64,000 nt of DNA from Bradyrhizobium sp. CB3481 (GCF_029714305.1 NZ_CP121647.1:6840501-6904500), one strand, 5' to 3'; shown: positions 1 through 64,000, numbered from the stretch's first letter. Notes: generated by a model not told the origin, from the letters alone. Made by a program: numbers and translations.

Positions 1-524
1 AGGAACGATGTCCGGATGGTGACCGCCCGGTTGTTCGCAAGCGCACGCGCCGCTGAGAGCTGACGCATCTCGGTTTCGGTGTTGAGTCCATAGCCGGATT
101 TGATCTCCAGCATCGTGACGCCCTCGCCGATCAAGGCGTCGAGCCGCGGCAGCGCGCCGGCAACGAGTTCTGCCTCACTCGATGCGCGAGTCGCCGCGAC
201 CGTTGAGACGATGCCGCCGCCCGCGCGCGCGATCTCCTCGTAGCTGGCGCCCTGCAGTCGCAGCTCAAACTCGTGTGCGCGGTTTCCGCCAAAAACCAAG
301 TGGGTGTGACAATCCACCAGTCCGGGCGTGATCCAGCGCCCCTCGCAATCAATTCGTTCGGCGGCGTCGGCATGCGACGGGAAGTCGGACCGGCGGCCCG
401 CAAAGACGATGCGGCCGTCGCGCGCGGCGATCACGCCGTCCTCGACCTCACCGAGCCCGGGCATATCCTCCCGGATCGTCGCGAGCCGGGCGTTGAGCCA
501 GATTCGATCGAAGCGCTCGGCCAT
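1..524 (-). CDS. hutI: Imidazolonepropionase HutI, N-terminal part (cut by window edge)
   Basis: Third step of histidine breakdown: hydrolyses 4-imidazolone-5-propionate to N-formimidoyl-L-glutamate in the cytoplasm. The minus-strand frame opens at an ATG (522-524) behind a good AAGGAGAG ribosome site and runs off the window, giving about 174 residues. It shows the amidohydrolase metal motif [12 protein letters not shown] and the HutI-typical [13 protein letters not shown] stretch. It diverges from hutF across an 88-base gap with a HutC-like operator. The C-terminal half, and probably hutH and hutU, lie outside the window. Family call is firm; only the N-terminus can be judged. Confidence 0.93.
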
Positions 525-561
525 GGAGCTCTCCTTAGGCGGCAGGAGCTTGACGTCTCTA

Positions 562-575
562 TATGTCTATACATA
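562..575. promoter_or_regulatory. Candidate HutC operator between hutI and hutF
   Basis: Palindrome TATGTCTATACATA has 5-base arms (TATGT/ACATA) around a 4-base centre. It sits in the 88-base divergent promoter gap between hutI and hutF. GntR/HutC-family repressors bind short T/A-rich palindromes with TGT/ACA arms, and hutC is two genes away, so joint control of both arms by HutC with urocanate as inducer is the natural inference. Confidence 0.7.
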
Positions 576-612
576 AAATCCGTCGGGTGTTCTGTCCAGA
601 CGGTTTTGAACC

Positions 613-1971
613 ATGTCGACGCTGCATTTCGCATCAGCACTGCTCCCCTCGGGGTGGGCCGATGACGTGCAGGTGGAGGTGACGGATCAGACCATCACCA
701 AGGTGACGGCCGGCGTGGCCCCTCGTCCCCAGGACGAACGTCACGATCTCGCAGTTCCCGGGATAACGAGCCTGCATAGCCACGCGTTCCAGCGCGGCAT
801 GGCCGGACTCGCCGAAACGCGCGGCAATTCTGCGGATACGTTCTGGACGTGGCGCGAGACGATGTATCGCTTCGCGCTGGAGATGACGCCGGAAGACACC
901 CAAGCCGTTGCGACGCTGCTCTATGCCGAGATGCTCGAGCGGGGTTTTACGCGCGTCGGCGAATTCCACTATCTCCACCACGACCACGGCGGCGCGCCCT
1001 ACGCCAATCCCGCCGAGATGGCGACGCGCATTGCGCGGGCCGCCGAGTTCACCGGCATCGGGCTAACGCTGCTGCCGAGCTTCTATGCGCACGGCTCGTT
1101 TGGCGGAGCCGCACCGCATGCCGGCCAGCGCCGCTTCATCTGCACGGTCGATCAGTTTGCCAGGCTGGTGGATGCCACGCGGATCGCGATACGCCATTTG
1201 CCCGGCGCCAATATCGGCATTGCGCCGCACAGCCTGCGCGCGGTGACGCCGGACGAACTGGCAGCCATCCTGCCGCTGGCGGAAGGTGGACCAGTACATA
1301 TCCATGCCGCCGAACAGGTCAAGGAGGTCGAAGAATGCATCGCATGGTCGGGCCGTCGGCCCGTGGAGTGGCTGCTTGAGCATGCGCCGGTCGACCAGCG
1401 CTGGTGCCTGATTCATGCGACCCACACGACCCCGGCAGAAGTCGCCGCGCTGGCGCGCAGCGGCGCCGTCGCGGGCCTCTGCCCGGTGACCGAAGCGAGC
1501 CTCGGCGACGGCATTTTCCCGGCGCGTGAATTCCTGGCAGAAGACGGCCGGTTCGGCATCGGCACCGACTCCAATGTCCTGGTCGGTGTGGCTGACGAAC
1601 TGCGCCAGCTCGAATATGGCCAGCGGTTGAAGCACCAGGAGCGCAACGTGTTGTCAGGTGGGCCCGGCATTTCGACCGGCCGCACGCTGTTCGATGCGGC
1701 GCTCGCCGGCGGCACTCAGGCGCTTATGCAGCCGGTCGTCGGCCTCCAGCCCGGCGCGCGCGCCGATATCGTGACGCTCGACACCACGCATCCCTCGCTC
1801 GTCGGGCGCCATGGCGATGCGGTTCTCGACGGCTGGATTTTTGCAGCGGGCTCAGATGCCGTCGCCTGCGTGTGGGCGGGCGGAAACAAGGTCGTCGAGG
1901 GAGGACGCCACTGGCTCCGCCAGCAGGCGCGCGACGCATTCAGCAAAGCCGTGCAAAGGCTCGTGACATGA
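613..1971 (+). CDS. hutF: Formimidoylglutamate deiminase HutF
   Basis: Amidohydrolase-superfamily enzyme of 452 residues that deiminates N-formimidoyl-glutamate to N-formylglutamate and ammonia, the branch of histidine catabolism used by Pseudomonas and many Rhizobiales. Visible metal and catalytic motifs in order are SLHSHAFQRGMAGL, APHSLRAV, HIHAAEQ, HATHTT and GTDSNV. It is first in the rightward hut transcript, and its TGA overlaps the hutC ATG (ATGA), implying translational coupling. No strong ribosome site precedes the ATG at 613. Length and motifs match HutF throughout. Confidence 0.95.
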   Translation: MSTLHFASALLPSGWADDVQVEVTDQTITKVTAGVAPRPQDERHDLAVPGITSLHSHAFQRGMAGLAETRGNSADTFWTWRETMYRFALEMTPEDTQAVATLLYAEMLERGFTRVGEFHYLHHDHGGAPYANPAEMATRIARAAEFTGIGLTLLPSFYAHGSFGGAAPHAGQRRFICTVDQFARLVDATRIAIRHLPGANIGIAPHSLRAVTPDELAAILPLAEGGPVHIHAAEQVKEVEECIAWSGRRPVEWLLEHAPVDQRWCLIHATHTTPAEVAALARSGAVAGLCPVTEASLGDGIFPAREFLAEDGRFGIGTDSNVLVGVADELRQLEYGQRLKHQERNVLSGGPGISTGRTLFDAALAGGTQALMQPVVGLQPGARADIVTLDTTHPSLVGRHGDAVLDGWIFAAGSDAVACVWAGGNKVVEGGRHWLRQQARDAFSKAVQRLVT

Positions 1972-2711
1972 GCCTTTCGATCGATCGCGACAAATTCCAG
2001 GCCGCCGACAAGCCGACGCTGTACAAGCAGATCAGGCTCGACATCGAGCGCCGCATCCTGACCGGTGAATGGCCGCCGGGCCACCGCATCCCGTTCGAGC
2101 ACCAGCTGATGGCGCGCTATGGCTGCTCACGAATGACGGTGAACAAGGCGCTGTCAGAGCTGGCGCAGGCCGACCTCATCGAGCGGCGGCGCCGCGCCGG
2201 TACCTTTGTGCGCCGTCCCAAATTCCTGTCCGCGGTTTTGACGATTCCCGATATCCGCGCGGAGATCACCGCGCTCGGCCGCAGCTACGGCTATCAGTTG
2301 ATCCAACGCGCGCGGCGGGCGGCCAACGCCGCCGACCGTGCCCGTCTCGGCATACGGAAGACCGGCAAGGTGATCGCGATCTCATGCCGCCACAGCGCCG
2401 ATGGCGTTCCGTTCGCAATCGAGGACCGGCTGATCGATCTCGACGCAGTGCCGGAAGCCGCCACGGCGGATTTCGCGGTCGAACCGCCCGGCACCTGGCT
2501 GCTCCACCATGTCCCGTGGACGGAGGCCGAACATTCGATCAGCGCGATCGCGGCTGACGAGCAGACGGCAGCGGCCCTCGACATTGCGATCGGCGCCCCC
2601 TGCCTCGTGATCGACCGGCACACCTGGCGCAGCGCACGGACGCTGACCGCCGTGCGCCTTGTCTATCCCGGCGAATCCCACAAGCTGATTGCCCGGTTCA
2701 AGGGCGGTTAG
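1968..2711 (+). CDS. hutC: GntR-family histidine-utilisation repressor HutC
   Basis: Transcriptional repressor of 247 residues. The N-terminal winged helix of the GntR type (about residues 15-80, with CSRMTVNKALSELAQADLIE) is followed by a UTRA effector domain (about 95-245) that in HutC proteins senses urocanate. I chose the ATG at 1968 because it overlaps the hutF stop as ATGA; an open extension upstream lies inside hutF. Being embedded in the hut operon, it should autoregulate through the palindrome at 562-575. Confidence 0.9.
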   Translation: MSLSIDRDKFQAADKPTLYKQIRLDIERRILTGEWPPGHRIPFEHQLMARYGCSRMTVNKALSELAQADLIERRRRAGTFVRRPKFLSAVLTIPDIRAEITALGRSYGYQLIQRARRAANAADRARLGIRKTGKVIAISCRHSADGVPFAIEDRLIDLDAVPEAATADFAVEPPGTWLLHHVPWTEAEHSISAIAADEQTAAALDIAIGAPCLVIDRHTWRSARTLTAVRLVYPGESHKLIARFKGG

Positions 2712-2823
2712 GGGAAAGGATGTCGACACACGTGAACACGGCACAATTTATGCAGCATTGCCCACACAGGTTTGAAAGCGACGAAAAGCAAGCGATCCAT
2801 CAAATAGCCAAGAGGATATAGCC

Positions 2824-3768
2824 ATGCGTAATCTCAAGATATTTGCCGCAACCGCCGCGCTTCTGGCCTCCGCGCCAGCGCTGGCGCAGGATGTAAAGGT
2901 CAGCATCGGAATCTCCGGCTGGACCGGATTCGCGCCGCTGACGCTCGCGAGCCAGGCCGGCATCTTCAAGAAGAACGGCCTCGATGTGACCCTCAAGAAG
3001 ATTCCGCAGAAGGACCGCCACCTCGCCATTGCCTCCGGCGACATCCAGTGCGCGGCCACCACGGTCGAAACCTGGATTTCCTGGAACGCCAACGGCGTTG
3101 CGACCAAGCAGATCTTTCAGCTCGACAAGAGCTACGGCGCGGACGGCATGGTGACGCGCAACGACATCGCGGCGATCAAGGATCTGAAGGGCAAGACGGT
3201 GGCCGCATCCGCGCCCGGCACGGCCCCCTATTTCACCCTGGCATGGATGCTCAAGAAGAACGGGCTCTCGGTCAAGGACGTCACGGTCGTGAACCTGGAG
3301 CCGGCCGCGGCGGCGCAGGCCTTCGTATCCGGCCAGAACGATGCAGCGATGACGTATGAGCCTTATCTGTCGACGGTGCGCGCCGCGCCGGACAAGGGCA
3401 AGATCATTGCCACCACGCTCGACTATCCGATGATCATGGATACGTTCGGCTGCACGCCGAAATTCCTGACCGACAACCCGAAAGCCGCGAAGGCGCTGGC
3501 CGATAGCTATTTCGAAGCCGTCGCCATGATCGAGAAGGACCAGGCCAAGTCCTATGAGATCATGGGCGCCGATGTGAAACAGTCCGGCGAGCAGTTCGGC
3601 AATTCGGCCAAATATCTGCGCTGGCAGGACAAGGCCGCGAACCAGAAGTTCTTCGCCGGCGAGTGGCAGGCCTTCACCAAGGAAGCAGCTGACCTGTTGC
3701 TCGAGATCGGCATCATCAAATCCGTTCCGAAGATCGACGATCTCGTCGACACGAGCTTCATCAAGTAG
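2824..3768 (+). CDS. ABC transporter substrate-binding protein, nitrate/sulfonate/taurine (SsuA/NMT1-like) family
   Basis: Periplasmic binding protein of 314 residues with a clear signal peptide (MRNLKIFAATAALLASAPALAQ, cleavage after ALA). The mature part has the SsuA/NMT1 fold signatures, including GWTGFAPLTLASQAGIFKKN near the N-terminus. It follows hutC by 112 bases and begins a three-gene transporter. Histidine importers in hut loci often belong to the proline-betaine (HutXWV) type, so this SsuA-type system is a different solution. Histidine, urocanate or a related imidazole acid is the likely ligand by context only; the sequence does not show it. Confidence 0.8.
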   Translation: MRNLKIFAATAALLASAPALAQDVKVSIGISGWTGFAPLTLASQAGIFKKNGLDVTLKKIPQKDRHLAIASGDIQCAATTVETWISWNANGVATKQIFQLDKSYGADGMVTRNDIAAIKDLKGKTVAASAPGTAPYFTLAWMLKKNGLSVKDVTVVNLEPAAAAQAFVSGQNDAAMTYEPYLSTVRAAPDKGKIIATTLDYPMIMDTFGCTPKFLTDNPKAAKALADSYFEAVAMIEKDQAKSYEIMGADVKQSGEQFGNSAKYLRWQDKAANQKFFAGEWQAFTKEAADLLLEIGIIKSVPKIDDLVDTSFIK

Positions 3769-3786
3769 ACCTGTCGCCGTCGCGTT

Positions 3787-3815
3787 GGTCCCGCTTCCCG
3801 TGAGGCAGCGGGACC
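3787..3815 (+). other. Intercistronic stem-loop after the binding-protein gene
   Basis: Perfect 9-base arms GGTCCCGCT (3787-3795) and AGCGGGACC (3807-3815) around an 11-base loop, with no T-run after it. It lies between the binding-protein stop and the permease start. Such hairpins commonly protect the upstream mRNA from 3' decay, so that binding protein is made in excess over membrane parts. Confidence 0.6.
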
Positions 3816-3846
3816 GGCCGCGAGCGGCACTTTGAGGAGTTTTCCG

Positions 3847-4623
3847 TTGATACGTCCCCTCGATCCCGTGACGTCGAAGCAGCGCGCGGTCTATGGCTTC
3901 GCGTTCTTTGTGCTGTTCGTCGCCTTGTGGGCATGGGCGACCTTCGGCGGTCACGTCTCGAAGACGTTTCTCGCCAACCCGCTGACGATGCTGCAGGAGG
4001 GCTGGGAGCTCCTCACCAAGCACGGTTTCCTGTTCGACATCGGCATGACTATCTGGCGGGTCGTCGGCGGCTTCGTGCTGGCGGCGATCATCGCGGTGCC
4101 GCTCGGCGTTCTGATGGGAGCCTACAAGCCGATCGAAGCCTTCCTGGAGCCGTTCGTCTCGTTTGCGCGTTATCTGCCCGCTTCGGCCTTCATCCCGCTA
4201 TTGATCCTGTGGGCAGGCATCGGCGAGCTGCAGAAGCTCCTCGTCATCTTCATCGGCTCGGTGTTCCAGATCATCCTGATGATCGCGGTGACCGTCGGCA
4301 GCACGCGGCGCGACCTCGTTGAAGCCGCATATACACTCGGCGCCAGCGACCGCGGCATCATCGGCCGCGTGCTGCTGCCCTCCTCCGCCCCTGACATCGC
4401 GGAAATCCTCCGGCTCGTTCTCGGCTGGGCATGGACCTACGTCATTGTTGCCGAGCTGATCGGTTCATCGTCGGGCATCGGCCACATGATCACCGACAGC
4501 CAGGCGCTGCTCAACACCGGCCAGATCATCTTCGGCATCATCGTCATCGGGCTGATCGGGCTGGTATCGGACTTTCTGTTCAAGGCGTTCAATGCCTGGC
4601 TGTTTCCGTGGAAATTGGCATGA
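3847..4623 (+). CDS. ABC transporter permease, SsuC/TauC-like
   Basis: Inner-membrane permease of 258 residues with about six hydrophobic segments and a BPD_transp_1 region including the coupling loop (EAAYTLGASDRGIIGRVLLP). I place the start at TTG 3847 because GAGGAG ends 7 bases before it; an in-frame TTG at 3832 lies before that ribosome site. The stop overlaps the ATPase start (ATGA at 4620). It works with the flanking binding protein and ATPase. Confidence 0.85.
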   Translation: MIRPLDPVTSKQRAVYGFAFFVLFVALWAWATFGGHVSKTFLANPLTMLQEGWELLTKHGFLFDIGMTIWRVVGGFVLAAIIAVPLGVLMGAYKPIEAFLEPFVSFARYLPASAFIPLLILWAGIGELQKLLVIFIGSVFQIILMIAVTVGSTRRDLVEAAYTLGASDRGIIGRVLLPSSAPDIAEILRLVLGWAWTYVIVAELIGSSSGIGHMITDSQALLNTGQIIFGIIVIGLIGLVSDFLFKAFNAWLFPWKLA

Positions 4624-5405
4624 CCTTGCTGAAGATCGATCAGGTATCCCGCACCTTTCCCGCACGGCAGGGCAACGCGCCGACGCGGGCGTTGGAGCCG
4701 ACCAATCTCAGCATCGGCAACAATGATTTCGTCACCATCCTCGGCCCCTCCGGCTGCGGAAAGTCCACGTTGCTGCGCATCATCGCCGGGCTCGATCGCC
4801 CGACGAGCGGCCGCGTCATCCTTGACGGACTCGAGGTGACCGGACCGGGCGCAGATCGCGGCATGGTGTTTCAGTCCTACACGCTATTCCCGTGGCTGAC
4901 CGTGCGCGAAAACATCGCGTTCGGCTTGCGCGAACGGGGAATTTCCGAGGCGGAGCGCGGCAAGATCGCGGATGGGTTCATTCATCGCGTTGGGTTGACA
5001 GGATTTGAGAACCACTGGCCGAAGCAACTATCAGGAGGCATGCAGCAACGCACGGCCATAGCACGTGCGCTCGCCAACGATCCGAAGATTCTGTTGCTCG
5101 ACGAACCGTTCGGCGCGCTGGACAATCAAACCCGCGCCTTGATGCAGGAAATGCTGCTCGGAATCTGGGAGCGCGACCAGAAGACCGTGCTGTTCGTCAC
5201 CCATGATATCGAGGAGGCGATCTTCCTCGGCAGCCGCGTCATCGTGATGAGCGCCCGTCCGGGATGCATCAAGGCTGAAATATCAGTCGATCTGCCGCAC
5301 CCACGATCCTACAAGATCAAGACCACGCCCGAATTTGTCGGCCTGAAGGAACGGCTCGTCGAAGAAATTCGCGCCGAGGCGTTGAAGGTGGCGGTTCACG
5401 GCTGA
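4620..5405 (+). CDS. ABC transporter ATP-binding protein, SsuB/TauB-like
   Basis: Cytoplasmic ATPase of 261 residues. Walker A is GPSGCGKST (about residue 44), the Q-loop region reads [10 protein letters not shown], the signature is LSGGMQQR, and Walker B is [12 protein letters not shown] followed by the switch histidine in FVTHDIEEA. The start is set by the ATGA overlap with the permease; open frame continues upstream inside the permease and is discounted. Last gene of the hutF-hutC-transporter series. Confidence 0.88.
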
Positions 5406-5510
5406 CGGCCGTGCGTGCCGCCCACTTAGGCTTGTTGAGCACGACCGGCTGACGAGCTCCTCGAACTTGATGAGTTTAGATTTCATTGCGACCAAGAAGA
5501 AGGTGCGCTC

Positions 5511-5625
5511 CCTCTCCCGCTTGCGGGGGAGGGCTGGGGTGGGGGTGTTTCCGCAGGCGACACTGCCCGAGTTGAGAGAGCCCCCACCCGGCGCTTCGCG
5601 CCGACCTCCCCGCAAGCGGGAGAGG
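5511..5625. repeat. Large GC-rich inverted repeat between convergent genes
   Basis: CCTCTCCCGCTTGCGGGG (5511-5528) is exactly reverse-complementary to 5608-5625. Further pairing is possible between GGGGTGGGGGTG and CCCCCACCC inside. The element fills the gap between the rightward ABC ATPase and the leftward thioesterase. It resembles the dispersed palindromic repeats common in rhizobial intergenic DNA and may act as a bidirectional terminator. The rest of 5406-5651 shows nothing else. Confidence 0.75.
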
Positions 5626-5651
5626 TGAAGAGCGTCTGCGGCTAAGTCGAT

Positions 5652-6122
5652 CTAACCAAAAATCATCATGCTCCCAGCCTGATAATGCTTCAGGGCGAGG
5701 CGCAAGTCGTCAGGCAGCGCAATCGACTTGTGATCCACCAGCGAAGTCGTCACGGTCACGAAGGTGGCGCGTACGCACTCGATACCGTCCTTGAACGCGT
5801 GGACCGTCAGCTTCACCGAGGCGCGCCCGATTTCGCGTACAATGAGCGCAACGTCGAGAACATCTCCCATGCTGCTGGGCCTGGCGAAATCCGCCGAGAC
5901 GTGCGCATAGCCGAGGCCGGTCCGCCGCATCCTGACCAGCTCATGATAAGGAATTCCCAGCGCAGCGCCGTACCAATCCTCGATGACGCCATTGAACAAA
6001 TTGAGATATTCCGGCGTGTACACGATTCCGGCCGGGTCGCAGGAGCCGAAGCGCACCGGCAAGCGCGTGCGCCAGATCGAGTTCGGCAACTCGGATAGTG
6101 TCAGAGGCTCAAAACGGGCCAT
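5652..6122 (-). CDS. Acyl-CoA thioesterase, 4-hydroxybenzoyl-CoA thioesterase-like hotdog protein
   Basis: Hotdog-fold protein of 156 residues. The motif VRFGSCDPAGIVYTPEYLNLFN carries the conserved Asp of 4-hydroxybenzoyl-CoA thioesterases, which hydrolyse aryl-CoA esters. I use the ATG at 6122, 8 bases after AGGATGAG, rather than a TTG two codons earlier. It is 35 bases downstream of an acyl-CoA ligase on the same strand, with a MarR-type palindrome in the gap. A role in releasing an aromatic acid such as anthranilate from its CoA ester fits the neighbourhood but is inference. Confidence 0.85.
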   Translation of the reverse strand: MARFEPLTLSELPNSIWRTRLPVRFGSCDPAGIVYTPEYLNLFNGVIEDWYGAALGIPYHELVRMRRTGLGYAHVSADFARPSSMGDVLDVALIVREIGRASVKLTVHAFKDGIECVRATFVTVTTSLVDHKSIALPDDLRLALKHYQAGSMMIFG

Positions 6123-6140
6123 GCACAAGACTCATCCTGG

Positions 6141-6152
6141 TTTAGACCTAAA
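6141..6152. promoter_or_regulatory. MarR-type operator candidate upstream of the thioesterase gene
   Basis: TTTAGACCTAAA lies 18 bases before the thioesterase start and just beyond the stop of the upstream ligase. It matches the palindrome at 7862-7873 and resembles three more sites at 15600, 28134 and 28287. An internal operator here would let the thioesterase be controlled separately from the ligase. Confidence 0.5.
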
Positions 6153-6157
6153 GGGGG

Positions 6158-7801
6158 CTAGCGGCGCAGCTTGTAGCCTGCGGCATCGCGGTCCCAGATG
6201 TCAGAAGTCTTTCCGGCCTCGCGCAGCGCGACCTTTTTGATCTTGCCGTTCTCGGTCAGCGGCAGTTCCGTGACGATCCGGACGTAGCGCGGCACCGCGA
6301 AATAGGCCATCTTCCCCTCGCAATGCCTGATGATCTCGGTCGCATCGAGCCCGTGGCCGGCTTCAAGCTGAACGGCGGCGGCAACCTCATCCTCGCCGAG
6401 TTCTGACGGCAGCGGATAGATGGCGCAGGCCGCGATGGCCGGATGCTGCAGCAGCACCTGCTCCACCTCCCAGGACGAAACATTCTCGCCGCGCCGCCGG
6501 ATCGAATCCTTCATCCGGTCGACAAAGCGGTAGTGGCCATCAGCATCGCGCACGACGCGGTCGCCGGTATGAAACCACTGATCTCGCCAGGCTTCAGTGG
6601 TCTTGTCCGGCATCTGGAAATAGCCGGTCGAGAACGCGAGCGGCTCGCGCGCGCGTAGCAGCAGTTCGCCGGCTTCACCGTCAGGCAGAGCCACGTCGTC
6701 GGCACCGACGATACGGGCCTCGATGCCCTCGACCAGATGGCCCATCGTGCCCGGGCGATCGGACGGGATCGTACTGGCGAACACGAAATTGGTTTCGGTC
6801 GAGCCGTAGCCGTCGAGCAGCGGCACACCGAAGCGTTCGAGAAACGGACCGTGAAACTGACCGGGGACGCCGCCGCCGAGCGCAACGCGCAGGAAATGCG
6901 CGGTGTCATCGCCGGATTTCGGCTGCGCCAGCAGCATCACGGCCATCGCGCCGAGGAGATAGCCGACCGTCGCCTGATGCCGGCGCGCCGCCACCCAGAA
7001 GCCGGAGGCGGAAAATTTCGGCTCGAGCACGTAGGTACAGCCGTTCAGCAGCGCCTGATAGAACGCGTTCAGCGCATTGGTGTGGAATAGCGGCAGCGTC
7101 GTGAACAGCACATCGCCCTCGACGATTCCGAGCGCGCGCGCCGAATAGATGCCCCACCAGAACATCTGCGCCTGCGGACAGCAGACGCCCTTGGAAGGAC
7201 CCGTCGTGCCCGACGTATAAAGGATCGCGACCGTGTCGCCCGGCTGCACCGGCCCGGGATCGGCTTTCTCGCCGAGTGCCGGGAGCGGCGAGATCGATGC
7301 CTGCGCGATCGCAGGCGCGGCGCCCTCCCCGATCGTCCAGATGATGTCTGGCAACGCGACGTCCCGTTCCAGCGTTTCGATCGCCGGGATGAAGTTTTGT
7401 TCGATCACCAGCAGCTTCGGCATCGAATTGCGCAGGATGTGGCTGAGCTGAATGCCGCGCAGCGCCGTATTGATCGGCACGGTGATGGCGCCGATCCAGG
7501 CGCAACCGAGGTAGATTTCCAGAAATTCCGGCCGGTTCGAGCACATCAGGGCGACACGGTCGCCGGCGCGGATTCCCGCCTGCATCAAGCGGGCGGCGGA
7601 AGCGGCGGCAATCGAGGCCGTCTCGTCGTAGCTCCAGCGCGTGTCGCCGAAGATAAATAACGTGCGGTCACGGTACTGCGCGGCCTGGCGCGTCAGGATG
7701 ACCGGGAGCGTTCGCTCCGTCGGCGCGAAGCGCTCGATCGCCTCCGCCCAAATCGGCCGACGATGTCGCTGCCTGGACGTCCTGCCCTGATCTGCCCACA
7801 C
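6158..7801 (-). CDS. AMP-forming acyl-CoA synthetase (aryl/acyl-CoA ligase)
   Basis: ANL-superfamily ligase that activates a carboxylic acid as acyl-AMP and transfers it to CoA. Motifs: ATP loop TSGTTGPSKG, a GDRVVRD...DSIRRRGENVSS hinge, and the A10 motif LPLTENGKIKK with the catalytic lysine. The frame is open to 7882, but that extension would encode the operator at 7862-7873. I prefer the GTG at 7801, which follows GGAGG by 5 bases, giving 547 residues. Divergent from a second ligase. Substrate is not readable; an indole or aryl acetic acid is suggested by context. Confidence 0.85.
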   Translation of the reverse strand: MWADQGRTSRQRHRRPIWAEAIERFAPTERTLPVILTRQAAQYRDRTLFIFGDTRWSYDETASIAAASAARLMQAGIRAGDRVALMCSNRPEFLEIYLGCAWIGAITVPINTALRGIQLSHILRNSMPKLLVIEQNFIPAIETLERDVALPDIIWTIGEGAAPAIAQASISPLPALGEKADPGPVQPGDTVAILYTSGTTGPSKGVCCPQAQMFWWGIYSARALGIVEGDVLFTTLPLFHTNALNAFYQALLNGCTYVLEPKFSASGFWVAARRHQATVGYLLGAMAVMLLAQPKSGDDTAHFLRVALGGGVPGQFHGPFLERFGVPLLDGYGSTETNFVFASTIPSDRPGTMGHLVEGIEARIVGADDVALPDGEAGELLLRAREPLAFSTGYFQMPDKTTEAWRDQWFHTGDRVVRDADGHYRFVDRMKDSIRRRGENVSSWEVEQVLLQHPAIAACAIYPLPSELGEDEVAAAVQLEAGHGLDATEIIRHCEGKMAYFAVPRYVRIVTELPLTENGKIKKVALREAGKTSDIWDRDAAGYKLRR

Positions 7802-7861
7802 GCGCGCCTCCGCCGCTTCGCCGGGCCGATCTGCATCATTCGCTATTGGCCCACGAGATAG

Positions 7862-7873
7862 TTTAGGCTTAAA
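7862..7873. promoter_or_regulatory. MarR-type operator candidate between two divergent ligase genes
   Basis: TTTAGGCTTAAA sits in the gap between the leftward and rightward acyl-CoA ligases and is followed by GTATTT, as is the copy near 15.6 kb read on the minus strand. One site could control both ligases. It belongs to the set of five related sites in this region. Confidence 0.55.
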
Positions 7874-7969
7874 GTATTTCACGAAAGCTGCCGCCGCAGC
7901 AAGGCCTGCGTGTGAAGTTCCGGCCGTGATCGCCTGCAGCCGGAGGCATCAACAGGAGCGACGTCCGCA

Positions 7970-9592
7970 ATGAACCGCGACATTCCCTACCGTTCGCCAT
8001 CCGATGCGTTTGCGGCCACCGCCGAACGACGGCCCGACGCGCCGTTCCTGCTCGCCCCCGCCAGCGCCCAGCTTGCCTACGCGCCGGAGGGGTTCAACAT
8101 TGCTTACGGAGCGTTCAAGGCCGAAGTAGACCGGCTTCGCGCCGAATATGCGGCCGCCGGCTATGGGCGCGGCGCGCGGGTAGCCCTGCTGCTGGAAAAT
8201 CGCCCGGTCTTCTTCCTGCATTGGCTGGCGCTCAATGCGCTCGGGGTTTCGATCGTTCCGATCAACCCCGATGTCCGCCCCGACGAATTGTCCTTTCAGC
8301 TCGAGCTGTCGCAAGCCGACCTGCTGGTGGCGACGGCAGATCGCATGCTTGTGACCAGGGATGCCGTGCTCGGGCGCGTCCGCCTGATTGATACCGACAG
8401 CCGCATCCCGCCGTGCCAGACCGAAATTGTCGCGCAAAGCCCCGAGTTCAACGACGAATGCGCGCTGCTGTTCACATCAGGCAGTACCGGCAAGCCCAAG
8501 GGCTGCATGCTCTCGAACCGGTACTTTCTGCAGGTCGCCGACTGGTACCTCGCGCAAGGCGGCGTCGCCGAATTGCAGGCGGATCGCGAGATCAATCTGA
8601 CGCCGCTGCCGATGTTTCACATGAACGCGCTGGGCTGCAGCGCGGTCGGCATGATGGTGCTCGGCGGCGCCGTGGTTCCGCTGGACCGCTTCCACGCCAA
8701 TCGCTGGTGGCAGTGCGTGGCCGATAGCGGCGCCACCGTCGTGCATTGTCTTGGCGTCATCCCCGCCATCCTGCTGCAACTGCCGGTCACCGAGGTCGAG
8801 CGGCAGCATCGCGTGCGCTTCGCTTTTGCGCCCGGTGTCGACGTCCGCCACCGTGCCACCTTCGAGGAGCGCTACCGCATCCCGATCGTCGAAGCCTGGG
8901 CGATGACCGAGACCGGCGGCGCGGCGGCGACGACCACCGCGCGCGAGCCGGCCGGCTTCGGCGCCCGCTGCGTCGGCCGGCCATCTGATGGGATGGAGTA
9001 TCGCCTCGTCGACGATCAGGGCGGCGATGTCGCGGTGAGAAAACCCGGCGAATTGCTGGTCCGCGCCAAGGGCAGCGACAAACGCGCCGGATTCTTCAGC
9101 GGCTATTTGAAGGACGAGCAAGCCACCGAAGCGGCGTGGCAGGACGGCTGGTTCCACACCGGCGATCTCGTCTTCGCCGACGAAGACGGGCTTTTGTATT
9201 TCTTCGACCGCAAGAAGACCATCGTGCGGCGCAGCGGCGAGAACATCGGCGTGCTCGAAGTGGAAAGCGCGCTGTACATGGATACGCGGATCGGCGGCTG
9301 CGCCGTGACGCCCGTGCCGGACGAGATCCGCGGCGAAGAGGTGTTTGCGTTCATCGTGCCGAACAAGGAGGTCGAAGACGCCGCTGCGCTGGCGGCCTCG
9401 ATCGTCAAGACCTGCGCCGAACGCCTCGCCTATCACAAGGTGCCCGGCTATATCGCCATCGTCGCCGAATTGCCGCTGTCGTCAACGCGCAAGCTTGCCC
9501 GCGGCGAGATCAAGACGCTCGCGGCAGCTTCCGTCACCGACAACCGCGCGATCGACATGCGTGCGCTCAAGGCCAAGCTGCGTCACGCCTGA
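7970..9592 (+). CDS. AMP-forming acyl-CoA synthetase, second paralogue
   Basis: Ligase of 540 residues of the same superfamily as its divergent neighbour but of a different subgroup. ATP loop TSGSTGKPKG (about residue 169), AMTETGGA, the TGDLVF...DRKKTIVRRSGENIG hinge, and a C-terminal ELPLSSTRKLARGEIK segment holding the A10 lysine. It follows the operator at 7862 by about 95 bases and converges on a binding-protein gene. Two ligases in one locus suggest two acids, or entry and mid-pathway activation. Substrate unknown. Confidence 0.85.
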   Translation: MNRDIPYRSPSDAFAATAERRPDAPFLLAPASAQLAYAPEGFNIAYGAFKAEVDRLRAEYAAAGYGRGARVALLLENRPVFFLHWLALNALGVSIVPINPDVRPDELSFQLELSQADLLVATADRMLVTRDAVLGRVRLIDTDSRIPPCQTEIVAQSPEFNDECALLFTSGSTGKPKGCMLSNRYFLQVADWYLAQGGVAELQADREINLTPLPMFHMNALGCSAVGMMVLGGAVVPLDRFHANRWWQCVADSGATVVHCLGVIPAILLQLPVTEVERQHRVRFAFAPGVDVRHRATFEERYRIPIVEAWAMTETGGAAATTTAREPAGFGARCVGRPSDGMEYRLVDDQGGDVAVRKPGELLVRAKGSDKRAGFFSGYLKDEQATEAAWQDGWFHTGDLVFADEDGLLYFFDRKKTIVRRSGENIGVLEVESALYMDTRIGGCAVTPVPDEIRGEEVFAFIVPNKEVEDAAALAASIVKTCAERLAYHKVPGYIAIVAELPLSSTRKLARGEIKTLAAASVTDNRAIDMRALKAKLRHA

Positions 9593-9607
9593 GCTGCGCG
9601 CATCACT

Positions 9608-10762
9608 TCAAGGCAGCAGCTTGTATTTCCCGTTTTCGATCTGCACCAGGATACGCGCGCGGCTGTCCACGCCGTGGCGATCGGCCGGCGTATAGCTGTA
9701 GATGCCGTGCGTGCCCACGACTTCCTTGGTCGTGAACAGCGCCTCGCGCAGCGCGTTGCGGAACGCCGGCGTTCCCGGCGCCGCCCCTGATGCCTTGGCG
9801 CGCTTGGCGGCATCGGTGAATACCAGCCAGCCATCGAATGCGTAGGGTGAGAACGCATCGGCCGGCGGCTCGCCATTGGCCTTCTCATAGGCGGCGCGAA
9901 ACGCCAACGCGACCTTGCGGATCGGATTGTCATCGGGAAGCTGCTCGGCTGCGGTCACCGGGCCGGTCGGGCAGATGATGCCCTCGGCGGATTTGCCGGC
10001 AAGCCGCAGGAAATCCGCGCTGATCATGCCGTGATTGCCGTAGAGCGGGCCCTTGTAGCCGCGTTCGGACAGCGCGATCACCGGCAGCGCGCCCGGCGTC
10101 CCGGTCCCGCCGAGCATGATTGCATCGGGACGCGCGGAGATCGCGCGCAGCACCTGCGCGGTCACCGAGTTATCAGAACGCGCATAGCGTTCGTTTGCGA
10201 TCACCTTGATGCCGGCCGGATCAGCGCTCTGCAGCAGCGAGTTGTACATGAGGTCGCCGAAGGCGTCGGAGAAGCCGATGAACGCCACCGTCTTCACGTT
10301 GCGGCTCTTCATGTGATCGACGATGCCCTGAACGAGCAGCGGCGTAGGCTGCGGCGTCTGCACCACCCACGGCCCGCCCTCGCCGGCCGCGACCGGCGCG
10401 ATCGGCGAGACCGCCACCATCGGGACCTTCATCTCGATCGCTGCGGTGGCCATCGCCAGCGTCTGTGGCGCGCCCGATGTTCCGATCAGGAAGTCGACCT
10501 TCTCCTGCTCGACCAGCTTGCGGGCATTGCGCGTCGAGGCCGCCGGGTCCGAACCGTCATCGAGCTGAATGACGCGGACTTTCTCTCCGTCGATCTCGCC
10601 GACATAGGCCTGGCCCGTCGCCAATCCCTTGGCGTTCGGCACACCAATCGAGGACACCGGTCCGCTGAGGCCGGTGACGAAGCCGACGAGAATTTCAGCA
10701 CGCACCGGCGCCATCGCGGCGAGCAGGAGCGCGGCGCTAATCAAGATCTTCTTCTTTTTCAT
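9608..10762 (-). CDS. Branched-chain amino acid-type (LivK-like) ABC substrate-binding protein
   Basis: Periplasmic type I binding protein of 384 residues with signal peptide MKKKKILISAALLLAAMAPVRA. The mature N-terminus EILVGFVTGLSGPVSSIGVPNAKG and the motif IQLDDGSDPAASTRNARKL are close to those of the LivK at 16728, so the two are paralogues. ATG 10762 follows GAGGGG by 4 bases. Last gene of the leftward operon behind the cyclase-family hydrolase, 27 bases away. Family members linked to aromatic operons often bind aromatic acids. It has no membrane partner next to it and may share the permeases at 17.9-21.4 kb. Confidence 0.85.
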   Translation of the reverse strand: MKKKKILISAALLLAAMAPVRAEILVGFVTGLSGPVSSIGVPNAKGLATGQAYVGEIDGEKVRVIQLDDGSDPAASTRNARKLVEQEKVDFLIGTSGAPQTLAMATAAIEMKVPMVAVSPIAPVAAGEGGPWVVQTPQPTPLLVQGIVDHMKSRNVKTVAFIGFSDAFGDLMYNSLLQSADPAGIKVIANERYARSDNSVTAQVLRAISARPDAIMLGGTGTPGALPVIALSERGYKGPLYGNHGMISADFLRLAGKSAEGIICPTGPVTAAEQLPDDNPIRKVALAFRAAYEKANGEPPADAFSPYAFDGWLVFTDAAKRAKASGAAPGTPAFRNALREALFTTKEVVGTHGIYSYTPADRHGVDSRARILVQIENGKYKLLP

Positions 10763-10789
10763 GACGCCCCTCGATGTAAGCAAAAATGG

Positions 10790-11572
10790 CTAAGTCGCCG
10801 GCACCAGCGCAAGCACACGCAGCGGACTGCCGGAACCGTTCTGGATCTTGAGCGGCGCGGCCACGATCACCGCGCCGGTCGGCGGCAACTGATGAAGATT
10901 GCACAGACATTGCAGGCCGTAGCGTCCGCCACCGTGCAGGAAATGATGCGCCGGATAGGGCGGATCGAGATGACCGGCCTGGCCGGCATCCGTCCCGATC
11001 GTCTCGGTGCCGAAGCCGATCACGCCGCGCTCTTCGACGAGCCAGCGCATCACGGCGGCGTTCGGCCCTGGCGTGTGCGCGCCGTCTTCCTTCAAATTGG
11101 CGTAGTCGCGCCAGCCCCTCTTCGACCAGTCGGTGCGCAGCAGCACCCAGTGACGTTCCGGAATCCGCCCGTGGCGGCTTTCCCATTCTTCCACAACCGG
11201 GATCGTCAACAGAAAATCCGGGTCCTGCGCGGCCTGCGCCGAGCAATCGATCACGCAGGCCGGCGCGATCATGTCGCGCACCGGAAGCGTGTCGACCGAA
11301 TTGTTCGGCAGGTCCTTGCCGGTGAACCAGTGGATCGGCGCATCGAAATGCGTGCCGGTGTGCTCGCCGAAGGTCAGATTGTTCCAATACCAGGCAGGAC
11401 CACTCGCGTCATAACGCGAAATCTGCTGGATGCGTACCGGCGCGGCCTGGCCGAACTCCGGCGGCAGCACGATCACCGGAAAGTCCGGACTCAGCGTGAA
11501 CGTCAGGTCGACGACGCGCACCGCACCGGATGCAACTGCGCCGGCAAACTGCATGAGACTGTTGCTGTCCAT
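10790..11572 (-). CDS. Cyclase-family metal hydrolase, probable isatin hydrolase
   Basis: Protein of 260 residues in the KynB/cyclase family of Mn or Zn hydrolases. The metal motif HTGTHFDAPIHW (His71, His75, Asp77, His81) is followed by GKDLPNNSVDTLP, a stretch I associate with isatin hydrolases rather than arylformamidases. Isatin hydrolase opens isatin to isatinate, a known intermediate of auxin breakdown in Bradyrhizobium. ATG 11572 has a GGGAGAAG ribosome site. It is in an operon with the DUF35-SDR and thiolase-like genes. Family membership is firm; the isatin assignment rests on motif likeness and context. Kynurenine formamidase is the main alternative. Confidence 0.7.
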   Translation of the reverse strand: MDSNSLMQFAGAVASGAVRVVDLTFTLSPDFPVIVLPPEFGQAAPVRIQQISRYDASGPAWYWNNLTFGEHTGTHFDAPIHWFTGKDLPNNSVDTLPVRDMIAPACVIDCSAQAAQDPDFLLTIPVVEEWESRHGRIPERHWVLLRTDWSKRGWRDYANLKEDGAHTPGPNAAVMRWLVEERGVIGFGTETIGTDAGQAGHLDPPYPAHHFLHGGGRYGLQCLCNLHQLPPTGAVIVAAPLKIQNGSGSPLRVLALVPAT

Positions 11573-11599
11573 TGCGCTTCTCCCGCTTCCAACAAGCCG

Positions 11600-12841
11600 C
11601 TACGCCCCAAGCTCGCGCTCGACCGCCTTGGGATTGGCCGCAAGGCGCTGGCGAATGTCTTCGGCGACATCGCCCACGAACACATCTTCAAGTCCGCGCC
11701 TCAGCGCCGACACGATTGACGACGCCACGACGCGCGGCGCGACCTTCGGCGGCGGCACGGTCTGGAACCACTCGATATCGAGCGGACCGGTGAATACGTT
11801 CACCACCTTGACGCCGCCGGGCCGCAGCTCCGCGCGTAGCGAGTGCGACAATGAAAGACAGGCGGCCTGCGAGGCCGAATACGCACCGAAGGCCGGCCAG
11901 TTCGCCAACGCATAGACCGACAGGATATTGACCCAGGCCGCGGCGCTGTTGACGCCATCGGAGCCCCGCATTCGCATCGCCGGGCCGAACGCCTGCGCCA
12001 GATGCACGAAGCCGAGATAGCTTTGGTCGATCTCGTCGCGCACGACGCTGGTGCCTTGACGATCGAGCAGCCCGCCGGCGCGGACATGTTCGGTCGTGTT
12101 CACGAGAATGTCGACCTTGCCGCCGATATCGGCCGCCAGATCGGCGACGGATTTCTCGTCGCCGATGTCGAGCGGCACGATCTCGACGCCCTCGATCGCC
12201 CGCAGCGCATCCTCGCCGCGGAACGGCTTCCACGGTTCGGCAACGCCGACGAAGATGATCGACGCGCCGGCGGCCTTTAGCGCAGCCACCGTTTCCTGGC
12301 CGACGATGCTCCGCCCATTCGTCACCAGAACGCGCCGGAATTTTGGATCGGCCGTCATTTCGCGCCACTGCTTGTCGTCCGTCATGTTGGAAGTCTCCCG
12401 TTCGGGATGGGCGAAGGCCACGGCCTGCCCGCTTTTGTCCAATTGAAACGACATCACGACCGGCTGCCCCTCTTCGCAGTCGGCATGCAGGTGCGTCACC
12501 AGCTTCGGTCCGCATTCCATCGCGACCAGCCCGATACGCCATGGCGCGCGCTCGCGGAAGTGCACATCCGCTGGAATATGCAGCGTGGTTTCACTGAGCA
12601 GCGTGCCGCGCCGCGGCGCATCCGTGAAGACGAGATCGGCGGAAAGGCACGCAGGACAGGCATCGCGCGCCGGATAGCAGAACACCGCGCAGGCGCCGCA
12701 GCGCTGCAGCATGAAACGGCCTTCAGCGGCAGCCCGGGTAAAGCCGTGTGACGCGCGGCTGCGCGCCCGCGGCGGCGAGGTCGGCAGCCGCGTCCGCAAA
12801 AGCGGATTCTTCCGGCGCGGCTTGACGATCGGCTCGATCAT
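11600..12841 (-). CDS. DUF35 zinc-ribbon/OB-fold protein fused to a degenerate short-chain dehydrogenase
   Basis: Two-domain protein of 413 residues. Residues about 30-150 form a DUF35 unit: a rubredoxin-like ribbon (CGAC...CPAC) followed by an OB fold, the usual partner of SCP2-type thiolases and Ltp2-type aldolases. Residues about 165-413 are an SDR, but its glycine motif reads TNGRSIVGQ and the catalytic YxxxK reads YSASQ, so the lysine is missing and dehydrogenase activity is doubtful. It overlaps the thiolase-like gene by ATGA, supporting a complex. The SDR part may be structural, as in pseudoenzyme subunits of the BbsCD type. Confidence 0.85.
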   Translation of the reverse strand: MIEPIVKPRRKNPLLRTRLPTSPPRARSRASHGFTRAAAEGRFMLQRCGACAVFCYPARDACPACLSADLVFTDAPRRGTLLSETTLHIPADVHFRERAPWRIGLVAMECGPKLVTHLHADCEEGQPVVMSFQLDKSGQAVAFAHPERETSNMTDDKQWREMTADPKFRRVLVTNGRSIVGQETVAALKAAGASIIFVGVAEPWKPFRGEDALRAIEGVEIVPLDIGDEKSVADLAADIGGKVDILVNTTEHVRAGGLLDRQGTSVVRDEIDQSYLGFVHLAQAFGPAMRMRGSDGVNSAAAWVNILSVYALANWPAFGAYSASQAACLSLSHSLRAELRPGGVKVVNVFTGPLDIEWFQTVPPPKVAPRVVASSIVSALRRGLEDVFVGDVAEDIRQRLAANPKAVERELGA

Positions 12842-14016
12842 GCGCCTGGTCCTGCAAGGATCGCCGCGCCCGAGGCGAGGCCGCGATCATAATTGATCAT
12901 TCCGAACCCCGACGCCAACCCGATGCGCGCATCCCTCACCTGCGTCGGCCCCGCCTGCCCGAGCACCTGACGCAGCGCTTCGACCACGCCGAGATAGGCG
13001 CCGCCGGCGCCCGCCTGTCCGACCGAGAGCTGGCCGCCAGAGGTGTTGTGCGGGAAGGAGCCATCGATGGTCAGATCATGCTGGCGGACGAAATCCGGCC
13101 CCTCGCCCTTCCGGCAGAAGCCGAGGTCCTCGAACTGCATCATCGAGATGACGGGATAATCATCATAGGTCTCGACGATATCGAGATCATCGGGCTTGAT
13201 GCCCGCCATCGCATAGAGCTCGTCGATATCCATGGCCCACCCGCCCCGCACCTGGACGGGATCGTCGCCGAACGCATTGTGCCGCTCGATCGTGGCGAGA
13301 ATTTTGGCCGCCGGCAAATTCAGCGATGTGGCGACATCCTCGCCCATCACCAGAAACGCCTCGGCTCCGGCGCACGGCATCACGCAGTCGAACAAATGCA
13401 GCGGGTCGGCGATCGGCCGCGCCGACATGTACTGCTCGATCGTCAGCGGCGTCTTCATCAGGGCATGGGGGTTGCGCAGCGCGTTGCTGCGCTGAGCGAC
13501 GGCGATCTTGCCAAAGTCCTCGCGCCGGGCGCCGAACGTCCGCATGTAGTTGCGCGCGATCAGCGCAAAGCTCGCATTGGCGCCGCCGGCGCCATAGGGA
13601 TAGACGGCGTCCTGATTGAAGCGCGAAAAGTTCTCCAGCGTGTAGCGGAAGGAATCGACATGGTTGGTGTCGCCGGCGACGCACGCCACGATACGGGCAT
13701 CGCCCGCCTGCACCGCCCGCGCGGCGCGGCGCAGTGCGGCAATCGCACTCGCGCCGCCAAGCGGAATGGTGTCGAGCCAACGCACGCACAGGCCGAAATG
13801 CTGGGTGAGGCCGATGCCGCTATCGAGCCCGGCCGTGAAGCTGGAGACACAGAACCCGTCGATATCGCGCGGCGTGATCCCCCCGCCATCGACCAGCGCC
13901 TTCAGCGCGCGGCCGATCCACCACTGCGCGCTCTCGATCGAGTAGCGCACATAGGGGATCGTCACCGGAACCGCCATCACGACCCGATCATATGGTGTTC
14001 GGATGGAGCTCTGCAT
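12838..14016 (-). CDS. Thiolase-fold (SCP2/lipid-transfer type) protein lacking thiolase catalytic residues
   Basis: Protein of 392 residues in the SCP-x/lipid-transfer thiolase group. The usual nucleophile Cys position reads PLGGAS (Gly88), the GHP histidine position reads VGQAGAGG (Gln334), and the C-terminal CxG position reads GLASGFG (Ser369). Real thiolysis is therefore unlikely. Ltp2-type members of this group, which also pair with DUF35 proteins, are retro-aldolases using tyrosines; Tyr284/Tyr287 (TYDDYP) and Tyr341 are candidates here. It is coupled to the DUF35-SDR gene. Start at 14016 has a weak ribosome site; an ATG 13 codons later is possible. Confidence 0.75.
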   Translation of the reverse strand: MQSSIRTPYDRVVMAVPVTIPYVRYSIESAQWWIGRALKALVDGGGITPRDIDGFCVSSFTAGLDSGIGLTQHFGLCVRWLDTIPLGGASAIAALRRAARAVQAGDARIVACVAGDTNHVDSFRYTLENFSRFNQDAVYPYGAGGANASFALIARNYMRTFGARREDFGKIAVAQRSNALRNPHALMKTPLTIEQYMSARPIADPLHLFDCVMPCAGAEAFLVMGEDVATSLNLPAAKILATIERHNAFGDDPVQVRGGWAMDIDELYAMAGIKPDDLDIVETYDDYPVISMMQFEDLGFCRKGEGPDFVRQHDLTIDGSFPHNTSGGQLSVGQAGAGGAYLGVVEALRQVLGQAGPTQVRDARIGLASGFGMINYDRGLASGAAILAGPGA

Positions 14017-14043
14017 CGGACCGCCGGATTCCTGTCTGCCGCC

Positions 14044-14472
14044 CTAGAGCACGGTCAGTTTCACGTCGATATTGCCGCGCGTCGCATTGGAATAAGGGCA
14101 ACGTTCATGCGCGCCGGCAACGACCTCCTCGGCAGCGGATTTCTCCACGCCGGGGAGCTGAACCTTGAGTTCGACCGTCAGTGCATAGCCGACCGCGACC
14201 GGCCCCATGCCGACTCTGGCGGTGACGGTCGGCTCAGCCGATGGCGTGATCTTGCGCGTGCGCGCGACGAGCTTCACGGCGCCGAGAAAGCACGCGGCAT
14301 AGCCGGCGGCAAAGAGCTGCTCCGGATTGGTTCCCGGTCCGCCCGGGCCGCCCAGCGGTTTGGGCAGCGACAGCGACACTGACAAAAGTCCGTCATCGCT
14401 CGCGGCCTTGCCATCGCGCCCGCCGCTCGCCGTCACTTCGGCCTCATACAGAATTTTTTCTGGCTGCAGCAT
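14044..14472 (-). CDS. Ohr/OsmC-family peroxiredoxin (organic hydroperoxide resistance)
   Basis: Small cytoplasmic protein of 142 residues. Two conserved redox cysteines are visible, in AAGYAACFLGA and in ERCPYSNATRG, the pattern of Ohr proteins that reduce organic hydroperoxides with lipoylated partners. GAGGAG lies before ATG 14472. It sits inside the leftward catabolic operon, 9 bases after the racemase-family gene and 27 before the thiolase-like gene. A role in detoxifying peroxides formed during oxygenase action is plausible. Confidence 0.85.
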   Translation of the reverse strand: MLQPEKILYEAEVTASGGRDGKAASDDGLLSVSLSLPKPLGGPGGPGTNPEQLFAAGYAACFLGAVKLVARTRKITPSAEPTVTARVGMGPVAVGYALTVELKVQLPGVEKSAAEEVVAGAHERCPYSNATRGNIDVKLTVL

Positions 14473-14481
14473 GTCTGCTCC

Positions 14482-15273
14482 TCAAGATTTGTCGGCTTGC
14501 GTGCGCGCTACCAGCGCGCGAAAATCCTGTCGGGAGCGTTCATTGGCGAGCGCGAAGCTCGGCCCCCGGCTCGGCTCGGTGCCGTTGAGCCGCCGCAGTT
14601 GCACCCACATCTCAGCGCTCTTCAGCGCAACCGCCGCACAGTTCACCACCGGCGCATAGCCGACTTTGAAGCCGTGCTCGCCGGCAATGAGGAGACCGGG
14701 CAGCACCCCGGCCGGAATGATGACATCGGCGCCACGATCGACCAGCGGCTGTGCGCAGGCCGCGAAGTCGCTCAACATGCGCGCCTTGGCGACTGCATCG
14801 CCCGCGAACGCAGCGCTGAAATCTTCCGGACGGCAGCCCATGCCGGTGACATGCACGATGCGGCCGGACAATCCATAGCGATCGGCCTGCTCGTAGTGCC
14901 AGACCTCGAAAGCTGAATCGAGCGTGACGAGGCCAAGCCGGCGGCCAAGCTGCGAGGCGGCGAGCAGCGTGGCCTCACCGGCGCCGACGACAGGGATCGT
15001 CAGCGCCGAGCGCAGCTCGTACAGTCCCGGATCCTGGAAGTGGCCCATGACATAGGCGTCGAAGCCGCTCTCTTGCGCCGCGAGGCCGTTGTCGATGGCC
15101 TGAATTGCACAACGCAGCTCGCTGAGACGGCCGAAGTCGCGGTCGGCGGGGGTGATGCCTTCGACGTGCACGCTGGTGCCGGGCGCCGCGATCTCGTTCA
15201 GATAGGCAGCAAGCCGCGCCATATAGGGCGCGCTGGTGGCCTGGTCGACGAAGCTCTGCCAGAAGATGCGCAC
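14482..15273 (-). CDS. Asp/Glu/hydantoin racemase-fold protein without the catalytic cysteines
   Basis: About 263 residues from GTG 15273 (VRIFWQSFVDQ matches usual family starts); open frame extends to ATG 15381. The fold signatures remain (GHFQDPGL, IPVVGAGEATLLAA, GADVIIPAG). In hydantoin racemases the first reads GCFGDPG and the last has a Cys after GAD...LG, so both catalytic cysteines are replaced here (by His and by the PAG segment). It is unlikely to be a two-base racemase. Possible roles include isomerase, decarboxylase or lyase on a pathway acid. First gene of the leftward operon behind the site at 15600. Confidence 0.7.
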   Translation of the reverse strand: MRIFWQSFVDQATSAPYMARLAAYLNEIAAPGTSVHVEGITPADRDFGRLSELRCAIQAIDNGLAAQESGFDAYVMGHFQDPGLYELRSALTIPVVGAGEATLLAASQLGRRLGLVTLDSAFEVWHYEQADRYGLSGRIVHVTGMGCRPEDFSAAFAGDAVAKARMLSDFAACAQPLVDRGADVIIPAGVLPGLLIAGEHGFKVGYAPVVNCAAVALKSAEMWVQLRRLNGTEPSRGPSFALANERSRQDFRALVARTQADKS

Positions 15274-15772
15274 AGCAGATATCCCGTTCACTGGCGGCGC
15301 GCGGTAATCACCAAACCTTGCGGTGAAGGCCGATGACACGCATGCACCGATCGTTGTGAGGCGCCTCGCAGGTCGCGCCATTCGATCGACCGAAATATTT
15401 CAAGCACAAAATAATTTTGGCGTCAATTGAACGGCGCATCAGCGTTGCTGCGTACGGCCGGATCGCTTTGCCGAAACGACAGGCAGACGTCGCCTCACCC
15501 TTTCGCACAGGCGAATTCTGCTTTCGCGCCTGCACACGGTGCAGCAAACTTTTTCCGCGAAGCACGAAACTGGCATATTGACCTTCCGCCGATAAATACT
15601 TTAGGCTTTAAACAATTGGCGGGGCGCCGGAGCCCGACGGGCGCATGTCGCCTTGAATAGTTGCGTTGATAGAGGCTCATCAATCGTGGCTGAGATCTTC
15701 GACCTCGGAACAGGACGGGCTGCCGGCAGGCTCGCGTTCGCCGCGATCGAGCCGGGCGTTGCGTGTTCCGTT
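15274..15772. other. 499-base intergenic region, promoter of the leftward operon
   Basis: No convincing gene. The part nearest the racemase-family gene is A/T-rich with palindromes GAAATATTTC (15392-15401) and CAAAATAATTTTG (15407-15419). The operator-like site at 15600-15612 lies in the middle. Short open frames on both strands lack ribosome sites and recognisable motifs. Confidence 0.6.
15600..15612. promoter_or_regulatory. MarR-type operator candidate upstream of the leftward operon
   Basis: On the minus strand this reads GTTTAAAGCCTAAAGTATTT. It aligns without gaps to the two sites at 28134 and 28287 (GTTTnAwGnCTAAArT) and, with one base less in the centre, to those at 6141 and 7862. It lies about 330 bases before the racemase-family start. 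Confidence 0.5.
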
Positions 15773-16597
15773 TCAATTTCCGGCTGCCTGCGCAGCGATA
15801 AAGTCGCTGATAAGGCCGGCGAAGGCCTCCGGCATCTGATCGGGAAGCGGCACCATGCCTCCTGAGAGCTCACGCAGGATGCTGCCTTCGATAGCTCCAG
15901 CCACCTTCGGAGCCACCGGATGAACGTGCGGGTCGCCCGTCGGAGCAATGACCAGCGTGGGGCACCGAATGTGCCCCAGACGGTCTTCCATCCGATAGCG
16001 ATTCACCACCCGGTGGCCTTCCGCCGCCATCTCGCCGGCGCGCAGTGCGTCGATCATGAAGCGCTGCAGCAGATCGACATCGCCTTCCGGATAGAACGGC
16101 TGCCGCCGCGCCCACAGCTCGGCAAGATGAGCGCCATCGCTGCGCGCTTCCACCTCGTCGATGACGCGCATGCCCTCATGCCTGGCGCGGCGCGCCGCAT
16201 CGACGAAGGGACAGGCCGAGAGCACCAGCGCACTCACTCGCGCCGGGTTAGACGCCGCCATCTCGACCGCAATCACCGCGCCGGTGTGATGACCGACGAT
16301 CGCGGCGCGCGACACATCGAGCGCATCGAGCAGTGCGAACGCCCCTTGCGCCCACAATTCGATCGAGGGATCGCCGGCCGGCCGGTCGGAATCGCCAAAG
16401 CCGAGCGTATCCATGGCGATCGCACGGAAATCGCGGCCGAGCAGCGGCAGCACGTCGCGGTATTCGTCCCACGATCGCGGCGTCTGATGCAGCAGAAGAA
16501 CCGGAACGCCGGTTCCCGCGGTCGCGACATGGATGCGCCCAAGAGGCGTCGTAATGAACCGGCGTTCGACGTTGGAACCGGCGCTGGCAGCGCTCAT
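15773..16597 (-). CDS. Alpha/beta-hydrolase-fold protein with altered catalytic triad
   Basis: Protein of 274 residues starting at ATG 16597 behind a GGAG. The fold is clear: LLLHQTPRSWDEY, an AMDTLGFGDSD strand-turn, and the elbow VGHHTGAVIAVE. The nucleophile position of G-x-S-x-G holds His (GHHTG), and the C-terminal catalytic GGH reads GGM, so Ser and His of the triad are both missing. It may be a non-hydrolytic or cofactor-independent member. Divergent from the LivK gene at 16728. Confidence 0.75.
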   Translation of the reverse strand: MSAASAGSNVERRFITTPLGRIHVATAGTGVPVLLLHQTPRSWDEYRDVLPLLGRDFRAIAMDTLGFGDSDRPAGDPSIELWAQGAFALLDALDVSRAAIVGHHTGAVIAVEMAASNPARVSALVLSACPFVDAARRARHEGMRVIDEVEARSDGAHLAELWARRQPFYPEGDVDLLQRFMIDALRAGEMAAEGHRVVNRYRMEDRLGHIRCPTLVIAPTGDPHVHPVAPKVAGAIEGSILRELSGGMVPLPDQMPEAFAGLISDFIAAQAAGN

Positions 16598-16727
16598 TTC
16601 ATAACTCCATCCGGACGCAAGCACCCGGTCCATGTCGGCCTTCGGCGGCATCGATCGTGCTGGTCCGACCTCGATCCGTGCTGACATCTCGCTCAAGTCG
16701 CGGCTGTTTTCAACCAAGGGGAATCCA

Positions 16728-17876
16728 ATGCGCAAGATGTTGAGTTTGACTGCACTCATCGGCGGCCTCATTGCGGCCCAGACCGCACAGGCCGACATCA
16801 CGGTCGGATTCGTGACCTCACTCAGCGGGCCCGGCTCTTCGATCGGCATCCCCTATGGCCGCGGCATCCAGGCCGCCATGGAATACAAGAGCGAGGTCAA
16901 CGGCGAGAAAATCCGGCTGATCCAGCTCGACGACGGCTCCGATCCTTCCGCCGCGACGCGCAACGCGCGCAAGCTGATCGAGGAAGAGAAGGTCGATGTC
17001 CTGATCGGCACCGCGACCGCGCCGTCGACCATCGCGATGATGGCGGTCGCGACCGAACTGAAGGTGCCGATGATCGCGGTCTCGCCGGTCACCGGCCAGC
17101 CGAATCCGGCGGACCAGTGGGGCATTTCTGTTCCGCAGCCCGCCTCACTGCTGGTAAAGGTCGTCGCGGACCGGATGAAGCGCGATGCGATGAAGAACAT
17201 CGGCTATATCGGCTTCTCCGATGCCTGGGGCGACCTCGTCTATAACGGCGCCAAGGCGGTGGAAGCCGAGGACGGCATCAAGGTGCTGACCAACGAGCGC
17301 TACGCGCGCGTCGATACGTCGGTCACGGGCCAGATCCTGAAAGTTCTCGCGGCGCGTCCCGATGCCGTGCTGATCGGCGGATCCGGCACGCAGGGCGCAT
17401 TGCCCTTGCTTGCGCTCGGCGAGCGCGGCTTCAAGGGCAAAACCTACGGCACGGTCGCGCTGGTCAATCCCGATTTCGTCCGCGTCGGCGGCAAGGCGGC
17501 GGAAGGAATTCAGGTCTCGGCCGGCCCGGTCATCGTCGCCGAGCAGCTTCCTGATGACCATTTCGCCAAGAAGCTGGCGCTGGAGTTCCGCGCCGCCTTC
17601 CAGAAGGCCAACAATCTGCCGACCACGGACGGCTTCTCGGCCTATTCCTTCGACGGTTGGCGAATCTTCACCAACGCCGCTGAGCGCGCGCTGAAGACCG
17701 CAAAGCCCGGCACCACCGAATTCCGCAAAGCGCTCCGCGACGAGATCCTCAACACCAAAGAACTCTCGGGCGTGCACGCGGTCTACAACTTCAAGCCCGG
17801 CGCCTATCACGGCGTCGATGAGCGCGCGCTGGTGATCGTCCGCCTGAACAACGGCGCCTGGACCTACCAGCCCTGA
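16728..17876 (+). CDS. LivK-like ABC substrate-binding protein
   Basis: Periplasmic binding protein of 382 residues with signal peptide MRKMLSLTALIGGLIAAQTAQA. ATG 16728 follows AAGGGG; the open frame upstream is discounted. The type I fold starts at DITVGFVTSLSGPGSSIGIPYG, with IQLDDGSDPSAATRNARKL. It is a paralogue of the 9608 protein. First gene of a LivK-LivH-LivMG-LivF operon placed between catabolic operons, so an aromatic acid substrate is more likely than leucine; this is contextual. Confidence 0.88.
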   Translation: MRKMLSLTALIGGLIAAQTAQADITVGFVTSLSGPGSSIGIPYGRGIQAAMEYKSEVNGEKIRLIQLDDGSDPSAATRNARKLIEEEKVDVLIGTATAPSTIAMMAVATELKVPMIAVSPVTGQPNPADQWGISVPQPASLLVKVVADRMKRDAMKNIGYIGFSDAWGDLVYNGAKAVEAEDGIKVLTNERYARVDTSVTGQILKVLAARPDAVLIGGSGTQGALPLLALGERGFKGKTYGTVALVNPDFVRVGGKAAEGIQVSAGPVIVAEQLPDDHFAKKLALEFRAAFQKANNLPTTDGFSAYSFDGWRIFTNAAERALKTAKPGTTEFRKALRDEILNTKELSGVHAVYNFKPGAYHGVDERALVIVRLNNGAWTYQP

Positions 17877-17914
17877 GCGAGCCTCTCGGCTAACACGGAA
17901 GGACGGCCGACGGC

Positions 17915-18958
17915 ATGACGGCAGATATCGCAGCGATCCTTGCGATCGACGGAATAGCAACCGGGGCGGTCTACGCCCTGGTGGCGATCGGCACCGTGCT
18001 GATCTTCACGGTAACGCGGGTGATCTTCATTCCGTTCGGCGACATTGCTGCCTTCACGGCACTGACGCTGGCCGCGCTCGACGCCAGGCAGCTTCCAGGA
18101 ACGGTCGGGCTGGTTGTCGTGCTGGCGTGCATGGCCTGCCTGATGGAAGTCGTCACGCTGTCGCGCGCCGGCGAATTTCGCGCGCTGCCGAAGGCCGTTC
18201 TCGGCTATCTCGTGCTGCCGCTGATCGTCGTCGGCATCGTCTGGCTGACGATGCGCTTCAATCCGCCGATGCCGGCCAGGATCGCGTTGGCGCTGCTCTT
18301 GATCATGCCGATCTCGCCGCTACTCGACCGGATCGTTTTCCGCCCAATTGCGGATGCCTCGGTTCTGCTGCTGCTGACGGTCTCGGTCGCGCTCCATTTC
18401 GCGCTGGTCGGGCTCGGCCTGTTGTTCTTCGGCCCCGAAGGCGTCCGGACCGAGCCGCTGACGTCGATGGGAATGGAAATCGCCGGCGTGCACGTGTCCG
18501 GGCAGACGATGCTGATCCTGATCGCGGCGCTGGTGTTCAGCGGTCTCCTGTTTCTCTTCTTCGACTTCACCCTGCTCGGCAAGGCGCTGCGCGCCACCGC
18601 ATTCAACCGCACCGGAGCCCGCCTGATGGGGATCAGGCCCGCGCGCGCCGGCACCATTGCCTATCTCCTGGGATCGCTGATGGCAGGCGTCTCCGGCATC
18701 CTGATCGCCCCGGTCAACACGATCTTCTATGATTCCGGGTTCCTGCTCGGCCTGAAAGCCTTCGTCGGGGCCATCGTGGGCGGCATGACCAGCTATCCCG
18801 GCGCGGCGCTCGGCGCGTTCGGCGTCGGCATCCTCGAAAGCTTCGCCTCGTTCCAGAGCAGCACTTTGAAGGACGTCATCGTCTTCTCCCTGCTGATCCC
18901 CGTCCTGCTCTGGCGCTCGCTGGCCTCGCAGCATTCCGAAGAGGAAGTCGAGGAATGA
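17915..18958 (+). CDS. LivH-like ABC permease
   Basis: Integral membrane permease of 347 residues with eight or more hydrophobic segments and the family signature region (LKAFVGAIVGGMTSYPGAAL) near the C-terminus. GGAAGGA precedes ATG 17915. The stop overlaps the next gene as ATGA. Forms the heterodimeric channel with the LivM domain of the downstream fusion. Confidence 0.88.
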   Translation: MTADIAAILAIDGIATGAVYALVAIGTVLIFTVTRVIFIPFGDIAAFTALTLAALDARQLPGTVGLVVVLACMACLMEVVTLSRAGEFRALPKAVLGYLVLPLIVVGIVWLTMRFNPPMPARIALALLLIMPISPLLDRIVFRPIADASVLLLLTVSVALHFALVGLGLLFFGPEGVRTEPLTSMGMEIAGVHVSGQTMLILIAALVFSGLLFLFFDFTLLGKALRATAFNRTGARLMGIRPARAGTIAYLLGSLMAGVSGILIAPVNTIFYDSGFLLGLKAFVGAIVGGMTSYPGAALGAFGVGILESFASFQSSTLKDVIVFSLLIPVLLWRSLASQHSEEEVEE

Positions 18959-20724
18959 CGCTGCTCCAGATTCGCCTCATCGTTGCCGCGGCGATCGCCT
19001 GCCTCGTGGCGGCGCCCTTCGTGCTGAACCCGTTCAGCATCACCCTGCTGAACTATATCGGTATCTACGCGCTAGCGGCGATCGGGCTCGCGCTATTGAC
19101 CGGCGTCGGCGGCATCGTGTCGTTCGGGCAGGCAGCTTTCGTCGGCGTCGCGGCCTATTCGACCGCATGGGCCACCGCCCTGAACGGCTATTCGCCCTGG
19201 CTCGGCTTGGTGCTGGCGGTCATCATGACCTGCAGCGTCGCGGCCATCCTGGGGTTCGTAACGCTCCGCCTCGGCGGTCACTTCCTGTCGCTGAGCACGG
19301 TCGCCTGGGGGCTGGCGATCGCGTTCCTGTTCGGCAACATCGATGGCCTCGGTCAGCATAACGGCATTTCGGGCATTCCGCCGATCTCGATCGGCCGGCT
19401 CGCTTTGGTCGAGAGCTGGCAGATCTATTTCCTGATCTGGGCCATCGTCGTCGCGGTTTTGTTGCTCTGCTACAACCTGCTCGATTCCCGCATCGGCCGG
19501 GCGATGCGCGCGCTCCGCGGCGGCAACACCCTGGTCGAAAGCCTCGGGATCAGCGCATTCCAGATCAAGCTGCTGACGTTCGTGATTGCCGCCTTTCTCG
19601 GCGCGCTGTCCGGATGGCTCTATGCCCATCTCGGCCGCTTCGTCAGCCCAGGCCCGTTCGAAGCCGGCATGGGCATCGAATATCTGATGATGGCGATGGT
19701 CGGCGGGGCCGGCAGCATTTTGGGCGGCGTGGTGGGTGCCGCGATAGTCACGCTCTTGAAGAATGCCGTGCAGGACTATCTGCCGCTGATCGCCAAGGGC
19801 GCCTCCGGCCAGCTCGAGATCGTCGCGTTCTCGGCGCTGTTCATCCTGTTCCTGCAGCGCGCGCGGCAGGGCATCGTCCCGTTCCTCGCGGGCTTTCTTC
19901 CCGACATCAAGCAGTCCCGTCCGCAAGTGGCCGATCCGCTGCCGCTCCGCGATCAGCCGAAACCCGGCACGCTCCTCCTGAAAGTGAACGAGGCGCAGCG
20001 GCGCTTCGGCGGCCTTGTCGCCGTCAACAATGTCAGCTTCGATGTGAAATCAGGCGAAATCCTCGGCCTGATCGGGCCGAATGGCGCCGGCAAGACCACG
20101 ATGTTCAACCTGCTCACCGGCGCGCTGCGCACCAACAGCGGCGAGATCGCATTCGCGGGACGGTCGATCACCCGCGACCAGCAATTCCACATCGCCCGCG
20201 CCGGCATCTCCCGCACCTTCCAGCACGTCAAGCTGCGCCCGCGCATGACGCTGCTCGATAACGTCTTGCTTGGCACCTATTCGCGCACCAGGACCGGCCT
20301 GTTCGCCGGCGCGTTCCGTCTGAACCGGAAGGAAGAGGCCAGCGCCCGCTACGAGGCGCTGATGCAGCTCGAACGCGTCGGGCTCGGCGACAAGCCGTTC
20401 GAGCTCGCCGGCAATTTGCCGCTCGGCAATCAGCGCGTGCTCGAAATCGCCCGGGCGCTGGCCGCCGATCCGACGCTGCTCGTTCTCGATGAGCCGGCTG
20501 CCGGCCTGCGCCGGCAGGAAAAGCTCAAGCTCGCTGAACTGCTGCGCTCGCTGCGCGCCGAGCACCTGACCATCCTGCTGGTCGAGCACGACATGGAGTT
20601 CGTGATGTCGCTGGTCGACCGCATCGTCGTACTCGATTTCGGCTCAAAGCTCTGCGAAGGCGAGCCGGCGGCGATCCGCAGCGATGCCCGCGTTCAGGAA
20701 GCCTATCTTGGAGGTGTCGCGTGA
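18955..20724 (+). CDS. Fused LivM permease and LivG ATPase
   Basis: Protein of 589 residues joining two transporter subunits. Residues 1 to about 315 are a LivM permease with many membrane segments and the EAGMGIEYLMMAMVGGAGSI signature. Residues about 335-589 are a LivG ATPase with Walker A GPNGAGKTT, signature region LPLGNQRVLEIARAL, Walker B LLVLDEPAAGL and the VEHDMEFV switch. Such fusions occur in rhizobial Liv-type systems. Overlaps LivH (ATGA) and LivF (GTGA) at its ends. Confidence 0.9.
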   Translation: MTLLQIRLIVAAAIACLVAAPFVLNPFSITLLNYIGIYALAAIGLALLTGVGGIVSFGQAAFVGVAAYSTAWATALNGYSPWLGLVLAVIMTCSVAAILGFVTLRLGGHFLSLSTVAWGLAIAFLFGNIDGLGQHNGISGIPPISIGRLALVESWQIYFLIWAIVVAVLLLCYNLLDSRIGRAMRALRGGNTLVESLGISAFQIKLLTFVIAAFLGALSGWLYAHLGRFVSPGPFEAGMGIEYLMMAMVGGAGSILGGVVGAAIVTLLKNAVQDYLPLIAKGASGQLEIVAFSALFILFLQRARQGIVPFLAGFLPDIKQSRPQVADPLPLRDQPKPGTLLLKVNEAQRRFGGLVAVNNVSFDVKSGEILGLIGPNGAGKTTMFNLLTGALRTNSGEIAFAGRSITRDQQFHIARAGISRTFQHVKLRPRMTLLDNVLLGTYSRTRTGLFAGAFRLNRKEEASARYEALMQLERVGLGDKPFELAGNLPLGNQRVLEIARALAADPTLLVLDEPAAGLRRQEKLKLAELLRSLRAEHLTILLVEHDMEFVMSLVDRIVVLDFGSKLCEGEPAAIRSDARVQEAYLGGVA

Positions 20725-21434
20725 CGCAGATGTTCTCGATCGAGAATGTGTCGGTCGCCTACGGCAAGGTGGAGGCCGTGCGGAACGTCTCGCTGTCCGT
20801 CGAACGGGGGCAGATCGTGACCGTGATCGGCCCGAACGGCGCCGGCAAGACCACGCTGCTGATGGCCGCGATCGGGCTCTTGAAGTCCACCGGACGGATG
20901 ATGTTTCAAGGCGCAGACCTGGCGCGCATCGATGTCGAGGGCCGCGTCGAGCGCGGCCTCTGTCTCGTGCCGGAAAAGCGCGAATTGTTCGCCGACATGT
21001 CGGTCGCCGACAATCTCCTGCTCGGCACCTACAGCCTGCGTGACCGCTCGACGACGCGCCATAGCCTCGACGAAGTATTCGATCGCTTCCCGCGGCTGAA
21101 GGAACGCGCCAGGCAGGCCGCCGGCACGCTGTCGGGCGGCGAACGGCAGATGCTGGCGCTCGGCCGCGCGCTGATGGCCAAACCAAAACTCCTGGTGCTG
21201 GATGAACCCAGCCTTGGGCTTGCGCCACTGATCGTCCGCGAAATCTTCCGCACCATCGCGTCGCTGCGCAGCCTCGGCGTTTCGGTCCTGCTCGTCGAGC
21301 AGAACGCCCGCGCCGCGCTGGAGACCGCCGATTACGGCTATGTGCTGGAAACCGGCGAGATCATCCAGTCCGGGCCGGCGGACACGCTGATCCACGATCC
21401 AAAGCTGATCGCAGCGTATCTCGGCGGCCACTGA
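20721..21434 (+). CDS. LivF-like ABC ATPase
   Basis: ATPase of 237 residues starting at GTG 20721, overlapping the previous stop (GTGA). Walker A GPNGAGKTT, signature LSGGERQMLALGRAL, Walker B LLVLDEPSLGLAP, and VEQNARAAL at the switch. Completes the transporter; a GC-rich hairpin begins two bases after its stop. Confidence 0.9.
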   Translation: MTQMFSIENVSVAYGKVEAVRNVSLSVERGQIVTVIGPNGAGKTTLLMAAIGLLKSTGRMMFQGADLARIDVEGRVERGLCLVPEKRELFADMSVADNLLLGTYSLRDRSTTRHSLDEVFDRFPRLKERARQAAGTLSGGERQMLALGRALMAKPKLLVLDEPSLGLAPLIVREIFRTIASLRSLGVSVLLVEQNARAALETADYGYVLETGEIIQSGPADTLIHDPKLIAAYLGGH

Positions 21435-21435
21435 A

Positions 21436-21509
21436 GCCCGGGCTCGTCCCGGGCATCCACGTCCTTCGCGGGTCGACCAAAGACGTGGATGGCCGGGTCA
21501 AGCCCGGCC
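21436..21509. repeat. Compound palindromic element between convergent genes (terminator-like)
   Basis: Three nested palindromes: GCCCGGG/CCCGGGC (21436-21454), CATCCACGTC/GACGTGGATG (21454-21463 with 21482-21491) and GCCGGG/CCCGGC (21492-21509). It directly follows the livF stop and faces a leftward gene. The sequence type resembles dispersed Bradyrhizobium intergenic repeats and could terminate transcription from both sides. Confidence 0.7.
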
Positions 21510-21542
21510 ATGACGGAGGATGTGGCTGGTATGTCCACGGCA

Positions 21543-22520
21543 TCACACCACCGGTTCGCGCGCGAGACCCATCGCCCGCAGCGCCCTGGCAAAGGCCGCC
21601 AGCCGCTTCTCGCGATAGGCGGCCTGGTCGACGCCTTCATAGTTCATGAACCCCTGCCCGGTCTTCATGCCGATGCGCCCCTCGCGCATGTTGGTCGCAA
21701 TGATGTCGGGCGCGGCGTACCTGACATCGCCGAGCGCCTCGACCAGATAGCGGCTGGCGTGGTGCAGGATATCGCCGCCGCCCCAATCGATGAACTCGAG
21801 CAGGCCGAGCACCGCAAATCGGAAGCCGAAACCGTAAATCACGGCCTTGTCGATATCCTCTGCCGAGGCGACGCCCTCCTCGACCATGCGCGCGGCCTCG
21901 TTCATCGCCAGCGACTGAATGCGCGGAACGATGAATCCCGGCCGTGCTGCGCACACGACGGGCACCTTGCCGATACCTTCGAGCAGCGCCCTCATCCGCG
22001 CGGTAATCTCCGGCGCCGTAAGCCGTCCGGGCGACAGTTCGATCAGCGGCACCAGATAGGCCGGATTGAGCCAGTGCGCATTGAGAAAACGTCCGGGATG
22101 CTCGATCGAACCTGAGAGATCGTCGACCAGTATCGTCGACGTGGTCGAGGCGATGATCGGCCCCTCGCCAGCCAGCCTTGAGGCTTCGGCGAGCGCCGCC
22201 TGCTTCAGCGCGAGAATCTCCGGCATCCCTTCGAAGATCACGTCACAGCGCGGCAGCGCTGATGCCGCTTCCTGCCGGGATACGATCGTGACCCGTTCGG
22301 CAATCGTGGTCACATGCTCCGGTGAGAGCAGGCCAATGCGGGAAAGGATCTCCAGCGTCGATCGGATCTCGGCCCGCGCCTCGGCGGCAAGTGCGTCGAA
22401 AGCCGCCGCATCGCGCTCCTTGAAGTCGACGACGATGACCTGGTGGCCGGCAAATGCGAATACGACCGCAATGCCGCGGCCCATGCGCCCGGCCCCGAGA
22501 CAGCCGATAACCGGTTTCAT
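21543..22520 (-). CDS. 3-hydroxyacyl-CoA dehydrogenase family protein
   Basis: NAD-dependent dehydrogenase of 325 residues. The Rossmann motif is GAGRMGRGIAVVFAFAG, and the catalytic region reads FLNAHWLNPAYLVPLIE, with the expected histidine followed by NPA. The C-terminal dimer domain includes DIDKAVIYGFGFRFAVLG. Overlaps the upstream dehydrogenase gene (ATGA). Last gene of the seven-gene leftward operon starting at 28072. It should oxidise a 3-hydroxyacyl-CoA or a related hydroxy acid; carnitine dehydrogenases are relatives and are a possible alternative. Confidence 0.85.
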   Translation of the reverse strand: MKPVIGCLGAGRMGRGIAVVFAFAGHQVIVVDFKERDAAAFDALAAEARAEIRSTLEILSRIGLLSPEHVTTIAERVTIVSRQEAASALPRCDVIFEGMPEILALKQAALAEASRLAGEGPIIASTTSTILVDDLSGSIEHPGRFLNAHWLNPAYLVPLIELSPGRLTAPEITARMRALLEGIGKVPVVCAARPGFIVPRIQSLAMNEAARMVEEGVASAEDIDKAVIYGFGFRFAVLGLLEFIDWGGGDILHHASRYLVEALGDVRYAAPDIIATNMREGRIGMKTGQGFMNYEGVDQAAYREKRLAAFARALRAMGLAREPVV

Positions 22521-23608
22521 CGAAAACCCTCGGCGAGATGATTTTGCAAGGCTGCCCGGTCGAGCCCGCCAAGGCCGAGCGACGCCAAGGTCCGTCCCTT
22601 CACCGCAAAGTCCTCGCCGGCGATGGCCGAGCCGATCGCGAGGAATGCGTTGACCAGCGGCGTTTGTATGTCCGCAAGGCCTGCGACCGAGGCGAGGAAC
22701 GATAGTCCCAGACGTACATCCTCCAGCATGTAGCGGTGCTTCACGAGGATCAAGCGTTCCGACCAGTCGCCCGATTCCGTGAGTTCGTCATGGGCGTCGC
22801 GCGCATACATCCAGGGCTCGCTGTCCTTCGAATAGTGGTCGGCCAGGGGGAAATGCGGCTTTCCGTAGCCAAGCGCCTCGCGGATGGCGATGCGTTCGGC
22901 ATCGAGCGCGTCCGTCACGCGGCGGATCGCCGGCTGCGTTCCTTCCTTGTGGATGTCCCACTTATCGAAATGCTCGATCGGACCGGCATTCATGGTGATC
23001 AACGGCGGATGGATGATCGGCCCGGCATTCATCAGCGCGGCCGAAAGCGCGTCGCCGCACGGCTCGATGGCGTTCGGAAAAGCGCGTTCGATCACGCCGA
23101 GCGCGTACGTTGCGAGACGCGACGGAAACACACCGGTCGGCAACCGCGCGCCCCTGCCCGAGATACGGACGGCATACGGACCCTGCTTGCGCGCCAGCCA
23201 TGGCAGCGTTCCCGTCTCCGCCGTTGCGATCTCGGCGCGGTTGCCTGCGGCGCGGGCGGCATAGGCAAAGATGTAGGAGCCGAACGTGCCGGGCGGCAGG
23301 AACACGACCTGGCCGTCGCGCAAATGCGGCGCCGCCAGTTCGGCGATGGCCGGTTGCGCAAAGGCCGGTGCCGGACACAGGACAAGGTCGGCCGCCTCAA
23401 TTGCCTCGGCAATGGAAGATGTGATCGCCGCAAGCCTGACCTCACGGCGGCCCAAGCGGTCGATGACCGTGATCGTGCCGCCCGCGACGCGGTGCGCCTC
23501 GACATCTGCCGGATTGCGCCGCCACAGCCGTACTTCGTGACCGGCCAATGTGAGATCGCCCGCCGCTGCGAACGAGCCGTTTCCTCCACCCAACACTGCG
23601 ATCTTCAA
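22517..23608 (-). CDS. NAD(P)-binding octopine/nopaline dehydrogenase-family protein
   Basis: Protein of 363 residues. N-terminal Rossmann motif VLGGGNGSFAAAGDLTLAGHEVRLWRR is followed by an octopine-dehydrogenase C-terminal domain (MNAGPIIHPPLITMNAG). I use TTG 23608, 6 bases after GGAGG. Opine dehydrogenases link amino acids with 2-oxoacids by reductive amination; running in reverse it could release an amino acid. Its place in an aromatic operon, coupled to a hydroxyacyl-CoA dehydrogenase, is unusual and its substrate cannot be read. Confidence 0.8.
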   Translation of the reverse strand: MKIAVLGGGNGSFAAAGDLTLAGHEVRLWRRNPADVEAHRVAGGTITVIDRLGRREVRLAAITSSIAEAIEAADLVLCPAPAFAQPAIAELAAPHLRDGQVVFLPPGTFGSYIFAYAARAAGNRAEIATAETGTLPWLARKQGPYAVRISGRGARLPTGVFPSRLATYALGVIERAFPNAIEPCGDALSAALMNAGPIIHPPLITMNAGPIEHFDKWDIHKEGTQPAIRRVTDALDAERIAIREALGYGKPHFPLADHYSKDSEPWMYARDAHDELTESGDWSERLILVKHRYMLEDVRLGLSFLASVAGLADIQTPLVNAFLAIGSAIAGEDFAVKGRTLASLGLGGLDRAALQNHLAEGFR

Positions 23609-23708
23609 GACTGTCCTCCGCTTTATTGCCGACCGGCTCGAATCAACCCCTCCGCGATGCACAAGCGATGCCGCGCCCAGGCGAGGATCGCTGTGCGCAA
23701 CACCGTCG

Positions 23709-24356
23709 TTAAGCCGGTTCTGTCTTGGCGTTCTTTTCCTGCCACGCCGCCCAGCTCGGCCGATCGATCTGGAACAGGTCGCTGGAGCGCGCATACCAGC
23801 CGCTGCCGTGCATGCGGGCGATCAGGTGCAGCGCCTGCGTATCGATGTGGCAGCGCTCCTTGTCCAGGATCACGGCATCGTCGACATGGGCGCGAACGAT
23901 ACGACCGATCACGGCAGTCTGCCGCGGCCCTGTCACCAGCGACGTCAGCACGCGGCATTCGAACGACACCGGCGATTCCGTAATCCGCGGCGGCCGCACC
24001 GCATCCGAGGCGGCGGCCGTCAAGCCGGCGAGCGCCAGTTCGTCGATATCAGGCGGCGCATCGATGCAGGTGATGTTCATCGCCTCGGCATTGCGCTCGG
24101 CGACGAGATTCACGACGAACTCACCGGTATCGAGAATATTGGCGGCCGTGTCCTTGAAGCGGCCGGTGCCCGCCAGAAGTCCGATTGCGACGGTCGGCGG
24201 CTCATGCCCCATCACGTTGAAGAAGCTGAAAGGCGCGGCATTGATCACGCCACCGGCGGAAAGCGTGGTGACCCAGGCGATGGGGCGCGGCGTCACCGTG
24301 GCGGTGAGGATCTTATAACGGTTCTGCGCCTCCAGTGTCTCCATGTCGAAGATCAT
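23709..24356 (-). CDS. Flavin reductase-like FMN-binding protein
   Basis: Split-barrel protein of 215 residues (DIM6/NTAB, flavin_reduct family). Motifs include TATVTPRPIAWVTTLSAGG and NAAPFSFFNVMGHEPP, with the FVVNL segment. Such proteins supply reduced FMN to two-component monooxygenases or act alone as small flavoenzymes. No partner flavin monooxygenase is in the window. 10 bases after the FAH-family gene. Confidence 0.82.
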   Translation of the reverse strand: MIFDMETLEAQNRYKILTATVTPRPIAWVTTLSAGGVINAAPFSFFNVMGHEPPTVAIGLLAGTGRFKDTAANILDTGEFVVNLVAERNAEAMNITCIDAPPDIDELALAGLTAAASDAVRPPRITESPVSFECRVLTSLVTGPRQTAVIGRIVRAHVDDAVILDKERCHIDTQALHLIARMHGSGWYARSSDLFQIDRPSWAAWQEKNAKTEPA

Positions 24357-24366
24357 GCGAGGCCCC

Positions 24367-25278
24367 TCAGATCGCGACGACCGGATGGCGCAGCCGGCCG
24401 ATGCCCGTCACTTCCGCTTCCACCACATCGCCCGGCCACAGCCATTCCTGCGGGGAGCGTCCGGCACCGACGCCTTCCGGTGTGCCGGTCGCGATGATGT
24501 CGCCCGGCTCCAGCGTCATCGCGGCCGAAATGTCCGCGATCAGCAGCGGCACCTTGAACAGCATATGACGCGTGTTGGAGCGCTGCTTCTCGACGCCGTT
24601 CACCGTCAGCCAGAGATCGAGCGCGTGCGGATCGGCGATTTCGTCCGCCGTGACGATGCATGGCCCGAACGGCGCATAGGTGTCCTGCCCCTTGGAGTAG
24701 ATCCATTGCCCGGCGCGGCGGTTGTCGCGGGCGCTGATGTCGATCATCACGCTGTAGCCGAACACGAAGCCGAGCGCGTCGGCCTCCGACACCCGCCGCG
24801 CGGTCCGTCCCATCACAACCGCGAGCTCGACTTCCCAATCGAGCTGCTGCGTGATCTGTTTGTTGTGATGGATCGCCTCATCCGGCCCGATGACGCTGGT
24901 CGACGGCTTGGAGAAGATGATGGGCTGCTTGGGCAGGTCCTTTGCCGTGTCGAGGGCGCGCGATGACTCCGCGACATGCTCAACGTAATTGAGGCCGATG
25001 CCAAAAATGTTCTTGCGCGGGCGCGGGATCGGCGCCAGCAGCCTGACATTCGCCAGCGGCAAGGCGGCGCCGACGGGCCACTGGTCGTTGCCCTCGTCCA
25101 ATATCCTTTTGAGCGCCGCCAACGCCGGCGGCCCGAGATCGATGAAATCGAGCATCGATGATGGCAAGGACACGCCAGCATTCCGGCCTGCTTTTTCGAC
25201 GTCCACGACCAGATCATCGACGACAGCGCCCAGACGGGCAGCAGCTTCAACGGTGCTGCGATAGGTAACGAGACGCAC
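24367..25278 (-). CDS. Fumarylacetoacetate hydrolase-family protein (fumarylpyruvate/acylpyruvate hydrolase candidate)
   Basis: C-C bond hydrolase of 303 residues. Residue block FGIGLNYVEHVAESS starts the FAH domain; metal ligands appear in DWEVELAVV (ExE) and YSVMIDISARD. GTG 25278 is the start, preceded by AGGAGA. Next to the gentisate-dioxygenase-like cupin it would hydrolyse the ring-cleavage product (maleylpyruvate or fumarylpyruvate) to a four-carbon diacid plus pyruvate. Related family members are isomerases, so the exact step is open. Confidence 0.85.
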   Translation of the reverse strand: MRLVTYRSTVEAAARLGAVVDDLVVDVEKAGRNAGVSLPSSMLDFIDLGPPALAALKRILDEGNDQWPVGAALPLANVRLLAPIPRPRKNIFGIGLNYVEHVAESSRALDTAKDLPKQPIIFSKPSTSVIGPDEAIHHNKQITQQLDWEVELAVVMGRTARRVSEADALGFVFGYSVMIDISARDNRRAGQWIYSKGQDTYAPFGPCIVTADEIADPHALDLWLTVNGVEKQRSNTRHMLFKVPLLIADISAAMTLEPGDIIATGTPEGVGAGRSPQEWLWPGDVVEAEVTGIGRLRHPVVAI

Positions 25279-25288
25279 TGGTTTTCTC

Positions 25289-26416
25289 CTAGGCTAGGAG
25301 CGGCTGCCGGCCGCCATTGTCGCCGAACGCTTCCTCACGATAGAGCCCAAGCGCCTGCATGACGGGCAGATCGTTGAATGTGAACAGGCAGGCGTCTTCG
25401 CTCGCGGACGCGTTGACATGCTCGTGCCAGGCCCAGGACGGCACGCAGAAGATGTCGCGTTCCTTCCAATCAAAACGCTTGCCGTCGATGATCGAGTGAC
25501 CGCTGCCCTTGGCGACCTGATAGATGAAGCTGCCGGTGTGACGGTGCGCGCGCGTGGCCTCGCCCGGCCGCAGCATCTGCATCGATGCGCCGATCGTCTG
25601 CATCACCGGACCGCCGGTGACCGGATTGACGTAGTTCATGAGCACGCCGTCATAAAGCGAGCCGTCGGTTGCCTTGGCGTAGCGCTGCAGCGCCTCGTAA
25701 GTCGGGCCCCACTCGTATTTCAGCAGCGGCGAATAGCCCTTCGACCATTCGGTGCCGGCCGGGCGCAGACCGGGACTTCCCCAGGTATGCGTCATGTCGT
25801 CGACGGGATAGCCGACGCTCTGCTGCAGATCGGGATGAACCACGTAGAAGTTGGCCTCCAGCGTGTTGACCAGCGGGATATCGAGGCCGTCCTGCCAGAT
25901 GCAGGGCGTGCCGTCACTGGAGACGCCGTGTTCGTGCCAGGTGCCGTTCGGCGTCAGCACAAAATCGTTGGCGCCGAGCGTCATCTTGTGGCCGTCGACG
26001 ATGGTGTAAGCGCCCTCGCCTTCCATGATGAAGCGCAGCGCGGAGGCCGAATGGGCGTGGGCGGATGCGACCTCGCCGGGGTGCATGACCTGCAGGCCGG
26101 AATAGAGCCAGCCGACCGCGGCGGCGTGCTCGCGCCGGCCGGGATTGTTCAGATAGATGACACGGCGCCCGGCTTTTTCGGGCGATACCAGCTCAACCGA
26201 GCGCAACACATGCGCGCGAAGGTCTTCGTAGCGCCACAACACCGGAACGGAGGACGATTTCGGCTGCCAGGGCTCGATCTTGTTCGCCACCGTCCAGAGC
26301 GCGCCAGCTTCCAGTTTTTCGAGCTGGTCGTAATAGGCGAGCAGTTCCGGCGTGTCTTCGACATTGGCTCTTCCGGCCACGTCTTCCCGGTGGTTCTCAC
26401 GAGCTTTCGTTGCCAT
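25289..26416 (-). CDS. Gentisate 1,2-dioxygenase-like bicupin ring-cleavage dioxygenase
   Basis: Non-haem iron dioxygenase of 375 residues with two cupin domains. The N-terminal cupin holds HAHSASALRFIMEGEG and NGTWHEHG, giving metal ligands His120, His122 and His161. The C-terminal cupin holds HRHTGSFIYQVAKGSG. ATG 26416 follows an AGGAGGG site, 15 codons inside the longest frame. Family members cleave gentisate, salicylate, 1-hydroxy-2-naphthoate or 5-substituted anthranilate derivatives. With FAH and Rid genes alongside it marks ring cleavage; gentisate or 5-hydroxyanthranilate are the likely substrates. Confidence 0.88.
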   Translation of the reverse strand: MATKARENHREDVAGRANVEDTPELLAYYDQLEKLEAGALWTVANKIEPWQPKSSSVPVLWRYEDLRAHVLRSVELVSPEKAGRRVIYLNNPGRREHAAAVGWLYSGLQVMHPGEVASAHAHSASALRFIMEGEGAYTIVDGHKMTLGANDFVLTPNGTWHEHGVSSDGTPCIWQDGLDIPLVNTLEANFYVVHPDLQQSVGYPVDDMTHTWGSPGLRPAGTEWSKGYSPLLKYEWGPTYEALQRYAKATDGSLYDGVLMNYVNPVTGGPVMQTIGASMQMLRPGEATRAHRHTGSFIYQVAKGSGHSIIDGKRFDWKERDIFCVPSWAWHEHVNASASEDACLFTFNDLPVMQALGLYREEAFGDNGGRQPLLA

Positions 26417-26466
26417 GTCGCCCTCCTGTGAGTCGGCGCCGTGCCCGGCGCCATCTGTCAATTCAT

Positions 26467-26862
26467 CTAGTCAGGGATCATCGCGATCGCCTGTATCTCG
26501 ACCTTGGCGCGATCTTCGACCAGCCCCGATACCTGCAGCGCCGTCATCGCCGGAAAGTGCCGGCCCATGACGTCGCGATAGGCCACGCCGATTTCCTTCA
26601 GGCGGGCCGAGTATTCCTTGCGATCGAGCAGGAACCAGGTCATCGACACGACGTGCTCGGGCCCGGCGCCACCGGCGCGCAAGATGGCCGCGACGTTTTT
26701 CAGGGTCTGGCCGATCTGCCCCACCAGATCATCTGAGACAAACTTGCATTGTTCGTTCCAGCCGATTTGGCCGGCGACGAAGATCATCTTGCCGCGGGCA
26801 GCGACGCCGTTCGCGTAGCCGCTCGGCTTGGCCCATCCCGGCGGCTGCAAGACTTCGAACAT
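26467..26862 (-). CDS. Rid (YjgF/YER057c/UK114) family protein lacking the catalytic arginine
   Basis: Trimeric-fold Rid protein of 131 residues. Family blocks are present (IFVAGQIGW, FPAMTALQVSGL, VEIQAIAMI). In imine deaminases of the RidA group the middle block reads FPAR; here the Arg is Met, which argues against standard enamine/imine hydrolysis. It may be a Rid4-7 type member with another role. Its position next to the dioxygenase recalls 2-aminomuconate deaminases, which are Rid relatives. Confidence 0.85.
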   Translation of the reverse strand: MFEVLQPPGWAKPSGYANGVAARGKMIFVAGQIGWNEQCKFVSDDLVGQIGQTLKNVAAILRAGGAGPEHVVSMTWFLLDRKEYSARLKEIGVAYRDVMGRHFPAMTALQVSGLVEDRAKVEIQAIAMIPD

Positions 26863-26899
26863 TTTGATGCTCCCATGACAGGACGCTGCCGGACGGCGG

Positions 26900-28072
26900 C
26901 TAGGCTTTCAGGATATCGCGCCCGATGATGAGTTTTTGGACCTCGGTCGCGCCTTCATAGATGCGCAACGCGCGGATCTCGCGATAGAGCTGCTCGACCA
27001 TCTCGCCCGAGCGCACGCCGCGGCCGCCGAACATCTGCACCGCGCGGTCGATCACCTCCTGCGCGGTTTCGGTGGCGACCATCTTCGCCATCGCCGCTTC
27101 GCGCGTGGTGGAAGCCTTCTGCACATCGCGCCGCCAAGCGGCACGGTAGGTGAGGAGCGCGCTGGCATCGACGCCGGCGGCCATGTCGCCGAGTGCCGCC
27201 TGCGTCAATTGCTGGTCGGCCAGCACGCCGCCAAACATCCGCCTGCTACGGGCATGCGCGGTCGCTTCATCCAGCGCGCGGCGGGCAAAGCCCAGCGCGG
27301 CGGCGGCGACCGAGGCGCGGAAAATATCGAGGGTGCGCATCGCGATCTTGAAGCCTTCGCCGGGCGAACCGAGCAGCCGCGCCGCCGGAATCCGGCAACC
27401 CTCGAAACGCAACGTCGCCAGCGGGTGCGGCGCCATCACGTCGATGCGATCAGCAATCGAAAAGCCGGGATCGTCCGGCAGCACCACAAAGGCCGAAATG
27501 CCCCGTGCCCCCGGCGCTTCCCCGGTTCGCGCAAACAGCGTGTAGACGTCGGCAATGCCGCCGTTCGAAATCCAGGTCTTCTCGCCGTCGAGAATATAGT
27601 GGTCGCCCTCGCGCCGGGCGCAGCAGGCCATCGCGGCGACATCGGAGCCGGCGTCCTTCTCCGACAGTGCAAATGCGGAAACCCATTCGCCACGCCGCGC
27701 CTTCGGCAGCACCAGCGCGCGCAGTTCGGGTGAGCCGGCAATTGCCACCGCGCCAGTGCCCAGTCCCTGCATCGCAAAGGCGAAATCGGCGAGCCCGCTG
27801 TGCCAGGCCAGCGTCTCGCGCGCCAGGCAGATCAGCCGGGAATCGATCACCGCATCGGGGCGATCGCCCGCGACCGACGCCTTGAGCAGTCCCGCGGCGC
27901 CGAGCCTGCGGACCAGCGACCGGCAGGTTTCGTCGACATCGCCACCATGCGTATCGCCGAGACCGGCTGCAAACGCATCGAGCGCAGCGACATATTCGCT
28001 GTGACGGGAATCGAAGAACGGCCACGCGAGATGTTCGCGCGACGGCCCGCGCAGCTGCGAAACCGGGGTCAT
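26900..28072 (-). CDS. Acyl-CoA dehydrogenase
   Basis: FAD enzyme of 390 residues. Visible signatures are [15 protein letters not shown] and [15 protein letters not shown] in the middle domain, and [23 protein letters not shown] with IYEGATEVQ at the C-terminus; the last contains the Glu used as base in many family members. ATG 28072 follows GGGAGA by 6 bases. First gene of the leftward seven-gene operon, divergent from the IOR-like operon. It would desaturate an acyl-CoA; the substrate is not evident. Confidence 0.9.
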
Positions 28073-28133
28073 ATCAGTCTCCCGCAAAGGCCGGCTTTGC
28101 GCGCGCTACCCGAGCGCAGCGCGCACCAATAAT

Positions 28134-28149
28134 GTTTCATGGCTAAAAT
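28134..28149. promoter_or_regulatory. MarR-type operator candidate for the leftward operon
   Basis: GTTTCATGGCTAAAAT, 62 bases before the acyl-CoA dehydrogenase start. It agrees at 14 of 16 positions with the site at 28287, in the same orientation. On the minus strand a TTGACA at 28154-28159 lies beside it, so a bound regulator would cover the leftward promoter. Confidence 0.55.
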
Positions 28150-28272
28150 ATCCTGTCAAGCGAGAGACTGCCCTCCTCGGACCGGCTGCGATGCAGAAAG
28201 CCTACGAAATAGGCTGAATAACGCGCAGAATGGCGCTCGCAGTGTTTTGCAGCGCGCAGGCCGCAAGTTCGA

Positions 28273-28302
28273 TTGACATCATTTTTGTTTGATGTCTAAA
28301 AT
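28273..28302 (+). promoter_or_regulatory. Sigma70-type promoter of the IOR-Rieske operon
   Basis: TTGACA at 28273-28278 and TAAAAT at 28297-28302 with an 18-base spacer, 46 bases before the first gene of the rightward operon. The operator-like site overlaps the spacer and -10 box, as expected for a repressor of the MarR type. Confidence 0.55.
28287..28302. promoter_or_regulatory. MarR-type operator candidate for the rightward operon
   Basis: GTTTGATGTCTAAAAT overlaps the -10 box of the rightward promoter. With the copy at 28134 it places one operator in each arm of the divergent promoter region 28073-28347. Confidence 0.55.
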
Positions 28303-28347
28303 TATATTCGGTCGTCCAGGGTTCCCCGCAAGGCCGAGGAGGCGAGC

Positions 28348-30510
28348 ATGGCAGAACGCTCTTTCGCGCGCGAGGTGGAAGACCTGAAGCTCGGCGCCGG
28401 CGAGGAATTTCGCGGTGAAGGCATCCTCGCCATCACCAAGGCATTGCTCGAATGCGGCGTCAGCTACGTCGCCGGCTACCAGGGCGCGCCGATCTCCCAT
28501 CTGATGGATGTGCTGTCGGACGCCCAGGATATTCTCTCCGATCTCGGCGTACACTTCGAATCCAGCGCGAGCGAGGCGACCGCGGCGGCGACGCTAGCCG
28601 CTTCCGTGATGTATCCGGTCCGCGGCGCCGTCACTTTCAAGGCGCCGGTCGGCATCAATGTTGCGTCCGACGCGCTGGCAAACCTCACATCGGGCGGCGT
28701 CACCGGCGGCGCGCTGATCATCATCGGCGAGGATTATGGCGAAGGCTCTTCCATCATGCAGGAGCGTTCGCATGCCTTTGCGATGAAGTCGCAGCTCTGG
28801 CTGGTCGATCCGCGACCCAATGTCGCCTCGATCGTGAATGCCGTGCGCGATTCCTTCGAGCTGTCAGAGGCCTCCAACACGCCCGTCATGCTGGAGGTGC
28901 GGATTCGCGCTTGCCATGTCCATGGCCGCTTTTCCACGCGCGACAATGTCCGCCCCACCTTTCCGCTGGCCCGCGCGCTCGAACAGCCGTCGCGCGATAC
29001 CAACCGGATCGTGTTGCCGCCGGCCTCGTTCCTGCACGAGAAGGAAAAGGTCGAGCATCGGTGGCCCGCGGCGGTCGAGTTCATCCACGCCCGCGGCATG
29101 AACGAGACGTTCGACGGCGATATCGACGATATCGGTATCATCATGCAGGGCGGTATGTACAACGGCGTCATCACCGCGCTGCGCGAGGCGGGCCTTGCAG
29201 ATATCTGGGGCGAGACACGGGTTCCGCTCTATGTGATGAACGTGACCTACCCGATCGTCGACCGCGAGGTGATCGACTTCTGCCGCGGCAAACAGGCCGT
29301 GCTGATGGTCGAGGAGGGACAGCCCGAATTCATCGAGCAGGCGCTGCACAAGATCCTGCGTAACGCCGACATTCCGGCCAAGCTGCACGGCAAGGATCTG
29401 TTCCCGATGGCCGGCGAATACACCGCGCAGGTCATGGGCGAAGCGATCGGTGCCTTCATCCGCCGCTGGCGTCCCGACGCGCTATCTGATTCTGCCCGCG
29501 CACCGAACATCGACCGCGTCGAGGTCGACGACAAGATCCGCGCATTGGCCGACGTGGTGCCGCCGCGGCCGCCGGGTTTCTGCACCGGCTGTCCGGAGCG
29601 GCCGATCTTTTCCGCCATGAAGCTGGTGGAGAAGGAGCTCGGCCCGCACCACATCGCCGCCGATATCGGCTGCCACTTGTTCTCGATCCTGCCGCCGTTC
29701 AATATCGGCGCGACCACGATGGGCTACGGGCTCGGTCCGGCATCGGCTTCGGCGTTCAACGTGCCTGCGGGAAAACGCCCGATCTCGATCATGGGCGACG
29801 GTGGCTTCTGGCACAACGGGTTGACCAGCGGTGTCGGCAACGCCGTATTCAATCAGCACGATGGCGTGATCGTCGTGGTCGACAATTATTATTCCGCCGC
29901 GACCGGTGGCCAGGACATCCCCTCCTCGCGCGCCGACAATCGTTCGCGCTCGACCAAGCATCCTATCGTTCAGGCCGTGAAGGGCATCGGCGCCAAATGG
30001 GTGCGTCAGATCGACCGCACCTATGACGTCACGCGCATGCGCGACACGCTGCGCGAGGCGCTGACGACCGAGGAGAAGGGCCCGAAGATCATCGTCGCCT
30101 CCTCCGAATGCATGCTGAACAAGCAGCGGCGCGTTAAGCCGCTGGTCGCAGCGGCCACCAAGCGCGGCGAGCGCATCGTGCGCGAGCGTTTTGGCGTCGA
30201 TGAAGACGTCTGTTCCGGCGACCACGCCTGCATCCGCCTGTCCGGCTGCCCGTCGCTGTCGGTGAAGCCGACCAGCGATCCGCTGAAGGACAATCCGGTC
30301 GCCGCTGTCGACAACAGCTGCGTCGGCTGCGGCCATTGCGGCGAGGTCGCCGATGCCGCCGTGCTCTGCCCATCCTTCTATCGTGCCGACATCGTTTCCA
30401 ATCCGACGGCGTTCGAAGCCCGGCTCGACCGCGTCTGGCGGCAGGTGATCAGCGCGCTGCAGCGCTGGCGCGCGGGCCGGCGCGTCATGTTCGAACAGGG
30501 TGCGGCATGA
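28348..30510 (+). CDS. Indolepyruvate ferredoxin oxidoreductase, alpha-like subunit
   Basis: Large subunit of 720 residues of a CoA-dependent 2-oxoacid:ferredoxin oxidoreductase. Order: pyrimidine-binding domain (GYQGAPISHLMD), central domain, thiamine diphosphate domain (CTGCPERP, then MGDGGFWHNGL and VVVDNYYSAATGGQ), and a C-terminal iron-sulfur domain with SGC and CVGCGHCGEVADAAVLCP. The IOR family decarboxylates aryl-2-oxoacids to aryl-CoA esters. Indolepyruvate is the textbook substrate; here isatinate (2-aminophenylglyoxylate) is an attractive alternative, giving anthraniloyl-CoA. The next gene overlaps by ATGA. Confidence 0.9.
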   Translation: MAERSFAREVEDLKLGAGEEFRGEGILAITKALLECGVSYVAGYQGAPISHLMDVLSDAQDILSDLGVHFESSASEATAAATLAASVMYPVRGAVTFKAPVGINVASDALANLTSGGVTGGALIIIGEDYGEGSSIMQERSHAFAMKSQLWLVDPRPNVASIVNAVRDSFELSEASNTPVMLEVRIRACHVHGRFSTRDNVRPTFPLARALEQPSRDTNRIVLPPASFLHEKEKVEHRWPAAVEFIHARGMNETFDGDIDDIGIIMQGGMYNGVITALREAGLADIWGETRVPLYVMNVTYPIVDREVIDFCRGKQAVLMVEEGQPEFIEQALHKILRNADIPAKLHGKDLFPMAGEYTAQVMGEAIGAFIRRWRPDALSDSARAPNIDRVEVDDKIRALADVVPPRPPGFCTGCPERPIFSAMKLVEKELGPHHIAADIGCHLFSILPPFNIGATTMGYGLGPASASAFNVPAGKRPISIMGDGGFWHNGLTSGVGNAVFNQHDGVIVVVDNYYSAATGGQDIPSSRADNRSRSTKHPIVQAVKGIGAKWVRQIDRTYDVTRMRDTLREALTTEEKGPKIIVASSECMLNKQRRVKPLVAAATKRGERIVRERFGVDEDVCSGDHACIRLSGCPSLSVKPTSDPLKDNPVAAVDNSCVGCGHCGEVADAAVLCPSFYRADIVSNPTAFEARLDRVWRQVISALQRWRAGRRVMFEQGAA

Positions 30511-32051
30511 ACGTCTCGATCGCGTCCTCCTCTGTCGGCCTCAGCCAGGCACGCCCGATCAGCATCGCGGTGCTCGCGATGGGCGGCCAGGGCGGCGGCG
30601 TGCTAGTCGACTGGATCGTGGCACTGGCCGAACAGCGCGGCTGGTTCGCACAATCCACCTCGGTCCCCGGCGTCGCCCAGCGCACCGGCGCCACGATCTA
30701 TTACATCGAGATGATCGCGCCAGATGCCAGCAAGCCCGGCCGACACCCCGTGCTGTCGCTGATGCCGGCGCCGGGCAAGGTCGATATCGTGATCGGCGCC
30801 GAATTGATGGAAGCGGGCCGCGCCATCCTGCGCGGCCTGGTCTCGCCGGACCGCACGCTGCTGATCGGCTCCTCGCACCGCTCGCTGGCGGTGATCGAAA
30901 AGACTGCGCCCGGAGACGGCACGGCGGATGCGGCGCAGGTCTTCGATGCGGCGAATGTCGCCGCCAATCGTTTCATCGCCTTCGACATGGCCGAGATTGC
31001 CGATGCCACCGGCAGCGTGGTTTCGGCCGTGCTGTTCGGCGCGCTCGCAGGCTCCGGCACCCTGCCCTTCACGACCGAGGATTTTGAAACGACGATCCGG
31101 GCCGCTGGTGTCGGCGTCGACGCCAGTCTGCGTGCTTTTGCGGCCGGCCGTGAGCGGACGATCGCCGAGCTCAAGCAGGATCCCAAGATCAAGCCGACGG
31201 CGAAGCCGCCGCTCGCAAAACGTTATCCGCGCCTCGAGCCGATCGGTCATGCTGGCTATGACGCGCTGGTCGCGCGGGCGCGGCTGTTGCCGGAAGAACT
31301 GCACGGCATCATTGCCGCCGGCCTGCAGCGCGTCGTCGATTTCCAGGACGTCGCCTATGGTGGCGAATATCTCGACCGGCTGGAGACGATGCCGCGCCAG
31401 GCCACCGGCCTGCTGCAGGCCTTTGCCAAATATCTCGCGGTGGCGATGGCCTATGACGATGTGATCCGCGTGGCGGATCTCAAGACGCGCGCGGGACGGC
31501 TCGACCGGGTGCGCCGCGAGGTGCGCGCGGGCAACGGCCAGATCCTCGCGATCACGGAATTCTTCCATCCGCGGATCGAGGAAATGGCGGGGCTATTGCC
31601 GCCGTGGCTTGGCGAGAGGGTCGAGCGCAGCGCGCAGCTCGGCAAGCTCATCGATCGCGGACGGAAACTGCGCACCACCGCGCCGCCGGCATTCCTGCTG
31701 CTTTACGGCGTCGCCGGCCTACGCCGATTCCGCCGCGGCACGCTGCGGCATGCCCGTGAGATGCGTCATCTCGACGAATGGGCGCAGCGTATCAAGAAAT
31801 TCGCCCTGACCGATCCTGCACTGGCGACCGCGGTGTGCGAGGCGCGCCGTCTCGTCGGCGGCTATTCCGATACGCATTCGCGCGGCGAATCGAAATTCGA
31901 AAAGGTGACGCGCGCGTCCGATCGCCTGGCCGGCCGGCCCGATGCCGCCGAATGGGTGCAGCGGCTGACCAAGGTGGCGCTGAAGGACGCCGACGGCGCC
32001 GAGCTCGACGGCGCGTTGCGCACGGTCGAGAGCCTGTTCGAGGACGCCTGA
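30507..32051 (+). CDS. Indolepyruvate ferredoxin oxidoreductase, beta-like subunit with C-terminal extension
   Basis: Gamma/beta subunit of 514 residues. The N-terminal 200 residues are the 2-oxoacid oxidoreductase gamma domain (VLAMGGQGGGVLVDWIV, STSVPGVAQRTGATIYYIE). The remaining 300 residues match the long extension seen in proteobacterial IorB proteins and absent from archaeal ones. ATG 30507 overlaps the alpha stop. Acts with the preceding subunit in the cytoplasm; electrons go to a ferredoxin. Confidence 0.88.
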   Translation: MNVSIASSSVGLSQARPISIAVLAMGGQGGGVLVDWIVALAEQRGWFAQSTSVPGVAQRTGATIYYIEMIAPDASKPGRHPVLSLMPAPGKVDIVIGAELMEAGRAILRGLVSPDRTLLIGSSHRSLAVIEKTAPGDGTADAAQVFDAANVAANRFIAFDMAEIADATGSVVSAVLFGALAGSGTLPFTTEDFETTIRAAGVGVDASLRAFAAGRERTIAELKQDPKIKPTAKPPLAKRYPRLEPIGHAGYDALVARARLLPEELHGIIAAGLQRVVDFQDVAYGGEYLDRLETMPRQATGLLQAFAKYLAVAMAYDDVIRVADLKTRAGRLDRVRREVRAGNGQILAITEFFHPRIEEMAGLLPPWLGERVERSAQLGKLIDRGRKLRTTAPPAFLLLYGVAGLRRFRRGTLRHAREMRHLDEWAQRIKKFALTDPALATAVCEARRLVGGYSDTHSRGESKFEKVTRASDRLAGRPDAAEWVQRLTKVALKDADGAELDGALRTVESLFEDA

Positions 32052-32053
32052 GG

Positions 32054-33019
32054 ATGGATCAATTCGAAGTCGTGGTGTCGAAGATTAAAGCGCTGACGCC
32101 GCGCATTCGCGAATTCGTGCTGGCGCGCCCCAACGGCGCGCCGATGCCGGGCTGGGCGGCGGGCGCTCATATCGATGTCCACCTGCCCGATGTTGGCCGC
32201 CGCTCCTATTCGCTGATCGAGACGGTTTCGCCGCGCGCGGCCGCTGAGCATCCCGCCGCCTATCGCATCGCTGTGCTCCAGGAAAGCAAAAGCCAGGGCG
32301 GTTCGACCTACATGCACGGCCTCAAGGCCGCCGACCGCCTGACGATCTCGCCGCCGGCGAACAATTTTCCGCTCGGTGCCGGCAGCGGCGAAGTCGCGCT
32401 CGTCGCGGGCGGCATCGGCGTGACGCCGCTGCTGGCGATGGCCTGCGAACTGAACGCGGCGAAACGCCCGTTCTCATTCTATTACGCCGGCCGCAGCCGC
32501 GGCGAACTTGCCTTTGTCAGCGAGATCGAACGCCTGACCAACGCAAACGCAGCCATCCACGCCGACGACGAAGCCGGGCGTTTCTTCGATCTTGAAGGTC
32601 TGATGAGCCGGCTCGCGCCCGAGGTGCCGCTCTATCTCTGCGGGCCGCTGCCGATGATCGAGGCCGCCATCGCGCTGGCGAAGCAAATGAACTGGCCGCC
32701 GGGCCGGCTGCACTTTGAGATATTCACCGCGCCCGAGGAGAAGTCCGGGGACGCCGCCTTCGAGGTCGAACTCAAGAGCAATGGGCGCGTTTACGAAATC
32801 CCCGCCGGCAGGACCATTCTCGACGTGCTGATCGGAGCCGGCGAAGACCCGATGCACGACTGCAAGCGCGGCGATTGCGGCATCTGCCAGACCACGGTGG
32901 TCGAGGGCATCCCCGATCATCGCGACTACATCTTGAGCGACAGCGAGAAGGCTTCGAACAAGGTGATGCAGATCTGCATCTCGCGCGCCAAAACCAAAAG
33001 ACTCGTGCTCGACCTGTGA
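32054..33019 (+). CDS. Oxygenase reductase, phthalate dioxygenase reductase type
   Basis: Single-chain reductase of 321 residues that passes electrons from NAD(P)H to the Rieske oxygenase. Domain order is flavin (RSYSLIE), NAD (AGGIGVTPLLAMA, CGPLPMIE), then a C-terminal plant-type 2Fe-2S ferredoxin with CKRGDCGIC and a fourth Cys in QICIS. ATG 32054 is two bases after the previous stop. This arrangement is that of class IA oxygenase reductases, so no separate ferredoxin is needed. Confidence 0.92.
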   Translation: MDQFEVVVSKIKALTPRIREFVLARPNGAPMPGWAAGAHIDVHLPDVGRRSYSLIETVSPRAAAEHPAAYRIAVLQESKSQGGSTYMHGLKAADRLTISPPANNFPLGAGSGEVALVAGGIGVTPLLAMACELNAAKRPFSFYYAGRSRGELAFVSEIERLTNANAAIHADDEAGRFFDLEGLMSRLAPEVPLYLCGPLPMIEAAIALAKQMNWPPGRLHFEIFTAPEEKSGDAAFEVELKSNGRVYEIPAGRTILDVLIGAGEDPMHDCKRGDCGICQTTVVEGIPDHRDYILSDSEKASNKVMQICISRAKTKRLVLDL

Positions 33020-33030
33020 TGGAGGAACGC

Positions 33031-34344
33031 ATGACCCGATATGCCGGCAACGCCGCGGCCATTCGCGCCCTGGTCCGCGAACAGGAGGTTCACCGCGACG
33101 TCTATGTCAGCGAGGAAGTGTTCCAGCTCGAGATGGAGCACATGTTCCCGAACAGCTGGGTCTATGTCGGCCACGACAGCCAGGTCCCCAATGCCGGCGA
33201 CTATTTCGGCACCACGATCGGCACGCAGCCGGTGCTGCTCGTCCGCCACACCGACGGCATGGTGAAGGTGCTGCACAATCGCTGTCCTCACAAGGGCACC
33301 CGCATTACCTCAGAGACCTGCGGCAACACCGGAAAGTTCTTCCGCTGCCCCTACCATGCCTGGAGCTTCAAGACCGACGGCTCGCTGCTCGCGATTCCCT
33401 TGAAGAAGGGTTACGAGAACACCGGCTTCGAGCAGAGCCACGCTGCAACCGGCATGGCCCCGGTGCGCCATGTCAAAAACTATCGCGGCTTCGTGTTCGC
33501 CAAGATCAACGACAGCGGCCTCGGCTTCGAGGAATTCTTCGGCGAGAGCCTGTCGAGCTTCGACAACATGATCGACCGCTCCCCGGTCGGCCAGCTCAAG
33601 GTCGCCGGCGGCGTGCTGCGCTATATGCACAACTGCAATTGGAAGATGCTGGTCGAAAACCAGACCGACACCTGCCATCCCATGGTCGCGCACGAATCCT
33701 CGGCCGGCACCGTCATCGAGGTCTGGAAGAAGGCGCCGCCCGGCACCAAGAAGCCGATGGCAGTCGAGATCATCGCGCCCTTCATGAGCCCGTACGAGTT
33801 CTTCGAGAACATGGGCATCCGGATCTGGGACAATGGCCACGGCCACACCGGCGTGCACCACTCGATCCATTCCGACTATTCGGCAATCCCCGGCTATTTC
33901 GAGAAGATGACGGCGGCCTATGGTGAGGAGCGCGCCAAGGCGATCCTCGGCGAGAACCGGCACAATACCGTTTATTTCCCCAACATCATGATCAAGGGCC
34001 CGATCCAGCTACTCAGGCATTTCAAGCCGATCGCGGCGAACAAGACGCTGGTGGAATCCTGGACGTTCCAGCTCGTCGATGCGCCCGACATGCTGCTGGA
34101 GCGCACGCTGATGTACAACCGGCTGATCAACGCGCCGACCTCCATCGTCGGCCACGACGATCTCGAAATGTACGAACGCGCGCAGGAAGGCCTGCATTCG
34201 AACGGCAATCAATGGGTGAACCTGCAGCGTCTCTATAGCCCTGACGAAGCCGGGCAGACCAATGTGGCGGTCAACGGCACCAGCGAGTGGCCGATGCGCC
34301 ATCAGTTCCGGGCATGGACCAAGTTCATGACGATGGGGATGTGA
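33031..34344 (+). CDS. Rieske aromatic ring-hydroxylating oxygenase, alpha subunit
   Basis: Catalytic subunit of 437 residues. The Rieske centre is CPHKGTRI and CPYHAWSF (C-x-H and C-x2-H) at about residues 80-105. The mononuclear iron site is NQTDTCHPMVAH, with the bridging Asp and two His. ATG 33031 is preceded by GGAGG; an ATG four codons earlier overlaps the reductase stop. It follows its reductase and precedes its beta subunit. Candidates are attack on an indole ring (2,3-positions of indole-3-acetate) or hydroxylation of anthranilate or salicylate; context favours the first. Confidence 0.92.
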   Translation: MTRYAGNAAAIRALVREQEVHRDVYVSEEVFQLEMEHMFPNSWVYVGHDSQVPNAGDYFGTTIGTQPVLLVRHTDGMVKVLHNRCPHKGTRITSETCGNTGKFFRCPYHAWSFKTDGSLLAIPLKKGYENTGFEQSHAATGMAPVRHVKNYRGFVFAKINDSGLGFEEFFGESLSSFDNMIDRSPVGQLKVAGGVLRYMHNCNWKMLVENQTDTCHPMVAHESSAGTVIEVWKKAPPGTKKPMAVEIIAPFMSPYEFFENMGIRIWDNGHGHTGVHHSIHSDYSAIPGYFEKMTAAYGEERAKAILGENRHNTVYFPNIMIKGPIQLLRHFKPIAANKTLVESWTFQLVDAPDMLLERTLMYNRLINAPTSIVGHDDLEMYERAQEGLHSNGNQWVNLQRLYSPDEAGQTNVAVNGTSEWPMRHQFRAWTKFMTMGM

Positions 34345-34345
34345 C

Positions 34346-34858
34346 ATGACCATGCTCGCCGAAGCCCCCCTCAAGAATGCTATCCCGACCGACCAGGAGT
34401 TGATCGATTTCGTCGTCCGCGAAGCACGCCTGATCGATCAGCAGCGCTTCGACGAATGGCTCGATCTCTACGCCGACGACGCCTTCTACTGGATGCCGCT
34501 GGAATGGAATCAGACCGATCCACGGCTGACCTGCTCCTTGATGTACGAGGACAAGCTCCTGCTCTCGATCCGGGTCGAGCGGCTCAAGGGCGCGCGGACT
34601 TTTAGCCAGAAGCCGAAAAGCCGCTGCCATCACGTGCTGCAGACGCCGCAGGTGGATTCGCGCGACACCGCCGCCAACCGCTACGTCACGTGGACCCCGA
34701 TGCATTATGTCGAGACCCGCCTGGACGAGCAGGCGCTCTATGCGGCGTGGGCCACCCATCATCTCTGCGTCGAGGACGGCCGGCTGCGGATCAAGCTCAA
34801 GCGCGTCGACCTGATCAATTGCGATGCTGCCTTCGGCAACATCCAGCTCTTCATGTGA
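34346..34858 (+). CDS. Rieske oxygenase, beta (small) subunit
   Basis: Structural subunit of 170 residues of the SnoaL-like ring_hydroxyl_B family. Blocks EARLIDQQRFDEWLDLYADD and YWMPLEWNQTD near the N-terminus are characteristic, as is a conserved SRCHHVLQ region. It starts one base after the alpha stop. Forms an alpha3beta3 oxygenase with the preceding protein. Confidence 0.92.
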   Translation: MTMLAEAPLKNAIPTDQELIDFVVREARLIDQQRFDEWLDLYADDAFYWMPLEWNQTDPRLTCSLMYEDKLLLSIRVERLKGARTFSQKPKSRCHHVLQTPQVDSRDTAANRYVTWTPMHYVETRLDEQALYAAWATHHLCVEDGRLRIKLKRVDLINCDAAFGNIQLFM

Positions 34859-34870
34859 GGCAGGATAGCA

Positions 34871-35599
34871 ATGGCCCATCACACGGCGATCGTGAGCGGC
34901 GGCAATACCGGCATTGGCGCTGCGATCGCGCGCAGCCTGCTCGCCGAAGGCTATGACGTGATTTCGCTGTCGCGGCGAAAGCCGGACTGGAGCCACCCAA
35001 AACTGTCCTCGCGCGAGGTCGACCTGCTCGATGCCGCCGCAACCCGCCAGGCGGCGGCTGAGATCGCGGCGAAGGTTGCAATCACCCACGTCGTTCACAA
35101 TGCCGGCGCGATCAGGCCGAAGCTGTTGGAAGAGGTCGCTGACGAGGATGTCGGCGCCTTGGCGCAACTGCATTTCGGCGCCGCGATTGCGCTGGCGCAG
35201 GCGGCACTGCCGGGCATGAAACAGGCGCGCTTCGGCCGCATCGTGCTATTGTCCTCCCGCGCCGCGCTGGGAGCTGCCACCCGGACCGTCTATTCCGCCA
35301 CCAAGGCCGGCATCATCGGCATGGCCCGCACCTGGGCGTTGGAGCTTGCCCCCTTTAACATCACCGTCAACGTCGTCGCGCCCGGACCGATCGGAGATAC
35401 CGAGATGTTCGAGAGCGTGATGTCGCCGGAATCCGAGCGTGCGAAGGCGCTAGCGCGGTCGATCCCGCTTGGCCGGCTCGGCAAGTCCTCCGACGTGGCC
35501 CGCGCGGTCGCATTCTTCAGTTCGCCGGATGCCGACTTCATCACCGGACAGACGCTCTATGTCTGTGGCGGCGCCAGCATCGGATCAATTTCCATCTAG
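34871..35599 (+). CDS. Short-chain dehydrogenase, dihydrodiol dehydrogenase candidate
   Basis: SDR of 242 residues with intact catalytic features: SGGNTGIGAAIA for NAD(P), HNAGA, LLSSRAALG, and YSATK with Tyr and Lys. It lies 12 bases after the oxygenase beta gene. In Rieske systems this position usually codes for a cis-dihydrodiol dehydrogenase. For an indole-ring diol it would oxidise the 2-hydroxyl to an oxindole. It contrasts with the pseudo-SDR domain at 11600. Confidence 0.88.
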   Translation: MAHHTAIVSGGNTGIGAAIARSLLAEGYDVISLSRRKPDWSHPKLSSREVDLLDAAATRQAAAEIAAKVAITHVVHNAGAIRPKLLEEVADEDVGALAQLHFGAAIALAQAALPGMKQARFGRIVLLSSRAALGAATRTVYSATKAGIIGMARTWALELAPFNITVNVVAPGPIGDTEMFESVMSPESERAKALARSIPLGRLGKSSDVARAVAFFSSPDADFITGQTLYVCGGASIGSISI

Positions 35600-35623
35600 C
35601 CCGTTTCTTTCCAGCTATTCGAG

Positions 35624-36160
35624 ATGCCCGCCATGGATGCCACCGTCAAACGCAAGACCAGATCCGCAAAGGGCGCGCGCGTGCAGCCGCCGCCCCCCGC
35701 CGAGCCGGCGCATGAATCCGACGGCGCGCATCTCGAACTGCGGATCTGGCTGCGGCTGCTGTCCTGCGCCACCAGAATCGAGAAGGCTCTGAACGCCCGG
35801 CTGCGCAAGGAATTCAACACCACCCTCGCCCGCTTCGACCTTCTGGCGCAGCTCGCGCGCCGGCCCGCCGGGGCGACCATGTCCGAAGTCTCCGAACTGC
35901 TGATGGTTTCGAACGGCGCCATCACCGCGCTGGTGCAGAAGCTGGAAGCCGACGGCATGATCCATCGCGAGGTCGATTCGGAGGATCGCCGCACCTTCCG
36001 CCTGCGCCTGTCGTCGGAAGGCGCCAGGGAATTCGGCCGCATGGCGCGGCGTCACGAGGAATGGGTGATTGCCTTGATCGGCGAACTGTCACCCGCCGCG
36101 CAGTCGGACCTGTTGCAGCATCTGACCCTGCTCAAGCGTCGCCTCGACAAGCACAGCTGA
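35624..36160 (+). CDS. MarR-family transcriptional regulator
   Basis: Regulator of 178 residues with a winged-helix domain at about 60-145 (FDLLAQLARRPAGATMSEVSELLMVSNGAITALVQKLEADG and the wing DSEDRRTFRLRLSSEG). MarR proteins in aromatic operons are repressors released by the substrate or its CoA ester. It ends the rightward operon and is the only regulator gene in the 5.6-36 kb region, so it is the best candidate to bind the five palindromes. ATG 35624 or the ATG three codons later may be the true start. Confidence 0.9.
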   Translation: MPAMDATVKRKTRSAKGARVQPPPPAEPAHESDGAHLELRIWLRLLSCATRIEKALNARLRKEFNTTLARFDLLAQLARRPAGATMSEVSELLMVSNGAITALVQKLEADGMIHREVDSEDRRTFRLRLSSEGAREFGRMARRHEEWVIALIGELSPAAQSDLLQHLTLLKRRLDKHS

Positions 36161-36184
36161 CGCGCACGCCGATGCACAATCACT

Positions 36185-37099
36185 TCATGCCGGACCGGGC
36201 GGCACCTCGCCTTTCCGAAAGACCCGGCTGGCGAGCACATCCGAGGCCTCCAGCGACATGATGTCGTCGGCCATCAGAACCCGGTCGAGATCGGCGACCA
36301 GGCGATTGGCCTGTCGCAGCCGCATGCGGTCGAGCGCGTTCCGGATCGAGCGGGCGTTGGAGAACAGCGGCTGGGTCCTGCGCAGCGCAATGTAACGGAT
36401 GAAGGCCGCGCGCGCGTCCGCGGTGAATTTGTAGTTCATCTCGCGCAGCATCAATTCGGCGATGGCAAGCAATTCGGGTTCGGAATAATCAGGAAAATCG
36501 ATGTGATGGGCGATCCGGGAGCGGAAGCCGGGGTTGCTGGCAAAGAACTTGTCCATCCGGTCGCCATAGCCGGCGAGAATCACCACCAGATCCTCGCGCT
36601 GGGATTCCATCACCTGCAGCAGGATCTCGATCGCCTCCTGGCCGTAGTCGCGTTCGTTGTCCGGCCGGTAAAGATAATAGGCCTCGTCGATGAACAGCAC
36701 GCCGCCCATCGCCTTCTTCAGCACCTCCTTGGTCTTGGGCGCGGTGTGGCCGATATACTGCCCGACCAGTTCGTCACGGGTCACCGAGACGACGTGGCCA
36801 CGGCGCACGAAACCTAGTTTATGGAGAATGCTCGCGATGCGCAGCGCCACCGTCGTCTTGCCGGTGCCGGGATTGCCGGTGAACGACATATGCAGTGTCG
36901 GCACTTCCGTTGTCAGGTTGAGGCGCTTGCGGATGCGTTCGATCAGCAGGAGCGATGCGATCTCGCGGATGCGGGTCTTGACGGGCACCAGCCCGATCAG
37001 CTCGCGGTCAAGCTGCGTGAGCACGTCCTCGATGCCGACAGCTTCGAGCTCCTCGCGAAGGTTGACCGTATCAGTCATGTCGGCGATATCCAGGTCCAT
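36185..37099 (-). CDS. cbbX: RuBisCO activase CbbX (AAA+ ATPase)
   Basis: Red-type RuBisCO activase of 304 residues that remodels inhibited form IC RuBisCO by pulling on the large-subunit C-terminus. AAA+ motifs are [13 protein letters not shown] (Walker A) and [12 protein letters not shown] (Walker B), followed by [14 protein letters not shown] use ATG 37099, which has GAGG upstream; an ATG seven codons later has none. Last gene of the cbb operon in this window, separated from cbbS by a terminator-like hairpin. Confidence 0.93.
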
Positions 37100-37126
37100 C
37101 CGGCAAACCTCGGCACAATGCAATTC

Positions 37127-37162
37127 CAAAAAAACTCCGTCGCCGCTTTCACAGCGACGGAG
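37127..37162 (-). terminator. Intrinsic terminator or attenuator between cbbS and cbbX
   Basis: Read on the minus strand, CTCCGTCGC (37154-37162) pairs with GCGACGGAG (37135-37143) around a 10-base loop, followed at once by seven T. This is a textbook rho-independent terminator. It lies 65 bases after the cbbS stop and 28 before the cbbX start, so partial read-through would make less CbbX than RuBisCO. Confidence 0.85.
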
Positions 37163-37226
37163 CAGTGCTTCCGGCAGACGAAAGGCACGATCAGGGAGAA
37201 CTCGTCTGTCGGACCGGGTAAGGGTA

Positions 37227-37646
37227 CTAGCCGTAGCGCCGGCCCTCAGGGCGGTCGGCGGCGTATGATCTGGTCGTGTAGCGGATGTTGCGGCCGGCCA
37301 CTTCATGCCGCTCGAGCTGGAAGCCAGGCTCGTCCTTCGGACGGTTGACGATGAAGGACAGCCGCACCGATTCCCAGCCGTGACTGGAATCGAACGCCGA
37401 CAGGCGAATATAGCGATCGCCATAGACCTTGCGGCATTGGTCCAGTTCCATCATCACGCCGGCCGCGTCGCGAAGATCGAACATCGGTAATCCCCACATT
37501 TCCCAGAAATTGTTGCGGGGATGCGGGTCGTCGGTGAATTCGATGTTCACCGCCCAGCCGTTCTCCAGGCAATACTGGACCTGGCGGGTGATCTGCTCAT
37601 CGGTGAGATCGGGCAGGAACGAGAAGCAGCCTTGGGTAATGCGCAT
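37227..37646 (-). CDS. cbbS: RuBisCO small subunit, form IC
   Basis: Small subunit of 139 residues, with [17 protein letters not shown] at the start and the long C-terminal extension typical of red-type (form IC/ID) enzymes. GGAGT precedes ATG 37646. Only 13 bases separate it from cbbL. Assembles as L8S8 hexadecamer that carboxylates ribulose-1,5-bisphosphate. Confidence 0.97.
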
Positions 37647-37659
37647 GATTGTTTACTCC

Positions 37660-40261
<2,602 letters not shown>

Positions 40262-40283
40262 CGCAGTCTCCATTATCCGTGTG

Positions 40284-42314
40284 CTAGGCTGCTGCCATTC
40301 TTGATCGCGCAATGCAGCGCAAGGCGGCTATTGCGACGGCGTTCGCGGTGATGCCGAACTCGCGATAGAGCGTTTCCGCCGGCGCGGATGCGCCGAAGCC
40401 GGTCATGCCGACAAATTCGCCGCTGTCGCCGAGCCAGCGCGCCCAGTCGCCTTCGATCGCCGCTTCGATCCCGATCCGCGGGGCGCCTCCAAGAACATCG
40501 GCGCGGTACGCGGGCGACTGCCTGCGAAACAGTTCGAAGCACGGTGCCGATACGACGGCGGCGCGGACACCGTCCGTTGCAAGCGCTTTCGCCGCCTCGA
40601 TGGCGATTGAGACCTCCGACCCGGTCGCGATCAGCGTGACGTCGCGTCCGTGTCCCGGCTCGACGACGACATAGGCGCCGCGCGCAACCAGATTGTCGTC
40701 GTCCCCTTTGCGGAAGGCAGGCAGCGCCTGCCGCGACAGGCAGAGTACTGACGGGCTGGCCTGCGACCGCAGCGCGCAGTCCCAGGCCTCCGCCGTCTCG
40801 ATGGCATCGGCGGGCCGGAAAACCAAGAGATTGGGGATCGCTCGCAGCGAGGCCAGATGCTCGACCGGCTGATGGGTCGGGCCATCTTCACCGAGCCCGA
40901 TCGAATCATGCGTCATCACATGGACGACGCGAATGTTCATCAGCGCCGCCAGCCGGATCGCCGGACGGCTGTAGTCGGCGAAGCTGAGAAACGTGCCACC
41001 ATAGGGGATGAAGCCGCCGTGCAGCGCGAGGCCGTTCATCGCCGCGGCCATGGCGTGCTCGCGGACGCCATAGTGAATATAACTGCCTTCAAAGGAAGCC
41101 GGCTGTACCGGCCGCTGGGTCTTGGCCCGCGTCAGGTTGGAATGCGTCAGATCCGCCGAGCCACCGAGCAGATTGGGCAGCGCTTCCGCTATGACATCGA
41201 TCACGCGCTGCGACGCCTGCCGGGTGGCGATGTTCGGTTGCTGGGTTGCAAAGTCGTCGCGCAGTCGTGCCATTGCCTGCACATAGCTGTACGGCAGGTT
41301 GCGATTGAGCGCATCGTGAAACGGTGAGCGGGAGTCCGAACCCAGACGCCTGGTCCGTTCGATCCAGTGGCGGCGGGCGGCATGCCCGCGGCGTCCGGCC
41401 TCACGCCACTGCGCGAGGACGGTTTGCGGAACCTCGAACGGCGCATGCGACCAGTTCAACGCAGCCCGTGTCTTGCCGGTTTCCTCGGCGCCCAGCGGCG
41501 CACCATGAACTTTCTCCGTTCCCTGCCGGTTCGGAGCGCCGAAGCCGATGATGGTGCGGCAGGCGATCAGCGAAGGCCGATCACTGTTGCGCGCCCGCTC
41601 GATCGCGGCCGCGATGGCTTCGGGATCGTGGCCATCGATCCGGCAGGCCGCCCATCCCGCCGCCTTGAACCGTGCGAGCTGGTCATCCGAACAGGATAGT
41701 GACGTCGCACCGTCGATCGAGATTTCGTTGTCGTCGAACAGCACGATCAGGCGATTGAGCCGGAGATGCCCGGCCAGCGAAATCGCCTCGTGGCTGATTC
41801 CTTCCATCAGGCAGCCGTCGCCGGCGATCACGTATGTAAAATGGTCGACGCAGTCGTCGCCGAAGCGGGCGTTCATCAGCCGCTCGGCCAGCGCCATGCC
41901 GACCGCGGTGGCAATGCCCTGTCCGAGCGGTCCGGTGGTCGTCTCTACACCAGGAGTATGGCCATGCTCGGGATGTCCCGGCGTCTTCGATCCCCACTGC
42001 CTAAAGGCCTTGAGCTCGTCCAGCGTCATGCCTTCGTAGCCCGTCAGGTGCAGCAGCGCATACAGCAGCATCGAGCCATGGCCGGCCGACAGCACGAAGC
42101 GGTCGCGATCCGGCCACGCCGGGTCTGAGGGATCGAATTTGAGAAAGCGCGAAAACAGCACGGTCGCGACGTCGGCCATGCCCATCGGCATCCCGGGATG
42201 ACCGGACTTGGCCTTCTCGACGGCGTCGATCGCCAGGAAGCGGATGGCGCTAGCCATCTCAACATGCGACACGTCGGGGCGGCTGGCTGTGTGGGACAGG
42301 ACGGGAGCGTTCAT
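40284..42314 (-). CDS. cbbT: Transketolase
   Basis: Thiamine diphosphate enzyme of 676 residues. Blocks include [24 protein letters not shown], and [13 protein letters not shown] (cofactor motif), then the pyrimidine domain [13 protein letters not shown] and [15 protein letters not shown]. Its ATG overlaps the phosphoribulokinase stop (ATGA). Moves two-carbon units in ribulose-5-phosphate regeneration. Confidence 0.97.
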
Positions 42315-43186
42315 ATCGTGCGCCTCTTGCGTTCCATCAGTTGCAGGATCAGCGGAGTGAGGATGAGCTGCATGGCGAGATCGAGCTTCGCGCCATGGAT
42401 CACGATCGAATTGGCGCGCGACATGAAGCTGTGCGGAATCATCGACAGCAGATAGGGAAAATCGATACCGCGCGGATTTTTGAGGCGGATCACCACCATC
42501 GATTCATCCGGCGTCGGGATCCACCGCGCGATGAACGGGTTCGACGTATCGACCGTCGGCACGCGCTGGAAGTTGATGTCGGTCTCGGCGAACTGCGGAC
42601 AGATGTAGTTCACGTAATCAGGCATGCGCCGCAGGATCGTGTCGGTCACCGCCTCCTGGCTATAGCCGCGGTCGCGACGGTCGCGATGCAGCTTCTGGAT
42701 CCATTCCAGATTGATCACCGGCACGACGCCGATCTTGAGATCGGCATGCTGCGCCACGTTGACCTTGTCGGTCACGACCGCGCCATGCAGTCCTTCGTAG
42801 AACAGGAGGTCGGAGCCTTCAGGCAGTTGCTCCCATTCGGTGAACGTGCCCGGCTTGGCACCGTACAGCTTCGCCTCTTCGTCATCGTGAACATAATGGC
42901 GCGTCGTTCCGGTGCCGGATTCGCCGTAATCGCGGAACACCCGCTCGAGCTCTTCGAACAGATTGGTTTCCGGGCTGAAATGGCTGAAATGCTTGTTGCC
43001 GCGCTCGGCCTCCTCCCGCATCTTGTCTCGCATCTCGAAACGATCGTAGCGATGGAAGGCGTCGCCTTCGATGTAGGCGGCCACGACCTTCTCGCGGCGA
43101 AAGATCTGCTCGAAGGTCTTCTTCACCGATGTCGTGCCGGCGCCCGACGAACCCGTGATCGATATGATGGGATGAGCCCGCGACAT
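42311..43186 (-). CDS. cbbP: Phosphoribulokinase
   Basis: Class I proteobacterial PRK of 291 residues, making ribulose-1,5-bisphosphate. P-loop GSSGAGTT (residues 12-19), then [10 protein letters not shown] and HFSPETN substrate segments. ATG 43186 overlaps the cbbF stop (TGATG). Lies between cbbF and cbbT. Confidence 0.97.
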
Positions 43187-44235
43187 CACAACGCTCCGTC
43201 ACGAAACAGGCCGCGCCGTGCGAACAACGGCGCCGTGCTGTTGTCGAACATCGGTTCGACCCTCTCGTGGAGAGCAGCGATATCGCGCACGCCTCGCGCA
43301 GACCCCATGATCAACGGCACCCGCTGGTGCGGCGTCTTCGCGCCGAGTTCGAGAATTCGTCGTCGCCCGGTCGTTGCTGCACCGCCGGCCCATTCCATGA
43401 TCAACGCCATCGGATGCGCTTCGTAGAGAAGGCGCAGCCTGCCCTCGCGATAGCTGGCGCGGGCATCGGCCGGGTAGAGGAACACCCCGCCGCGCACCAG
43501 GATGCGCAGTGCTTCGGCGACCAGCGAGCCGATCCAGCGCATGTTGAAATCCACCTCGCCGCCGCCATTGGTGCCGGCGAGGCATTCGTCGATATAGGCG
43601 CGAACCGGGCCATGCCAGTGCCGGCGATTGGATGCGTTGATGGCGAACTCCGGCGTATCGCGCGCGATCTGCACCGCCTGGCGGACCAGCAAAAACTCCC
43701 GCGCCCGGCGGTCGAGGATGAAGATGTCGACGCGCGCGTCGAGGGCGAGAACGAAGGTGGTTTGCGGACCGTACACGGTGAAGCCTGCCGCGCACTGCAC
43801 GGTGCCCGGCTCGAAGAACGTCGAAAGAATGTCGTTGCCCCGCGGGCGGATCGAAAAGATGGTGCCCATCGAGATGTTGTTTTCGAGATTGGCCGATCCG
43901 TCGAGCGGATCGATCGCAACGCAGAGGCTCGCCTCCGGCCGCAAGGTCTCCGGCAGCGCCGCTTCCTCGGAAAGAACTGCCGCCACCGGCGCAGCGCGCA
44001 GCGCGCGCCGCATCAAATCATCGGCGACGATGTCGATGTCCTTCTGCCGATCGCCATCCGTATTGATGCCGCCGTCCTGCCCGGTGATATCGGCGAGCGG
44101 TCCATCGGCGATCAGTGCCGCGAGCTCGACGGCAGCGGCGGCAATGGCCTCGATGACAGCACCGACCGCAGCGCCATCCACGGTCTGTAGAACGGATCGA
44201 TCGAGATGTGAACGCAGCGTCACGCGTTCGTCCAT
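43186..44235 (-). CDS. cbbF: Class I fructose-1,6-bisphosphatase
   Basis: Phosphatase of 349 residues with the metal/phosphate motif AIDPLDGSANLENNISMG and GQDGGINTDGD upstream, plus a C-terminal substrate region (GGVFLYPADARASYREG). First gene of the leftward cbb operon, starting 146 bases from cbbR. GGGAG precedes ATG 44235. Confidence 0.96.
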   Translation of the reverse strand: MDERVTLRSHLDRSVLQTVDGAAVGAVIEAIAAAAVELAALIADGPLADITGQDGGINTDGDRQKDIDIVADDLMRRALRAAPVAAVLSEEAALPETLRPEASLCVAIDPLDGSANLENNISMGTIFSIRPRGNDILSTFFEPGTVQCAAGFTVYGPQTTFVLALDARVDIFILDRRAREFLLVRQAVQIARDTPEFAINASNRRHWHGPVRAYIDECLAGTNGGGEVDFNMRWIGSLVAEALRILVRGGVFLYPADARASYREGRLRLLYEAHPMALIMEWAGGAATTGRRRILELGAKTPHQRVPLIMGSARGVRDIAALHERVEPMFDNSTAPLFARRGLFRDGAL

Positions 44236-44381
44236 GTCCCACTCCCGGTGCGCTCTCTCGGCGCTGTCGAAGCGGCCGCCCGATTTGGCGATCCGCCCCG
44301 TTAAGGAAGCGCAATTTGCCGAATTAGGGAAATTTTGTTATCTTTGGCCTTAGCAAAGTTTTCGTTATAATGGGGACGCCA
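44236..44381. promoter_or_regulatory. Divergent cbbF/cbbR promoter region with CbbR-type palindrome
   Basis: The 146-base gap is A/T-rich near cbbR. An inverted repeat CTTTG/CAAAG spans 44342-44358 (7-base centre) within runs rich in TTA and TAA, in keeping with LysR-type binding near the promoter. The exact CbbR sites cannot be fixed by eye. Confidence 0.5.
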
Positions 44382-45353
44382 ATGGCCGGCCGATTGTTGC
44401 GGGAATTGACCATCCGCCAATTGCGCGCGCTGGCCGCCGTGCAGAAGCATCGCTCGGTAACGGCCGCCTCGAAGCAACTCTATTTGACACAGCCCGCGGT
44501 GACGCTGCAGCTGCGTAACCTGCAGGCGGTCGCAGGGTTGCCGCTGATCCAGCGCACCGGCGACGGGATGCTGCTGACGGATGCCGGGCGCGAGGTGTTG
44601 GCGCTTGCCGAGCGGATCGAGGCGGCGATCACCGACTGCGAGACCACCTTGGAGATGATGGCGGGGAAAACCGCGGGCCGCATCTCGATCGGCGCGGTTT
44701 CGACGGCGAAATACTTTGTGCCGTTCATGATCTCCGGATTTTCAAAACTCTATCCGAATGTCGAAATCACCCTCTCGATCGGCAACCGTCAGGAAGTTGG
44801 CGAGGCGCTGCGCGGCTACGACCTCGACTTCGCGATCATGGGCCGCCCGCCTGCCGACATCGACATGAACGTCCACCTGATCGGCGATCATCCCCACGTC
44901 ATCATCGCGCCGACCGCGCATCGGCTGGCGCGAAAGACCCGCATCGCACCGCGCGAGCTCGCCGGCGAGACCTTCCTGACGCGCGAGCCGGGATCGGGAA
45001 CGCGCGGGCTGATGGAGCAACTGTTCGAGAAGTCGGGCATCCATCCCCGAATCGGCCTCGCCATGAGCAGCAACGAGACCATCAAGCAGGCTGTCATCGC
45101 AGGACTCGGCATCGCCTTCATCTCGGCGCATACGGTTGCGACCGAACTCGACGAACGGCGCCTGGTGACGCTCGATGTCGATGGCCTGCCGATCGTGCGG
45201 CAATGGTTCGCGCTGGCGCGCAAGGACAAGGTGCTGCTGCCGCCGGCGCAGGCCATGCTCGATTTCCTCAGCGCCAAGGGTAAGCAGTTTTTGCCGCGAA
45301 CGCAGCGCCGGCTGCGCCTCACCCGGCCTTCGGTACGGTCGCGGCGCGGCTGA
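44382..45353 (+). CDS. cbbR: LysR-type regulator CbbR
   Basis: Regulator of 323 residues. The N-terminal helix-turn-helix is RQLRALAAVQKHRSVTAASKQLYLTQPAVTLQLR, and the remaining 230 residues form the LysR effector domain, which in CbbR senses Calvin-cycle metabolites. I prefer ATG 44382 (GGGGA before it, start MAGRLLRELTIRQ) over ATG 44370, which lacks a ribosome site. Divergent from the cbb operon it activates. Confidence 0.93.
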   Translation: MAGRLLRELTIRQLRALAAVQKHRSVTAASKQLYLTQPAVTLQLRNLQAVAGLPLIQRTGDGMLLTDAGREVLALAERIEAAITDCETTLEMMAGKTAGRISIGAVSTAKYFVPFMISGFSKLYPNVEITLSIGNRQEVGEALRGYDLDFAIMGRPPADIDMNVHLIGDHPHVIIAPTAHRLARKTRIAPRELAGETFLTREPGSGTRGLMEQLFEKSGIHPRIGLAMSSNETIKQAVIAGLGIAFISAHTVATELDERRLVTLDVDGLPIVRQWFALARKDKVLLPPAQAMLDFLSAKGKQFLPRTQRRLRLTRPSVRSRRG

Positions 45354-45372
45354 CCGCGAGGCCGAGCCCCTT

Positions 45373-46137
45373 TCAGAGGCCGCCGTCGACCTGAAAGCAC
45401 TGGCGCGTAATGCGCTGGCTTTCGTCGGACGCCAAAAACAGCGCCACGCGCGCGATATCGTCGGGCGTCACCGCATCCGGAATGGCCTGACGGGTACGAA
45501 ATTCGGATATCTGCTGCTCGTCCTTAAACCACAGCCGGCGCTGCCGCTCGGTGATCACCATGCCGGGTGCGATGGCGTTGACGCGAATCCGATCGGGTCC
45601 GACCAGCCGGGCCAGCGAGTTGGTGAAGCCGACAATCGCCGCCTTTGCCGCCGCGTAGGCCGGCAGCGCCGGCGCGCCGCGTATCCAGGCCACCGACGAC
45701 ATGTTGATGATCGAGCCGCCGCCGCGCGCGCGCATCTGCGGCACCACCGCCTGCGCCGCGAAGAAGACGTGCTTGAGATTGACGCCGATCGTCCAGTCGA
45801 ATTCTTCCGGCGTCACCTCGGAAAGAACATGGCGCTGGTCGTTGGCGGCGTTGTTCACCAGCACCGAGGCGTCGCCGAGCGCAGCTTGCACCTTGGTAAT
45901 TGCGGCGCGCAACGCGTCGATATCGAGAAGGTCACACGGCACGAACAATGGTGCCAAGCCGGATCCGCCTGCCACCTCCCGCACCAGCGCCTCGCCTGCA
46001 TCGGCATCGATGTCGAGAAAGGCGACGCGTGCCCGTTGGGCTGCGAAGGCGCGCACGAAGGCCGCCCCGATGCCGCTGGCGCCTCCGGTGATCAGTACAG
46101 TGCGATCAACGAGGCCGGCATAGCTTGTCTGGGTCAT
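45373..46137 (-). CDS. Short-chain dehydrogenase, sugar dehydrogenase-like
   Basis: SDR of 254 residues: ITGGASGIGAAF, VNNAANDQRHVLSEV, MSSVAW, and YAAAK. The NNAANDxRH block is common in SDRs that oxidise aldoses such as galactose, arabinose or fucose to lactones. ATG 46137 overlaps the ABC ATPase stop. As the last gene of a sugar ABC operon it probably oxidises the imported sugar. Confidence 0.85.
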   Translation of the reverse strand: MTQTSYAGLVDRTVLITGGASGIGAAFVRAFAAQRARVAFLDIDADAGEALVREVAGGSGLAPLFVPCDLLDIDALRAAITKVQAALGDASVLVNNAANDQRHVLSEVTPEEFDWTIGVNLKHVFFAAQAVVPQMRARGGGSIINMSSVAWIRGAPALPAYAAAKAAIVGFTNSLARLVGPDRIRVNAIAPGMVITERQRRLWFKDEQQISEFRTRQAIPDAVTPDDIARVALFLASDESQRITRQCFQVDGGL

Positions 46138-47249
46138 GCGATGAGACGCTCCGTAGCGGGATCGAACAGGCAGATGCGGCGCGTATCCAGCGCGAACGGC
46201 GCGAGCGTGCCGGGCGCGGGCCGGACATCGGGCGAGATCCGCGCCAGCGCGGCCTCCCCGCCGAGCCGCAGCAACACAATGGTCTCGGCGCCGGTGGGCT
46301 CGACCATCTCGACTGGTGCATTGACGACGATCGGTGCGCCCGACGCACCGGAAAAGCCGCGGCTGCCCTCGGCGATGCATTCCGGCCTGATCCCGAGCAC
46401 GACCTCGCGGCCGACAAAGGAAGCTGCCGCATCATATCCCTGCAGGCGAAGGCGGACCTCGTCCGGCCGCCCCGCGCCGATCACGACCGCCGCGCCGCCG
46501 TTCTCGGCCTCGAGCCGGGCCGGCATCGTGTTCATCGGCGGCGAGCCCATGAAGCGCGCGACGAACAGATTGGCCGGATAGCGGTACACGGTATCGGGAT
46601 CGGCGAATTGCTGCACCTCGCCCTGATGCATCACGGCGATCCGCGTCGCCATCGTCATCGCCTCGATCTGGTCGTGGGTGACATAGACGATGGTGGCGCC
46701 GATGCGTTGATGCAGCCGCTTGATCTCCATCCGCATCTCGACGCGCAGTTTTGCGTCGAGATTGGAGAGCGGTTCGTCGAAGAGGAACAGCAAGGGATCG
46801 CGCACCAATGCGCGGCCCATTGCAACCCGCTGGCGCTGGCCGCCGGAGAGCTGCGACGGCTTGCGGCCGAGCAGCGGCTCGATCTGCAGCAAGCGCGCGA
46901 CATTCGCGAGCGCCTTCTCCTGCTCCGCCTTCGGCACATGGCGGCATTCCATGCCGAACGTGATGTTCTGGCGCACCGTCATCGACGGATAGAGCGCATA
47001 GGACTGGAACACCATGGCGATGTCGCGGTCCTTTGGCGGAACGTCGTTGACGACCCGGCCGCCGATTTCGATTGTGCCCGCGCTCGGCTGATCGAGCCCG
47101 GCAACGATGTTGAGCAGCGTGGACTTCCCGCAGCCGGACGGTCCGACCAGAACGGTAAACTCGCCGCTCTCGATGTCGAGATCGATTCCCTTCAGCACCT
47201 CCAGATTGGCGTAACGCTTCGACAGAGTACGAATGCTCAACGCTGCCAT
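46134..47249 (-). CDS. Sugar ABC transporter ATPase, UgpC/MalK type
   Basis: ATPase of 371 residues. Walker [10 protein letters not shown], signature LSGGQRQRVAMGRAL, Walker B FLFDEPLSNLDAKLRVEMR, plus a C-terminal TOBE/MalK regulatory domain (about 240-371). GGGGAAG precedes ATG 47249. Energises the two permeases upstream. Confidence 0.92.
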   Translation of the reverse strand: MAALSIRTLSKRYANLEVLKGIDLDIESGEFTVLVGPSGCGKSTLLNIVAGLDQPSAGTIEIGGRVVNDVPPKDRDIAMVFQSYALYPSMTVRQNITFGMECRHVPKAEQEKALANVARLLQIEPLLGRKPSQLSGGQRQRVAMGRALVRDPLLFLFDEPLSNLDAKLRVEMRMEIKRLHQRIGATIVYVTHDQIEAMTMATRIAVMHQGEVQQFADPDTVYRYPANLFVARFMGSPPMNTMPARLEAENGGAAVVIGAGRPDEVRLRLQGYDAAASFVGREVVLGIRPECIAEGSRGFSGASGAPIVVNAPVEMVEPTGAETIVLLRLGGEAALARISPDVRPAPGTLAPFALDTRRICLFDPATERLIA

Positions 47250-47259
47250 GACTTCCCCT

Positions 47260-48117
47260 TCATTTCACGGCGCCGGCGGTAAGGCCGCGTACGAAGTATT
47301 TGCCACCGATCAGGTAGATCAACAGGGTAGGTAGGGCCGCGATCATCACCGCGGCGCTTTGCACGCCATGCTGCGGGATATCGGCGACCGCGGCCGAGAG
47401 CGCGATCAGCGCAGCGGTGACCGGCTGCTGTTGGCCGGTCGTGAATGTCACGCCATAGAGGAACTCGTTCCAGATATGCGTGAACTGCCAGATCACGGTG
47501 ACGACCAGGATGGGTGGCGAGAGCGGCAGAATGATGCGCCAGAAAATGCGAAAGAACCCGGCGCCATCGATGCGCGCGGCCCGTATCAACTCCTGCGGGA
47601 TGGCAACGTAGTAGTTTCGGCAGAACAGGACGGTAAAGGAGAGTCCCTGGATTGTGTGAATGATCACCAGGCCCGTCAGCGTGTTCATCAGGCCGGTATC
47701 GCGCAACACGATGGTCCAGGGCAGCAAACGCATCTGCTGCGGAAGGAAGATGCCGAGCGTGACGATGCCGTAGATCCACTGATCGCCACGAAAGCGCCAG
47801 AGCGAAACCGCGTAACCGGCGACCGCACCAAGCAGGGTGGAGAAGATCGTCGCGGGAATGGTGACGAGCGCGGAGTTCAGCATGTAGGGACGGATGCCGG
47901 CGCACGTCTCGGCGACACAGAAACCGCTCCAGGCGGCGGCGTAATTGCTCCAGGCCAAGTGTTGCGGCCAGCCGATCATCGAGCCCTGCGCGATCTCCTG
48001 GTTGGTACGGAGCGAATTCAGCACGACAACAGCCAATGGCGCGAGCCATGCTGCAGCGATCAGCGAAACGATGAGATAAATCAGAATCCGGCTTGGTGCG
48101 AAGGTTCGGTCACGCAT
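47260..48117 (-). CDS. Sugar ABC permease, MalG type
   Basis: Inner-membrane permease of 285 residues with about six membrane segments and the coupling motif EELIRAARIDGAGFFRIFWRI. ATG 48117 overlaps the previous gene by a few bases. Pairs with the MalF-type permease. Confidence 0.9.
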   Translation of the reverse strand: MRDRTFAPSRILIYLIVSLIAAAWLAPLAVVVLNSLRTNQEIAQGSMIGWPQHLAWSNYAAAWSGFCVAETCAGIRPYMLNSALVTIPATIFSTLLGAVAGYAVSLWRFRGDQWIYGIVTLGIFLPQQMRLLPWTIVLRDTGLMNTLTGLVIIHTIQGLSFTVLFCRNYYVAIPQELIRAARIDGAGFFRIFWRIILPLSPPILVVTVIWQFTHIWNEFLYGVTFTTGQQQPVTAALIALSAAVADIPQHGVQSAAVMIAALPTLLIYLIGGKYFVRGLTAGAVK

Positions 48118-49033
48118 GGATCGCCCGCCGCCGCTGGACATAACGCCACGCTGCATACGGCAGCAAAACCGCGAGAAGAATGAGCAACATGAGGACTGCC
48201 GCCGCCGCTCCCCGTCCGAGCAGGCTGCGCTGGAACATCAGGTCATAGACGACAAGTGCTGGCAGCTGGGTCGCGATTCCGGGCCCGCCATTGGTGAGCG
48301 CGCGGACGAGGTCGAAGGTCGAAATCGCGAACTGCAGCTGGATGACGATGACGGTTATGGTGATCGGCCAAAGCGTCGGCAGGATGACGCGCCGGTACAT
48401 TCGGATCGGTCCGGCGCCGTCGATCTGCGCTGCCTTGATCAGATCGGCATCGACGGACCGAAGGCCGGCGAGGAAGAGCGCCATGGCGAAGCCGGAGGAT
48501 TGCCAGATCGCAGCGATGACAATGGTCCAGATGGCCATGTCGCGGTCGATCAGCCAGTCGAACCGGAAGGAGGTCCAGCCGAGGTCGTGGACCAGCTTCT
48601 GGATTCCAAGGCCAGGATTGAGCAGCCAACTCCAGACCGTGCCGGTGACCACGAACGACACCGCCAGGGGGTAGAGGAAGATGGATCGCAGCAAATTCTC
48701 GCCGCGGATGCGCTGATCGAGCAGGATGGCAAGGATGAGGCCGGTCACCAGACTCAGCAACACGAAGGCGCAACCAAACAGCAGCAGATTGTCGAAGGCG
48801 ATCTGCCAGTTCCGCGATGCTGTAACCGCGGTATAGTTGCGCAAACCTACCCAGCCCGAGACCGGGACCAGAGTGGATGGTGTGAACGATATCCAAATCG
48901 TCCACAGCGAAAACGCAATGAGGTGCGCGGCGGAAAACAGCAGCGGCACCCAGATCGTTAGATATTCGGGCAGCCGGCGTACCACGTCAGAAGCCGCCGG
49001 CCGGCCCGGTCTTGTCGAGACGGCGATGGTCAA
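48110..49033 (-). CDS. Sugar ABC permease, MalF type
   Basis: Permease of 307 residues with six membrane segments and the coupling motif ADLIKAAQIDGAGPIRMYRRV. It starts with TTG 49033 overlapping the binding-protein stop (TTGA), behind GAGGG, so its translation is coupled to that gene. Confidence 0.9.
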   Translation of the reverse strand: MTIAVSTRPGRPAASDVVRRLPEYLTIWVPLLFSAAHLIAFSLWTIWISFTPSTLVPVSGWVGLRNYTAVTASRNWQIAFDNLLLFGCAFVLLSLVTGLILAILLDQRIRGENLLRSIFLYPLAVSFVVTGTVWSWLLNPGLGIQKLVHDLGWTSFRFDWLIDRDMAIWTIVIAAIWQSSGFAMALFLAGLRSVDADLIKAAQIDGAGPIRMYRRVILPTLWPITITVIVIQLQFAISTFDLVRALTNGGPGIATQLPALVVYDLMFQRSLLGRGAAAAVLMLLILLAVLLPYAAWRYVQRRRAIHA

Positions 49034-50316
49034 CGTGCGCCCTCGACGGCCTCGGCGAGGCGTGTGACCGCCTGCTCGGGCTTGATCGTCTTGTTCTTCA
49101 CGTACTCTGTGATCACGTCAATCATCGCTGCCGTCATACCGTTTTCCTGCGCCATGTTGTGCGCAACACTGAGGACGGCCTGATTGCTGGCGATAGCGTC
49201 TTTCAGAGCTGCTGCGGTCCGCCGTTGACCTTCCGACCAGCCGTCACCGGAAAGATCGACATCGGTGCGCACGGGTATCGATCCCGTGATCTGCGAATAC
49301 ATGGTCTGGATCGCCGGATCCATCACGAGCTGGGCCATCAGCGTCTGGCCGGCCTGCAGGTCGGGCTCCTTGCGCTGCCAGAATATGAACGCATCGGCAT
49401 TCAACAGGAAGACGGGCTTGCCATTGTCGCTCGGGCCCGGGGCGATAATGAAGTCGTCGAACTTGAAACCGGCGTTGCGCAGCACGCCCTGCGCCCAACC
49501 GCCCATGATCATCATGCCCATGTCGCCGTCGACGAAGCGCTTTAGGTTGGTCGAAAAGTGTTGGGCGCCGACGTTGGGATCCATCCAGTCGGCGATCTTG
49601 CGCACCTGGGCGAAGGCAGCCTTGATCTCGGGGCCCTCCAGGGCCTTCTTGTCGAGATTCATGATGGCCGCGCGGTATGCCGCGGGACTGATGCCGGCGA
49701 GAGAGGCCTCGAATTTCTGCCCGTCATCGGGACGGGTGCCGCCATTGGCAATCGGATATGTGACGCCGCCTGATTTCATCTTTTCGGCAAGGTCGTTGAA
49801 GTCGGCCCAGGTGACGGGGATCTTGTCGGCCTTGGCCTTGTCCATCGCGCGTTTGGAGAGAAACAGCATGTTGGTGCTGTAGATCTGCAAGGGCAGCGCA
49901 ATCCACTTGCCGCCCGGCTTGTGCAACTTTGCAAGGTCTGGAGCGACAACCTTTTCGTAGCCGGCGGCGGCGACAACGGCGTCGAGATCGACGGTCGGGG
50001 CAATCTTCGACCAGGCCGCAATCTCGGGGCCCTTGAGCTGCGAACAGGCCGGCGGATCGCCGGCGATGATCTGAGCACGCAGCTTGTTCATCATCTCGGT
50101 GGTGAACCCAGGAACGGGCGAGTGCTGCCAAATTCCGCCCTTCTCCTCGAATTTCTTGCCGAGCGCCGTGATCGCCGCCCCATCGCTGCCGGCCGACCAT
50201 TGCGAGATCGCGGTCAGGCGCGGCTTGACCGCGCCTTGCGCACGGGCAAATGCCGGCATGGCAAGCGCGGCGGCGGATCCAGCGAGCAGGTGACGCCTCG
50301 TTATGGAGATCGGCAT
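49030..50316 (-). CDS. Extracellular sugar-binding protein (family 1) with Tat-like signal
   Basis: Periplasmic binding protein of 428 residues. The leader MPISITRRHLLAGSAAALAM has paired Arg before a hydrophobic stretch, suggesting Tat export, with cleavage near AFARA. The mature part has the MalE-type pattern, including MGMMIMGGWAQGVLR. GGGAGGA precedes ATG 50316. Ligand unknown; the SDR and ROK neighbours point to a monosaccharide. Confidence 0.9.
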   Translation of the reverse strand: MPISITRRHLLAGSAAALAMPAFARAQGAVKPRLTAISQWSAGSDGAAITALGKKFEEKGGIWQHSPVPGFTTEMMNKLRAQIIAGDPPACSQLKGPEIAAWSKIAPTVDLDAVVAAAGYEKVVAPDLAKLHKPGGKWIALPLQIYSTNMLFLSKRAMDKAKADKIPVTWADFNDLAEKMKSGGVTYPIANGGTRPDDGQKFEASLAGISPAAYRAAIMNLDKKALEGPEIKAAFAQVRKIADWMDPNVGAQHFSTNLKRFVDGDMGMMIMGGWAQGVLRNAGFKFDDFIIAPGPSDNGKPVFLLNADAFIFWQRKEPDLQAGQTLMAQLVMDPAIQTMYSQITGSIPVRTDVDLSGDGWSEGQRRTAAALKDAIASNQAVLSVAHNMAQENGMTAAMIDVITEYVKNKTIKPEQAVTRLAEAVEGAR

Positions 50317-50377
50317 AGCATGTTCCTCCCGGTGTGATCTTTTGTTGGCGCGTTCGAGCCGCGCGGCTCATGGCATC

Positions 50378-51568
50378 TCAGGCGGCCTCCACCGACGCGG
50401 CCGGCATGCCGCCGCGACAGGCCAGGCAATAGGCGGCGAAGGCCAGCGCGGCGTTCGGATCGTTGCCGTTCGAAGGCGGCACGAAGGCGAGCGATACGCC
50501 GGCGAATTTGCGCCCGCCGAGCAGGCAGGCATCGATTCCCTCGACCACCGCCTTTCGATCCTCTTCCGCGAGCAGCGACGGCCAGCCGCTGACGGCCACG
50601 GCAGGACAAGGCTTTACGTTCAGCGTATTGCCGATCGCAAGGCCAAGCCGGAACAGCCGGCGCCGCAGCTCCTGCCGCACGCGCGACGAGATCGGGATTG
50701 CATTCACCCACTCAGCACCAAGCTGCAGCAGCTCCGGCTCGGGCATGCCAAGAAGCTCCGCCAATGCGGGGAGCGACGTGAAAGCCTCGACACAACCATG
50801 ATGGCCGCAGCGGCACCGCGGCCCGCCCTCCGCGAACACCATGTGGCCGAGCTCGACCGGCAGCAGGGCATCGGCCTCGATCGGATCTTCCATCCACGCG
50901 CCCGCAACGCCCTGGCCGACAAAGACGAACAGATGCGTCCCGGTAAACGGATAGTCTTCTGTGCGGCAGCGGTGAAACATTGCATGCGCCACGACCGAAT
51001 TGGTGAATTCGACCGGCACGTCCGCAAACATCTCGCCAAGCAGACCGCGAACGTGCCCGACGTCGCAGGGAATGATCGGATTGTCTGATACGCTGAGCCG
51101 GCTGAGACCGGGGACCGCCACGCCGATCTGCGACAGGCGGACCCGCCGTCGCCGCGTCCAGTCCTGCAGCAATTGCAGCGCATCGTGAAATACCCGGCCG
51201 ACGGATTCGACCGTTGGCGTTTTCGGCAGCGGCAGACGTTCGGTATAATGCAGTTCGCCCGAAAGCCCGCCGACGCCCACGCTCAGCCGCTGCGCGGTCA
51301 GCTCAATGGCCGCGAGCGCGACAGAGTTATCGAGAGACACCAAGCCTGTCGGACCACCCACATAAGGCGCAGGCCGCCTGACTTCCTCGATCAGGCCCTC
51401 CGCCTTCAGATCGAACAGGATGCGCGACAGGCTCGCCTCGGAAAGGCGCACCGCCTTGGCCAGCGGCGGCCGAAACATGCCGCCCGACTGGAGCAGATGC
51501 CCCAGAATGGCCGCACGCGTCTGCCGCCGACTTCTCGGCTGCTCCGACATTTCCATCCCTGTCGTCAT
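50378..51568 (-). CDS. ROK-family transcriptional repressor
   Basis: Repressor of 396 residues: N-terminal winged helix (about 10-75, LSEASLSRILFDLKAEGLIEE), then a ROK sugar-sensing domain with the zinc motif CRCGHHGC preceded by VELGHMVFAEGG. It leads the leftward sugar operon, 61 bases before the binding-protein gene. Its ATG (51568) lies inside a perfect palindrome, implying autorepression. ATGs at 51556 and 51550 are alternative starts. Confidence 0.88.
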   Translation of the reverse strand: MTTGMEMSEQPRSRRQTRAAILGHLLQSGGMFRPPLAKAVRLSEASLSRILFDLKAEGLIEEVRRPAPYVGGPTGLVSLDNSVALAAIELTAQRLSVGVGGLSGELHYTERLPLPKTPTVESVGRVFHDALQLLQDWTRRRRVRLSQIGVAVPGLSRLSVSDNPIIPCDVGHVRGLLGEMFADVPVEFTNSVVAHAMFHRCRTEDYPFTGTHLFVFVGQGVAGAWMEDPIEADALLPVELGHMVFAEGGPRCRCGHHGCVEAFTSLPALAELLGMPEPELLQLGAEWVNAIPISSRVRQELRRRLFRLGLAIGNTLNVKPCPAVAVSGWPSLLAEEDRKAVVEGIDACLLGGRKFAGVSLAFVPPSNGNDPNAALAFAAYCLACRGGMPAASVEAA

Positions 51569-51588
51569 TCTTACTTAGTGTAAGAATG
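51566..51588. promoter_or_regulatory. Perfect palindrome, likely ROK repressor operator
   Basis: CATTCTTAC (51566-51574) and GTAAGAATG (51580-51588) are exact 9-base inverted arms around TTAGT. The site overlaps the ROK start codon and lies in the 191-base gap shared with the divergent TRAP operon, so one regulator may control both transporters. Confidence 0.7.
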
Positions 51589-51613
51589 TGCGCGCGAAAC
51601 ATTTCGGCTGTCA

Positions 51614-51642
51614 AGGCGCTTCTGCGACCGCAGGAAGCGCCT
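51614..51642. other. Stem-loop in the ROK/TRAP intergenic region
   Basis: AGGCGCTT plus CTGCG pairs with CGCAG plus AAGCGCCT, with one bulged base and a two-base apex. It lies upstream of the TRAP operon and downstream of the palindrome. No T-run follows, so a leader structure is as likely as a terminator. Confidence 0.45.
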
Positions 51643-51759
51643 CCTGCCCTTCATCCACTTTCGGCGGGCTTGTGCCCGCAGACGTTTTCCGAAAGAGAAT
51701 ATGCCGGAAATGGTACGTCTATTGCTTCCGGCGATAGGCGTGCAGGAGGAGGATGGGCT

Positions 51760-52305
51760 TTGCTTCGCGTGTTTCTTGATCGACTCTACCTGTTCTCGGG
51801 CTATCTCGCCGGTCTCTTCCTTATTGCCATCTTCGTGCTGATGATGCTGCTGTCGGGCGGCCGGCCGCTCGGCATCAATATTCCTGCCGGCGATGATTTC
51901 ATTTCCTGGTGCATGGCGGCGACCGCCTTCCTCGGGCTCGCCCACACCTTCAAGCATGGCGAAATGATCCGTGTCGGCCTTCTGATCGACCGCCTCAGCG
52001 ACAACGTACGTCATTACGTCGAGATCGTAGCGCTGATCGTCGGCGCCGGCTTCATCGGGTTTTTCGCCTGGCATGCGGCGGTCATGACCTGGCAATCGCT
52101 TAAATTTTCCGACATCTCGCAAGGCGTCATCGCGGTGCCGCTGTGGATTCCACAGCTCGGCTACAGCGGCGGTCTTGCGATTCTCTTCATTGCCTTTGTC
52201 GACGAACTGATCCATGTCCTGCGCGGCTTTTCGCCGCGCTACGAACTGCCGAAGCCGCAGAGCGCCGAGGAAGTCGTCGAGCGCGCCATGCAGAGCGGGG
52301 TCTGA
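51760..52305 (+). CDS. TRAP transporter small permease, DctQ type
   Basis: Membrane protein of 181 residues with four hydrophobic segments, the DctQ pattern. I choose TTG 51760, which has AGGAGGAGGA ending 6 bases before it; the frame is open further upstream without a ribosome site. It is followed by the large permease after one base. Works with DctM and the periplasmic DctP to import a carboxylate by ion gradient. Confidence 0.82.
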   Translation: MLRVFLDRLYLFSGYLAGLFLIAIFVLMMLLSGGRPLGINIPAGDDFISWCMAATAFLGLAHTFKHGEMIRVGLLIDRLSDNVRHYVEIVALIVGAGFIGFFAWHAAVMTWQSLKFSDISQGVIAVPLWIPQLGYSGGLAILFIAFVDELIHVLRGFSPRYELPKPQSAEEVVERAMQSGV

Positions 52306-52306
52306 C

Positions 52307-53614
52307 ATGGAGCTGCTCTCGATCGCCGCCATTCTGCTCGGATTCCTCGCGCTGCTGCTCGGCGCCGGCGTCTGGATTGCCGTCGCCCTGATGGCGACAG
52401 GATGGGCCGGCATGCAGTTCGCCGGCGGCAACATTCCGGCGGGCAGCGTGCTGGCGACCACGGTGTGGGGCAACAGTGCGTCATGGTCGCTCGCGGCGCT
52501 GCCGCTCTTCATCTGGATGGGCGAGATTCTGTTCCGCACCCGGCTTTCGGAGGAAATGTTCCGCGGATTTGCACCCTGGCTGAACTGGCTGCCGGGCCGA
52601 CTCATGCACGTCAACGTACTAGCCTGCGGAGTGTTCGGCTCGGTGTCGGGCTCGTCGGCCGCGACCTGCGCCACGGTTGCCAAGATCGCGCTGCCGGAGT
52701 TGAAGAAGCGCGGTTATAACGAAGACCTCAGTCTCGGCTCGCTCGCCGGCGCCGGCACGCTCGGCATTCTGATCCCGCCGTCGATCACCATGGTGGTCTA
52801 CGCCGTGCAGGCGAACGTCTCGATCATTCAGGTCTTCCTAGCCGGTTTTCTGCCGGGCCTTCTGGTGATGGTGCTCTACTCCGGCTACATCGCGATCTGG
52901 TCGCTCGCCAATCCAAAACGGACGCCGCCGGCCGAACCCGCCATGAGTTTGCGCCAGCGCATCTCCGAATCGCTCAATCTCATTCCCTGCCTGCTGTTGA
53001 TCATTTTCGTCTTTCTGTCGCTGTTGATGGGCTGGGCGACGGCGACCGAATGCGCCGCCTGGGGCGTGCTCGGCTCGCTCGCGATTGCATGGTGGCAGGG
53101 CGCGCTGACGTGGGAGTCGTTCTGGGCGAGCGTGATGGGTGCAACCAGGGTCAACTGCATGATCCTCTTGATCCTCGCCGGCGCCTCCTACATGGGCACG
53201 TCGATGGCCTATACCGGCATTCCGATGGCGCTGGCGAGCTGGGTCAACAGCCTGCAACTCAGCCCCTATGCGCTGATCGCCGCGCTCACCGTCATGTACA
53301 TCGTGCTCGGCACGGCGCTCGACGGCATTTCCATGATCGTGCTGACCACCGCCATCGTGATTCCGATGGTCAAGCAGGCCGGCTTCGATCTCGTCTGGTT
53401 CGGCATTTTCCTGGTGCTGGTGGTGGAGATGGCCGAGGTCTCCCCGCCCGTCGGCTTCAACCTGTTCGTTCTGCAGACCATGAGCGGCAAGGATTCCAAC
53501 ACGGTCGCCAAGGCGGCCCTGCCGTTCTTCTTCCTGCTTGTTCTCGCGGTTGCCATCATCACGGTATTTCCTTCCATCGTAATGGTGCTGCCGCAGATGG
53601 CGTTCCCTGGCTAG
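52307..53614 (+). CDS. TRAP transporter large permease, DctM type
   Basis: Permease of 435 residues with about twelve membrane segments. Signatures include GSVSGSSAATCATVAKIALPELKKRGY, LAGAGTLGILIPPSITMV and the C-terminal MAEVSPPVGFNLFV. ATG 52307 is one base after the DctQ stop. Confidence 0.93.
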   Translation: MELLSIAAILLGFLALLLGAGVWIAVALMATGWAGMQFAGGNIPAGSVLATTVWGNSASWSLAALPLFIWMGEILFRTRLSEEMFRGFAPWLNWLPGRLMHVNVLACGVFGSVSGSSAATCATVAKIALPELKKRGYNEDLSLGSLAGAGTLGILIPPSITMVVYAVQANVSIIQVFLAGFLPGLLVMVLYSGYIAIWSLANPKRTPPAEPAMSLRQRISESLNLIPCLLLIIFVFLSLLMGWATATECAAWGVLGSLAIAWWQGALTWESFWASVMGATRVNCMILLILAGASYMGTSMAYTGIPMALASWVNSLQLSPYALIAALTVMYIVLGTALDGISMIVLTTAIVIPMVKQAGFDLVWFGIFLVLVVEMAEVSPPVGFNLFVLQTMSGKDSNTVAKAALPFFFLLVLAVAIITVFPSIVMVLPQMAFPG

Positions 53615-53628
53615 AGAGAGGTGTTTTT

Positions 53629-54603
53629 ATGTTCAGGCTTTTGAAGACGTGCGCGATCGCCGCCTGCGTTGCGGCTTTCGCCCTGCCCGCAATGGCGCAG
53701 ACGAAATGGAATCTTCCGGCGGCTTATCCTGCGGACAATCCGCATTCGGTGAACCTGATTGCATTCGCCAAGGACGTCGGCGATGCAACCGGCGGCAAGC
53801 TGCAGATCACCGTGCATCCCGCGGCATCGCTGTTCAAGGCGCCGGAAATCAAGCGCGCGGTCGCGACCGGGCAGGCGCAGGCCGGCGAAGTCCTGATCTC
53901 GCTGCACGAGAACGAGGATCCGATGTTCGGTATCGACGTCATCCCGTTCCTGGCGACGAGCTATCCGGCGGCCAAGAAGCTGTGGCTCGCATCGAAGCCC
54001 GCGATCGAGAAGAAGCTCGCGTCGCAAGGCCTTATGCTGCTGTTCGCGGTGCCGTGGGGGCCGCAAGGCATCTACGCCAAGAAGGACATCAACACCGTCG
54101 AGGACATGAAGGGCCTGAAATGGCGCGCCTACAATGTTGGCACCTCGCGCATCGCCGAACTGGTCGGCGCCCAGCCGGTCACCATCCAGGCGGCCGAACT
54201 GCCGCAGGCGCTGGCGACCGGCGTCGTCAACGCCTTCATGACCTCGGGATCCACTGGCTATGACAGCAAGTCCTGGGAAACCATGACGCACTTCTATGAT
54301 ACGCAAGCCTGGATTCCGAAAAACGTGACCTTCGTGAACAAGGCGGCGTTCGACGCGCTCGACAAGCCGACCCAGGAAGCGATCCTCAAGGCGGCAGCGG
54401 TTGCCGAAGAACGCGGCTGGAAGCTCGCGGAGGAAAAGGCGAAGTGGTATCTCGAACAGCTCGCAGCCAACAAGATGAAGGTGCTGCCGCCGCCGCCGGC
54501 ATTGAAGTCCGGCCTCGAGAAAATCGGCGAGCAGCTCACGGCCGATTGGCTCAAGAAGGCCGGCACTGATGGTGAAGCCGTGATCGCCGCCTACAAGAAG
54601 TAG
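53629..54603 (+). CDS. TRAP transporter substrate-binding protein, DctP type
   Basis: Periplasmic protein of 324 residues with signal peptide MFRLLKTCAIAACVAAFALPAMA. The DctP fold shows AGEVLISLHENEDPMFGIDV, and GLKWRAYNVGTSRIAEL, which includes the conserved Arg for the carboxylate. AGAGAGG lies before ATG 53629. Ligand unknown; a sugar acid would fit the adjacent sugar dehydrogenase operon. Confidence 0.9.
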   Translation: MFRLLKTCAIAACVAAFALPAMAQTKWNLPAAYPADNPHSVNLIAFAKDVGDATGGKLQITVHPAASLFKAPEIKRAVATGQAQAGEVLISLHENEDPMFGIDVIPFLATSYPAAKKLWLASKPAIEKKLASQGLMLLFAVPWGPQGIYAKKDINTVEDMKGLKWRAYNVGTSRIAELVGAQPVTIQAAELPQALATGVVNAFMTSGSTGYDSKSWETMTHFYDTQAWIPKNVTFVNKAAFDALDKPTQEAILKAAAVAEERGWKLAEEKAKWYLEQLAANKMKVLPPPPALKSGLEKIGEQLTADWLKKAGTDGEAVIAAYKK

Positions 54604-54619
54604 CACGATCAATCTCACG

Positions 54620-54645
54620 GAGCCCGGCATTCGGTTGCCGGGCTC
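54620..54645 (+). terminator. Terminator-like hairpin after the TRAP operon
   Basis: Perfect 10-base arms GAGCCCGGCA (54620-54629) and TGCCGGGCTC (54636-54645) around a six-base loop, 17 bases after the dctP stop. The following sequence has only a weak T-run. Confidence 0.7.
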
Positions 54646-54696
54646 TGCTATTTCGTGACGCCGCATAGGTGCTCGGCCGCCATAAGCGCGGCGGCG

Positions 54697-55548
54697 TCAG
54701 TCGCCTTTGCTTGACAAGTCGCCATTGCCTGAAAAAACCTGCGCCGCGCCGCCGATGCCGCGCCGGAAGGCTTCATCGAATGTGACGCCGCGAACCTGCC
54801 AGCGGTGCGCCCGGCCACTCCACTCCATCTTCCACTGCGTGGCCCAGCCGAGCTGCTGGTCATCCCAGACCAAGCGCCCGGTCAGAACGGCTTCCGCGTC
54901 CTGTTCGGCAGCGATCGGAGCAAGCGCCGACAACGGGCTCGCCTCGAGCGTCTCGCCCGTGATGTTCGATTTTGTCAATGCCGCCTCCCCGGGCAGCACG
55001 ATGAGCATGCCGCGCTTGTCGGCCGCGGCGAGCAAGGCGTCGCGCTGCAGGTCGGATTGGGCGCCATCGATGGTCACGACGTATTTTCTTGGGCCCTGCT
55101 CCATCGCGACAAACACCGCAAGCACCGGACGGTGCGATAGCCAGGGCTTGAGACCGAGCATCCCAAGAATCCCGTCGATCTTGCTTTCCTCAAAATCGAC
55201 CGTCAGGTCGTAGGGCCGGTCGCGGGTGCCCTGCTCGTCACGGATTGGCTTGCCGAAGAACTGGTCACGATAGCTGAATGAGGTGACGAAGCTTTTTGCC
55301 TTCGCCTTGTACGGTGCCAATCGCCGGTCGCCGCTGAGCTTCTGTGCACCTGACACCTTGATGAGGACGTCTTCCAGGCACGCGGCAAAGCCGAGCATGC
55401 GGTTGGCCTCGCCCTGGCCCGTCACGGTGACCTTCGCGCGATAGAGATCGCCTGCCGCGACAACCGTGGTGCCCGTCCACCAGGTCAGCATGGCTGTCAC
55501 AAATATCGCGACGATCACCCGGTGTCGCGCCACTCGCAGATCAAACAC
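54697..55548 (-). CDS. DUF2066 domain-containing exported protein
   Basis: Protein of 283 residues with an N-terminal hydrophobic segment (about 10-33) that looks like a signal peptide or anchor. The DUF2066 part includes EDVLIKVSGAQKLSGD and YDLTVDFEESKIDGIL. I use GTG 55548, behind GGAGG; another GTG two codons earlier overlaps that site. It stands alone, convergent with the TRAP operon. Function of the family is not established. Confidence 0.8.
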   Translation of the reverse strand: MFDLRVARHRVIVAIFVTAMLTWWTGTTVVAAGDLYRAKVTVTGQGEANRMLGFAACLEDVLIKVSGAQKLSGDRRLAPYKAKAKSFVTSFSYRDQFFGKPIRDEQGTRDRPYDLTVDFEESKIDGILGMLGLKPWLSHRPVLAVFVAMEQGPRKYVVTIDGAQSDLQRDALLAAADKRGMLIVLPGEAALTKSNITGETLEASPLSALAPIAAEQDAEAVLTGRLVWDDQQLGWATQWKMEWSGRAHRWQVRGVTFDEAFRRGIGGAAQVFSGNGDLSSKGD

Positions 55549-55893
55549 GCCCACCTCCGTTCAAGGGTGCTGTCTTGCTTTGAGGATTCGTTCGTTTTTG
55601 CGGAAACGCAACTTTCGACTGCGGCAGGCTGTCCCATTGATACCCAAACGCCCTGAGCGATGCCTTCGCGGCGCAACATGCAAAATGAGACTACCGATCA
55701 AGTTGCGGCCGGCCAAGCTGCACGCGCCGCCCCAGTGATCAGCTAGCTTTCGCTCCGGCGGTTCCGAATGCATTCCGGCTGCACGCCACGCAACCGGCGT
55801 CGACCGCATGCGATTCTGAAACGAGCTCGCAATCAAGGCCTGACGATCAAAGAGCCGGCAATCCAAGCGCTGGCGATACAAGGGAGGGGTTCG
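55549..55893. other. 345-base divergent intergenic region
   Basis: Lies between the DUF2066 gene and a rightward binding-protein gene, so it should hold two promoters. I see no clear -35/-10 pair, operator-size palindrome or hairpin beyond GAATGCATTC near 55767. No gene is supported. Confidence 0.5.
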
Positions 55894-57144
55894 ATGTTGA
55901 GAAGCTGTGCGGGACTGGTCGCGCTGAGCACCCTGTTGCTCTCCAGCGCTGCCATGGCTCAGGAGAAGATCAAGGTCGGCGTCACCGCGACGCTCGAAGG
56001 CACCTATACGGTGCTCGGCGAAGACGGCATCCGCGGCCACCAGACCGCGATCAATACGCTCGGCAAGAAGGTCGGCGACAAGGAACTCGAATTCATCATC
56101 GCGTCCACGGATGCGACGCCTGATTCCGCGGTTCGCGCGGTGCGCAAGCTGATCGAGCAGGACAAGGTCCAGATCCTGCTCTCGCCGCTGTCAGGCGACG
56201 AAGGCATCGCCGTGAAGAATTTTGCCAAGACGAGGCCGGAGCTGACGTTCATCAACGCCGCTTCCGGCGCGCAGGAAACCACTTACGTCGATCCGTCGCC
56301 GAACTTCTTCCGCTACAACATGGACGGCGCCCAGTGGCAGGTTGGTCTCGGCAAATACGCCTATGAGACCAAGGGTTATCGGAAGATCGCAACCGTCGGC
56401 GAAGACTACTCTTTCATCTACACGCAGGTGTTCGGGCTGGTGCTCGAATTCTGCGGCGCCGGCGGACAGGTCACCAACCGGCAATGGGTGCCGCTCGGCA
56501 CCAAGGATTTTGCTTCGGTCATCGCCGCCCTGCCCGACGATGTCGACGCGATCTATCTTGGCCTCGGCGGTGCCGACGCCGTCAATTTCCTCAACCAGTA
56601 TCAGCAGGCCGGCGGCAAGGCGCATCTGATGGGCGGATCGATCATGGTCGACCAGACCATCCTCTCCGCCAAGGGCAACGCCAAGAATGCGCTGCTCGGC
56701 ACTATCGCCGCCAGCGGCCAGGCCGATACCTGGGAGGATCCGGGCTGGCAGAAGTTCGTGAAGGCCTATCAGGACGCCTTCCCGCCGAACAAAAGGTTCC
56801 CGAGCCCCTCGCTGCTCGCCACCAACTATTACGGCTCGACGATGGCGCTCATCCTCGCGCTGCGCCAGGTCAACGGCGATCTCAGCAACAACCAGGCAAA
56901 ATACAAGGAAGCACTTGCCAAGATCGAGCTCGACGCGCCGAACGGCAAGATCAAGCTCGACTCCAACCGCCAGGCGATCGGAACCAACTTCGTCACCGAA
57001 GTGGTCGATGACGGCAAGGGCGCCCTCTTCAGCAAGGTCGTGAAGGTGATCCCGAACGTGAACCAGACGCTGGGCTACGACCCCGCGGTGTTCTCCAAGA
57101 TCGGCCTGCCGAGCCGGACGGTTCCGGAGTGCAAGAAGTACTGA
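55894..57144 (+). CDS. LivK-like ABC substrate-binding protein of the second Liv system
   Basis: Periplasmic protein of 416 residues with signal MLRSCAGLVALSTLLLSSAAMA. ATG 55894 follows AGGGAGGGG. The type I fold begins KIKVGVTATLEGTYTVLGEDG, with the LSGDEGIAVKNFAKT and AASGAQETTYVDPSPNFFR segments. Less similar to the other two Liv-type binding proteins of the window. It starts a group with AraC, permeases and ATPases. Ligand unknown. Confidence 0.87.
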   Translation: MLRSCAGLVALSTLLLSSAAMAQEKIKVGVTATLEGTYTVLGEDGIRGHQTAINTLGKKVGDKELEFIIASTDATPDSAVRAVRKLIEQDKVQILLSPLSGDEGIAVKNFAKTRPELTFINAASGAQETTYVDPSPNFFRYNMDGAQWQVGLGKYAYETKGYRKIATVGEDYSFIYTQVFGLVLEFCGAGGQVTNRQWVPLGTKDFASVIAALPDDVDAIYLGLGGADAVNFLNQYQQAGGKAHLMGGSIMVDQTILSAKGNAKNALLGTIAASGQADTWEDPGWQKFVKAYQDAFPPNKRFPSPSLLATNYYGSTMALILALRQVNGDLSNNQAKYKEALAKIELDAPNGKIKLDSNRQAIGTNFVTEVVDDGKGALFSKVVKVIPNVNQTLGYDPAVFSKIGLPSRTVPECKKY

Positions 57145-57163
57145 GTTCTTCGCATCTGCGAAC

Positions 57164-57186
57164 GGGCCCCGGTCATGCCGGGGCTC
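57164..57186. other. GC-rich hairpin after the binding-protein gene
   Basis: GCCCCGG (57166-57172) pairs with CCGGGGC (57178-57184) around TCATG, extended by two outer pairs. It sits 20 bases after the stop and may stabilise or terminate the binding-protein transcript before araC. Confidence 0.55.
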
Positions 57187-57295
57187 GGGCGCGACCGGGC
57201 GGATGTGATTGGCCCTTGATGCGAACCACTTGCATTCTCGCGGTGGATGTTGAACGCTGGTCGAAAAGACAAGAACATCCCGCGGGAGGGAAGGC

Positions 57296-58123
57296 ATGAG
57301 CAAGGCTCTGGCCGTCTTCCACGGCCGGTTCGGTCGCGCGACGGTCTATCAGTTGAACCGTCCCTTCAACATGCATGCGCATCGTGAAGGGCACCTGATC
57401 TTTCATGTCGGTGGGACGCCGGCCCGCATTGACGTGTGCGATGAGCGATGGCTGCTCGGCGAAGACTCCATTGTCGCCGTCAACCCTTGGGAACCACACA
57501 ACTTTGTCCCGACCGACGTCGACAACGGCGCGATCTTCTTCGTGCTTTACGTCAACGCCGAATGGTTCGCCCCTGATGCCGCGCGGGCCCACTCCTTGCG
57601 GTTCGGCCGCACCTGCTTCAAGCGAACGGTTACCCTCGACAGACACATCAGGCGCACTGCAGCATTGGTCTGCGGGGCCCCCTCGCTGAGCAGCCTCGAT
57701 TGCGAGCTCAGGCAGTTGATCGATAGTTGCTATGAGGAGAGCTGGCAGCGCTCCGAGCCGGTGGCAGAGACCCGCACGGCGACCGCCGTCACCGACTTTC
57801 GCGTCCGCAAATCCATCAAGCTGATGTCGGAAAGCCCTGGCGCCGAGATCGAGCTGGATTCGATCGCCCGCGCTGCGGGCCTGTCGCGTCCACACTTCTA
57901 CCGTTTGTTCCGCACCCAGACCGGCGTCACCCCGAACCTCTACCTCAACACGCTGATCATGGAACAGGCGCTCGACGCGCTGGTCGCGACCGAGGTGCCG
58001 ATCGCCGATATCGGCTTCGATCTCGGCTTCTCCTCGCAGAGCGGTTTCACCCGCTTCTTCGCGGCCAATGTCGGAATGGCGCCGACGGAATACCGCCGCG
58101 CCGCCAAAGTCTTGCGGCCGTAA
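57296..58123 (+). CDS. AraC-family transcriptional regulator
   Basis: Regulator of 275 residues: N-terminal cupin-like sensor (about 15-90, NMHAHREGHLIFHVGG) and C-terminal double helix-turn-helix (about 175-270, IARAAGLSRPHFYRLFR and IADIGFDLGFSSQSGFTRFF). GGGAGGGAAGG precedes ATG 57296. Inserted between the binding protein and permeases, it probably controls this transporter in response to its substrate. Confidence 0.9.
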   Translation: MSKALAVFHGRFGRATVYQLNRPFNMHAHREGHLIFHVGGTPARIDVCDERWLLGEDSIVAVNPWEPHNFVPTDVDNGAIFFVLYVNAEWFAPDAARAHSLRFGRTCFKRTVTLDRHIRRTAALVCGAPSLSSLDCELRQLIDSCYEESWQRSEPVAETRTATAVTDFRVRKSIKLMSESPGAEIELDSIARAAGLSRPHFYRLFRTQTGVTPNLYLNTLIMEQALDALVATEVPIADIGFDLGFSSQSGFTRFFAANVGMAPTEYRRAAKVLRP

Positions 58124-58244
58124 GCGCGCCTGGCGCGGAAACATGCTCGCGAAAAGATACTGACGATCAAGTGCACGGTTTTCGGCACCGTTAGGATGGT
58201 CCGAAAACGCGAGCCAAAACGGCCGCGGCGTCTGGGAGGACGGT

Positions 58245-58271
58245 ATGGCGACGGCCGGGCGATTGCCGTGA
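58245..58271 (+). CDS. Possible eight-codon leader peptide (MATAGRLP) before livH
   Basis: ATG 58245 has a strong ribosome site (GGGAGGA, 58234-58240). Its frame closes at TGA 58269-58271, overlapping the GTG start of the permease (GTGA). Ribosomes loaded here could restart at the permease. It may only be a by-product of a misassigned start. Confidence 0.35.
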   Translation: MATAGRLP

Positions 58272-59278
58272 CGAGGTTCATCGAACGCCATCCGGCATGG
58301 GCGCTGATCACGCTCGTCGTGGTCGCGCTGCTGCTATGGCTGATCCTTGCCGTCTGGCCGCCCGGCCTCGAAGAGGCGATCGGCAGGAAGCGGGTGTTCC
58401 TCAACGCCGTCTTCAACGGCATCACGCTCGGCAGCCTCTACTTCCTGGTGGCAAGCGGCTTCACCCTGATCTTCGGCCTGATGCGCAACGTCAACCTGGC
58501 GCACGGCTCGCTCTATCTGTTCGGCGGCTATATCGGCTACGCCATCAGCACCTGGACCGGTTCCTGGATCCTCGGCTTCATCATCGCATTCCTTGGCGTC
58601 GCCGTGCTCGGCATCGTCCTGCAAATCGTCGTCTTTCGCCGCATGGAGGGGCAGGATCTGCGCCAGACCATGGTCACGATCGGCCTCTCGATCGTGTTTG
58701 CCGATCTGATGCTGTGGGTGTTCGGCGGCGATTTCTACCAGATCCAGACCCCGAGCTGGCTGATCGGACCCGTGGAATTGCCGCTGGTGACGGCAGTCAA
58801 ATCGTCGGGCGAGGCGGTCTATCTGCGCTATCCCCTGGTGCGGCTCGTGATCTTCGTCGCCGCGATCGTAATCGGTATCGTGATGTGGCTGGCACTCAAC
58901 CGCACCCGCGTCGGCATGATGGTGCGGGCTGGCGTCGATGACCGCGACATGCTGGCCGCGACCGGCGTGCCAATCCAGCTCGTCTTCGTTGCCGTGTTCG
59001 CGCTCGGCGCCGGGCTTGCCGGCATCGCCGGCGTCGTCGGCGGAACTTTCCAGTCGCTCTCGCCCGGCGAAGACACCCGCTTTCTGCTCGCCTCCCTCGT
59101 CGTCGTCATCGTCGGCGGCATGGGATCGATCCCCGGCGCGGCCCTCGGCGCCATCATCATCGGCCTCGCCGAGCAGCTCGGCTCCGTCTACATCCCGACC
59201 TACGCGATCGTGGTGACCTTCCTCATCATGGTGCTGGTGCTGGCGTTGCGCCCGCAAGGCCTTCTGGCGAGGCGCTGA
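58268..59278 (+). CDS. LivH-like ABC permease of the second system
   Basis: Permease of 336 residues from GTG 58268; an in-frame ATG at 58196 would add 24 basic residues with no ribosome site. It has eight or more membrane segments, with LYFLVASGFTLIFGLMRNVNLAHGSLYLFG near the start and the VVVIVGGMGSIPGAALGA signature. The next gene begins one base after the stop. Confidence 0.87.
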   Translation: MTRFIERHPAWALITLVVVALLLWLILAVWPPGLEEAIGRKRVFLNAVFNGITLGSLYFLVASGFTLIFGLMRNVNLAHGSLYLFGGYIGYAISTWTGSWILGFIIAFLGVAVLGIVLQIVVFRRMEGQDLRQTMVTIGLSIVFADLMLWVFGGDFYQIQTPSWLIGPVELPLVTAVKSSGEAVYLRYPLVRLVIFVAAIVIGIVMWLALNRTRVGMMVRAGVDDRDMLAATGVPIQLVFVAVFALGAGLAGIAGVVGGTFQSLSPGEDTRFLLASLVVVIVGGMGSIPGAALGAIIIGLAEQLGSVYIPTYAIVVTFLIMVLVLALRPQGLLARR

Positions 59279-59279
59279 C

Positions 59280-60362
59280 ATGTCATTGGTCCAGGGCGCG
59301 CATTCTCCGACTAGCCAGCCGCGCGCCGCGCAGCGCGCCGCGTTCCTGACGCTGCCCGAATTCAACAAGCCGGCGGTTTGGCTGGTGGCCGTGATCCTCG
59401 TGATCATGCCGCTGATCGCCAACGGCTTCTTCCTGATCGAGATATTTGCCACCACGCTGATCCTCGGCACCATCGCGCTCAGCCTGATGTTCCTCGCCGG
59501 CTATGGCGGCATGGTCAGCCTGATGCAGCTCACCATTGCCGGCTTTGCCGCCTACATGGTCGCGGTGTTCGGCATGAGCGCCAACACCAATATCAGCCTC
59601 GGCTGGCCGTGGTGGCTGGCAACGCCGATGGCGCTGCTGCTTGCGACGATCTTCGGCACGCTCGGCGGCGCGCTCGCCGTGCGCACCGAGGGCATCTACA
59701 CCATCATGATCACGCTCGCGATCGGCGCCGCTTTCTATTATTTCACCAACCAGAACTGGCCGATCTTCGGCGGCCACACCGGCATCAACACCGTCGCAAC
59801 ACCGAAATTCTGGGGCGTCGACTGGCGCGCCGACATCCCCTTCTACTACATCACGCTCGGCGTTGCGGCGCTCTGCTATTTTGCCGTTCAATACGTCTCG
59901 CGCGCGCCGTTCGGCCTCGCGCTGCAGGGCGTGCGCGACAATCCCCGCCGCATGGCGGCGCTCGGCTTCAATGTCAACGCGCACCGCGTGGCGGCCTATG
60001 CGTTCGCGTCCTTCATCGCAGCGCTCGGCGGCGTTCTGCAGGTCTGGAACTACCGGCAGATCTCGCCTGGCTCGGTCAGCGTCGGGGCCTGCATCGATAT
60101 CCTGATCATTGCCGTGGTCGGCGGCATCACCCGTCCCGTCGGCCCCTATATCGGCGCATTCATCTTCGTGATCCTGCGCACCTTCGCGCTCGATCTCCTG
60201 GTCAAGTTCGGGCTGGATGGCAATCGCTTCCGCCTGCTGATCGGCCTCGGCTTCCTCGCCATCGTGTTCTGGTCGTCGGATGGCGTGATCGGACTGTGGG
60301 AGCGCTGGCGGCGCAGCACGGCCACGCCGGACAAGCGCACTGGAGGCCAAGGTCATGGATAG
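59280..60362 (+). CDS. LivM-like ABC permease of the second system
   Basis: Permease of 360 residues with a cytoplasmic N-terminus and about nine membrane segments. Signatures include LAGYGGMVSLMQLTIAGFAAYMV and VGACIDILIIAVVGGITRPVG. Overlaps livG by 8 bases. Confidence 0.9.
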   Translation: MSLVQGAHSPTSQPRAAQRAAFLTLPEFNKPAVWLVAVILVIMPLIANGFFLIEIFATTLILGTIALSLMFLAGYGGMVSLMQLTIAGFAAYMVAVFGMSANTNISLGWPWWLATPMALLLATIFGTLGGALAVRTEGIYTIMITLAIGAAFYYFTNQNWPIFGGHTGINTVATPKFWGVDWRADIPFYYITLGVAALCYFAVQYVSRAPFGLALQGVRDNPRRMAALGFNVNAHRVAAYAFASFIAALGGVLQVWNYRQISPGSVSVGACIDILIIAVVGGITRPVGPYIGAFIFVILRTFALDLLVKFGLDGNRFRLLIGLGFLAIVFWSSDGVIGLWERWRRSTATPDKRTGGQGHG

Positions 60363-61152
60363 AATGGCCATGGATAGGTCGGTGCCACGCTTTTCGGCCG
60401 TCGGCGCCGGCGCCGCGCTGGAGCTGCGCGGGGTGACGCGGCTGTTCGGCGCACTCGCGGCGCTCACCGACGTCACCATCACGGTTCGCCCCGGGGAACG
60501 CCGTGCCGTGCTCGGCTCCAACGGCGCCGGCAAGACCACGCTGTTCAACTGCGTGACCGGCGACTTTCCGCCGTCTTCCGGCACGATCCGCTTCTTCGGC
60601 GAGGACATCACCCACTTCCCGCCCTACGAGCGGATCAGGCGCGGCCTGCGCCGCACCTATCAGATCTCGGCGCTGTTCCCCGGACTCACCGTGCGAGATA
60701 ATGTCTACCTCGCCTGCCGCGGCGTTTCCCGCGGTCGGTATTCTTTCTTGCGCCCGGGTGCGAACGACGCCCTGATGAGCGCGGCCGAGACGCTGATCCA
60801 GGCGGTGCATCTGACATCCGTGAGGGAGCAGCGCGTAGCCGAGCTCGCGCACGGCCAGCAGCGCCAGCTCGAGATCGCACTCGCGCTGGCCGGCGCGCCG
60901 CGCTTCATCCTGTTCGACGAGCCAGCGGCTGGGCTATCCCCCACCGAGCGTCGCGAGCTGGTCGAAATCCTGACCTCCCTGCCCGCCCATATCGGCTACA
61001 TCATCATCGAGCACGACATGGATGTTGCGCTCCGCGTCGTCGAAAGCGTCACGATGATGCACAACGGCCGTGTCTTCAAGGAAGGCCTGCCGCACGAGAT
61101 CGAAGCCGACCCCGAGGTGCAGGAACTCTATCTGGGGGCCGGCCATGAGTGA
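60355..61152 (+). CDS. LivG-like ABC ATPase of the second system
   Basis: ATPase of 265 residues. Walker [10 protein letters not shown], signature [15 protein letters not shown] (variant of LSGG), Walker [14 protein letters not shown], and IEHDMDVAL. Overlaps both neighbours (8 bases each), so the four proteins are translated as a unit. ATGs at 60364 and 60370 are alternative starts. Confidence 0.9.
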
Positions 61153-63376
61153 TATCCGCCGCTCCGCGCCTGCGCTCGAAGTCAGGGGTCTCGACGTCTA
61201 TTACGGCCATTCCCATGCGCTGCAAGGCGTCGATCTCACCCTCGATGCCGGTGTGTTCTCGGTGGTCGGCCGCAACGGCATGGGCAAGACCACGCTGTGC
61301 AAGACCATCATGGGCCTGCTGCGGGCGAGCGGCGGCTCGGTTCGCGTGCGCGGTGAGGACATCACGCGCTTCAGCCCGACGCGGATCGCGCAGGTAGGCG
61401 TCGGCTATGTTCCGCAGGGCCGCCGGCTCTGGCGCTCGCTCAGCGTCGACGAGCATTTGCGGCTCGCCGCCGGCATGCGCCGCGGCGCCTGGAGCATCGA
61501 TCGCATCTACGAGACCTTTCCCCGCCTTGCCGAGCGCAAGGACCATGGCGGCGGCCAGCTCTCAGGCGGCGAACAGCAGATGCTGGCGATCTCGCGCGCG
61601 CTTTTGACCAATCCGCATCTGCTCATCATGGACGAGCCGACCGAGGGGCTTGCGCCCGTCATTGTTGCCCAGGTCGAGGACATGCTCGTGCGGCTCGGCG
61701 AGGACGGCGACATGTCGGTGCTCGTGATCGAGCAGAATATCGGCGTCGCGACCGCGATCTCGAAAAATGTCGCGATCGTGGTCAATGGCCGCGTCAACCG
61801 CATCATCGATTCCGCGCGCCTTGCCGCCGACCGCGAACTGCAACAGCGCCTGCTCGGCGTCGGCGTCCACGGCGCCGAGCCGGAAGCGGATCTCGACGTC
61901 ACCAATGCAGGCACGGAGACCAGGGCGCAGCCTGCGCCGACGCGCGCATCGGGCACGGCGCCGGTCCGGATCTACATCTCCAATCCCACGCTGCCGACGC
62001 GCTGGTCGCAGCCGGCACCGATTGCCCGCATCGAAGCTGCCGCGCGCACGCTATCGACAGGCGTGACGCGTATCGAGGACGCGGCGCGGCAACGGCGCCA
62101 GCCCGGCGCGAGCGCGCAAAGCACGTCCGGACCGCCGGTCGTTCTCGTGGTCGGAACGCTCGATACCAAGGCGGAGGAGCTGCGCTTCATCCGCGACGTG
62201 ATCGCCGGACAGGGCCTCCGGACGCGCCTCGTCGACGTCTCCACCAGCGGCAAGCTCTCGACCTGCGACGTGTCGGCCCAGGAGATCGCCCTCAACCACG
62301 GACGCGGCGGATCGACCGTGTTCGGCTCCGATCGCGGCGCGTCGGTGGCGGCGATGGCGGATGCCTTTGCCAACTGGCTACGCCGTCAGGGCAACATCGC
62401 CGGGATCATTTCGGCCGGGGGCTCCGGCGGCGCCTCGCTGGTCGCGCCCGCCATGCGCGCCCTTCCCGTTGGCGTGCCGAAGCTCATCATCTCCTCGGTC
62501 GCGTCAGGCGATGTCGGCCCCTATGTCGGGCCCGCCGATATCACCATGATGTATTCGGTGACCGATGTGCAGGGTCTCAACTCGATCTCACGCGCCGTGC
62601 TCGCCAACGGCGCCAACGCCATCGCCGGCATGGTGAAGGCGCGGCTTGAAAATCAAGGCGCGGCCGAGCGTAACGCACCGGCCGATCTACCGGCAATCGG
62701 CATCACCATGTTCGGCGTGACGACACCGGCCGTGCAGAAGATCGCGGCCGAGCTGCGCAACGATTTCGAATGCCTCGTTTTCCACGCCACCGGCGTCGGC
62801 GGCCGCTCAATGGAGAAGCTGGTCGATTCCGGAATGCTCGCCGCCGTCGTCGACCTCACGACGACGGAGGTCTGTGACTTCCTAATGGGTGGCGTATTCC
62901 CCGCGACCGACGACCGCTTCGGCGCCATCATCCGCAGCCGCGTGCCGTTCATCGGCTCGGTCGGCGCGCTCGACATGGTCAATTTCGGCGCGCCTGACAG
63001 CATCCCCGAGCGCTACCGCCAGCGCAAATTCCACATTCACAATCCACAGGTGACGTTGATGCGCACCACGGTGGAGGAGAACGAGCGCATCGGACGCTGG
63101 ATCGGCGAGAAGCTCAACCGGATGGATGGGCCGGTTCGCTTCTTCCTGCCCGAAGGCGGCGTTTCCGCGCTCGATGTCCCCGGCCAGGCGTTCTGGGACC
63201 CGGAGGCCGATGCCGCGCTGTTCACGGCGCTGGAGCGCAGCGTGCGTCAGACCGGCAATCGCCAGCTCGTTCGCATCAAGCGCCATATCAACGATCCCGA
63301 ATTTGCATCCGCCATCGTCGCCGCGCTCCGCCCTCTGGTCGGACGCCCGGGGACGCGCCGGAGAGTTGCGAGGTGA
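61145..63376 (+). CDS. LivF-like ABC ATPase fused to a Tm-1-like (UPF0261) domain
   Basis: Protein of 743 residues joining two families. Residues 1 to about 245 are a LivF ATPase: Walker [10 protein letters not shown] (42-50), [30 protein letters not shown] Pro/Ala/Arg-rich linker (about 255-330) leads to a complete UPF0261/Tm-1-like unit (about 331-740) with [16 protein letters not shown] (Gly337), [19 protein letters not shown], and [17 protein letters not shown]0261 proteins bind nucleotide and are named after tomato Tm-1; their bacterial role is unclear. The frame has no break, so this is a real fusion unless assembly is wrong. Confidence 0.88.
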
Positions 63377-63378
63377 CC

Positions 63379-64000
63379 ATGGCGAAGTTCGAACGCGCAA
63401 AGATTCTGAAGAAATTTCGCAGCATGGTGGCCAAAGGCGAGCCGATCGTCGGCGGCGGCGCCGGCACCGGCCTATCAGCCAAATGCGAGGAAGCCGGCGG
63501 CGTCGACCTGATCGTGATCTACAATTCCGGCCGCTACCGCATGGCCGGACGCGGCTCGCTGGCCGGCTTGATGCCCTACGGCGATGCCAATGCGATCGTG
63601 GTCGAGATGGCCGGCGAAGTGTTGCCGGTCGTCACCAAGACGCCGGTGCTCGCGGGCGTCAACGGCACCGATCCGTTCCGCGACATGGATCGTTTCCTCG
63701 ACGAATTGAAAGCGCTCGGCTTCGCCGGCGTGCAGAACTTTCCAACCGTCGGGCTGATCGACGGAATCTTCCGCGCCAATCTCGAAGAGACCGGCATGTC
63801 CTATGCCCTCGAGATCGACATGATCGCCAAGGCGCGTGACAAGGACATGCTGACGACGCCCTATGTGTTCAGCGAAAGCCAGGCCGCGGCCATGGCGATT
63901 GCCGGCGCCGACATCATCGTCTGCCATCTCGGCCTCACTACCGGCGGCGCGATTGGCGCGCATACCGCGCTAAAGCTCGAAGACTGTCCGGAACAGATCG
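63379..64000 (+). CDS. Phosphoenolpyruvate hydrolase-like TIM-barrel protein (3' end outside window)
   Basis: The first 207 residues are visible. The N-terminal part [20 protein letters not shown] and the [43 protein letters not shown] and [10 protein letters not shown] segments match the PEP-hydrolase-like TIM-barrel family that pairs with UPF0261 proteins; in plants the two are one chain. GAGG precedes ATG 63379, two bases after the fusion stop. Probably a pathway enzyme or sensor for the imported compound; reaction unproven. Confidence 0.85.

Follow-up and report, generated by a model that had tools for sequence, protein, structure and literature searches.

The gene set at positions 5652..36160 of the window, by which we mean the whole 64,000-nucleotide stretch of Bradyrhizobium sp. 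CB3481 DNA analyzed here, very probably breaks down auxin (indole-3-acetate, IAA) by a route known in outline. We consider it likely that these genes form an aerobic auxin degradation locus of the iad type, with a full proposed route from IAA to anthraniloyl-CoA. Gene content, conserved synteny, family identities, and the state of catalytic residues are read directly from the sequence, while the substrates assigned to the enzymes of this strain are all inferred, most of all for the ligase, retro-aldol, and IOR steps. An iad-type locus with an isatin-to-anthranilate route is not new, and iad-like loci have already been described in Variovorax paradoxus CL14 and Bradyrhizobium japonicum USDA110 (PMC9613470). 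In the parts of that work used here (Conway 2022), the middle steps of the iad route stand without assigned enzymes; the sequences presented here point to specific, testable enzymes for them.

All the enzyme classes named by a first-pass annotation of this DNA were found in the locus, with strong family matches throughout, and its claim of an IAA degradation locus is supported by sequence and context as one of the iad type. Much of the chemistry it proposed is also supported, while its ligase choice, DUF35 architecture, and treatment of the acyl-CoA dehydrogenase need correcting. Same-strand neighbors are mostly spaced by -4 to +38 bp, the exceptions being a 391-bp gap ahead of the alpha/beta hydrolase gene and an 86-bp overlap between the opine-type dehydrogenase and flavin reductase genes, which hinges on the start chosen for the former. 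The first-pass text omits an additional acyl-CoA ligase encoded on the other strand, the flavin reductase, and the SDR domain fused to DUF35, as well as the Ohr peroxidase, the Asp/Glu-racemase-family protein, RidA, and the LIV-type transporter.

Proposed route and front end

In the proposed route, IAA would be dihydroxylated by the Rieske oxygenase with its reductase, and a stand-alone SDR would oxidize the diol to dioxindole-3-acetate (DOAA). Ligase 2 would form DOAA-CoA, which a thiolase-fold enzyme with its DUF35/dead-SDR partner would split by retro-aldol cleavage into isatin and acetyl-CoA. Isatin hydrolase would convert isatin to isatinate, a 2-oxo acid that the IOR-like pair would turn into anthraniloyl-CoA and CO2. 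Anthranilate would then be freed by a thioesterase, or the CoA ester would go into the aerobic anthraniloyl-CoA pathway through a hydroxylase encoded elsewhere in the genome, followed by RidA, acyl-CoA dehydrogenase, cupin, and FAH enzymes. In Variovorax, as far as the source is used here, IadDE is both required and sufficient for the loss of IAA, and cultures contain dioxindole, isatin, isatinate, and anthranilate (PMC9613470).

The IadD-type Rieske oxygenase alpha subunit (33031..34344, +), proposed to carry out IAA 2,3-dioxygenation, matches PDB 9o71 (E 2.8e-188) and 7yls/8h2t (E 2.7e-186), the next relative standing at 4.4e-44. We take 8h2t to be titled "IadD/E dioxygenase bound with IAA." Residues D213, H216, H221, and D376, together with C85, H87, C106, and H109, are conserved in a 4-sequence alignment, and their presumed roles were assigned by naphthalene-dioxygenase spacing. 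The adjacent IadE-type beta gene (34346..34858, +) matches the beta chain of 7yls/8h2t/9o71 (E 2.4e-51), and it is from these PDB matches that IadD/IadE homology is read. A ferredoxin/NAD oxidoreductase (32054..33019, +; PF00175, PF00111) would play an IadC-like role for the Rieske enzyme, and it neighbors the Rieske genes also in Ruegeria and Roseibium. The SDR (34871..35599, +), a proposed cis-diol dehydrogenase giving DOAA, has its catalytic residues intact, N77, S129, Y141, and K145 being present in 19/19 sequences compared (17 distinct). Sequence and context thus bear out the earlier assignment of Rieske oxygenase, reductase, and SDR to a front end leading to DOAA.

A MarR regulator (35624..36160, +) closes the locus, its best PDB match being 3boq (E 9.5e-20), with 3cdh at only E 1e-4. 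It is 38 to 45% identical to MarRs adjoining ligase 1 or the hydroxylase and differs from the paired MarRs in two sister Bradyrhizobium iad loci, so that an IadR-type, IAA-binding role and induction by IAA are only putative in this strain.

With the published iad-like loci, likened here by description, the window shares adjacent Rieske alpha/beta genes, IOR alpha/beta markers (called here by family and domain matches), a reductase, a MarR, an expected isatin-anthranilate route, and, for B. japonicum USDA110, the genus. In the parts of PMC9613470 used here, iadA/iadB (IOR alpha/beta) are exclusive marker COGs of iad-like loci, and iad Rieske subunits are weakly homologous to IacCD. The window differs in having the acyl-CoA dehydrogenase and RidA inside the locus and the hydroxylase outside; a C-N hydrolase ortholog sought in the CB3481 genome at E<=1e-60 was not found. 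The iac loci, e.g., of Pseudomonas putida 1290 and Caballeronia glathei (PMC7225977), likewise converge on DOAA, but their expected product is catechol, whereas isatin and anthranilate are expected here. We rejected an iac identity for the locus on the IacA flavin monooxygenase, one of the three markers (iacA, iacB, iacI) that an iad-like locus would lack: a Chelatococcus protein, itself called IacA-like by fold and neighbors and used as a proxy, had no match in the CB3481 genome at E<=1e-60.

Candidate ligase, proposed retro-aldolase core, and probable isatin hydrolase

The compact operons of Ruegeria and Roseibium run reductase, Rieske alpha and beta, ligase 2, thiolase, DUF35-SDR, cyclase, SDR. 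An ortholog of acyl-CoA ligase 2 (7970..9592, +; AMP-binding PF00501), with 46 to 47% identity, is flanked by the Rieske beta and thiolase genes in Ruegeria (L056), Roseibium (L087), and Pusillimonas (L050), whereas ligase 1 (6158..7882, -; PRK06155, 843.7 bits against a cut-off of 722) has no match in these three stretches. Ligase 2 is for this reason the best candidate for DOAA-CoA formation and most likely the one acting ahead of the retro-aldolase; the CoA ester step of the first-pass annotation is kept, and its ligase should be this one, which its text does not name.

The thiolase-fold protein (12838..14016, -), proposed to cleave DOAA-CoA to isatin and acetyl-CoA, has lipid-transfer-protein chains (9myr, 6ok1) as best PDB matches. 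When set against 9myr, 6ok1, and 4u4e, the places of the thiolase Cys, the GHP His, and the HD-motif His hold Gly, Gln, and Tyr in 58/58 sequences (52 distinct), and this loss, with the Ltp2-type likeness, supports the retro-aldolase function earlier claimed for it with DUF35. Its proposed partner (11600..12841, -), whose gene overlaps that of the thiolase by 4 bp, is not the plain DUF35 protein first described but a fusion of a DUF35 part (Zn ribbon plus OB fold; PF12172, PF01796) with a dead SDR (PF00106). At least 97% of 59 sequences keep the zinc cysteines C48, C51, C62, and C65, while the catalytic Lys of the SDR domain is absent in 59/59 and the Tyr present in only 40/59. Presumably, PDB 6ok1 is the Ltp2-ChsH2 steroid side-chain retro-aldolase, which has in common with the window pair a thiolase fold without thiolase catalytic residues, a Tyr at the HD-motif place, a DUF35 partner with zinc cysteines, and, as proposed here, retro-aldol cleavage of a beta-hydroxyacyl-CoA. 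The Ltp2-type DUF35 partner is a separate or MaoC-fused protein, whereas that of the window is fused to a degenerate SDR, and the window substrate would be an oxindole.

The cyclase-family protein (10790..11572, -; PF04199), proposed to convert isatin to isatinate, matches isatin hydrolase A (5nnb/5nna, E about 5e-116), and its 162/254 residues identical to 5nnb (64%) uphold its earlier naming as an isatin hydrolase. It belongs to the family of the solved enzymes (5nna, 5nnb, 5nmp, 4j0n) and carries their HxGTHxD metal motif, with H71, H75, and D77 conserved; its context is auxin, whereas theirs is stand-alone isatin use. The thiolase and DUF35-SDR genes lie directly ahead of the cyclase gene in 48 of the 52 loci found with the cyclase, in a scan that favors close relatives; the four misses are actinobacterial loci with the cyclase as sole match, one of them on a 4.5-kb contig.

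This contiguity of thiolase, fusion, and isatin hydrolase, the position of ligase 2 directly ahead of the thiolase in compact operons, and the missing thiolase residues, which argue for C-C lyase chemistry, make it unlikely that an iad front end delivers DOAA to isatin without a CoA ester (e.g., via dioxindole) and that the thiolase/DUF35 pair and the ligases serve another branch. Such a scheme would fit the dioxindole detected in Variovorax cultures, which a direct retro-aldol reaction to isatin does not require and which counts against our route, and it would fit the removal of IAA by E. coli with iadDE alone, both as given in the parts of PMC9613470 used here. Since iadDE alone suffices in E. 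coli, that assay leaves later steps unconstrained.

We regard it as improbable that the locus really acts on some other indole or arylacetate (indole, indole-3-propionate, or a halogenated auxin), with IAA incidental. In Azospirillum, the isatin hydrolase adjoins an indole monooxygenase, so that elsewhere some of the route is used for indole; however, the Rieske enzyme here falls in the 7yls/8h2t/9o71 clade, and the retro-aldol core requires a two-carbon side chain open to activation with CoA, a feature missing from indole.

Gene order and alternative front ends

Among 385 same-class genomes, the DUF35-SDR fusion has 10 matches (E<=1e-40) and Rieske alpha 20 (E<=1e-80), with both in 9, a co-occurrence beyond chance (hypergeometric 3.5e-12, relatedness uncorrected). 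All 6 genomes with a Rieske of at least 60% identity fall within the 10; two of the 9 (G187, G281) have a Rieske with just 39% identity, and the tenth match, in a 64% complete genome (G193), is confined to the DUF35 half, within a 195-amino-acid frame, so that a fusion is only putative there. Among plasmids, the fusion is on the same plasmid in 26/26 records with Rieske alpha of at least 60% and in 0/11 with a more distant Rieske, counts that include many near-identical Sulfitobacter and Roseibium records.

The span could in principle join two or more unrelated neighboring loci, an auxin half and an anthranilate/gentisate half, since ~2 Mb separates the Rieske/IOR part from the thiolase/cyclase part in B. 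barranii, the two parts fall on separate contigs in B. yuanmingense, and the hydroxylase does not adjoin the IOR in most genomes. We give this little credence: Rieske, IOR, thiolase, hydroxylase, and acyl-CoA dehydrogenase form one block of about 31 kb in B. glycinis (G391) and 40 kb in Bradyrhizobium sp. Arg816 (G388), which lowers its odds; Rieske, IOR, and core stand together in Rhizobiales 62-17 and Pusillimonas, and one half's product is the other half's substrate.

The front end that goes with the thiolase/DUF35/isatin hydrolase core varies: it is a Rieske enzyme in some genomes and IacA-like in others, and in still others neither was found. Of the eight genomes without a Rieske, four carry an IacA-like gene, and the other four yielded no Rieske at E<=1e-30 and no IacA relative at E<=1e-60; these may live on oxindole- or dioxindole-acetate and conjugates made by plants. 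It is tentatively conceivable that ligase 2, the thiolase-fold enzyme and its DUF35/dead-SDR partner, and isatin hydrolase together constitute a portable DOAA-degrading module with varied front ends, some users living on plant-oxidized auxin. If so, soil auxin clean-up would extend, via the retro-aldol step, to the plants' own inactivation products.

IOR-like pair, proposed lower pathway, and candidate transport

The IOR-like alpha (IadA; 28348..30510, +) and beta (IadB; 30507..32051, +; PF01558, PF20169) subunits would convert isatinate to anthraniloyl-CoA and CO2. The family name and the PF02775/PF01558 matches would suit a true indolepyruvate:ferredoxin oxidoreductase in a locus using tryptophan or indolepyruvate via indoleacetyl-CoA, but this is very unlikely, the equivalog TIGR03336 (IOR_alpha) identity being rejected at 286.4 bits against a curated cut-off of 650.9, and the pair occurring alongside isatin hydrolase and anthraniloyl/salicylyl-CoA hydroxylase in settings that yielded no Rieske. 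On a Caballeronia plasmid with no Rieske match at E<=1e-30, the IOR occurs with isatin hydrolase and is followed by thioesterase, salicylyl-CoA hydroxylase, cupin, and FAH genes. The pair lies 280 to 338 bp from a hydroxylase homolog in Ochrobactrum and Neorhizobium, and within 3 kb in only 3/19 genomes or records (two genera and a third organism's plasmid), a list that excludes a Shinella plasmid (IOR, no hydroxylase match), G386, G387, and G403; the small share counts against our reading. Where it is seen, this proximity, with sequence, supports anthraniloyl-CoA as the IOR product, as first proposed.

The thioesterase (5652..6128, -; PF13279), whose homolog adjoins IOR beta in Shinella, Caballeronia, and Martelella, may release anthranilate or a hydroxylated analog from CoA. 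The acyl-CoA dehydrogenase (26900..28087, -), left unexplained by the first-pass annotation, can now be placed with the anthraniloyl/salicylyl-CoA hydroxylase, its ortholog lying within 2.6 kb of that gene in 15/17 genomes or records, and fits the aerobic anthraniloyl-CoA lower pathway, as would the RidA deaminase-like protein (26467..26862, -). The aerobic 2-aminobenzoyl-CoA pathway is represented by Azoarcus evansii ACMR; hydroxylase, acyl-CoA dehydrogenase, RidA, and CoA ligase co-occur in the window's relatives, whereas the window locus is without the hydroxylase. That this enzyme, needed for anthraniloyl-CoA use, is not inside the locus counts against our reading; the CB3481 hydroxylase, 52% identical to the Caballeronia salicylyl-CoA hydroxylase, is in a cluster near 6.36 Mb of the genome, about 0.5 Mb off. 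The gentisate-type cupin (25289..26461, -; PDB 3bu7 gentisate 1,2-dioxygenase, E 5.6e-171) would cleave the ring of the hydroxylated product, with the FAH hydrolase (24367..25278, -) in the same part. The 3-hydroxyacyl-CoA dehydrogenase (21543..22520, -) and the opine-type dehydrogenase (22517..23794, -, start probably near 23608) may be a lower-pathway pair, a weak linkage seen in two of ten genomes. The opine-type gene, present in 10/22 genomes or records searched, adjoins the core in three of these (window, B. hereditatis, Martelella), lies 5.6 kb from a hydroxylase in two (G390, G391), and shows neither arrangement in five. A flavin reductase (23709..24356, -; PF01613) follows.

A periplasmic binding protein with a putative uptake role (9608..10783, -; PF13458) is encoded 6 bp from the isatin hydrolase gene. 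The LIV-type ABC transporter (16632..21434, +), a candidate for auxin uptake, comprises a binding protein (16632..17876), a permease (17915..18958), a permease-ATPase fusion (18955..20724), and an ATPase (20721..21434), and its close homologs adjoin the core in 40/48 core loci (L004-L043). The locus also holds an alpha/beta hydrolase (15773..16849, -; PF00561), an Ohr-type peroxidase (14044..14472, -; TIGR03561 above cut-off), and an Asp/Glu-racemase-family protein (14482..15381, -; PF01177), whose gene recurs as a neighbor of thiolase and cyclase.

Locus content and relation to known iad loci

The window covers positions 6,840,501 to 6,904,500 of an 8.04-Mb single-contig genome, and its cyclase shares 96% identity with proteins of Bradyrhizobium hereditatis and B. 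jicamae, which very probably places the strain in that Bradyrhizobium group. The enzyme classes that the first-pass annotation had named were all recovered in place by family matches, mostly in tight operons. Inside the locus we also found a second acyl-CoA ligase on the opposite strand (ligase 2, 7970-9592, +) and a flavin reductase (23709-24356, -). The Asp/Glu-racemase-family protein at 14482-15381 keeps a single Cys in at least 97% of 43 sequences, in contrast to two-Cys racemases. Upstream of the locus (613-5405) lie a HutF-like amidohydrolase, a GntR regulator and an NMT1-type ABC transporter; directly past it are an AAA protein (36185-37423) and a RuBisCO large-subunit gene (37660-39333; PF00016, PF02788), which suggests that a Calvin-cycle cluster adjoins the auxin locus.

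According to the text of Conway et al. (2022, PMC9613470), iad-like loci are defined by IOR alpha/beta markers with adjacent Rieske genes, B. japonicum USDA110 is a listed carrier, and iadDE is necessary and sufficient for the loss of indole-3-acetate (IAA) in Variovorax, in whose cultures dioxindole, isatin, isatinate and anthranilate were detected. Degraders of the iad type are described as shielding roots when microbes produce too much auxin (PMC9613470, PMC10329457). As far as these gene criteria were tested, the window locus is iad-like, with its IOR pair at 28348-30510 and 30507-32051 (+) and its Rieske alpha gene at 33031-34344 (+). The Conway text, figures aside, names no enzyme for the conversion of dioxindole-3-acetate (DOAA) to isatin or onward to anthranilate, gives the IOR pair no step and, on a term search, contains neither "thiolase" nor "cyclase" (PMC9613470); for iac bacteria, the gap from DOAA to catechol was stated to be unfilled as of 2020 (PMC7225977). 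The locus is ordinary as a locus, and its worth lies in testable enzyme assignments, for which we claim no novelty in print. The candidates offered are ligase 2, a retro-aldolase paired with a DUF35/dead-SDR fusion, an isatin hydrolase and an isatinate:ferredoxin oxidoreductase, for which a handful of assays would be enough.

Candidate enzymes from indole-3-acetate to isatinate

The Rieske alpha subunit matched 7yls, 8h2t and 9o71, which we take to be the IAA dioxygenase IadDE, at E values of 2.7e-186 or better, and the beta subunit did so at 2.4e-51, far beyond other Rieske entries; the structure predicted for alpha from 4 sequences had a mean pLDDT of 32. Active-site residues of the separate SDR (34871-35599, +) are complete in 19/19 sequences (17 distinct). 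In Ruegeria and Roseibium, a single operon runs in the order reductase, Rieske alpha, Rieske beta, ligase, thiolase, DUF35-SDR, cyclase and SDR, and its ligase is the best match of ligase 2, not of ligase 1 (6158-7882, -).

Residue counts, here and for the SDR, left out sequences with less than 40% identity, less than 85% coverage or internal stops, and take in the sequence from the window itself and some duplicate loci, as the numbers of distinct sequences indicate. Among solved structures, the thiolase-fold protein (12838-14016, -), our candidate retro-aldolase, is nearest to two lipid-transfer-protein chains, 9myr and 6ok1. Where a thiolase has its nucleophilic Cys, GHP His and HD-motif His, every one of the 58 sequences (52 distinct) has Gly, Gln and Tyr. 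With the thiolase residues kept in 0/58, standard thiolytic cleavage was rejected. In its fusion partner (11600-12841, -), the zinc cysteines of the DUF35 part are conserved. The catalytic Lys of the fused SDR domain is gone in 59/59 sequences (54 distinct), with the Tyr retained in just 40 of them; this half was thus rejected as a dehydrogenase step and, judging from these residues, is probably structural in role. The cyclase (10790-11572, -), our candidate isatin hydrolase, is identical to isatin hydrolase A at 162 of 254 residues.

Conservation of the core and its front ends

The order thiolase, DUF35-SDR, cyclase was found in 48 of the 52 loci retrieved by the cyclase search, a scan seeded by the window cyclase and so biased towards relatives; the remaining four, all actinobacterial, gave a match to the cyclase alone. 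In a class-wide sample of 385 genomes, the fusion matched in 10 (E<=1e-40) and the Rieske alpha in 20 (E<=1e-80), with both together in 9 (P = 3.5e-12, or 6e-11 leaving out the strain's own genome, figures that ignore relatedness). Rieske identity is just 39% in two of these nine, and the tenth fusion match comes from a genome 64% complete (G193), where the DUF35 half alone was covered. Every genome of this sample with a Rieske alpha of at least 60% identity had a fusion match (6/6). Among plasmid records, many of which are near copies of each other, a Rieske alpha of at least 60% identity was accompanied by the fusion on the same record in 26/26 cases and a more distant one (still E<=1e-80) in 0/11, and 8 of the 34 fusion-bearing records had no such Rieske on the same plasmid.

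Among the 22 GTDB genomes searched, 10 carry a Rieske alpha of at least 69% identity; the other 12 comprise three actinobacteria with cyclase-only loci, B. barranii with a fragmentary Rieske, and eight genomes holding thiolase and IOR in which no Rieske alpha matched at E<=1e-30. B. barranii (G389) was kept outside the eight because its Rieske alpha match is a fragment: in its locus L129 (4897-13183), both the Rieske alpha and the C-N hydrolase matches are fragmentary, and sister strains have intact copies. An IacA-like flavin monooxygenase (E<=1e-60) occurs in four of the eight (Chelatococcus, two Bosea and Martelella), a label drawn from its acyl-CoA-dehydrogenase fold (PF08028) and from the genes next to it in Chelatococcus and Martelella (SDR, a small protein and flavin reductase), rather than from comparison with an IacA sequence. 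Going by these matches, the core is found with Rieske-type and with IacA-type front ends. These are not exclusive, since Bradyrhizobium sp. Arg816 carries an IacA-like match (52%) alongside its Rieske, and such a swap is not wholly new, as hybrid clusters are already mentioned in the Conway text (PMC9613470). Neither the Rieske (E<=1e-30) nor the IacA-like enzyme (E<=1e-60) was found in the other four of the eight (two Mesorhizobium, Neorhizobium and Ochrobactrum), where another oxygenase is possible.

Several neighbourhoods deserve separate mention. Cores without a Rieske at E<=1e-80 on plasmids of Pukyongiella (L151) and Agrobacterium pusense (L090) lie near genes for aspartate dehydrogenase, TrpC, succinate-semialdehyde dehydrogenase and Asp/Glu racemases, with aspartate ammonia-lyase in Pukyongiella too, a hint that the substrates may be auxin conjugated to aspartate. 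A copper amine oxidase and aldehyde dehydrogenases adjoin the core in Mesorhizobium and Ochrobactrum (L138, L143), which could mean that tryptamine enters the route there. A Pantoea agglomerans plasmid (L150, 9069-14843) carries a 52% identical Rieske alpha with a reductase, beta subunit, FAD oxidoreductase and amidase and gave no match to the DUF35-SDR fusion; this set is possibly another indole-acid route. On an Azospirillum plasmid (L088, 14708-20771), SDR, indole/styrene monooxygenase, flavin reductase, transporter and FAD oxidoreductase genes are followed by isatin hydrolase, in an apparent indole-to-isatinate operon.

The IOR pair, the lower pathway and regulation

The IOR alpha subunit scores under the IOR equivalog cut-off. 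Gene linkage in relatives speaks for anthraniloyl-CoA as the proposed product of the pair. On a Caballeronia plasmid, an operon by the isatin hydrolase gene encodes IOR alpha and beta, thioesterase, salicylyl-CoA 5-hydroxylase (PRK08255, above cut-off), cupin, FAH, C-N hydrolase and Asp/Glu racemase; a search confined to this plasmid gave no Rieske match. A homolog of the Caballeronia hydroxylase, 61% identical, lies 280 bp from the IOR pair in Ochrobactrum and 338 bp from it in Neorhizobium. Single blocks of ~31 kb in B. glycinis (G391) and ~40 kb in Bradyrhizobium sp. Arg816 (G388) hold Rieske, IOR, thiolase, hydroxylase and acyl-CoA dehydrogenase together. Against anthraniloyl-CoA as the product stands the separation of IOR and hydroxylase, by over 10 kb or onto different contigs, in 16/19 genomes or records. 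In Pusillimonas (L050, L051), a single open frame of 770 aa gives an IOR alpha match that is interrupted between query positions 380 and 398, which suggests an insertion within the protein.

Three dehydrogenases had been left unexplained by the first-pass annotation. For the acyl-CoA dehydrogenase (26900-28087, -), a link can now be given: of 22 genomes or records, 17 have an ortholog (E<=1e-100), and in 15 of these it is no more than 2.6 kb away from the hydroxylase, the exceptions being the window strain and B. hereditatis. The case for the opine-type (22517-23794, -) and hydroxyacyl-CoA (21543-22520, -) pair is weaker, a tie to hydroxylase clusters being suggested by 2 of 10 genomes only. 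The opine-type gene, present in 10/22 genomes or records, adjoins the core in the window, B. hereditatis and Martelella, is near neither core nor hydroxylase in five, and lies 5.6 kb from a hydroxylase in B. yuanmingense (G390) and B. glycinis; in B. yuanmingense (L127), ligase, acyl-CoA dehydrogenase, SDR and enoyl-CoA hydratase genes lie between or around the two. Near 6.36 Mb, the genome of the window strain holds a hydroxylase cluster of its own (L126; PRK08255 at 1146 bits against a cut-off of 1078), which also contains RidA, enoyl-CoA hydratase and a ligase of the benzoate-CoA-ligase family (373.9 bits against a cut-off of 375.25). Because of these linkages and this cluster, the acyl-CoA dehydrogenase and, with decreasing certainty, the hydroxyacyl-CoA and opine-type dehydrogenases would fit an Azoarcus-type aerobic anthraniloyl-CoA pathway. 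A clean either/or between C-N hydrolase (7/22 genomes or records) and acyl-CoA dehydrogenase/RidA for nitrogen removal was rejected, both being present in G390, G391, a further genome (G402) and W01, one of the 22.

The MarR regulator of the window (35624-36160, +) is 38-45% identical to MarRs adjoining ligase 1 or the hydroxylase, and among solved structures it is closest to 3boq rather than to 3cdh, which binds IAA. The iad loci of B. yuanmingense and B. barranii carry a MarR pair resembling the two MarRs of Shinella, which we infer to be probably the IadR/IadR2 described in the Conway text (PMC9613470).
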